In this document: positions 1 through 33,787 of the stretch, piece after piece
How positions within the stretch are numbered: the stretch's first letter is position 1
Layout of the letters: each line of letters starts with the position of its first letter
From: an uncultured Chitinophagaceae bacterium
GTDB taxonomy: Bacteria; Bacteroidota; Bacteroidia; Chitinophagales; Chitinophagaceae
DNA: 33,787 nt
Assembly: GCA_903895845.1 (NCBI GenBank)
Contig: CAITVK010000130.1
Coordinates: 1-33,787 of the forward strand
Direction of reading: 5' to 3'
Notes under the pieces: model-generated
Told to the model about the DNA's origin: nothing
Database searches by the model: none
What the model saw: only the letters and a program-made list of their open reading frames with translations
Translations under genes and position numbers: made by a program

Positions 1-1
1 G

Positions 2-754
2 GGTATCCGTTCTTATAAAATGAAGGATGGAACTACCAAAATCTTTAAACCAGTAGAACATTATCAACGGTTGATTGCCTCTGCACAAGCATTGAACATG
101 CCTTTTTCTTATTCTGTAGAAGAAATGATTGTGGCTACCGACAAGGTTTTGGCAGACAATAATCTCGGCGATGCTTACATCCGTCCGTTGGTATATGGTC
201 CGGATAATATGAGTTTCAACCCCAATACCATCTCTCATTTTACCATTCAGGCTTGGGAAATGCAACCTTTTTTGGGTGAGAAACTGCTTCGGGTAATGAC
301 TTCTTCTTTCCAACGTCCCAATCCAAAAGGATTCAGGATTACGGCCAAGGCAAGTGGACATTATGTAAACTCAATCATGGCTAGTCACGAAGCAAAGGCA
401 AAGGGTTTTGATGAGGCATTATTGACTGATATGGATGGTTTTGCAGCAGAAGCCCCCGGTGCAAATCTGTTTTACGAAAAGGATGCAAAGCTATTTACCC
501 CAGCTTTAGGACATATCCTTCCGGGAATTACTAGGGCAACGGTGATAGAAATTTGTAAGGATTTAGGGGTTGAAGTAATAGAGAAAAAGTTTACTACCGA
601 GGAAATCTATGGTGCAGATGCGGCGTTCTTTTGTGGCACTGCCGCCGAAGTAATTGGGTTCGAAAGTTTAGATAACCAGCCCTTCGCTAAGGCTTGGAAT
701 GATTCGGTTAGTAAACAAATTCAAGTCGCATACAAGGATTTGGTCATAAGTTAA
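2..754 (+). CDS. ilvE: Branched-chain amino acid aminotransferase (5'-truncated by window edge)
   Basis: PLP-dependent class IV aminotransferase that interconverts 2-oxo acids with Leu, Ile and Val, the last step of branched-chain synthesis. The frame is open to the first base, and GIRSYK lies directly before the ATG at 20. That motif is internal in BCATs, so the ATG at 20 is not the start and roughly 50 N-terminal residues lie outside the window. The PLP lysine is K110 counted from that ATG, in RITAKASGHYVNS. The family signature follows (LLTDMDGFAAEAPGANLF, then LPGITRATVIE, then FFCGTAAEVIGFES). It is the first visible gene of the ilv cluster, and 264 bp containing a tandem array separate it from ilvD. 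No lesion is seen in the visible part. Confidence 0.93.
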   Translation, partial: GIRSYKMKDGTTKIFKPVEHYQRLIASAQALNMPFSYSVEEMIVATDKVLADNNLGDAYIRPLVYGPDNMSFNPNTISHFTIQAWEMQPFLGEKLLRVMTSSFQRPNPKGFRITAKASGHYVNSIMASHEAKAKGFDEALLTDMDGFAAEAPGANLFYEKDAKLFTPALGHILPGITRATVIEICKDLGVEVIEKKFTTEEIYGADAAFFCGTAAEVIGFESLDNQPFAKAWNDSVSKQIQVAYKDLVIS

Positions 755-760
755 GCAATA

Positions 761-949
761 AAACTAACCAGTTTTACGACAAAACTGATAGGTTTTGTGA
801 CGAAACTGACCAGTCTTGCGACAAGACTAATAGGTTTTGCGATAAAACTGACCAGTTTTGTGGCGAAAGTGATAAGTTTTACGACAAAACTGACCAGTCT
901 TGCGGCGAGACTAATAGGTTTTGCAACGAAACTGGTAGGTTTTGCGACC
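761..949. repeat. 21-bp-period tandem array, 9 units, between ilvE and ilvD
   Basis: Nine contiguous units of exactly 21 bp, with no insertion or deletion between them. Most odd units read like AAACTGACCAGTTTTGCGAC and most even units like AAACTAATAGGTTTTGCGA. The 3' part of one unit and the 5' part of the next form inverted repeats. CAGTTTT faces AAAACTG across units 1 and 2. AGTCTTG faces CAAGACT across units 3 and 4, so a T-to-C change on one arm is matched by A-to-G on the other. The array ends 69 nt before the ilvD ATG. Because 21 is a multiple of three, it leaves an open antisense frame of heptapeptide repeats, which I do not believe is a gene. Confidence 0.9.
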
Positions 950-1018
950 AAAGGGAACGTTTATAAATAGAATAAATCAAAGAATTAAATTAAAAAAAGA
1001 ATATTAAACGATAGAATC

Positions 1019-2701
1019 ATGGGTGAATTAAATAAGTACAGTAAGACGGTTACACAAGATGTTACGCAACCTGCGGCACAGGCAATGTTGTACGGAATTG
1101 GATTGACAGATGCCGATTTGGCTAAGCCGCAAGTGGGTATTGCGAGCATGGGTTGGGACGGGAATACGTGTAATATGCACCTGAACGATTTGGCTAAAAC
1201 CATTAAGAAAGGTGTTTGGGAAGAAGATTTGGTGGGATTGATTTTTAACACCATTGGCGTGAGCGATGGTATCAGCAATGGTACGGACGGGATGCGTTAT
1301 AGCTTGGTGAGCCGCGATATTATTGCGGATAGCATTGAGGCGGTTTGTGGTGCACAATATTATGATGCGGTGATTGCCGTGCCTGGTTGCGATAAAAATA
1401 TGCCCGGTTCTATCATGGCGATGGGTCGTTTGAACCGCCCTGCCATTATGGTTTATGGTGGAACGATTGCGCCAGGTCATTATAAAGGTCAGGATTTGAA
1501 CATCGTTTCTGCCTTTGAAGCCTTGGGACAAAAGATTGCTGGCAACTTGGATGAAGCAGATTTTAAGGGTATCGTGATGAATAGCTGTCCGGGTGCGGGT
1601 GCTTGTGGCGGTATGTACACGGCAAATACCATGTCTGCGGCTATCGAGGCGTTGGGTATGAGTTTGCCCTATTCTTCTTCAAATCCTGCTATCAGCGAAG
1701 AAAAGAATCAAGAGTGTTTGGCAGCAGGTAAGGCAATACGTTTATTACTAGAAAAAGATATTAAGCCACGTGATATCATGACGCGTGAAGCTTTTGAAAA
1801 CGCCATCGTAACCATCATGGTTTTGGGCGGAAGCACCAATGCTGTATTGCACTTGATAGCGATGGCAAAGAGTGTGGATGTTTCGCTTACGCAAGATGAT
1901 GTTCAGGCTATCAGTGATAGGATTCCTGTTTTGGCTGATTTTAAACCGAGCGGTAAATACCTGATGCAGGATTTGCACGAGCATGGTGGCGTTCCTTCTG
2001 TGATGAAATATTTATTGGAAAATGGATTGCTTCATGGCAATTGTTTGACCGTAACTGGTAAAACGCTTGCTGAGAATTTGGCTTCTGTTCCTACTATCAA
2101 CTTTGAAACACAAAAGATTATCTATCCTTTAGAAACACCGTTGAAAGCAACTGGTCACTTACAAATCCTTTATGGAAATTTGGCTACCAAAGGAAGTGTG
2201 GCTAAGATTAGTGGTAAGGAAGGTGAAAAATTTGTGGGTACGGCAAGGGTTTTTGATGGCGAACATGAGTTGATTGCAGGTATCCAAAGTGGTCGTGTTC
2301 ATTCTGGCGATGTGGTGGTTATCAGATATGTTGGTCCTAAAGGTGGACCAGGAATGCCTGAAATGCTGAAACCTACAAGTGCCATTATTGGTGCAGGTTT
2401 AGGTAAATCAGTTGCCTTGATTACTGATGGACGCTTTAGTGGTGGCACACACGGTTTTGTGGTTGGTCACATCACGCCAGAAGCTTTTGATGGCGGCACC
2501 ATTGCCTTGGTGAAGGATAATGACATTATAGAATTGGATGCGGTGAATAACACCATCAACCTAAAAGTTTCCGAAGAAGAAATTGCTGCAAGAAGAGCCG
2601 CTTGGAAACAACCTGCACTAAAAGCAACAAAGGGTGTTTTATTCAAATACGCACAATGCGTAAAAGATGCAAGTGAAGGTTGTGTAACGGATGAGGCGTA
2701 A
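1019..2701 (+). CDS. ilvD: Dihydroxy-acid dehydratase
   Basis: Dehydrates 2,3-dihydroxy-isovalerate or -methylvalerate to the 2-oxo acid, the third common step to Val and Ile, in the cytoplasm. The 560-residue length is typical of the IlvD/Edd family. Cys51 (GNTCNMH), Cys124 ([10 protein letters not shown]) and Cys196 ([15 protein letters not shown]) are the three cluster ligands expected of a [2Fe-2S]-type enzyme. The C-terminal domain carries the usual GGPGMPEM and [11 protein letters not shown] motifs. The start at 1019 begins a normal N-terminus; no Shine-Dalgarno is visible, as is usual in this phylum. It follows the 21-bp array. Its stop codon abuts a C/G-rich palindromic repeat element. 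Confidence 0.97.
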
Positions 2702-2720
2702 CCCCCATCCCCTAAAGGGT
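2700..2720 (-). repeat. REP-like C/G-rich palindromic element, copy A
   Basis: Read on the minus strand it gives ACCCTTTAGGGGATGGGGG, the same core as at 3659-3677 (plus strand) and, with one G missing, at 6193-6209. It overlaps the ilvD stop codon region. Short palindromic C/G-rich elements of this general type are common between genes in Bacteroidota. Confidence 0.7.
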
Positions 2721-2732
2721 TGAATGGAATTA

Positions 2733-2755
2733 TGAGGTCACAGCTTGTGACCTCA
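2733..2755. repeat. Perfect inverted repeat with 10-bp arms
   Basis: TGAGGTCACA and TGTGACCTCA are separated by GCT. As RNA this is a stable hairpin in the ilvD downstream leader, 15 nt before the next start codon at 2771. No T-tract follows, so it does not look like an intrinsic terminator. It could be a REP-like element, an mRNA-stabilising hairpin or an operator. Confidence 0.7.
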
Positions 2756-2770
2756 AACAAAATAAAAAGG

Positions 2771-3586
2771 ATGAAAGTATTATTTACATTTTTTCTGATA
2801 GTAATAGTATTCAGTGTTTCGGCACAGGATGCTGTTATTGTGAAATACTTTGATTCAACATTTTTTCCTTGTACAAAGGAGAACGCATTTTACAGCACGA
2901 AACTTATAAAGGAAGACTCTGCTTATAAGTGTACAATATTGTATGCGGATTCTAATAAATTGTACAGTATAACTTCTTATAAGGACACATTTCTAGTAAC
3001 AGGAGTCGGTACAATGGTTACTCATTATAAGAGTGGTAAAATTAAAGATTCGATTATTTTTAATGATGACGGAACTGAAAAACTTATTATTGACTATTAT
3101 GAAAGTGGAAAATTAAAAGATTCATCGTTTCGTGTAGCACTAACAATGGAATATGAATCGTATTATTATTATGAAAGTGGAAAATTGAAAGGACACTCTT
3201 ATTGGGATAATACACTAAAAAAGAATGTCGATGAAAGTTTTGATGAGAAAGGAGAATTGCTAAAAAATTACATTCATAGTAAAGAAGCTTCTTTTCCTGA
3301 CGGAAGGAATGGCTGGGTTGAATTTCTCACAAAAAACCTACGCACGAATGTACCAATTAAGCACAAAGCTCCATTAGGTAGATATACAGTTTATATCTCG
3401 TTGTCGATTAATAAAGATGGTAGGGTGAATGATGTTATTGCTGAAAATAATCCAGGATATGGGACAATGGAGGAAGCAATAAGAGCTATTAAGAAATCAC
3501 CGAAATGGGAAGCAGCTATAGAAGACAATAAGCCAATTGCGTATCATGCCAGGCAAAAAATTACGTTTGTAGTTCAAGAAGATTAA
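2771..3586 (+). CDS. Secreted protein with YwqK/MORN-like repeats and C-terminal TonB_C domain
   Basis: A 271-residue exported protein. The ATG at 2771 is chosen because it opens directly onto a signal peptide, MKVLFTFFLIVIVFSVSAQ. The in-frame ATG at 2720 would place 17 polar residues, encoded by a palindromic repeat, in front of it. The middle part has repeated Y(K/E)SGK(I/L)K units (THYKSGKIKDS, YYESGKLKDS, YYESGKLKGH) like YwqK/MORN-type repeats. The last roughly 90 residues look like a TonB C-terminal domain (YTVYISLSINKDGRVNDVI, AIKKSPKWEAA, ending KITFVVQ). Such orphan TonB_C proteins are common in Bacteroidota and their substrates are unknown. Its position between ilvD and ilvB is odd, and no link to amino acid synthesis is visible. 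Confidence 0.85.
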   Translation: MKVLFTFFLIVIVFSVSAQDAVIVKYFDSTFFPCTKENAFYSTKLIKEDSAYKCTILYADSNKLYSITSYKDTFLVTGVGTMVTHYKSGKIKDSIIFNDDGTEKLIIDYYESGKLKDSSFRVALTMEYESYYYYESGKLKGHSYWDNTLKKNVDESFDEKGELLKNYIHSKEASFPDGRNGWVEFLTKNLRTNVPIKHKAPLGRYTVYISLSINKDGRVNDVIAENNPGYGTMEEAIRAIKKSPKWEAAIEDNKPIAYHARQKITFVVQED

Positions 3587-3609
3587 TCTTTTAAAGAAAT
3601 TAATACATT

Positions 3610-5400
3610 ATGGAAGAAACATTAATAATAGAAGCCCCTCAAGCAGCAACTGCTAACGCCCCTTTAGGGGATGGGGGTGTTTGGGACAATAAAGTAGGAA
3701 CAAATATCACAGGCTCACAAGCAGTCTTGGAGGCTTTGATTGTTGAAGGCGTTGATACTGTTTTCGGTTATCCCGGCGGTGCTATCATGCCTATATATGA
3801 TGCGTTGTATGATTATCATGATAAATTAAAACATATCCTTGTCCGTCACGAACAAGGGGGCATTCATGCTGGTCAGGGTTATGCAAGAAGCTCTGGCAGG
3901 GTCGGTGTTGTGTTTGCTACTAGTGGTCCCGGTGCTACTAATCTGGTTACTGGTTTGGCTGATGCCATGATTGATAGTACGCCGTTGGTGTGCATCACAG
4001 GTCAGGTGTTTGCGCATTTGTTGGGAACAGATGCTTTTCAGGAAGTGGATGTAATCAATATTACAACACCTGTTACCAAATGGAATTGTCAGGTTACCGA
4101 TGCTTCTGAAATTCCTAATGCGTTGGCAAAAGCTTTCTTCATCGCAAGAACGGGAAGACCAGGACCTGTTTTGGTAGATATTACCAAGAATGCCCAATTG
4201 CAGAAGTTCGATTACGAAGGCTATAAACCGTGCAATCATATCCGTAGCTATCGTCCAAAGCCAATCGTAAGAAAGTCTTATGTAGAAGAGGCGGCTAAAT
4301 TGATTAATGAAGCAAAGAAACCTTTTGTAATCTTTGGTCAGGGCGTAATTCTTGGCGAAGCCGAACAAGAGTTTAAAGCCTTCATTGAGAAAGGTGGTTT
4401 GCCATCTGCTTGGACAATATTGGGTTTGAGTGCATTGCCTACCGATCATCCTTTGAATGTGGGTATGCTGGGTATGCACGGTAATTATGGCCCTAATGTT
4501 TTGACCAATGAATGTGATGTATTGATTGCTGTTGGGATGCGTTTTGATGATCGTGTTACTGGCCGTTTAGATAAATATGCCAAGCAAGCCAAGGTAATCC
4601 ATCTAGATATAGACCCTGCCGAAATAGATAAGAATGTGAAAACAACCGTTCCTGTTTGGGGCGATTGTAAGGAAACATTGCCAATGCTAACGGCATTGAT
4701 TGATAAGAAGGAACACACAGAATGGCATAACCAGTTCAAAGCGCTTTCTGCTAAAGAGAATGAAATAGTTATTCATAAAGAACTGAACCCTACTGAAGGT
4801 GAAATGACCATGGGTGAGGTTTTGAATGTATTAAATGAATTGACGAATGGTGATGCCATCATCGTAACAGATGTCGGTCAGCACCAGATGGTTGCTTGCA
4901 GATACGCCAAGTTCAATCAGTCAAAAAGTAACATTACTTCTGGTGGTGCGGGCACAATGGGCTTTGGACTGCCCGCAGCTATCGGGGCTAAGTTTGGTGC
5001 ACCAGAAAGAACTGTTGTTGCTATTATTGGCGATGGTGGTATCCAAATGACTATCCAAGAGTTGGGTACAATCATGCAGACGGGCGTTAATGTAAAAATT
5101 CTTATCCTCAACAACCGTTTCTTAGGGATGGTAAGGCAATGGCAGCAGTTATTCCACGATAAGCGTTACTCTTTTGTGGATATTCAAAGTCCTGATTATG
5201 TAGCGGTTGCTAAGGCATATAGGATAAAAGGATCTTCTGTCAATGATAGAAAAGACCTAAAGAGTGCTTTGGCAGAAATGCTTAACCACGATGGTTCTTA
5301 TCTATTAGAGGTGATGGTTGCGAAAGAAGACAATGTTTTCCCAATGGTGCCGCAAGGAAGAGGTGTTTCGGATATTGTTTTGACAAAAGATCAGGTGTAG
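3610..5400 (+). CDS. ilvB: Acetolactate synthase large (catalytic) subunit
   Basis: ThDP- and FAD-dependent enzyme that condenses two pyruvates, or pyruvate with 2-oxobutyrate, in the first step of Val and Ile synthesis. All three domains are present. The N-terminal Pyr domain has catalytic Glu81 (VRHEQGGIHAGQGYARSSG). The central domain has GMLGMHG and DDRVTGRLDKYA. The C-terminal PP domain has the ThDP/Mg motif from GDGGIQMTIQELG to ILILNN. At 596 residues it is slightly long because of about 20 extra N-terminal residues. Residues 17-24 (APLGDGGV) are the translation of a palindromic repeat element also found twice outside genes in this operon. The start follows the TonB_C gene by 23 nt, and ilvN begins 87 nt downstream. 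Confidence 0.97.
   Translation: MEETLIIEAPQAATANAPLGDGGVWDNKVGTNITGSQAVLEALIVEGVDTVFGYPGGAIMPIYDALYDYHDKLKHILVRHEQGGIHAGQGYARSSGRVGVVFATSGPGATNLVTGLADAMIDSTPLVCITGQVFAHLLGTDAFQEVDVINITTPVTKWNCQVTDASEIPNALAKAFFIARTGRPGPVLVDITKNAQLQKFDYEGYKPCNHIRSYRPKPIVRKSYVEEAAKLINEAKKPFVIFGQGVILGEAEQEFKAFIEKGGLPSAWTILGLSALPTDHPLNVGMLGMHGNYGPNVLTNECDVLIAVGMRFDDRVTGRLDKYAKQAKVIHLDIDPAEIDKNVKTTVPVWGDCKETLPMLTALIDKKEHTEWHNQFKALSAKENEIVIHKELNPTEGEMTMGEVLNVLNELTNGDAIIVTDVGQHQMVACRYAKFNQSKSNITSGGAGTMGFGLPAAIGAKFGAPERTVVAIIGDGGIQMTIQELGTIMQTGVNVKILILNNRFLGMVRQWQQLFHDKRYSFVDIQSPDYVAVAKAYRIKGSSVNDRKDLKSALAEMLNHDGSYLLEVMVAKEDNVFPMVPQGRGVSDIVLTKDQV
3659..3677 (+). repeat. REP-like C/G-rich palindromic element, copy B, inside ilvB
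   Basis: CCCCTTTAGGGGATGGGGG lies in frame in the 5' coding region of ilvB and encodes part of APLGDGGV (residues 17-24). It is the same element as at 2700-2720 (opposite strand) and 6193-6209. It sits in the non-catalytic N-terminal extension, so the enzyme probably tolerates it. Confidence 0.8.
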
Positions 5401-5406
5401 GTGACG

Positions 5407-5439
5407 AACCTTTATAGGGTTTTGAACCCTATAAAGGTT
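5407..5439. repeat. Perfect inverted repeat, 15-bp arms, ilvB-ilvN junction
   Basis: AACCTTTATAGGGTT is followed by TTG and then its exact reverse complement AACCCTATAAAGGTT. It starts six bases after the ilvB stop codon and ends 48 nt before the ilvN ATG. The transcript would form a long uninterrupted hairpin with a three-base loop. Only a short T-run follows, so full termination is unlikely. A processing site, partial attenuator or REP-like element are alternatives. Confidence 0.85.
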
Positions 5440-5487
5440 TTAATGTAAGTCTAGAATAATATTTACAACGATTAGAAATATATAGTA

Positions 5488-6132
5488 ATGATACAATCAC
5501 AGAATAATACACAATATGCTCCCACTGATACCCAAGCTGATCCAGTAAAACAAGAGTTTACTATCACCGTTTATACCGAGAATCAGGTGGGCTTATTGAA
5601 TCGTATTGCGATTATCTTCTCAAGAAGAAAAATCAATATCGAAAGCCTGAACACCTCTCCTTCTGAGGCGGAAGGGATACACCGTTTTACTATTGTCATC
5701 AATGAGTATGAAGATGTGGTTAGAAAGCTTTGCCGTCAGATAGAGAAGCAAGTGGAAGTATTGAAAACCTACTTCAATACCAATGATGAAATTGTTTGGC
5801 AAGAGTTGGCTTTATACAAAGTGCCTACAGATATTATTGCCGAAAAGGTGATGGTAGAACGCTTGTTGCATAAACATGGTGCAAGGGCGGTAGTGATTCG
5901 TAAGGACTATACCATCTTCGAAACAACTGGTCATCGAGAGGAAACCGAAGGTCTCATTGATGCCTTGGCACCGTATGGATTGATTGAGTTCGTGCGTAGT
6001 GCACGTGTGGCAATCATCAAAGCTAGTAGTGGGTTTCACGATAAATTAAAAGAGTTCGAAGCGTTTCAACCCGCAGAAGAGTTGGCAGAAAATGAATACT
6101 TAGGTAAACGCGAAGGTGTATTTTCAATGTAA
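5488..6132 (+). CDS. ilvN: Acetolactate synthase small (regulatory) subunit
   Basis: Regulatory partner of IlvB that confers feedback inhibition, usually by valine. An ACT domain spans about residues 23-100 (FTITVYTENQVGLLNRIAIIFSRR is its start, then KINIESLNTSPSEAEGIHRF), followed by the small-subunit C-terminal domain (MVERLLHKHGARAVVIRKDY, then ETEGLIDALAPYGLIEFVRS). At 214 residues it is longer than the E. coli small subunits of about 160, with a polar N-terminal extension of about 20 residues and an acidic C-terminal tail, as in many Bacteroidota homologues. It lies between ilvB and ilvC in the operon. Confidence 0.95.
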   Translation: MIQSQNNTQYAPTDTQADPVKQEFTITVYTENQVGLLNRIAIIFSRRKINIESLNTSPSEAEGIHRFTIVINEYEDVVRKLCRQIEKQVEVLKTYFNTNDEIVWQELALYKVPTDIIAEKVMVERLLHKHGARAVVIRKDYTIFETTGHREETEGLIDALAPYGLIEFVRSARVAIIKASSGFHDKLKEFEAFQPAEELAENEYLGKREGVFSM

Positions 6133-6192
6133 ACCCCTTTACTTTGCAGCCCGTTAAAATTGTTCAATAATAATTAATAATTAGCCCCTTAC

Positions 6193-6209
6193 CCCCTTTA
6201 GGGATGGGG
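6193..6209 (+). repeat. REP-like C/G-rich palindromic element, copy C
   Basis: CCCCTTTAGGGATGGGG in the ilvN-ilvC gap matches the cores at 2700-2720 and 3659-3677 but has lost one G in the middle run. It ends 19 nt before the ilvC start codon, so its hairpin could affect ilvC translation. Confidence 0.7.
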
Positions 6210-6228
6210 TGGCGACAAACAAAAAAAG

Positions 6229-7713
6229 ATGGCAAATTATTTCAACACGCTTTCATTGAGAGAAAAATTAAGTCAGTTAGGCGTATGTGAGTTTATGGAT
6301 GGCAGTCAGTTCGCTGATGGCGTTACCGCTTTAAAAGGTAAAAAAATAGTAATAGTAGGTGCTGGTGCACAAGGGTTGAACCAAGGGTTGAACTTGCGTG
6401 ATTCTGGCTTGGATGTTTCTTATGCTTTGCGTAAAGAAGCTATCGAAGCTAAGCGTGCTAGCTGGAAAGGAGCTACCGAGAATGGTTTTACCGTTGGTAC
6501 TTATGAAGAATTAATCCCTTCTGCCGACCTTGTTATCAACCTTACTCCTGATAAACAACACACTGCTGTGGTGAGTGCGGTGATGCCTTTGATGAAACAA
6601 GGTGCTACCCTTTCTTACTCACACGGTTTCAATATTGTGGAAGAAGGTATGCAAATCCGTAAGGACTTAACCGTTATCATGGTCGCTCCAAAGTGTCCTG
6701 GTTCTGAAGTACGTGCAGAGTATGTGCGTGGTTTTGGCGTACCTACTTTGATTGCGGTTCACCCAGAAAACGATCCTCAAGGAAAAGGTTGGGAACAAGC
6801 AAAAGCTTATGCTGCTGGTACTGGTGGACATAGAGCGGGTGTGTTAAAATCTTCTTTTGTTGCAGAAGTTAAGTCCGATTTGATGGGCGAACAAACCATC
6901 CTTTGCGGTTTGTTGCAAACTGGTTCTATCTTAAGTTTTGATAAGATGGTAGAAAAAGGAATAGATGGCGCTTATGCTGCTAAGTTAATTCAATATGGTT
7001 GGGAAGTAATTACAGAAGCGTTAAAACAAGGTGGTATTACTGCCATGATGGATCGTTTGAGTAACCCTGCCAAGATTAAAGCTTTCGAATTGGCTGAAGA
7101 ATTAAAGGGCATTATGCGTCCTTTGTTCCGCAAGCACCAAGATGATATTATGAGTGGTGAGTTCTCTAAAACAATGATGGAAGACTGGGCTAATGATGAT
7201 AAGAATTTGTTGACATGGCGCGCTGCTACTGGCGAAACTGCTTTCGAAAAGACTGCTGTTACCAGTGCTAAGATTGCTGAACAAGAATTCTTTGATAATG
7301 GCTTGTTGTTGGTTGCTTTCGTTAAGTCTGGCGTTGAGTTGGCTTTCGAAACAATGGTAGAATCTGGCATCAAGGCTGAATCTGCTTACTACGAGTCATT
7401 GCACGAAACACCATTAATTGCGAACACCATTGCTCGTAAGAAATTGTTTGAGATGAACCGTGTAATCTCTGATACTGCCGAGTATGGTTGTTATTTGTTC
7501 GATCACGCTTGTAAACCATTATTGGCCGATTTCATGAAGAAGATTGATACTGATGTTATCGGTACAAACTTCAATGCTGGTAAGGACAATGGTGTTGACA
7601 ACAAAGAAATCATCGCTGTAAACAAATCAATCCGTGCGCATCAGATTGAAGAAGTTGGTGCTACATTGAGAGCAGCTATGACAGCCATGAAATCTATCGC
7701 AACGGTAGCGTAG
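6229..7713 (+). CDS. ilvC: Ketol-acid reductoisomerase, class II (long form)
   Basis: NADPH-dependent isomerisation and reduction of acetolactate or acetohydroxybutyrate, the second step of Val and Ile synthesis. The 494-residue length is that of the long class II enzyme with a duplicated C-terminal knotted domain, not the class I form of about 330-350 residues. The sequence is strikingly close to the enterobacterial enzyme from [18 protein letters not shown] onward. It has the Rossmann motif [19 protein letters not shown], the NADPH-selecting segment [15 protein letters not shown], and metal-site segments [12 protein letters not shown] and [16 protein letters not shown]. Last gene of the operon; an intrinsic terminator follows 49 nt after the stop. 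Confidence 0.97.
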
Positions 7714-7715
7714 CA

Positions 7716-7746
7716 GTTATGAGTGATGAATTATGAGTGATGAGTG
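7716..7746. repeat. Degenerate ATGAGTGATGAATT direct repeats after ilvC
   Basis: TTATGAGTGATGA occurs twice in succession just after the ilvC stop codon. Related ATGAGTTATGA-type runs occur after the gene ending at 9751 and at 27421-27442. It looks like low-complexity intergenic repeat DNA. Confidence 0.5.
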
Positions 7747-7762
7747 AAAGGACATAAATTAA

Positions 7763-7806
7763 AAAAGCCCTTGAAAGTAAAATCTTCAAGGGCTTTTCTT
7801 TTTGAA
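7763..7806 (+). terminator. Intrinsic terminator of the ilv operon
   Basis: AAAAGCCCTTGAA (7763-7775) pairs perfectly with TTCAAGGGCTTTT (7785-7797) across a nine-base loop, and a T-rich tract follows. It lies 49 nt after the ilvC stop. Confidence 0.9.
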
Positions 7807-7856
7807 TATTCTTTTTAAAAAAAGACACACGCGAAACGCGTGCGGTAGCGGGGGAA

Positions 7857-8033
7857 CTAACGAATTGTCAATTGAATGTCGCTAAGTCCTCTAGTACAAA
7901 AATTGGGAAGGGAGCTATACTTAACTTCATCAATTAAAATTTTATCTCCTGACTTTAATGTCTTTATTATTGAAATCATTTCTTCAGTTAAATTTTGGAA
8001 ATGGTTGAAACAGGCGGAATATCTTCCCCATTC
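7857..8033 (-). other. -1 frame continuation of the GldM-C-like protein
   Basis: Reading on in the -1 frame after the A AAA AAG heptamer gives 58 more residues ending with TAG at 7857. They include NLTEEMISIIKTLKSGDKIL and DIQLTIR, the typical end of GldM-C-like domains (lt-emk..Ik.lk.GdkI). A shifted product would be 214 residues. The zero-frame alternative is short and family-unlike. Confidence 0.65.
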
Positions 8034-8500
8034 TTTTTTATGATATTTAATCTAAAATTAGTAACAACAAACCTAAACTTATAAGAACATTTGGGATTAG
8101 AAATTACTAAAAAGGGATTTGATAGTATTTGATTTACTGTGATTAATGAATCGGAAACAAATGATAAATACCCCATAGGATGAAAATCACATTCCCTAAC
8201 AGTAAATATATTCGTTGATATTAGTTTTTTATTTTTAAATACACTAATAGAATCCAAACCAACTTTATCTGGGATTACGGTAATGATTGAGTCAAAAATA
8301 TCAATATGAGAGTGAGCCGATGATTTTATTGTATAGCCGCTTAGGTTTCCTATACCAACTATTTTCAAGTCATTATCCAAATATAAGTAAAGCTGATTTG
8401 ATTCAAAACTCTGATCACTAGTATTTATAATCTTAACCTTTTCATTTAACGTCATTGAAAGAAAAGAAAAAAGTGAAACTATAAATAATTTTATTGCCAT
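7988..8500 (-). CDS. GldM C-terminal-domain-like secreted protein, zero-frame part (frameshifted)
   Basis: 170 residues in the zero frame, beginning with a signal peptide (MAIKLFIVSLFSFLSM, cleavage uncertain). The pattern VKIINTSDQSFESNQLYLYLDNDLK, then a Vx(P)DKxGLDSISVFKNKK segment, then FTVRECDFHPMGYLSF, resembles the C-terminal domains of the gliding/type IX secretion protein GldM. It lacks the GldM N-terminal membrane segment and periplasmic stalk, so it is an orphan domain protein rather than GldM itself. The zero frame ends soon after K156 with residues unlike the family. The expected last segment is intact in the -1 frame (7857-8033). The junction is the heptamer A AAA AAG at 8039-8033, in register with the zero frame. 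Either an indel pseudogene, a sequencing error, or slippage. Confidence 0.65.
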   Translation of the reverse strand: MAIKLFIVSLFSFLSMTLNEKVKIINTSDQSFESNQLYLYLDNDLKIVGIGNLSGYTIKSSAHSHIDIFDSIITVIPDKVGLDSISVFKNKKLISTNIFTVRECDFHPMGYLSFVSDSLITVNQILSNPFLVISNPKCSYKFRFVVTNFRLNIIKKNGEDIPPVSTISKI

Positions 8501-8551
8501 AATTTTCGTCGCTGTTTTATTCTAGTTTTGACAACATTCATTTTCTAAAAC

Positions 8552-8559
8552 CAAATATA
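8552..8559 (-). promoter_or_regulatory. Candidate -7 promoter element for the GldM-C-like gene
   Basis: TATATTTG on the minus strand matches the Bacteroidota -7 consensus TAnnTTTG, about 50 nt upstream of the ATG at 8500. No good -33 TTTG is seen at the usual spacing. Confidence 0.4.
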
Positions 8560-8612
8560 CCCCCTTCACTTCAATCTTCACTTCTTTGATAGACATGATT
8601 CCGCATGATTTG

Positions 8613-8825
8613 TCAACTTTTGAAAAATTCCCAAATCTTATTTCCCCCCAATCCCAAAACAATACCTACATTGCAGCCAAGCGAGGAAAAGGGGTTTAGG
8701 TTTTGGTAATGCGCTATTGCCACAAAACATTTTTTACCAACAAAAATTTTGCTCGTGCCGTTACAAATCAATTTTTCCCCTTTCATTTCTGGTCTCACAG
8801 GTGTAAACGCCTCGTCTCTTATCAT
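8613..8825 (-). CDS. Doubtful small hypothetical protein
   Basis: A 70-residue open frame starting MIRDEAFTPVRPEMKGEKL, with several Gly- and Cys-containing segments, no signal peptide and no family I recognise. It stands alone between the GldM-C-like gene and the 21-bp array with no clear promoter. It could be chance; it is listed because nothing overlaps it on the other strand. Confidence 0.2.
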   Translation of the reverse strand: MIRDEAFTPVRPEMKGEKLICNGTSKIFVGKKCFVAIAHYQNLNPFSSLGCNVGIVLGLGGNKIWEFFKS

Positions 8826-8880
8826 TCACAACTTCTTTTTTAATCTCTTTTTGCTGGTTTATCATCGAAATTGACTCTGT

Positions 8881-9048
8881 AAAAGACATCTTTTCTTCAA
8901 AAAAAGAGGTCTTTTAGAGGAAAAAAGAGGTCTTTTAAAAGAGAAAAGAGGTCTTTTAGCCAAAAAAAGAGGTCTTTTCTCGCAATAAAGATGTCTTTTA
9001 CAAATAAAAAGAGGTCTTTTTTCTTCTAAAAGATATCTTTTTTTGAGC
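8881..9048. repeat. 21-bp-period tandem array, 8 units, upstream of the Fn3-like gene
   Basis: Eight units of exactly 21 bp. Each is a near-palindrome AAAAGANNTCTTTT followed by seven variable bases. The central pair is CA, GG, GG, GG, GG, TG, GG, TA in order, so the last unit is a perfect palindrome. The arms are unchanged apart from the first base of unit six. The seven-base spacers differ in every unit, which is not expected if simple recent duplication made the array. A-runs and T-runs recur every 10-11 bp, which predicts intrinsically curved DNA. The array ends 67 nt before the ATG at 9116. Confidence 0.92.
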
Positions 9049-9115
9049 AAAGAATCAGGAATTGGCATTAGACAAAACAGGTTTTAAATAAATTAATCAG
9101 TAAAAAATAAATATT

Positions 9116-9751
9116 ATGAGTGCAAATAGAGCAATCACAAACTTTGAAAATGAAAATGACGATGAAATAGTTACCACCTCAAACTCTGCCATAGCGGGGC
9201 TTACGGGCAATGCAAATTTTACTTTTACCACACAATTGTCCGATGTGGTTTCGGCAGAGGCAACTTATGTTACCAAGCTTGGGCTGGTGGCAACGGGCGG
9301 AAGTACGGCGGTTACGGCAAAGGATATTGCCAAAGGGGTGTTGGAAACGAAGCTTGCAGTGTTGGCAAAGGCCGTGAACTTGCAGGCAAATGGGGATTTG
9401 GGCAAGCTGCAATCGAGCGGATTGCCTTTGGTAAAATTGCCTGTTCACAACAATATGGGCGTGCCTGCAAACTTTAGGGTTGCTCGCACAAACATTGCTG
9501 GCAATATGGAAGTGAGTGTTGATAAACCTATTTATGGCACACACGGAACCATTTTTGCTTTTTGGAAACCCTCTTTGGGGCCTACGCCTGCCAACATTAA
9601 TGATTGGTTTTTCCGTCATAGCAATGGGCTAAGTTTTACCATTACGGGGCTTACGCCCAATACGTCCTATCCTTTTGCAGCCGCCTACAAAGGCAATGAC
9701 AACGAACCGTTGGTGTGGACGGCAATCACTACAAAATCGGCGGGCGACTAG
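9116..9751 (+). CDS. Fibronectin type III-like domain protein
   Basis: A 211-residue protein without a signal peptide or membrane segment. The N-terminal part (ANSxIAxLTGNANF-like: SAIAGLTGNANFTFTTQLSD) and the Ala-rich helical region after it recall a widespread Bacteroidota family of short proteins with a C-terminal Fn3-like domain. The Fn3 signal is the end, SFTITGLTPNTSYPFAAAY followed by a short strand and TAITTKS. The function of the family is not known to me. It is a single-gene unit with a 21-bp array upstream and a strong terminator downstream. Confidence 0.75.
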   Translation: MSANRAITNFENENDDEIVTTSNSAIAGLTGNANFTFTTQLSDVVSAEATYVTKLGLVATGGSTAVTAKDIAKGVLETKLAVLAKAVNLQANGDLGKLQSSGLPLVKLPVHNNMGVPANFRVARTNIAGNMEVSVDKPIYGTHGTIFAFWKPSLGPTPANINDWFFRHSNGLSFTITGLTPNTSYPFAAAYKGNDNEPLVWTAITTKSAGD

Positions 9752-9755
9752 AGCT

Positions 9756-9790
9756 GAGATATGAGTTATGAGATATTAGTTATGAGTTGA
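9756..9790. repeat. ATGAGTTATGAGATAT-type direct repeats
   Basis: Short direct repeats of ATATGAGTTATGAG and TTAGTTATGAGTTG right after the stop codon at 9751. They resemble the runs at 7716-7746 and 27421-27442. Confidence 0.5.
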
Positions 9791-9834
9791 AGAGGAAATA
9801 AAGTGCAAAAACTTTATTTCCTCTTTTCTTTTTT
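9791..9834 (+). terminator. Intrinsic terminator after the Fn3-like gene
   Basis: AGAGGAAATAAAGT (9791-9804) pairs perfectly with ACTTTATTTCCTCT (9811-9824) across a six-base loop, followed by TTTCTTTTTT. It would end the transcript 40 nt after the stop at 9751. Confidence 0.88.
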
Positions 9835-9968
9835 GTGCTGCTTTGAGCCTTAGTGCGTTTGTGGCGAAAGAAGAATGGACTAAAAGAATGCTGTGAAGGC
9901 GTGTTTTACAAATGGTTACTCTTTGGGCTTGTGCTACAACTATTGCTTTCAGTACAATTACTCTTTTT

Positions 9969-11039
9969 TTAGATGCGTTTGGCTCTTTCGTATTGCACAG
10001 GCCATTCCATTTCATGATAGCCAAGGTCATTGGCTGCGTGTAATGCAAAATATGGGTTGCGTAATGTTTCCCTAGCCATCAAAATCAAATCTGCCTGCCC
10101 CGTTGCAATGATTGTTTCGGCTTGGGCTGCTTGCGTAATAATGCCAACTGCACCAGTAAGTATTCCTACTTCTTGTCTTATCCGTTGCGAAAACTTCACT
10201 TGATAGGATGGTCCGGTAGGTATTTTGGCGTTGGATACATTACCGCCTGTTGAGCAGTCTATCAAATCTACACCTCTTACTTTTAATAGTGCAGATAGTG
10301 CAACAGATTCATCTTCTGTCCAACCGCCCTCAGTCCAGTCAGTTGCAGAAATCCTGACAAACAAAGGCAACTGCTCGGGCCATACACTCTTGATGGCATC
10401 TGTCACCTGAAGTAGCAAACGAACTCTGTTTTCAAAGCTACCTCCGTATTCGTCTGTACGCTGATTACTTAGTGGAGAAAGAAATTCGTGTATCAGATAG
10501 CCATGTGCGGCATGAATCTCAATAATGCTGAATCCCGCAGTATAAGCGCGGACAGCAGCTGCTTTGAAATCGGTTATTATCTCGGTTATCTGTTGTTTGG
10601 TGAGTTCTTTTGGCATCCCATATTTATCATTGAAAGGAATTGCACTTGGTGCTACAGGTTGCCAACCACCTTCGCTTTCGGGCACTAGTACATTGCCATT
10701 CCAAGGACTACTCACACTTGCTTTTCGCCCGGCATGTGCTAGTTGAATGGCAAGTTTAGAACCTTGTGCCTTCACAAATTTGGCAATGCGATGCAGTTCA
10801 TCCACGTGTTCATCTTTCCAGATACCAAGGTCGCTCGGAGTAATCCTTCCTTCTGCTACTACCGCTGCTGCCTCCATAATAATAAGCCCTGCACCACCAA
10901 TTGCACGACTTCCAATATGCACAAAATGCCAATCATTGGCAAAACCATCTACCGATGAATATTGACACATAGGCGATACCGCCAATCTGTTTTTTATTGT
11001 AATACCTTTTATAACGAGGGGACTGAATAACTGTGGCAT
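9969..11039 (-). CDS. namA: NADH:flavin oxidoreductase, Old Yellow Enzyme family (YqjM/NamA class)
   Basis: FMN-dependent ene-reductase, cytoplasmic, that reduces activated C=C bonds with NAD(P)H. The start is placed at the ATG at 11039 (MPQLFSPLVIKGITIKNR), which aligns with the normal family N-terminus. The longer frame opens with TTG at 11066 and adds nine unconserved residues. Length 356 fits. Thermophilic-like/YqjM hallmarks are visible: Cys25 and Tyr27 in SPMCQYSS, and His176, His179 and Tyr181 in IEIHAAHGYLIHEF. Next come SNQRTDEYGGSFENR and the FMN phosphate segment DLILMARETLRNPYFALHAA. It lies alone, 294 bp downstream of the TPR kinase gene on the same strand. The physiological substrate cannot be told. 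Confidence 0.93.
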   Translation of the reverse strand: MPQLFSPLVIKGITIKNRLAVSPMCQYSSVDGFANDWHFVHIGSRAIGGAGLIIMEAAAVVAEGRITPSDLGIWKDEHVDELHRIAKFVKAQGSKLAIQLAHAGRKASVSSPWNGNVLVPESEGGWQPVAPSAIPFNDKYGMPKELTKQQITEIITDFKAAAVRAYTAGFSIIEIHAAHGYLIHEFLSPLSNQRTDEYGGSFENRVRLLLQVTDAIKSVWPEQLPLFVRISATDWTEGGWTEDESVALSALLKVRGVDLIDCSTGGNVSNAKIPTGPSYQVKFSQRIRQEVGILTGAVGIITQAAQAETIIATGQADLILMARETLRNPYFALHAANDLGYHEMEWPVQYERAKRI

Positions 11040-11333
11040 TGTAAATAGATTTAATAATTGCTGCAAGGTATTGTAAACCTTTACACAAAAACTGATAAAC
11101 CCCTAAATGATTTATTTAGTTTACTATAAAACCATTAGATAGTAGGTTCTATGAATTATTTTCTTTCTGCGAAATTGCAGCTAACTGGTTCTTGACAGAT
11201 TAATAAGCTCCCGCTGTTGGTGTTACAGACTCCGCGAAAAGCCCTTTTTAACTTCATTTATTACCTTACAGCTTATCCGCAGCCTGTTATTGCTGGCTTT
11301 GATATGATTGATTATTTTGTGCTGTCTGATAAT

Positions 11334-13289
11334 TTATGAAATCTTGGCAGGTAATGTAAACCAAAATCTAGCTCCCTCACCTTCCTTGCTTTCCACGCCA
11401 ATAGTACCGTTGTTCTTCTCCACAAAATCTTTACACAATATCAATCCAAGCCCAGTGCCACTCTCTCTGTTGGTGCCTAACGTAGTAAAACGTTCCTTCT
11501 TTTTAAACACTTTTTGAATATTCTCTTCAGAAATTCCCATGCCATTGTCGGTTACATTTATCTCAATCTTATTGTCTAGTTGCTTTGCCGATAGAATTAC
11601 CTTCTTGTTTTGATCGCAGTACTTAATTGCATTGGCAACAAGATTCCTTAGTACAAGATCTATCATGTTTTTGTCGGCATGAACCACCATATCAGGCGAA
11701 ATCTCGTTCAATAGTTCAATTTGTTTGTCGCTCGCCTGTTTTTCAAATAGTTGCAACTGTGTTTGAACAAGAGGATATAATTCAAAATTCTTACGTACAA
11801 TATGTGTCCCTTTTAATTGTGCATTCGACCAGAACAATAAGTTTTCCACCAGCTCCAATGTAGTTGTTACACCCTTAACCAACGCCGGAATAATTGTCTG
11901 GAACTTTTCCTGCGACAGATTTCCGGCGGCCAATAGTCCAAGAATTGCTTTTAAATTCTTTAGCGGACTGCGTAAGTCATGCGAGATAATGGCGAGCAAC
12001 CTGTCTTTCAAGTTATTCAGTTCCTCAATATCTTCTGATTGTTTTTTTATCTGCAGATTATTGGCAACTAATGCTTCATTTTGGCATAAAATCTCTTGTT
12101 GCTTTTTATTTATTTCCTCATTAGCTAATTGCAACTTGGCATTTGTTTGTTTTAATTTGTTTCTGGAATAAAACACAAACCCTGCAAAGGCAGAAACAAG
12201 TAAGAGTGTTCCAAATATGATGTCTGACACTAACTCTTGCCGCTTTAGCTCAGACTCTTTTCGTCTTTTTTCTGCTTTCAAAACAGCCAAATCTTGTTTG
12301 CTTCTATTATTTTCGAAAGTCTGTACAATGTCGTTATTGGTTGCAGACTGAATACTATCGTTCGTTACAATAAAGAGGTTCTTGAACTTCAATGCCTCAG
12401 CATAATTGCCTTTCTTTTCTAATATCTTGCTCAGAATGTTATAGGCATCGATTAGATTCTCCCTAATTTTAGTTTCTTCTGCCACTGCTAGTCCCTTTTT
12501 TACATAAAGTTCTGCATTGGATAAATCATTCAGTGATAGATAAATTTTTGCGAGTACCAGATATTCCGCTGCAATAGCATACTGGTCATTAATTTGTATT
12601 GAAAGGGTCATCGCCTTGCCAATATATTCCTTAGAAAGGGAAAATTGTTTCTTGAGATAATAGGACTCCGCATAATTTGTTAGAATATAGTCTAAGAGAT
12701 AATTGTTATTGCTTTTACTCAGCACAATTGCTTTGTCTAGATAGAAGATAGCGCTGTCAGGATTACCGGATTTAAATAAGGCATCGGATAAAAAGACCTC
12801 TGCCCTGCATAAGTTGACGGATTGGTTCAGCATCGAAAAATACTTAACTGCCTCCTTGTTATAATCAACTGCCAATGGAAAATTTCCAACATCCGTATAG
12901 CATCCACCCAAGTTCAGCTTAATGCGCGCCAACGCCTCAATATCATGTATGTTGCTTGCAATCCTGAAACTTTCGTTGAAGTTGGAAATGGCTTTTGCTA
13001 TGTCACCAATCTGTTCATACCCCTGACCAATCAGGTCTAGTACTTCTGCTTCCCGTTTGTCATCATCTATTTTTTGCGCTAGCTTGAGGGCAATCATGCC
13101 ATAGCTGATTGTCTTTTCGGGTTCTGCATCTCGGTAAAAAGCAGAGACTGCCAAAAGGATATCTATCTTGCAAGTATCGATTTTACATTTGGAATAAACG
13201 GCAAGAAGACTGTCAATTTTTTTCGTTTGAGAAAAACATAGACTTATATGAAGTGCTGCCAATAATGTAATAATAATAAGTCTCTTCAT
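11334..13289 (-). CDS. TPR-containing membrane histidine kinase
   Basis: Sensor kinase of 651 residues from the ATG at 13289, chosen because it begins a signal peptide (MKRLIIITLLAALHISLCFS); an in-frame ATG at 13322 would add 11 charged residues. The periplasmic part (about 40-310) is made of TPR repeats such as EAEVLDLIGQGYEQIGDIAK. One membrane helix follows (about 356-375, DIIFGTLLLVSAFAGFVFYS), then a coiled coil. The HisKA H-box is AIISHDLRSPLKNL with phospho-acceptor His437. The HATPase domain has N-box NLVANAIKYCDQ, G1 DNGMGISEENI and G2 GTGLGLILC. There is no receiver domain and no response regulator next to it, so its partner is elsewhere. This periplasmic-TPR architecture is common in Bacteroidota. 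It is divergent from the barrel receptor gene at 13705. Confidence 0.92.
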   Translation of the reverse strand: MKRLIIITLLAALHISLCFSQTKKIDSLLAVYSKCKIDTCKIDILLAVSAFYRDAEPEKTISYGMIALKLAQKIDDDKREAEVLDLIGQGYEQIGDIAKAISNFNESFRIASNIHDIEALARIKLNLGGCYTDVGNFPLAVDYNKEAVKYFSMLNQSVNLCRAEVFLSDALFKSGNPDSAIFYLDKAIVLSKSNNNYLLDYILTNYAESYYLKKQFSLSKEYIGKAMTLSIQINDQYAIAAEYLVLAKIYLSLNDLSNAELYVKKGLAVAEETKIRENLIDAYNILSKILEKKGNYAEALKFKNLFIVTNDSIQSATNNDIVQTFENNRSKQDLAVLKAEKRRKESELKRQELVSDIIFGTLLLVSAFAGFVFYSRNKLKQTNAKLQLANEEINKKQQEILCQNEALVANNLQIKKQSEDIEELNNLKDRLLAIISHDLRSPLKNLKAILGLLAAGNLSQEKFQTIIPALVKGVTTTLELVENLLFWSNAQLKGTHIVRKNFELYPLVQTQLQLFEKQASDKQIELLNEISPDMVVHADKNMIDLVLRNLVANAIKYCDQNKKVILSAKQLDNKIEINVTDNGMGISEENIQKVFKKKERFTTLGTNRESGTGLGLILCKDFVEKNNGTIGVESKEGEGARFWFTLPAKIS

Positions 13290-13322
13290 TAACCCCTTTT
13301 CAATACGTTTAAGTGCATTCAT

Positions 13323-13704
13323 TTCTTAAATGAATGGCGGTAATTTTCCATGTTCTTGAAAACCGGAATGTTTAAAACAAACCAATCATGCTTTTGTAGT
13401 GGGGGAGTAGGGGTGTTGTGTAAAGCAAATAATCGTCCATTAAACTCGTTATTCTGATAGGCTAAATGGGCCACTCAGTATTTAATATGTGTTTCAAAAG
13501 TGGGCAAAGATAAGTGACAGTACTAATTTAAGCAACCCTTATTTGGGGGTACAGATTGTTCTGAAATTCTGTCTTTTGTGATAGGGGGGATATTCGGAAT
13601 ACTGGAGTTCTTTATTGATTAAGGAACAACAGGTATTGATTAACCTAAAATTATTCTATGTACATCAACTAGGCTAATATATTTGCCGCCTAATTATTAT
13701 ATAC
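13323..13704. other. Divergent intergenic region, 382 bp
   Basis: Separates the TPR kinase (minus) from the outer-membrane receptor (plus). Apart from the promoter candidate at 13678-13685 I see G-runs and A/T-rich DNA but no gene, repeat array or clear hairpin. A promoter for the kinase should lie here but is not obvious. Confidence 0.5.
13678..13685 (+). promoter_or_regulatory. Candidate -7 promoter element for the barrel receptor gene
   Basis: TATATTTG matches TAnnTTTG and lies 19 nt before the ATG at 13705, giving a short leader of about 13 nt. The -33 region is not convincing. Confidence 0.5.
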
Positions 13705-16179
13705 ATGCTTTCGTCAAGCAAACAATTCTTATTGTTTTCTATTTTATCAATCTTGATTCCGTTTATTTCATTAGCTCAATCGGCAACTGTTTCTGGCGAG
13801 GTGAGGGATAGCGCATTGAAGCAGGGTATTGAATTAGCAACTATTTCACTGATTAATCAGAGTGGAAAAGTGGCTGCAATAACCACTTCCGATAAAACTG
13901 GCAAGTTCTCACTTGCTATTAATAGTGAGGGGGTTTATACAGTAGCAGTAGAATTTTTGGGATATAAAAAGAAGGTGTTTGCAAATGTGTTGATTCAGAA
14001 AAAGGCTGCTTTGGGAGTGATTGTGCTACAACCATTTGGAAATAACCTGCAAGAAGTAACCGTTACAGGACAAAGTAATGGCTTGAAGATAAAGAATGAC
14101 AGGCAAGTATTTAAAGCCAGTCAGTTTGACAACGCAAAGGGAGGTACAGCAATAGACCTGATTAAAAACTTGCCTTCGGTAGCTGTAAATGCCCAAGGGG
14201 GTGTTACGCTTCGTGGTTCGGATAATTTTTTGGTACTGATAAATGGTAAACCAACGTTAGTGGATGGCAACACAATTTTATCTCAAATGCCGGCAGGTAG
14301 TGTAGAAAACATTGAGGTAATAACAACGCCTTCTGCCCGCTTCGATCCTGATGGAAAAGCAGGTATCATCAACATCATCACCAAAAAAGGTACAGACGAT
14401 GGTTGGTTGTTCATTGCCAATGTTACAGATGGGTTACCTAGTTTGCATACCTATGATAATGGTCGTACCCCAAGTAGATATAGTGCGGATGTTACGGTTG
14501 GGTATAAGAAAAACAAGTGGGATTTAAGTGCCAATGCCAATTACTTACGCAATGATGTGGCAGGTTATCGCGAAGGGAATGCATATACCGTTGCCCCCGG
14601 TGATTTCACTATCCCTACACAAACGAATTTCCCTTCTACAGGTGAACGTAGTTTCAAACGGTACAACTATGGGATAAGATTGGCAGTTACCTATAGTGCC
14701 AGCAAAAACGATACTTGGTCGGCAGGTTTCTATGAAGGTTTCAAACATCAGGATAGAGAAGCGGATTTAAATTACAATGTTTTCAGAACCTTAGCAGGTT
14801 CATCTGCCATCATCAGTCAGAACAATTATTACAATGCCAACAACCAAAAAAGGGAAGGAACTTTTACTTTAGGAAACCTAGATTATACACACACTTTTAA
14901 AGATAAAAGTAGCATCACCGCTTCTTTTCTTTATGAAGGGGCCGACTTGCATGGTGGGACAACCAATAATAATTTAGTGTCAAAAGCATCAAATGATACA
15001 ATTCAAATTACAAGAACCATCTATAAAAATCCATTGAGTGGCTACAGGGCTAAACTAGATTATGCCCGCAAATGGGGTATTGGTACGTTGGAAGCAGGTT
15101 ATCAGTATCGGTTTGATGGGCAAAATGGAAACTTTGATTATGATACATTGAATTTAATTACGAAGAAGCTATTACCCGATGCTGACTTTACAAGTGCTGT
15201 AAAAGTCAATAATATTATTCATTCTATCTATACCCAATATAGTGTGCAGCAATCGAAATGGTACTACAGTGGGGGACTCCGGTATGAATATTCTGACAGG
15301 AAACTATGGTTTGGCGATTCAATACAACCTGAATTGACGCTGAATGATTTATTTCCTTCGTTGCAAGTACGCTATACAGCCCCTAATATGTGGAAGTGGA
15401 AAGCGGGTATCAGCAGGAGGGTAAAGCGTACGACCAATACTGAATTGAACCCATTTCCTGAGCGCGAACACTCTGAGACATTGGAAAAAGGAGATCCAAA
15501 ATTGTTGCCAGAATATGTCACCCTTGCAGAGTTGGGAACCGAAAAGACATTTAGAACAGGAACCTGGTATGCAACAGCATATTATCAGCATACGGCAAAC
15601 ATTATTCAACGGTTGAATAGTGTGTATGCAGACACAATCCTAAACAGAATTTATACCAATGCAACGGAAGCTGTGCAATATGGTGTGGAAACAGGACTAA
15701 CACTGAACCCAACCAAGTGGTGGCAGTTTCTGGCAGGGATAAATGTATTTGAATCACATTTAAGCGGTACCATCTTTAATGGGGAGGTAGCAGTTGATAA
15801 GAGTAAGGTTGCCTACACCTGGAATACAACCCAAACTTTTAAACTGCCCGCAAAGTGGACGGTGCAATTGAGTGTTTCTTATTTGTCGTTACGTCCTACT
15901 GCGCAAGGTGAAGATGGTGCGTTTCTTTCACCCAATCTATCTATCAAGAAAACAACAACTAATAATGCTTGGACCTTCCAAGCGCAATGGTTGAATATGG
16001 ATGCAGGTTTAGGCATTTCAAATATTCAACGCATTACTACTTCTGGCAGGTATTTTTATACAACCACCAACTACATAGTTGAACCGGATGTACTTCAATT
16101 AGGTATCAGCTACAACTTCAATAAGAAAAACAAAAAAGTAAAATTACCTACAAGCGAAATAGGGGAGAGGGAGTTTTAA
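13705..16179 (+). CDS. Outer-membrane beta-barrel receptor (TonB-receptor-like)
   Basis: An 824-residue outer-membrane protein. A signal peptide comes first (residues 1-24, ending SLAQ). A CarboxypepD_reg-like beta-sandwich follows at about 27-115 (SGEVRDSALKQGIELATISL). Then a plug-like region at about 120-230 (LQEVTVTGQS, then AIDLIKNLPSVAVNAQGGVTLRG, VLINGKPT, SARFDPDGKAGIINIITKKG). The rest is a long barrel rich in alternating aromatic strands (the OMP_b-brl_3 type). It resembles TonB-dependent transporters but has no SusD partner and no recognisable TonB box, so whether it imports anything is open. It may be controlled by the divergent kinase, but only position suggests that. Confidence 0.88.
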   Translation: MLSSSKQFLLFSILSILIPFISLAQSATVSGEVRDSALKQGIELATISLINQSGKVAAITTSDKTGKFSLAINSEGVYTVAVEFLGYKKKVFANVLIQKKAALGVIVLQPFGNNLQEVTVTGQSNGLKIKNDRQVFKASQFDNAKGGTAIDLIKNLPSVAVNAQGGVTLRGSDNFLVLINGKPTLVDGNTILSQMPAGSVENIEVITTPSARFDPDGKAGIINIITKKGTDDGWLFIANVTDGLPSLHTYDNGRTPSRYSADVTVGYKKNKWDLSANANYLRNDVAGYREGNAYTVAPGDFTIPTQTNFPSTGERSFKRYNYGIRLAVTYSASKNDTWSAGFYEGFKHQDREADLNYNVFRTLAGSSAIISQNNYYNANNQKREGTFTLGNLDYTHTFKDKSSITASFLYEGADLHGGTTNNNLVSKASNDTIQITRTIYKNPLSGYRAKLDYARKWGIGTLEAGYQYRFDGQNGNFDYDTLNLITKKLLPDADFTSAVKVNNIIHSIYTQYSVQQSKWYYSGGLRYEYSDRKLWFGDSIQPELTLNDLFPSLQVRYTAPNMWKWKAGISRRVKRTTNTELNPFPEREHSETLEKGDPKLLPEYVTLAELGTEKTFRTGTWYATAYYQHTANIIQRLNSVYADTILNRIYTNATEAVQYGVETGLTLNPTKWWQFLAGINVFESHLSGTIFNGEVAVDKSKVAYTWNTTQTFKLPAKWTVQLSVSYLSLRPTAQGEDGAFLSPNLSIKKTTTNNAWTFQAQWLNMDAGLGISNIQRITTSGRYFYTTTNYIVEPDVLQLGISYNFNKKNKKVKLPTSEIGEREF

Positions 16180-16264
16180 AGAAATTGAAGCCAAGGTTTA
16201 TGAGTTTAAAAATTAGCGAAAAACCAATTCGTCTCGCTTGCCAAGTAAATGGTTTCAGCAGTAA

Positions 16265-16337
16265 AAGGATACTTCTTTTTGAGATAAGTATCCTTACCTG
16301 AGCAAAAAGGTTACTTATCCTTGAAGAAAGTATCCTG
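16265..16337. repeat. 21-bp-period array of alternating inverted 10-mers, 4 units
   Basis: AAGGATACTT (16265), AAGTATCCTT (16286), AAGGTTACTT (16307) and AAGTATCCTG (16328) begin exactly 21 bp apart. The second is the exact reverse complement of the first, and the fourth matches the inverse of the third with few mismatches, so orientation alternates. The 11-bp spacers are unrelated in sequence. A weaker fifth unit near 16347 is out of phase by two bases. The same period and A-rich/T-rich arm layout are seen at 761-949 and 8881-9048 with different sequences. Confidence 0.75.
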
Positions 16338-16444
16338 CTCTGAAAAAAGGTTGTGGGATACCGTAATTATGTAATCTTTATTCTTCATTTAGAATTTAAT
16401 AAACAAATAATAGGTATTTTCGTTTTTCAAACGGTAATTCATTG

Positions 16445-16474
16445 TTTGATTGTTTTTTAAATTAATTAAATTGG
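16445..16474 (+). promoter_or_regulatory. Candidate promoter for the FIST-kinase operon
   Basis: TTTG at 16445-16448, an 18-bp spacer and TAAATTGG at 16467-16474 approximate the Bacteroidota TTTG / TAnnTTTG promoter with one mismatch in the -7 box. It lies 26 nt before the ATG at 16500. Confidence 0.35.
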
Positions 16475-16499
16475 ATACCACATTGCCCAATCACCCTGA

Positions 16500-17654
16500 A
16501 TGCTTGATTTTATGAAAAATACACAATTACATTTTATTGATGGTAGCTGGAAAGGCGTTAGTGAAACATCTGCCTCTACCGACTTCAAGCCCCAACTTGT
16601 TTTGGCTTTTGGTTCTACTTCTTTGATAGGTAGTCCTTCCGTCTACGGAGACTTGAAAGGAAAGTTTCCTGATGCAACAATTATTTCGGCATCTACCTCA
16701 GGTGAAATAATTGGAGACAGCTTATTTGACGAGACTGTTGTAGCTACTGCAATTCAGTTTGAGAAGACAACGATAAAAGCAATAAATACCAATTTCTCCG
16801 ACCACTCAAATAGCTTTGAAGTAGGTAATTACTTAATAGAGCAGTTGTTGGCAGATGACTTGGCTGCGGTTTTTGTTATCTCTGATGGAAGCTATATAAA
16901 TGGAAGTGAACTGGTGAGCGGTTTGAACGAGAATAGACCTCCTCATGTTACAGTTACAGGAGGTTTGGCAGGTGATGGTGCCCGTTTTCAACAGACTTTG
17001 GTGGGGTTGGATCATACTGCAACAAACGGTGAGATAGTGGCAATTGGGTTCTATGGAAATCATATCAGTGTAGGACATAGCTCATTCGGGGGTTGGGATG
17101 AATTTGGAAGGGAACGAATTGTGACCAAGAGCGAAAAGAATGTTTTGTACGAATTGGATGGTACAAATGCATTGGATTTATATAAAGAATACTTGGGGCC
17201 TTATCTGAATGAGTTGCCAGGTTCTGCCTTGCTTTTTCCGTTATCGGTTAAAATTGATGCGGAAAGCGGCAATCTTGTCAGAACGATACTGAGTATCAAT
17301 GAGCAAGAAAAGTCCATGACCTTTGCTGGGAATCTACCTGTTGGAAGTCAGGTCCGGTTGATGAAGGCGAACTTTGAAAAGCTAATAGATGCTTCTACTG
17401 AAGCTGCCTCTGCAGCAATTGGGAAGAAGGCTGAAATGCCTCAATTGGCTATTCTTATTAGCTGTGTCGGCAGAAAATTGGTTTTGCAAGAACGTACCAG
17501 TGAGGAAGTGGAAGCAGCAAAGAATATATTTGGTGATGATACAACCATTACAGGATTTTATTCTTATGGAGAGATTTCTCCGTTTAGTCCAAATACAAAG
17601 TGTGAATTGCACAATCAGACAATGACAATAACCACTTTTTCCGAAATCTTGTAG
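16500..17654 (+). CDS. FIST-domain sensory protein
   Basis: A 384-residue soluble protein with FIST_N (about 28-220: LVLAFGSTSLIGSPSVYGDL, FPDATIISASTSGEIIGD, GGLAGDGARFQQTLVG) followed by FIST_C (about 225-370: DLYKEYLGPYLNELPGSALL, then FAGNLPVGSQVRLMKA, ending GFYSYGEISPF). FIST domains are predicted cytoplasmic small-ligand sensors, possibly for amino acids, found with signalling proteins. The hybrid kinase gene begins 20 nt after the stop, so the two form an operon and very likely one pathway. An internal ATG at 16512 (MKNTQLHF) is an equally possible start. Upstream are a candidate promoter and a 21-bp array. Confidence 0.9.
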   Translation: MLDFMKNTQLHFIDGSWKGVSETSASTDFKPQLVLAFGSTSLIGSPSVYGDLKGKFPDATIISASTSGEIIGDSLFDETVVATAIQFEKTTIKAINTNFSDHSNSFEVGNYLIEQLLADDLAAVFVISDGSYINGSELVSGLNENRPPHVTVTGGLAGDGARFQQTLVGLDHTATNGEIVAIGFYGNHISVGHSSFGGWDEFGRERIVTKSEKNVLYELDGTNALDLYKEYLGPYLNELPGSALLFPLSVKIDAESGNLVRTILSINEQEKSMTFAGNLPVGSQVRLMKANFEKLIDASTEAASAAIGKKAEMPQLAILISCVGRKLVLQERTSEEVEAAKNIFGDDTTITGFYSYGEISPFSPNTKCELHNQTMTITTFSEIL

Positions 17655-17674
17655 GTAACTTATAATCTTTTGTT

Positions 17675-19180
17675 ATGGCCTTTCATAAAATATTAGAAAA
17701 TCTTTTAGCTAAGTATAAGCCAGATGGCATTAGCATGGAAGATCCAGGCTGTGTAAAGTTTTTGAATGCCGTTAGTAGTCACTTTGCAACTTTTGAAAGG
17801 GATAAGAAAATTACCGACCACGCCTTCACCATCAGTGAGAAAGAATTTATTGGTGTTACTAAGGACTTGAAAGAACAAAATGCGATTACCAAGCAATCGA
17901 TTGAGAAACTAAAAGATGCCATCATTCACTTGGCTCCCGAAAAAGCCAATTCGTTTCAAGAGAGCAGTGATGACATTATTTATATTATTTCTTTCTTATC
18001 AGAATTAATCAAAAAGTCAAAAGCACTAGAGACAGAGTTGATTACCGCAAAAGAAGTTGCTGAAAAAGCTGCCAAGGCAAAAAGTGATTTCTTGAGTGTG
18101 ATGAGTCATGAGATCAGGACACCGTTGAACGCAATCATTGGCACAATCTCCTTATTTAAGTTTCATGAAGAATTGGATGAACCTAGGAAAGAACTACTGA
18201 GAGTAATGGAGATTTCGTCCGAGAACTTATTGAATCTTATTAATGATGTTCTTGATTTTAGCAAGATAGAAGAGGGCAAAATTACTTTTTCTGAGCGTGA
18301 CATAGATATACGCCCGTTTCTAAAAAATCTTCGGTTGGCAAATACAGTCAGGGCAGATGAAAAAGGCAATTCAATAAAAGTAATGATAGATGAGGAGATA
18401 CCAAATTACGTAAAAGGGGATGATCTAAGACTTGGACAGATATTAAACAACCTTATCTCAAATGCGATCAAGTTTACTAAGAAGGGAACGATTACCATCA
18501 CTGCAAAACTGGAAAAGAAAACCGATGAATTTGTTGAGCTTTATTTTGAAGTTGCGGATACAGGCATTGGGATTCCAACGGATAAACAGGAACTAATATT
18601 TGAGCGTTTTACACAGGCCAATAACAATATAACAAGGGAATTTGGTGGTTCGGGATTGGGGTTAACAATCATCAAAAGGTTGCTGCTGTTGCAAGGGAGT
18701 GAGATAAAATTAGAAAGCGTTGTTGGCAAGGGATCTACCTTCTCTTTTGTTCTTAAGTTTGGTTTGAGCAATACTAGGGCAGAGGAAACGAACATACAAG
18801 TTTCTAATAAAACTGATTTAAATGGCATTCGTGTTCTGTTGGTAGAAGATGTTGAGTTTAATATTTTTGTGGCAGAAATGATGTTGAATAACTGGAATGC
18901 CAAGGTTGATAAAGCCGAGAATGGAGAGGTAGCTGTGCAGAAGGTTAAGGATAATAAGTACGATTTGGTTTTGATGGATATACAAATGCCAGTGATGGAT
19001 GGCTACACAGCAACACGTGGGATAAGGCTGTTTGATACTACTACACCTATCATAGCGCTCACTGCCTCCCTTACAATAGACATTCAGGAGAAGGCAATGG
19101 ATGCTGGCATGGATGGATTTATCACCAAACCATTTAATCCCAATGAATTGTTTCAGATAATCAATAATAGTGTGAAATAA
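17675..19180 (+). CDS. Cytosolic hybrid histidine kinase/response regulator
   Basis: 501 residues with no signal peptide or membrane helix. The N-terminal region (1-110) is unfamiliar, and a coiled coil (about 111-137) leads into HisKA. The H-box is SVMSHEIRTPLNAIIG with His145. The HATPase domain has NLISNAIKFTKKG, DTGIGIPTDKQELIFERF and GGSGLGLTIIKRL. A C-terminal receiver domain (about 385-500) has acidic residues E391/D392, phospho-acceptor Asp435 (LVLMDIQMPVMDG) and Lys485 (GFITKPF). Being soluble, it probably takes its signal from the FIST protein encoded 20 nt upstream. No DNA-binding output or Hpt domain is present nearby. Confidence 0.93.
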   Translation: MAFHKILENLLAKYKPDGISMEDPGCVKFLNAVSSHFATFERDKKITDHAFTISEKEFIGVTKDLKEQNAITKQSIEKLKDAIIHLAPEKANSFQESSDDIIYIISFLSELIKKSKALETELITAKEVAEKAAKAKSDFLSVMSHEIRTPLNAIIGTISLFKFHEELDEPRKELLRVMEISSENLLNLINDVLDFSKIEEGKITFSERDIDIRPFLKNLRLANTVRADEKGNSIKVMIDEEIPNYVKGDDLRLGQILNNLISNAIKFTKKGTITITAKLEKKTDEFVELYFEVADTGIGIPTDKQELIFERFTQANNNITREFGGSGLGLTIIKRLLLLQGSEIKLESVVGKGSTFSFVLKFGLSNTRAEETNIQVSNKTDLNGIRVLLVEDVEFNIFVAEMMLNNWNAKVDKAENGEVAVQKVKDNKYDLVLMDIQMPVMDGYTATRGIRLFDTTTPIIALTASLTIDIQEKAMDAGMDGFITKPFNPNELFQIINNSVK

Positions 19181-19257
19181 GTGTGAGTCTGTAGCTTATC
19201 ACTTGTCAACTTACAACCCATATACATTCTCTATCAAAAAAAATGAATCATCATTAA

Positions 19258-20196
19258 ATGATTACTATACCTCCATACTTAAAACAGGGTGATACAATTG
19301 GCATTGTTTGCCCTTCGGGTTTTATGCCTTTTGAAAAGGCAGAAACTTGTATTTCTGTATTACAAGAGTGGGGATTCAGAGTGAAAGTTGGTAATACACT
19401 AGGGAATCAATACCATTATTTCTCTGGTACAGATAAAGACCGTCTCGACGATTTACAGTCAATGCTAGATGATGTAGAAGTAAAAGCTATTCTCTGTGCA
19501 AGGGGAGGATTTGGACTTAGCAGGCTCATTGATAGCCTGAATTTTAAGGTCTTTGTGGAGAACCCGAAATGGATTATCGGTTTCAGCGACATAACCATCT
19601 TGCATGCCCACATCAACCAAAGACTAAGGATTGCCACTTTACACGCTCCAATGGCAGCTGCTTTTAATGATGGTGGTTTTAACAACGAATATGTATTATC
19701 CCTTTGGAAAGCAATTGAAGGAATTAGTTATAATTATGGCTGTGCCCCACATCTATTCAATAAAATTGGCAGAGCTGAAGGGGAACTGATAGGGGGGAAT
19801 CTAACTATAATTGCACATTTGATTGGGACTAAGTCTGCTTATAAGAATACAAAAGGAAAGATTCTGTTTTTGGAAGATGTGGGGGAATATCTATACAGTA
19901 TTGATCGCCTTTTTATTCAGTTAAAACGCAATGGATTGTTAGAAAACCTTTCGGGGTTGATAATAGGAGGGTTTACAGACCTAAAGGATACGACCATTCC
20001 TTATGGCGAGGAAGTGTACACAATCATCAGTCAACATTTGCAGAATTATACCTATCCTGTCTGCTTTAATTTCCCAGTGGGGCATCAGACAGAGAATTAC
20101 GCTCTCAAAGTAGGCGTTCTGCACCAGCTTCAAGTGGCAAATGATAGTGTAGAACTGATGTATGGAAGACAATTTAGTGCCGAAATGTTTTTTTAG
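19258..20196 (+). CDS. ldcA: LD-carboxypeptidase (S66 family, murein tetrapeptide carboxypeptidase)
   Basis: Serine peptidase that trims the terminal D-Ala from muropeptide tetrapeptides during peptidoglycan recycling. 312 residues, no signal peptide, so cytoplasmic as expected for LdcA. The N-terminal motif GDTIGIVCPSG and CARGGFGLSRL are typical. The nucleophile is Ser110 (IIGFSDITILH). The other members of the Ser-Glu-His triad should be a Glu in KILFLEDVGEYLYSIDR (Glu206 is the likely one) and His276 (NFPVGHQTENYALKVG). The gene follows the hybrid kinase by 77 nt on the same strand and could be cotranscribed. It converges with the heparinase-like gene, 11 nt between stops. Confidence 0.93.
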   Translation: MITIPPYLKQGDTIGIVCPSGFMPFEKAETCISVLQEWGFRVKVGNTLGNQYHYFSGTDKDRLDDLQSMLDDVEVKAILCARGGFGLSRLIDSLNFKVFVENPKWIIGFSDITILHAHINQRLRIATLHAPMAAAFNDGGFNNEYVLSLWKAIEGISYNYGCAPHLFNKIGRAEGELIGGNLTIIAHLIGTKSAYKNTKGKILFLEDVGEYLYSIDRLFIQLKRNGLLENLSGLIIGGFTDLKDTTIPYGEEVYTIISQHLQNYTYPVCFNFPVGHQTENYALKVGVLHQLQVANDSVELMYGRQFSAEMFF

Positions 20197-20207
20197 AAAT
20201 ATCTATA

Positions 20208-22493
20208 CTATCTGCCAGATTGCTTTAGTTGAAACATCCCACCCTTACTCTTGAAATAAACGGTCCCAGCAGTTGCAGACACAGTCTCGGTTATATCCCC
20301 CGATGGTGAGAGTATCTTCCAATTGCCGGCTTGCAGGTCGGTTACCAGCACTTCGTATTCCTTGTTTGCATCGCCGATAGAAAACTGAATATCACTTCCG
20401 TTCCTATCAAGCGTTAACTGTTGCGCCACAATCCTGTTGCCAATGCTCACTGTCACATAGTTTCCCTTTGTAGCCAACACCTTTGTTACCCCCAAAGGCG
20501 TTGGCGATGGGTGCGCATCCATTACTTGTATTACATTCAGAAAATTATCCGATGTAGACGCTGCTTTAGGGGATAGTTCTGTCCGCCATCTTCCAGCATC
20601 TTCTTGTGTTACCGTTCCCCAGTTTTTCCCATCAACCCAATACTCTTTCCCTTCCCCTCCAATCTTTTCTATGGATTGATTGGTTATTTCTGGCAATAAA
20701 ACATCATCCACCAGTTTCCCATTCCGACCTTCATTGGTATTCTCAAAAGTAATTTTACCATTCTTGATAGTTGGCTCATTCTGAGAATGCAACAACCATG
20801 TCTTCTTGAATGACGCTTTTGTAGACACTACCTTATCCATCACAATCAATGCCCCAGGTATCTTTTCATTCTTCAGGTTAAGGAATACAAAACTCCTTCT
20901 CACTGTATCTACTTTGGCGGGATAAACTGCCACGTTTGGTGGAATATTGTATGCCCGCGTCATATCCCCTTTCAGATAAGAATAGTCAGGCGCCAATCCA
21001 TTTGCAATATCTTCTGCCATGATACTGGCCGACTTTCCAGCAGATAACATCTCCTGCGTACTGTCCCAAGCCCTGTTTTTGAAAGAGAATTGTCCACCAT
21101 CCCTCAAAGCAGCTTTCTTGTTGGAACCTTCATAAGGCGTTGGTTCATCTGGGTCAAGGATTAATAGTGAATTATGAGCGACGGTACGTGCATAATAGTT
21201 TACGTAATTCAACTTCCCCCATTCATTCTCTGCATCTTTTCCCTGATAGATACCTGCATCCAATGCGAGATGTCCTTTATAATAAATGCCAAAATGCCCA
21301 ATGTCCAGATGCGTATGATTCTTGGCAAAGTACTCTTTCATATTCATGAACACTACCATCGCATTGGACGAATAACTTTTTTTATCTAAGTCCCACTTGG
21401 TGCGGGCAATCATCAATCCAGAAGGGGAAGGGAAATATCTGCTTAGTTTCAAGCTGTCAAAAGGAGCAGCAGGAAGAGAAGGGTTATAGTAGATAAAGGC
21501 TCGTGCGCAAAGGTTATCCAATTTATCAAGGTTCAGCTTAGCGTAAGATTGAAGAAATGGGTTCTTTGATAAAGATGCAGCAATGGGCATAAATTCTAAG
21601 TAATTATTACCCATGGTGATATTGTTATGGCAATCGCCCTCTGGCATCCCATCCATATCTTTTACCTGCGGAATATTGTCGTACATGTCCCTGAATACAA
21701 TGTTGGTCATCTCTTTGGAATAAGGATTCAGCCCCAATTTATCGAGGATAAATGCCTGCAATACTTCATTGCCAAACCGTACATGCAAGTATTGGCTACC
21801 TTGATTATGAGTGCCAGATGCATACCACGGATTGCGTGATGGAGCGAATGACTGGACTTGCTCTTTATATTCAAAATCAAAGATGTCTTTTTCTTCATCA
21901 TAGATGGCAATGCCCATTGCTAAGAAAACAGTTGGGGCATATTCCCCATAATGACCAGACAGATACTGTTTGGGCGTATTCTTGAAGATGCAATACTCAG
22001 CCAGACAACTTTCGCTTTTCATGTTGGCAATAAGCTTTGCTTTGGTAGAAGCATCCATCAGGTTGTAGCACCAATCATACACCAATGCTGCCGTAAAAGC
22101 TGCCTCGTAGGCACTCGAATTGGGGTGATATCCTTTCACCGTATTAATGGAAGGCAGGTATTTATTGATCAAATCAATGGCATCTAAACCATCTTGTCTA
22201 TCCTTTTCATTATCTATCAGATAGCTAAAAGCAAGCGCTTCTATCTTCTGCCTGATATCTTCATCGGGTTCACCGCTTGTGGAATATCCATTGGTTTGAA
22301 AATGCTTTTGTTTCTCATACGCTTCTCTAAGCACTGCAAAATCAGGATGATTTAATCGGAATTTAATGGAGGGGATATCATTTGCCATCACTAATAAGCG
22401 TGGATGCCCAGGCATTGTAATATTGTTATTGGGGGATGCAAAGAGATGTCCCAAAAGAAATAAGGACAAAAGACTGATAGAAAGAGACTTCAT
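20208..22493 (-). CDS. Heparinase II/III-family polysaccharide lyase (PL21-like), secreted
   Basis: 761 residues from the ATG at 22493, which opens the signal peptide MKSLSISLLSLFLLGHLFAS; the longer frame begins with TTG at 22514. An alpha/alpha toroid (about 30-350) is followed by the heparinase II/III beta-sandwich. Residues match the spacing of the Pedobacter heparinase II active site as I remember it. His181 and Glu184 (SGHYGEY), Tyr235 (GSQYLHVR) and His393 are catalytic candidates. His395 (NHTHLDIGHFGIYYKG), Asp412 and His440 (VAHNSLL) are zinc-ligand candidates. It probably cleaves a uronic-acid polysaccharide in the periplasm. No SusC/SusD pair, sulfatase or second lyase is next to it, so it is not part of a full degradation locus in this window. 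The substrate is not known. Confidence 0.85.
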   Translation of the reverse strand: MKSLSISLLSLFLLGHLFASPNNNITMPGHPRLLVMANDIPSIKFRLNHPDFAVLREAYEKQKHFQTNGYSTSGEPDEDIRQKIEALAFSYLIDNEKDRQDGLDAIDLINKYLPSINTVKGYHPNSSAYEAAFTAALVYDWCYNLMDASTKAKLIANMKSESCLAEYCIFKNTPKQYLSGHYGEYAPTVFLAMGIAIYDEEKDIFDFEYKEQVQSFAPSRNPWYASGTHNQGSQYLHVRFGNEVLQAFILDKLGLNPYSKEMTNIVFRDMYDNIPQVKDMDGMPEGDCHNNITMGNNYLEFMPIAASLSKNPFLQSYAKLNLDKLDNLCARAFIYYNPSLPAAPFDSLKLSRYFPSPSGLMIARTKWDLDKKSYSSNAMVVFMNMKEYFAKNHTHLDIGHFGIYYKGHLALDAGIYQGKDAENEWGKLNYVNYYARTVAHNSLLILDPDEPTPYEGSNKKAALRDGGQFSFKNRAWDSTQEMLSAGKSASIMAEDIANGLAPDYSYLKGDMTRAYNIPPNVAVYPAKVDTVRRSFVFLNLKNEKIPGALIVMDKVVSTKASFKKTWLLHSQNEPTIKNGKITFENTNEGRNGKLVDDVLLPEITNQSIEKIGGEGKEYWVDGKNWGTVTQEDAGRWRTELSPKAASTSDNFLNVIQVMDAHPSPTPLGVTKVLATKGNYVTVSIGNRIVAQQLTLDRNGSDIQFSIGDANKEYEVLVTDLQAGNWKILSPSGDITETVSATAGTVYFKSKGGMFQLKQSGR

Positions 22494-22767
22494 AGATGAT
22501 ATATTAATGTGCAAAGCATGGTTAGATAACTGGCAATTGATATGCGAATATCGGTTTGGTTTAACTAAGCATGGGCATTTATCTGCGGAAACGTTTTCAA
22601 GTAGGATTAGTAGTTTAGCAGAAAGATGTAACTAGAACTTTCCCCAAAGGACAATGAACAACAATTACTTTATTTAGATCAACCTTTTTCAGTAAAAGGA
22701 AGACCTTTAGTCGCCCTTGAATAGCCAAAAACAAACTAGCTATCCCCCCTTAATCAATCTGCTTCCT

Positions 22768-22775
22768 TATTTTTG
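22768..22775 (+). promoter_or_regulatory. Candidate -7 promoter element for the MFS gene
   Basis: TATTTTTG matches TAnnTTTG and ends nine bases before the ATG at 22785. It also overlaps the TTG at 22773 that opens the longer frame, which argues against that TTG as the start. Transcription would begin almost at the ATG. Confidence 0.45.
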
Positions 22776-22784
22776 CGTGTATTC

Positions 22785-23966
22785 ATGATTAAATCTCTTA
22801 TTTCCCCACGTACTTCTTCCCCCAAACAGATTCGAATAGCAGTAGCCGCACTCTTTTTTGTGTCGGGATTTGGCTTTTCCAGCTTCGCTTCACGCATACC
22901 AAGTATTCAGCAGAACCTCCACATCAACGAAGCGCAACTAGGTACGGCACTGTTTGCCATCCCCTTCGGATTAATCTGTATGTTACCCCTCACCGGACAT
23001 CTTTTAAGCAGGTATGAAAGCAGATATGGGCTGATGATAGGCAGTTTCTTTTATAATGTATGCCTTTGTTTGTTGGGATTTGTAACCAATATCTGGCAAC
23101 TGATGATTGTGTTGTTCTTTTTTGGTGGGTCTAGAAACCTGATGAATATCGCCGTGAATGCACAATCATTAGGCGTACAAAAGTTGTACTCCAAATCTAT
23201 CATCACTACCTTTCATGGTATCTGGAGCATCACAGGTTTTGTTGGAGGCGCATTAGGCGGTTTAATGATTAGCCATGACATCAGTCCTGCCATCCATTTT
23301 GAAATGGTAGGGATTATTTGTGTACTGATGATGATTATTTTTTTTAAGGATACCATCAAAAATGATGTCCGACAACCCGAAGAAGGCGCTAAAAGGATCC
23401 TATTTCATTTCCCGAAAGGGGCATTGCTAAAGCTAGGGGTACTTGCTTTTTGCTGTATGACTTGCGAAGGGATTATGTTTGACTGGAGTGGTATTTATTT
23501 TCAGAAAGTAGTGCATGTTTCAAAACATAATATCACCACGGGATATGTTGCTTTTATGTGTGCAGCCGCCATTGCGCGTTTTACAGGAGATTGGCTCGTG
23601 AACAAGATTGGTACCCGAAAAGTATTACAACTTTGTAGCAGCTTTGCCTTTGTGGGCTTCTTAATTTCTATTGCATTTCCGTATTTAGTATCCGCAACAA
23701 TTGGTTTTATCCTCATTGGCATAGGCATTTCGTGCATTGTTCCCCTGATAATGGCCATGGCCGGACGCACTTCAGGCAAATCGGCAGGGGTTGCTATTGC
23801 TTCTGTCTCAACAGTTAGCTATTTTGGCTTCCTTTTTGGCCCTCCGCTCATTGGATATGTTGCACAGGCAGCCAACTTGCAATGGTCTTTTGGATTGGGG
23901 TTAATCATTGCTGCCTGTATGTTGGCATTGGTGAGTAGCAAGCAATTGCAAGTGAGTGGTGAGTAG
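22785..23966 (+). CDS. MFS transporter, YbjJ-like
   Basis: A 393-residue inner-membrane protein with about 12 hydrophobic helices in two bundles. It starts at the ATG at 22785 (MIKSLISPRTSS); the frame extends four codons to a TTG inside the promoter element. Features such as FGFSSFASRIPSIQQNLHI near helix 1, SRYESRYGLMIGSFF after helix 2 and GGSRNLMNIAVNAQ resemble the YbjJ-type branch of the major facilitator superfamily, whose substrates are poorly known. The gene is divergent from the heparinase-like gene (291 bp between starts), so it might take up a breakdown product, but that is only positional. Confidence 0.85.
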   Translation: MIKSLISPRTSSPKQIRIAVAALFFVSGFGFSSFASRIPSIQQNLHINEAQLGTALFAIPFGLICMLPLTGHLLSRYESRYGLMIGSFFYNVCLCLLGFVTNIWQLMIVLFFFGGSRNLMNIAVNAQSLGVQKLYSKSIITTFHGIWSITGFVGGALGGLMISHDISPAIHFEMVGIICVLMMIIFFKDTIKNDVRQPEEGAKRILFHFPKGALLKLGVLAFCCMTCEGIMFDWSGIYFQKVVHVSKHNITTGYVAFMCAAAIARFTGDWLVNKIGTRKVLQLCSSFAFVGFLISIAFPYLVSATIGFILIGIGISCIVPLIMAMAGRTSGKSAGVAIASVSTVSYFGFLFGPPLIGYVAQAANLQWSFGLGLIIAACMLALVSSKQLQVSGE

Positions 23967-24015
23967 GTGAAGGGGGGGGCGTTTGCTTTAGACGAAGCTG
24001 ATTGACCAATATTAT

Positions 24016-24681
24016 TTAGTGAATAACCAAATCCCTTCTCTTTCTTTTGATATCTATTAGGGCCTTCTTATAATCAGTCGCACTTTTTTCGGGATCTTCG
24101 GCATTCATGATGCCAGATATGACGGCAATACCATCCAAACCTGTATCGCTGAGGAGTTTCATGTTATCTAAACTGATTCCACCAGCAAGAAATATGGGAA
24201 CATCGGTGTAAGTTCTCGCTTTGCTAATGGTTTCTTTGTTTACAATCTCATAATCAGAGACAGAATTGGTTGGAAAAACTGCCCCAATTGAAACATAGTC
24301 CAAATGATGCCTTACAGCCCACTCAATTTTGTCGAAGTTGTTGCTACAGGTAATTCCAATGATCGAATTAGAGGAAATAGCCAACCTGATGCTGTCATAA
24401 TCTGCAGGTATTTCGTCAAAATGTACTCCATCAACAATGTTTGCATAGGAAACATCCTGATTAATCAATACAGGCACATCAAATCGGTGCGCCAATATGA
24501 CCACTGATTCGATAATGAGTATTTTGCAGGTATTAGGTTTGAAATTATCAAGGATCTGAATAATAGAAACGCCACCCTTTAATGCGGATTCCACTTTTTG
24601 TAGCAGCAGATGCATCTCTATGGAGGGGTCTATTATCAAATAAAGCCCAGATTTAACTGAGAAGGCACGTTTATTTATCAA
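24016..24681 (-). CDS. Diverged thiamine phosphate synthase / TenI-like protein
   Basis: A 221-residue TIM-barrel protein of the ThiE/TenI superfamily. Recognisable family segments are SGLYLIIDPS, GGVSIIQILDN, PVLINQDVSYANIVDGVHF, DYVSIGAVFPTNSVSD, VPIFLAGGIS and LDGIAVISGIM. The phosphate-binding Gly-rich loops are kept. The Q-R-K substrate motif of true ThiE (normally QLRxK) is ILD here, and the usual ND(R/D) Mg motif is NQD. It may therefore be a TenI-like or altered enzyme rather than an active ThiE. The only start I can find is TTG at 24681, because an in-frame stop lies three codons upstream and no ATG or GTG precedes the first strand. It lies 137 bp downstream of the TPP-riboswitch-controlled receptor on the same strand. 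Confidence 0.75.
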   Translation of the reverse strand: MINKRAFSVKSGLYLIIDPSIEMHLLLQKVESALKGGVSIIQILDNFKPNTCKILIIESVVILAHRFDVPVLINQDVSYANIVDGVHFDEIPADYDSIRLAISSNSIIGITCSNNFDKIEWAVRHHLDYVSIGAVFPTNSVSDYEIVNKETISKARTYTDVPIFLAGGISLDNMKLLSDTGLDGIAVISGIMNAEDPEKSATDYKKALIDIKRKRRDLVIH

Positions 24682-24772
24682 TTTTGTTTAAAATTTTAAT
24701 CTTTTTTTAATGCAAAATAACAACAATGTAAACATGATATCCTTATCAGTTTAGAAAATTGTGAAATTATTA

Positions 24773-24803
24773 CAGGTTGCCAGTACATGAAACCAGCAAC
24801 CTG
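24773..24803. repeat. Inverted repeat between receptor and ThiE-like gene
   Basis: CAGGTTGC and GCAACCTG, eight-base arms, are separated by 15 bases. It lies 16 nt after the receptor stop codon on the minus strand. No T-tract follows, so it is a weak candidate terminator or simply a repeat element. Confidence 0.45.
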
Positions 24804-24818
24804 CAACCAGTATCCCTC

Positions 24819-27212
24819 CTACAACTTCACATTTAGTCCCAATATAAAGTTGGTTCCTGCCATCGGGAAGAAATAATTGCCATTGGTGTAGGCTCCGCTG
24901 TACACACCGGGGTATGTAGCACCATTTGGCTCATACAATCTGTTGAAGATGTTGTTGATTTGCAAAATCAGGTTGGTTTCTTTAATCAGTTTCCCTTTTA
25001 AGGTATAGATAGCCCTGAAATCTTCTAAGAAATAATCGCTCACACTTCGGCTTTTGTTCTGTGTATTATCCAAATATTGCCTATCCACATACTTACTCAA
25101 TAAACTAATGCCTACATGCTTGCAGGGCAAGAAGTTGATACTTGCTGAAGCTATCTTACTAGGCGAAAAAGAGATGTTGGTGTTGTTATGTGCTACCGAA
25201 GAGTCTCCAACAATATTGTAATTATCATCATAACTATATATATGCTCGGTAAACTGCTTGATTTTGTTGCTGCTGATTGTAAAATTACCCGTAAGATTCA
25301 CCCAATTGGTAAGTACCAGACCACCTTGCAACTCCAATCCTAACCGATAGCTTTTAGGTGTATTTATCCTGATGGTGTTGCCAACATCATCCAGTTGACC
25401 AGTCAACACAAGCTGGTCTTTATAATCCATATAGTAAACCGTTGCGCCATAATTGTAGGCACTTGTTTTCTTTTCGGCACCCAGTTCAAAGTCATTCAAC
25501 GTTTCTGGTTGGGGCGTGTAGTTGGTGGCATTCTCAAAGTCGGTTCTGTTGGGTTCTTTGTTAGCCACTGCCCAACTGGCATACAACTGCCAATCGTTTT
25601 TGGAGTAACTAATCCCCAATTTAGGATTAAAGAAGTTCCAGTCTTCTTTCACATGCCTTAATGGGTCTGCATTAAAACCATCCATGCGGTGCATCACATG
25701 TTTATACTGTAAATCTGCATAGAACAACAGGTGATTGGTTAGTTGATGCTCCCATTTAGCATAAATATTCTCATCTGTTTTCAAGGCATTGTTGGAATAC
25801 CAAACGTAGTTGGGCGTAAAACCACCATTCTGCGCCCATATTACATTGCCGTAATGCCCCCCTTCATACCTTGTCCAGCCACCACCAACAATCAGCTGGT
25901 CATTACCCTTCTTATATTGAAGCGAAAGTATTTGTCCATAGAATTTATTATCCAACCACTGTTGCCTTATCAAGTCTGTGGTAGTAATAGTATCTGTTCC
26001 TACAATTGGATTGGGCACATTATAGCTGGAATAATAAGCACCGGGTTCATATTCCTCATAATAGCCCTTGCCAGGCGTCAAGAAAACGGCCGTATTGAAA
26101 GACAAGCTGTTATTGAAAGAATGATTGAAAAACAGTTGATAATGGTTCTGCTGATAATTATCCGTTTGGTTAGGATAGTAGCTGCCATTCGATTCCAAGC
26201 CTTCTGGGTTATAAGTTCTATGTACTGGCAAGGTATCTTCTGGCACGCCATACCACGCCTGATAGGTCTTTTCTTTTCCTGAAAATACATTAAAACGCAA
26301 TGAAGACGTCTTGTTGATGTAGGCAGCAGAAAAAGCAAATGACTGTAAGTCCGAACCAGCCCTATCCATATAGCCATCACTCTTGATACGGCTCAAGCGG
26401 GCATCAATTGTAAAGTGTCCATCTATCAAACCCGTTCCCACCTTCACGGTATTCTTCAAGGTATTGAATGAACCATAACTATTGTTGATTTCGGCATAAG
26501 CCTTCTCGTTAAATTCATTTGTCTGCAAATTGATACCAGCCCCAAAAGCCCCGGTGCCTGTAGACGAAGATCCTACGCCACGTTGTATCTGGATAGAATT
26601 GAGCGACGAAGAGAAATCGGGCAAATCAACAAAGTAAACACCCTGATCTTCCGCATCATTGTAAGGGATACCATTGATGGTTACATTGGTACGTTGCGCA
26701 TCCACACCTCGTATGTTGATGTGGGTGTAGCCAACCCCGTTACCAGCATCAGAACTAACAACCGTACTAGGCGTTTGATTCAACAAGATAGGTAAATCTT
26801 GTCCCAGATTGGTTTTGGCAAGCTCATCTTTATAAAGATTGGTCTTGGTGAAGGGTGCTTTGTCACTCGCCCGCAAGGCTTTTACTTCCAGAGACTGAAG
26901 AAAAAGGGGAACATTCTTTAACTGGATAATTAGATTGCCCAAATTATCAGATGCATCTATTTTTTCCGATGCATCACTGTAACCAACACTGCTTGCCACC
27001 AGTTCGTAGCTGCCTGTGCGTACTTTTCTAAATACAAACTGACCATTTTCGTCGGCAATGGCTACCGTATTTCCTAGTTTAATACTGGCAGCGGGGAGAG
27101 ATTTCCTTGTCGCTGCGTCAATTACTGTTCCGCTTACGGATACTTTACTTGTTTGTGCGGTGGAATAAAGGCTGATAATGATTGCAGCCATTGTTCCCAT
27201 GAATTGTTTCAT
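24819..27212 (-). CDS. TonB-dependent outer-membrane receptor, probably for thiamine or a precursor
   Basis: A 797-residue outer-membrane transporter. A signal peptide (MKQFMGTMAAIIISLYSTAQ) comes first. A CarboxypepD_reg domain follows at about 24-110 (VSGTVIDAATRKSLPAASIK), then the plug at about 120-230 (LPILLNQTPSTVVSS, INIRGVDAQRTNVTINGIPY, IQIQRGVGSSSTGTGAFGAG). The rest is a 22-strand-type barrel ending in an amphipathic strand with terminal Leu (GTNFILGLNVKL). The assignment to thiamine rests on the TPP riboswitch in its leader (27291-27395). TPP-regulated TonB receptors are known in Bacteroidota (often called omr1). The ThiE-like gene follows on the same strand. No inner-membrane thiamine transporter (PnuT) or kinase is adjacent. 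Confidence 0.9.
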   Translation of the reverse strand: MKQFMGTMAAIIISLYSTAQTSKVSVSGTVIDAATRKSLPAASIKLGNTVAIADENGQFVFRKVRTGSYELVASSVGYSDASEKIDASDNLGNLIIQLKNVPLFLQSLEVKALRASDKAPFTKTNLYKDELAKTNLGQDLPILLNQTPSTVVSSDAGNGVGYTHINIRGVDAQRTNVTINGIPYNDAEDQGVYFVDLPDFSSSLNSIQIQRGVGSSSTGTGAFGAGINLQTNEFNEKAYAEINNSYGSFNTLKNTVKVGTGLIDGHFTIDARLSRIKSDGYMDRAGSDLQSFAFSAAYINKTSSLRFNVFSGKEKTYQAWYGVPEDTLPVHRTYNPEGLESNGSYYPNQTDNYQQNHYQLFFNHSFNNSLSFNTAVFLTPGKGYYEEYEPGAYYSSYNVPNPIVGTDTITTTDLIRQQWLDNKFYGQILSLQYKKGNDQLIVGGGWTRYEGGHYGNVIWAQNGGFTPNYVWYSNNALKTDENIYAKWEHQLTNHLLFYADLQYKHVMHRMDGFNADPLRHVKEDWNFFNPKLGISYSKNDWQLYASWAVANKEPNRTDFENATNYTPQPETLNDFELGAEKKTSAYNYGATVYYMDYKDQLVLTGQLDDVGNTIRINTPKSYRLGLELQGGLVLTNWVNLTGNFTISSNKIKQFTEHIYSYDDNYNIVGDSSVAHNNTNISFSPSKIASASINFLPCKHVGISLLSKYVDRQYLDNTQNKSRSVSDYFLEDFRAIYTLKGKLIKETNLILQINNIFNRLYEPNGATYPGVYSGAYTNGNYFFPMAGTNFILGLNVKL

Positions 27213-27290
27213 TTCTTTTGTTTTAAAAGTTAGAAAAATTGTGGGAACAGAATAAAAGTCGCTAAGTGGAGAGAACGTTCAAAAGTAGAA

Positions 27291-27395
27291 TTACGCCTTC
27301 CCTTCGCAGGCATTACCCTGTTCAGGTTCAACGGGTATTATCTCAGCTTCTGCAGATAAGAGCGCTCTTATCTGCATCGGCACCCCGAGGAATGT
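27291..27395 (-). promoter_or_regulatory. TPP riboswitch (THI element)
   Basis: On the minus strand the element reads CCTCGGGGTGCC, a long P3 arm, CTGAGATAATACCCG, TTGAACCTGAACAGGGTAAT and GCCTGCGAAGGGA. These are the conserved P2/P3 and P4/P5 cores of the thiamine pyrophosphate aptamer. The variable P3 extension is a perfect 24-base palindrome (27352-27375, half-site GCAGATAAGAGC). The receptor ATG is 78 nt downstream. No terminator hairpin is visible between them, so control may be at translation or by a structure I did not resolve. Confidence 0.95.
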
Positions 27396-27420
27396 GTTGC
27401 AAAGAAAAGTATTTTTTTGG

Positions 27421-27442
27421 AGATATGAGTTATGAAATATGA
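27421..27442. repeat. AGATATGAGTTATGAAATAT repeat run
   Basis: Low-complexity ATATGAGTTATGA run between the riboswitch and the unknown gene at 27511. It is related to the runs at 7716-7746 and 9756-9790. Confidence 0.4.
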
Positions 27443-27510
27443 AATCCGAAATACGATTGGATGAGGAACAGGTTTTTGATACCATATTAAAACAAAGGAA
27501 GGGGAGAGGA

Positions 27511-28134
27511 TTAAAATATGACAGAAATTTTATCAAGAAATTCAGCGATATGAAATGTGGATTCAGGGTCTACTCTCTTATGATTTCCAATGATTAATGC
27601 TTTATTACTGATTTCTATTTCGATATCAGATAATGGGATTTCAAGGATTGCTTTTCTAAATGAAGCGTTCATTGCGAGAGATGCTTTGTCTTTATCACTT
27701 GCTATTACATAAAATTTTTCACTGAATTCCAAATCATCTTCAAAGTCTAGTTCAATAGGTTTTATGAGTTCAATAACTTTATCAGCTAATGTTTCTTGCC
27801 TGATGAAGATATCTCCTACATCTTTTTGCATCGCCATAATACCCCAGGTTTGGTATTCCCTGCCATAATATGCGCCACCTCTGCCAGCAGAATAGGTATA
27901 GCCAACCGATGTGAAGGTGATGGACGTGTTTTCGCTACACGCATTTAAATCAATCCAATAGCCAATTTTAACTCCCGTACAAGCTCTTAAAGCGGCAAAT
28001 TCTTTAAGGCTAAAGTCAAAATCATCTTTAAAATTAGCTTGGAATTTAGTTTTTAGTTTCTCAAACGTGTTAGAAAAACACGCTATCTCATCCAACTCAA
28101 GTTCAAAGGTGTCAAATGGATAATCATTACTCAT
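27511..28134 (-). CDS. Hypothetical soluble protein, 207 residues
   Basis: I do not recognise a firm family. The protein is acidic and soluble, with no signal peptide or membrane helix. The middle has a Gly/Tyr-rich strand region (YTYSAGRGGAYYGREYQTW). The C-terminal third (FSEKFYVIASDKDKASLAM, FRKAILEIPLSDIEIEIS, NKALIIGNHKRVDP) recalls the end of DUF3137-like proteins, where a similar F-x-V-x-S-D-D pattern occurs. That link is weak. The gene stands alone: upstream is a 323-bp gap and downstream the riboswitch transcript of the receptor. Codon use looks like that of its neighbours. Confidence 0.7.
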   Translation of the reverse strand: MSNDYPFDTFELELDEIACFSNTFEKLKTKFQANFKDDFDFSLKEFAALRACTGVKIGYWIDLNACSENTSITFTSVGYTYSAGRGGAYYGREYQTWGIMAMQKDVGDIFIRQETLADKVIELIKPIELDFEDDLEFSEKFYVIASDKDKASLAMNASFRKAILEIPLSDIEIEISNKALIIGNHKRVDPESTFHIAEFLDKISVIF

Positions 28135-28457
28135 GATGTTGTTTTAAACTTTATACTCAAAAGCAAAAATAAGGAACCGAACCATGATGCTTAATGATAA
28201 GTATATAAACGCTATAACTGAGCCTCAGCAGAGACATTATAAAGCACAGTGAATATACTGAAGGGTTTGATAGGTATCTCTTAATATCAGTCACCGTTTA
28301 GTGAAATTTTAATAATGTCCTCTAAAGTGTGTAAATGATTAAAAATCGATCAGCAAAACTTAACAGAGCCTTCTGAGCTTCGATAAGGTATCCCCAAATA
28401 GAAAAAGGGTCATAGCTTAGTTCAATCTATCATCCTTTTTATCTAAGAAAGCGCTTC
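28135..28457. other. Intergenic region, 323 bp
   Basis: Lies between the unknown gene (27511-28134) and the SLC45-like transporter. It contains the terminator candidate of the transporter at 28402-28440. The rest is A/T-rich DNA in which I see no gene, array or RNA. Confidence 0.5.
28402..28440 (-). terminator. Candidate intrinsic terminator after the SLC45-like transporter
   Basis: On the minus strand AAAAAGG is followed by a partly paired loop (ATAG with CTAT inside) and CCTTTTT, starting 18 nt after the stop codon. The stem is interrupted, so termination strength is uncertain. Confidence 0.5.
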
Positions 28458-29801
28458 TTAATCTTTTGCTTTAATAACAACTTTTGCAAAAATACCCGCT
28501 ACAACCATCGAAGCACCTGCCAATCCAATTACATTTATTGCCTTATCGCCCAAAGCCGTTAAAACAATTCCCCCAAACAGGCCTGCTGCTATCTGAGGGA
28601 TAGTGATTGTGGCATTGAATATACCCATGTATACACCTGTCTGGCGTGCAGGCAATGAAGAAGAAAGGATAGAATAGGGCAACGAAAGAATAGATGCCCA
28701 TGCCATACCAATGCCAATCATAGAGATAAACAGTAAGTTTTTGTCTGTAATAAGTATCATTGAAATCAAACCAATGCCCCCCGCAATCAAGGAAATCATA
28801 TAGGTATTCTTGCTACCCAGTGTTGTTGTAATACGCGTGAGAACCAATGAGTAGATGGCTGCAAAAACACTGTAGGCAGCAAAGATTACCCCTGTCCAGT
28901 TACCTGCTTCATTAAACCCTGCTGATTTTGGGTCGGTCGTTCCCCAAATATGTTGCGCTATCCCTTGCGTAGTGTAAACCCACATTAAAAACAAAGCAAA
29001 CCAAGAAAAGAATTGGGTTACGGCCAATTGCCACATGGTAGGAGGGATGTTTTTTAATAAATCGAGAAACGACATCTTTGGTGCTGTTTCCTCGTCAAGG
29101 TTATTATATCTGGCATATTCTTCTGGTGGGTATTCTTTTGTTCTGAATGAAGTCCATAATACGCTTAACAATAACGCACCTCCTCCAAAATAGAAAGACC
29201 AGATTACCGTAGGTGCTACTTTATGCCCGGGTGTAGGCTCATTTAAAACGCCTGACCATGTAAGGATATATGGTAGTAAAGACCCAACGACTGCACCCGC
29301 ATTAATCAAAAAGCTTTGAATGGCATACCCTTGTTTACGTTGCGCATCAGAAACCATATCACTTACAAGCGCCCTAAATGGCTGCATGGTAACATTGAAG
29401 GAGGTATCCATCAACAATAACATGGTGGCACCAAAGAGCAGTGGAGGAAGTAGTTGGGCAAAATTACCAGAATTGGGCATGAAGAACATAGCTAATGCCG
29501 AAACAATGGAGCCCCCCATGATGAAAGGAATCCTTCGTCCCAATCTAGTCCATGTTTTATCACTTGATAAACCCACAATTGGTTGAACAATAAAGCCAGC
29601 CATCGGGGCAGCTAGCCAGAATAAGCTAAGATGGTGTGGGTCGGCACCAATGGCTGATAATATTCGACTTGTATTTGCATTTTGAAGGGAATATCCGATT
29701 TGAACACCCATGAATCCAAAACTCATTGTGAAGATTTGACCTAATGTCAACTTTGGTTTTGATATTGAACTTCTTGAGGAAGAAGGTGAAGAAATAGCCA
29801 T
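28458..29801 (-). CDS. SLC45/GPH-like MFS sugar transporter
   Basis: A 447-residue inner-membrane protein with about 12 helices. The motif GLSSDKTWTRLGRRIPFIMG after helix 2 is the D-x(4-5)-R-x-GRR(I/R)P signature of the SLC45/sucrose-transporter branch of the major facilitator superfamily, which moves sucrose, maltose or related glucosides. The N-terminus (SFGFMGVQIGYSLQNANTSR) also fits. A long cytoplasmic loop (YPPEEYARYNNLDEETAP) joins the halves. The gene is downstream of glgC on the same strand, but a terminator separates them, so it is probably transcribed on its own. Proximity to glgC suggests a role in alpha-glucan or disaccharide metabolism; the substrate cannot be read from sequence. 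Confidence 0.87.
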   Translation of the reverse strand: MAISSPSSSRSSISKPKLTLGQIFTMSFGFMGVQIGYSLQNANTSRILSAIGADPHHLSLFWLAAPMAGFIVQPIVGLSSDKTWTRLGRRIPFIMGGSIVSALAMFFMPNSGNFAQLLPPLLFGATMLLLMDTSFNVTMQPFRALVSDMVSDAQRKQGYAIQSFLINAGAVVGSLLPYILTWSGVLNEPTPGHKVAPTVIWSFYFGGGALLLSVLWTSFRTKEYPPEEYARYNNLDEETAPKMSFLDLLKNIPPTMWQLAVTQFFSWFALFLMWVYTTQGIAQHIWGTTDPKSAGFNEAGNWTGVIFAAYSVFAAIYSLVLTRITTTLGSKNTYMISLIAGGIGLISMILITDKNLLFISMIGIGMAWASILSLPYSILSSSLPARQTGVYMGIFNATITIPQIAAGLFGGIVLTALGDKAINVIGLAGASMVVAGIFAKVVIKAKD

Positions 29802-29850
29802 AACAATCGTTTAATAAATGAATGTGTAATTTTTACACGTTGCTAAAGTA

Positions 29851-29887
29851 GCATAAAAAAACATCCCATAAACAGGATGTTCCAAAA
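29851..29887 (-). terminator. Intrinsic terminator of glgC
   Basis: On the minus strand AACATCC, an eight-base loop and GGATGTT are followed by a run of T. It lies about 40 nt after the glgC stop codon and about 60 nt before the SLC45-like start, so it separates the two transcripts. Confidence 0.75.
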
Positions 29888-29924
29888 AAATATGATAATA
29901 GAGTGTGTTTGTTTGGATTTAAGC

Positions 29925-31208
29925 CTAAACAACAAAGCCATCATTCAGGATAGCTCCTTTTTTTACCACGACTATCCCGTCTTTTACGCTGTACAAAGGG
30001 TGGTCGGAATTTTCAAGGTGTGGCCCTCCAATGATTCGTACATCATTACCAATGCGACAGTTTTTGTCTATGATAGCATCTTTAATATAACAACGCTCGC
30101 CGATGCCAATCTTTGGAATGCCCTTCTTCACGCTTTCTTCCATTACTTCCAATGTTTCGTAGAAATCATTACCCATAATGTAAGAGCTTACTACCGTAGT
30201 GCCATAGCCAATACGGGAGCGGATACCCACCACACAATGCTCTAAACGGGAAGCATTGATAATAGACCCTTCTGCTATCAGAGTTTTCTCAAGGGTTGTT
30301 CCACTTATCTTGGCCGGAGGAAGCATACGTGCCCTTGTGTACACAACATTGTTGTTGTCGAATAAATTGAACAACGGAATGTCTTGCGTTAGGGCAAGGT
30401 TGGCTTCAAAGAAAGAATGTATGTTTCCAATGTCAGTCCAATAGCCTTCATATTGGTAACTTGAAACCTTAAACTCAGCAATTGAGTTGGGGATTATTTC
30501 CTTACCAAAGTCAGTCGCATTTGGATACCTGTCTTTTAGGAGTGTATTTAGTACTTGCTTGTTGAAGATATAAATACCCATAGATGCCAAGTAGTTGCGT
30601 CCTTGGTGTTGCATGATGACGCCCGTGTCGCTTACCCACTCAGGCAAAATGTCTACACTTGGCTTTTCGATGAATGAACTGATAAAGTTTTCTTCATCAG
30701 TCTTCAAGATACCAAACTCAGGAGCATCTTTTGAGTCGACAGGGATGGTTGCAATGGAAATGTCTGCGCCTTTTTCTACGTGGGCTGCAATCATTTCAGC
30801 AAAATCCATTTGATATAACTGATCCCCACTTAATATAAGGATGTGTTCATACTCCAGGTTGGAGATGTGCCTAAGTGATTGTTTCACCGCATCTGCAGTG
30901 CCTTGAAACCAACCAGGATTGTCGGGAGTTTGTTCAGCAGCCAGGATGTCTACGAATCCAGAACTAAATGCACTGAAGTGATACGTGTTTTTGATGTGTT
31001 TGTTAAGTGAGGCAGAGTTAAACTGCGTCAATACAAACATTCTGTTGATTGTACTATTCATACAGTTACTGATAGGAATATCTACCAATCTGTACTTCCC
31101 TGCAATGGGAACTGCTGGTTTTGAACGAGATGCTGTAAGCGGATACAGACGGCTTCCGGCGCCGCCTCCTAAGATTACTGCTACTACTGTTTTGCTTAAA
31201 GAGACCAT
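29925..31208 (-). CDS. glgC: Glucose-1-phosphate adenylyltransferase (ADP-glucose pyrophosphorylase)
   Basis: Makes ADP-glucose from glucose-1-phosphate and ATP, the committed step of glycogen synthesis. 427 residues, the normal length. The nucleotidyltransferase domain shows the pyrophosphorylase signature GGGAGSRLYPLTASRSKPAV, then YRLVDIPISNCMNS, QGTADAVKQSL, ILSGDQLYQMD and SYQYEGYWTDIGNIHSFFEA. The C-terminal third is a left-handed beta-helix of hexapeptide repeats (EGSIINASRLEHCVVGIRS, then IGERCYIKDAIIDKNCRIG). Glycogen synthase and branching enzyme genes are not in the window. Upstream, 111 bp of A/T-rich DNA separates it from the DUF3291-like gene on the same strand; no clear -7 box was found there. 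Confidence 0.96.
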   Translation of the reverse strand: MVSLSKTVVAVILGGGAGSRLYPLTASRSKPAVPIAGKYRLVDIPISNCMNSTINRMFVLTQFNSASLNKHIKNTYHFSAFSSGFVDILAAEQTPDNPGWFQGTADAVKQSLRHISNLEYEHILILSGDQLYQMDFAEMIAAHVEKGADISIATIPVDSKDAPEFGILKTDEENFISSFIEKPSVDILPEWVSDTGVIMQHQGRNYLASMGIYIFNKQVLNTLLKDRYPNATDFGKEIIPNSIAEFKVSSYQYEGYWTDIGNIHSFFEANLALTQDIPLFNLFDNNNVVYTRARMLPPAKISGTTLEKTLIAEGSIINASRLEHCVVGIRSRIGYGTTVVSSYIMGNDFYETLEVMEESVKKGIPKIGIGERCYIKDAIIDKNCRIGNDVRIIGGPHLENSDHPLYSVKDGIVVVKKGAILNDGFVV

Positions 31209-31319
31209 AATTAATAAGAATTAATTTTTAATCAAGATGGATGCAATCATTAACAGGCGCAAGATATTATTAAATCTTTTCTGTTAACATATTAATTGTG
31301 AATAAATGATTAATTAATT

Positions 31320-31769
31320 TCATTTTTTCTGCAATGATGCTTCGGGAGCCAGCTTTCTTCCACTTTTAGTCCACTTTATTGCCGGGTAACTCTTGCTGAT
31401 CTGGTTTGCAGATGGGAATCTCACTTTTGTCGTTTTCCCCTCAGTAATCATTTTGCCATAAGCGGTTTCCCAATCGGGCAATGATTTTTCCTCTTGCATC
31501 CAATGCAAGTAGGAGGCCTCATCACACCAGTCAGGCAACTGCTGCATAGCTTTCCTGTGTGGCGCAGAATTCCTAAACTCTTTTATATTACTTTCTGATT
31601 CCCACAATGTCATTGTCCAGAAAGTTAATCCCTTATCTACCAACTCTATCCCTTCCACAAAGCCAATTGTTTGTCTCAATTGCTTGATAGTGGCTTCATT
31701 TGCCATAAAGAATCTCGGTAAAGAAATAAATGATTTTACCCTTAACCTCGTTACCGACACAAAATACAT
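31320..31769 (-). CDS. DUF3291-like / spheroidene monooxygenase-like protein
   Basis: A 149-residue soluble protein, probably a dimeric alpha/beta barrel. The pattern VTRLRVKSFISLPRFF, then TIGFVEGIELVDKGLTFWTM, TLWESESNIKEFRNS, APHRKAMQQLPDWCDEASYL and HW matches the DUF3291/spheroidene monooxygenase-like family, whose members often have no proven reaction. The C-terminal 45 residues are basic and probably loosely structured. It begins 28 nt after the stop of the large secreted protein and is likely cotranscribed with it, although a shared function is not obvious. Confidence 0.75.
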   Translation of the reverse strand: MYFVSVTRLRVKSFISLPRFFMANEATIKQLRQTIGFVEGIELVDKGLTFWTMTLWESESNIKEFRNSAPHRKAMQQLPDWCDEASYLHWMQEEKSLPDWETAYGKMITEGKTTKVRFPSANQISKSYPAIKWTKSGRKLAPEASLQKK

Positions 31770-31797
31770 AGCTGCTTGTTATTAGTAATTAAACCCT

Positions 31798-33576
31798 CTA
31801 CTCTTTTCCACCTTTCACTATTTTACGATACTTCTCTACCGAAGCCGCCATCCCTTGTTCTGCATGATAAGTAGGGGCTATGTTTATGAAGGCATACGGC
31901 TTGTACAAAGTAGCACAAGCAGGATTGTTTGCCTTCAAAGCGTTGTATGCTTTCCAGTCGTTATCGTATTTTTTTAGATAAATGGCTAGTTGTTTCTTAT
32001 CATAATTTCCTGTTTTATCTCCCACAAAACCCATTGCCATTATCTTCCAGCCATCCGCAATGATGCTGTGCAACAAAAAGCCATACTTGCTAGATACTTT
32101 TATGTAGCCTTCATCTTGCTGATTGGTCATCTCTACTTGGTTGCTTAGCCCAACAATCTGTTGCCATAATTTTACAACCTCTTGCTTTTCTTGTATAACG
32201 CTATCCAACAAATGATGTTCATAATACCAACGGAAGCCTTGACTTAAAAAACCTTCAGAAGGGTAAAGTTTTTGTGGAACGTTAAAGGTGTCTATCCCAC
32301 CGAGGAACTCGTCTCTCGACCACCAGACCCAGTCTTTATCAAAGTAGTATTTCGCACTTTCATGTCCTCTGATGACTGCTTTGGCCGACAACAAACACAA
32401 CTCCCTGAAAGCCTTTCTGCTTGCAGCTTCTTTAATCCCATTATCATCCATAAAATGATTAAAAACGGTCTCTTCCGATTGCTTGGTATCCTTTCCCCAT
32501 TGACTAATTACATACGCATTCAATTTACACCAGAACTCATTGCTGATGTAGGGACCAACCCAACCGCCGCCCCTGCTCCAACTCCAAACGCCTCCGAAGT
32601 TCTTACTGTCTTTTATTTCATTCAGGCTCTTGTAACCCTGTTGCGGTTTGGTGGTAGAATACTCTTCAAACCCATTGATTACCCCATCCATCACATAATT
32701 TGGGAAAGCCCCCTTGCCCTCATATTCCCGCTGACATTCTACTTCTATAATCTGTTTGTGTTTGCCAATGGTGAGGGTTGGATTAAAATCATACGTCCGA
32801 TGATAGTCGCCTTTGGTATGCTTGATGGAGAAAATAAGATTGGGGTGTGGTTCTATCTGATTGGTAACCGCCAGGTAATAAGCAGCCGAATCGTGCATAC
32901 CCCCAAAAGACCAGGTTCGATAGAAGATAGTCTTGTTTCTTTTCTCACATACTTCATCCCTCAAAAGGTTAATCAGTTTTACGTGACTCTCCACACCATT
33001 GGTAATGGGGTTGTTACCTGTATGATAAGGCACATTGTTCAGGTATGTTTCGCCTGTTCTGATAACGAGTCCATCAAGGTCGGGGAAGGTTGCAAACAAT
33101 TCATCCAACATCATGCGGTGTATCTCAATGGTCTTGGGACGTTCAAAAGAAATCTTTCCCTTGGCGTCACAAATCTCATCATGATACAACGCTACCAGCT
33201 TCTTTGGAAGTACGATGATGTCTGTAAAGTAGTATATCTTGATTCCCGCAGCGTGGGCAGCTTTAATGTTGTTGCGCACCCTTTCGGCGGCTTGCATCAC
33301 CCATTCCCTTTCTTTGGAACCCTGTGGGAATATTTGCGGATTGAGTTTATCGAAGGTAATGGCAGCATGTGCAAACGTAAAATCGTTCTTCACTTGCCCT
33401 GTGTACCCTTTTTCTTTGAGATAGATGGGATTATTAAAGGCGGTAACTGTTAAAGGTTCGCCAGGGTTATTATGCACCATATCCAGGATATAGGGTTCCT
33501 CGGTTTGAGCGGCTAAATCATTCAAAAGAAAAACAAGGGCAAATAAAGAGGCAATCAATCTCAGCGGCATATTCAT
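31798..33576 (-). CDS. Large secreted protein, possible glycoside hydrolase of unclear family
   Basis: 592 residues with a signal peptide (MPLRLIASLFALVFLLNDLA) that can start at the ATG at 33576 or at 33570. The first 330 residues look like a (beta/alpha)8 barrel: RNNIKAAHAAGIKIYYFTDI, FPDLDGLVIRTGETYLNN, NKTIFYRTWSFGG, LIFSIKHTKGDYH and KQIIEVECQREYEG. The acidic residues in RTGETY and EVECQREYEG at strand ends are candidates for catalysis. A Trp-rich segment follows (GGVWSWSRGGGWVGPYIS) and then a helical C-terminal part. It faintly recalls the alpha-glucuronidase-like (GH67-type) fold, but I cannot place it in a CAZy family. The DUF3291-like gene follows 28 nt downstream. Confidence 0.7.
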   Translation of the reverse strand: MNMPLRLIASLFALVFLLNDLAAQTEEPYILDMVHNNPGEPLTVTAFNNPIYLKEKGYTGQVKNDFTFAHAAITFDKLNPQIFPQGSKEREWVMQAAERVRNNIKAAHAAGIKIYYFTDIIVLPKKLVALYHDEICDAKGKISFERPKTIEIHRMMLDELFATFPDLDGLVIRTGETYLNNVPYHTGNNPITNGVESHVKLINLLRDEVCEKRNKTIFYRTWSFGGMHDSAAYYLAVTNQIEPHPNLIFSIKHTKGDYHRTYDFNPTLTIGKHKQIIEVECQREYEGKGAFPNYVMDGVINGFEEYSTTKPQQGYKSLNEIKDSKNFGGVWSWSRGGGWVGPYISNEFWCKLNAYVISQWGKDTKQSEETVFNHFMDDNGIKEAASRKAFRELCLLSAKAVIRGHESAKYYFDKDWVWWSRDEFLGGIDTFNVPQKLYPSEGFLSQGFRWYYEHHLLDSVIQEKQEVVKLWQQIVGLSNQVEMTNQQDEGYIKVSSKYGFLLHSIIADGWKIMAMGFVGDKTGNYDKKQLAIYLKKYDNDWKAYNALKANNPACATLYKPYAFINIAPTYHAEQGMAASVEKYRKIVKGGKE

Positions 33577-33607
33577 CTTATTACTGGTATAAAGAAAGTT
33601 TTGTAGG

Positions 33608-33615
33608 CAAATATA
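33608..33615 (-). promoter_or_regulatory. Candidate -7 promoter element for the secreted protein gene
   Basis: TATATTTG on the minus strand, 31 nt before the ATG at 33576. It lies in the perfect palindrome CAAATATATTTG (33608-33619), so the same box can also be read toward the plus strand. Confidence 0.45.
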
Positions 33616-33787
33616 TTTGTTCTGTGTGGAGTAGTAATGATTTAAGTAATTAATTCAAGTTGCTAGTTAATTTTCTTTAGTTGTATTGCAAATAAGAACA
33701 ATACAATTTTCAATAAGAATCCTTTTAGAGTAACAGCATGTATTGTTCTGAGGAATAATGCCTTTATTTCACTGATACTAGACTCAA

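Follow-up and report, generated by a model that had tools for sequence, protein, structure and literature searches.

In a review of E. coli supercoil domains (PMC6907758), domain sizes are given as 10–400 kb, the barriers between them as apparently random and the nature of the barriers as unknown; about 600 BIMEs figure there as candidate domain barriers, and one of them was shown to impede supercoil diffusion. REPs, according to another report (PMC3733652), mostly belong to families carrying a GTAG or CGTC tag and are found chiefly where the neighbouring genes are tandem or convergent. Direct heptamer repeats of the TAACTGA type are abundant and intergenic, in some Bacteroidetes too; in the published account (PMC4679880) they have a 7-bp period and one motif, and in the main genome studied they mostly lie just before start codons. 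Tandem rows of lac operators, bound by multimeric repressor, block supercoil diffusion and form stable topological barriers (PMC4725879). In freshwater Planctomycetota, intergenic tandem repeats have been linked to structural variants in lake genomes; the accessible text (PMC9426551) does not describe a fixed period, a dyad or regular spacing.

Here we describe intergenic arrays with a step of two helical turns that share features with each of these systems. They resemble REPs and BIMEs in being intergenic, palindromic and present in hundreds per genome, but differ in their free motif, fixed period and equal use of divergent gaps. Like the lac arrays they are rows of sites, commonly dyad symmetric, whereas the lac arrays are engineered, with one motif and one known protein; the Planctomycetota repeats belong to another phylum. 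In eukaryotic satellite DNA, monomer length and place are conserved while sequence turns over fast and a library of families is shared; the arrays here differ in being short (∼200 bp), in occupying perhaps 300 dispersed sites on a bacterial chromosome, and in having a two-turn monomer. Such arrays were undescribed among the literature matches listed, a search that left subscription papers mostly outside, so that absence from print is unproven.

The stretch of DNA analysed, 33,787 nucleotides in length and referred to below as the window, corresponds to contig C130 in a draft Chitinophagaceae genome of 4.01 Mb (G000). It holds three arrays, none assigned a strand. Array 1 (744–952, as trimmed) has 9–10 units of 21 bp with the dyad core AAACTGACCAGTTT (dyad P = 0.02); TRF reports its 21-bp repeat from position 760, and its best lag is 42 (z = 11.4). 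It is flanked by genes at 20–754 and 1019–2701, which, as with the other genes named in the window, we take from their translations to be ilvE-like and ilvD-like, respectively. Array 2 (8881–9043) consists of eight units in which the 14-bp core AAAAGAGGTCTTTT (dyad P = 0.007) alternates with variable 7-bp spacers (lag 21, z = 9.6); arrays of the same family occur on contigs C114, C74 and C53 of G000 and in genome G012. Array 3 (16263–16348) is weaker, with four weak units whose cores (GGATACTT and AAGTATCC) alternate in orientation, 54% identity at lag 42 and z = 5.5, and its consensus gave no significant dyad in a 21-column test (P = 0.75). The trimmed arrays end 66, 72 and 151 nt before the next ATG; the 69 and 67 nt given for the first two in the initial annotation are correct for the boundaries used there. 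Placement upstream of a plus-strand gene, also proposed there, does not generalize, as array 2, which ends 72 nt before the ATG at 9116, sits between divergent genes. Identity at lag 7 is 0.18–0.25 in the three arrays, and they therefore lack the 7-bp period of heptamer repeats; in the arrays counted outside the window, lag-7 identity is below 0.5 by the filter itself. The window also contains a TPP riboswitch (27282–27397, minus strand; Rfam RF00059, 64.4 bits), which precedes a gene at 24819–27212 that is presumably TonB-receptor-like.

Arrays were sought elsewhere with a scanner that compares, for each lag from 10 to 60, the self-match of an 84-bp window with its expectation from composition, keeping z > 5. 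Thirteen genomes of the genus to which G000 belongs were searched, and 12 of these were scanned (2.03 Mb, including 0.97 Mb of G000; G003 was unscanned). Dropped before counting were heptads, defined by a lag-7 identity of at least 0.5, and arrays filling less than half of an enclosing ORF of at least 300 bp. When non-array intergenic DNA of the genus was simulated with an order-2 Markov model (2 Mb), two hits exceeded z = 5, the higher being 5.3; against this maximum the three window arrays (z = 11.4, 9.6 and 5.5) are real where the initial annotation had placed them. Because arrays without stop codons were initially classed as coding, early counts (motif families, the clustering of 62 arrays and a dyad test on 66 arrays) are low.

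The automatic scan returned 148 intergenic non-heptad arrays, of which 133 had a lag of 21 (46 arrays), 42 (66), 41 (14), 43 (5) or 20 (2); the other 15 were spread over nine other lags, including 22 (5) and 44 (3). Twelve further arrays (13 rows, two of them merged) were added by eye from 49 additional candidates, the rest being heptads, runs of N or parts of longer ORFs. The total is thus 145 arrays in 2.03 Mb from 12 genomes, with 72 in G000, which suggests about 300 per genome. In a comparison set of 79 other loci (L018–L096; 1.32 Mb; titles mostly Chitinophagaceae and Sphingobacteriaceae), none of the six arrays kept had a lag of 20, 21, 41, 42 or 43. These loci are provisionally taken to come from other genera, although their IlvD identity (77–86%) spans the 79–80% of the same-genus genomes G004 and G006. 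Four intergenic lag-21 hits in this set (L045, L056, L070 and L077) were of heptad type and were removed after trimming, and further hits fell in ORFs or N runs. Intergenic repeats of 7 or 14 bp form a separate class, found in this genus and in other loci (G008 C1, L056, L070).

Density within the genus varies. There is one array per 12–15 kb in G000, G005, G010 and G011 and one per 20 kb in G007, G008 and G009, while G006 has one in 85 kb and the small samples of G001 (25 kb) and G004 (33 kb) have none; the samples of G002 (two arrays in 20 kb) and G012 (one in 4 kb) are too small for a density. The scarcity of arrays in some same-genus genomes indicates that the wider genus can do without the element.

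The arrays have a median length of 201 bp (quartiles 159 and 225 bp, mode 180–220 bp), corresponding to nine to ten units, and their period is strict. Among 804 core-to-core distances in arrays of period 20, 21 and 42, 710 were exactly 21 bp and 729 a multiple of 21; 26 were off by one (20 of them being the step of a single 20-bp array) and 49 departed otherwise, while in the same arrays 24% of positions (4515/18 598) were substituted relative to consensus. This count omits the period-41 and -43 arrays, which would alternate steps of 20/21 or 21/22, and the core models, derived from ungapped arrays, carry some bias toward 21, though matches were sought 150 bp past each end. Dyad symmetry was significant (P < 0.05) in 65 of 120 arrays, where six are expected (Fisher 9e-50), and not significant in the other 55; this test used 42 columns for period-42 arrays, and a weaker version based on a 21-column consensus gave 12/66. 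In 21 arrays selected for their strong dyads, conservation is highest 3–6 bp from the dyad axis in both directions, and lower at the centre and in the spacer. The choice of dyad axis favours conserved columns, so that this profile is informative in shape only; as read from sequence, it has the form predicted for the operator of a dimer, its half-sites separated by about one turn. The fixed 21-bp step with dyad cores on one face of the DNA, first noticed in the window, thus recurs over the 145 sampled arrays. The A-rich left and T-rich right arms noticed with it do not: of the 65 dyad arrays, 28 are A-left, 18 T-left and 19 neutral.

The arrays do not share a sequence. No 5- or 6-mer recurs in most of 120 arrays (AAAAG does so in 30 and AGACCT in 14), and the only common k-mer is AAAA, found in 73/120 arrays as compared with 48 expected. 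In G000, 62 arrays found in a sampled 24% of the genome, an undercounted set, fell into 35 clusters, 26 of them singletons. By these two measures, 5-/6-mer recurrence and clustering rather than GTAG or CGTC tags, there is no shared family sequence of the kind that characterizes REPs and BIMEs. A single operator common to all arrays was considered and is unsupported, motifs being private or in small families. The family CCAAGGTCTTGG occurs at many loci in six of 13 genomes, AAAGAGGTCTTT in two of 13 (G000 and G012), and a TGACTCA type forms a further family. For 54 of 101 arrays the nearest motif lay in the same genome, as compared with 35.6 ± 5.0 when genome labels were shuffled; lag-21 and lag-42 arrays only were used, and seven known orthologous pairs were left out.

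Gene direction is immaterial to where arrays occur. With long ORFs serving as gene calls, arrays were present in similar proportions of tandem (75/308, 24%), convergent (14/65, 22%) and divergent (34/127, 27%) intergenic gaps of at least 200 bp, a distribution that departs from the tandem and convergent location of REPs and BIMEs. There is accordingly no special place upstream of genes, contrary to the initial annotation. A promoter element was considered as a candidate and rejected, since there is no enrichment upstream of start codons and convergent gaps are used about as often. The annotation had named random periods, a lack of conserved core geometry and random position relative to genes as findings that would weigh against it; the scan found neither of the first two, while position relative to genes is indeed not special.

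Arrays are nevertheless spaced more evenly than random choice among gaps would give. The 95 intervals between neighbouring arrays, from 18 stretches longer than 30 kb (1.47 Mb), have a mean of 11.5 kb and a median of 10.4 kb; their coefficient of variation (CV), 0.56, compares with 0.85–0.88 for random-gap placement and lies below all of 4000 placements. Intervals shorter than 4 kb numbered three, as compared with 23–26 expected (0/48 versus 11–13 in G000 alone, 3/47 versus 12–13 in the other genomes). Without the hand-added arrays, 2/83 intervals were below 4 kb (19–21 expected) and the CV was 0.66 versus 0.88–0.89; in the automatic set of G000 alone the effect on CV was modest (0.68 versus 0.87–0.90, P = 0.01–0.03), with 0/43 short intervals as compared with 10–11 expected.

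Places are conserved among close relatives (G003, G007, G010, G011 and G012) while motifs change. Where both neighbouring genes could be matched, 14 of 15 gaps held an array, often with another motif (ilvD site 3/3; A 1/2; C 3/3; D 5/5, including one remnant; array 2 1/1; C28 1/1). With one neighbour matched, eight of 19 gaps held a clear array (C in G012, F in three genomes, G in G012, and the right side of B, C114:79168, in G010, G011 and G012) and one a weak array (right of B in G007). Ten did not: F in G012, G in G007, E in G007, the left side of B in five genomes and the left side of A in G010 and G011; gene order differs in most of these misses, which are therefore not the same gap. The tally is not a random sample, as a G000 array was the starting point for every site, and searches with arrays or flanks brought up C, array 2 and C28. 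In three more distant comparisons (G004 at ilvD, G000 opposite a G009 array, and G009 opposite a G010 array), all three gaps were without an array.

The ilvE–ilvD gap holds arrays in G000, G007, G010 and G012, with the motifs AAACTGACCAGTTT, GGGACATACCG type, AAACTAATTAGTTT and GTACATATATGTAC, respectively, between flanks of 90–93% identity; between G000 and G010 the changes are matched in both arms. Site C (G000 C53:126400) carries AAAGAGGTCTTT in G000 and G012 and CCAAGG types in G007, G003 and G010, that of G003 being intermediate. At site D (C114:22657) all five other genomes have an array, of four motif types, reduced to a remnant in G012 only; the G003 motif, TTCAAGTGAA, is unrelated to the others there. 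Site F (C53:104113) has arrays in G010, G011 and G003 (2–3 units), with three motif types when G000 is counted, and none in G012. At site A (C114:74841) the arrays of G000 and G012 are 98% identical over 180 bp, G012 having one unit fewer, as compared with 88% for the whole alignment including genes, while the G007 gap is only 70 bp and lacks the array. Array 2 has a counterpart in G012, and C28:25408 has one of the same motif family in G011. Spacing is thus retained while sequence changes, as the initial annotation had proposed from the window, both over the 145 sampled arrays and at orthologous sites.

The two-turn step, the dyads, the ∼ten units, the conserved place, the regular spacing and the changeable sequence together favour a nucleoprotein platform under selection over a regulatory site or a chance repeat. 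We tentatively read the arrays as phased dyads that would be bound by a dimeric protein and would mark chromosome domains, with geometry selected and sequence drifting. Each array would be a row of ∼ten sites, commonly dyad symmetric; as the sites are two helical turns apart, dimers of a DNA-binding protein could occupy adjacent sites on the same face of the helix over ∼200 bp and assemble into a single large nucleoprotein complex. A complex of this kind would recur ∼every 11 kb in intergenic DNA, whatever the gene direction, and would most likely organize the chromosome as a barrier to supercoil diffusion or as a loop anchor; the closest published function, by analogy, would be the supercoil barrier, and of such a role the sequence shows just the even 11.5-kb spacing. 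Selection would keep period, dyad, length and place, while the bases would drift by unit turnover and settle, satellite-like, into motif families across the loci of one genome. From the arrangement of the arrays we infer protein binding, filament formation, selection on geometry and a domain-organizing role, all four. The idea of a protein-bound structural element, as put forward in the initial annotation, gains from the dyads, from the conservation of half-sites and from the lack of an RNA strand bias (see below), and loses from the 55/120 arrays without a significant dyad and from the absence of a binder among the G000 proteins compared. HU (two matches), HTH_3 (nine) and TetR (three) are not expanded in G000, and blastp among 735 proteins of the G000 sample gave no large paralogous DNA-binding family recognizable by eye, a comparison that could miss divergent HTH families; its largest cluster, of 12 members, looks like response regulators and kinases, and the others have at most nine. 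With so many unrelated motifs a single sequence-specific protein is improbable; a reader of the arrays would have to be tolerant of sequence or multiple. Further points against this reading are the ten one-neighbour gaps without an array, the modest evenness of spacing in the automatic G000 set and the same-genus genomes with few arrays.

Two other structural readings can be set against these data. One is that phased A tracts make the arrays intrinsically curved, as the initial annotation had also suggested. Arrays 1 and 2 do carry A/T runs at 21 bp, and the excess of AAAA noted above is in keeping with curvature, but A4 or T4 is present in at least 60% of units in only 37/133 arrays and in less than 20% of units in 57/133, and array G+C ranges from 17 to 64%, which makes curvature very improbable as a general account. 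A transcribed ladder of small hairpins is the least probable reading of all. Dyad units could fold, and at the ilvD site both arms have changed in a compensatory way between G000 and G010, as paired RNA would; mismatched pairs on the sense strand, however, were nearly equally GT (102) and AC (91) in 38 arrays between co-directional genes, and this lack of strand preference argues against selection on a transcript. Moreover, arrays occur in divergent gaps, hairpins would not be expected to hold a fixed 21-nt step, and neither the window arrays nor those in five other sampled loci matched Rfam at the gathering threshold. A more serious competitor, though an unlikely one, is that the arrays are operators stacked at 21 bp and read by a large number of ordinary transcription factors, with one regulon per motif family. 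What sustains this reading is the sharing of motif families within genomes: nearest motifs lie in the same genome more often than expected, as if a trans-acting factor kept them alike, and the site A array is better conserved between G000 and G012 than the alignment with its flanking genes. Against it, arrays do not prefer gene starts, convergent gaps are used about as often, spacing is over-regular, motifs switch at sites between close species, and the 35 clusters with 26 singletons would call for many regulators, yet HTH_3 and TetR, the two regulator families tested, are small.

Somewhat less unlikely, but still doubtful, is a neutral or selfish bacterial satellite, in which copying or slippage with a built-in 21-nt step multiplies intergenic units and target immunity keeps copies apart. 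That arrays are gained, lost and turned over gives this explanation its force: unit number has changed by exactly one unit at site A, the array is missing there in G007 and is a remnant at site D in G012, motifs turn over fast, and ten of 19 one-neighbour gaps are without an array. Long inverted repeats inside some arrays also fit; near-perfect ones, found by eye in arrays or at their ends (L105 14200–14262, L104 1–282 and L017 9775–9950), look as if shaped by hairpin or template-switch copying. On the other hand, off-register distances are few despite 24% substitution, place is kept in 14/15 both-neighbour gaps though the sequence has often been replaced, and the regular spacing and dyads require extra assumptions. 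Nor was a copying enzyme identified in G000, which has a single Y1_Tnp match. As regards the tyrosine transposase associated with REPs (RAYT), Y1_Tnp matches number one in G000, one in G007, seven in G010, four in G011, three in G006 and one in G013, from another genus; these numbers do not track array density.

Returning to phased dyad arrays as chromosome-organizing sites, a stronger version, which we regard as possible and hold with less assurance, is a lattice of ∼300 geometry-coded sites, one per ∼11–14 kb, which a protein would recognize by their two-turn phasing and dyads instead of by any fixed sequence; place, length and phase would be kept as sequence is replaced, as a bacterial counterpart of satellite-based organization. 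At ∼one per 11,000 bases sampled, the arrays look like an undescribed kind of chromosome-organizing DNA. If this is true, a lineage that marks ∼11-kb intervals with recognizable, regular DNA sites makes the separation of supercoil domains testable, and selection can act on DNA geometry with near-free sequence, a satellite-like evolution in bacteria.

Some minor observations concern individual arrays and their neighbours. Near-identical (94–100%) arrays of 41 or 42 bp at G000 C53:139245, C80:15386, L170:1–220 and L274:1–264, two of them at contig ends, are possibly young or partly coding repeats. A locus of similar style with another step (L100 7474–7820, G000 C114:67476) has a 20-bp period, ∼17 near-identical units and the odd-centred palindrome GTGAGCCTCAC. 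A fluoride riboswitch (RF01734) lies at L098 8948–9013 (G000 C114:28948–29013). A family of ∼210-aa proteins, which by eye we take to be fibronectin-III-like, is encoded at 9116–9751 of the window and at G000 C114:10443, C119:25282, C60:19476 and C60:9092. In four of these five sampled members a 21-bp array lies directly upstream (42–155 bp), as compared with 21% of sampled proteins within 700 bp of an array, and in a 310-aa family two of three members have an array upstream.
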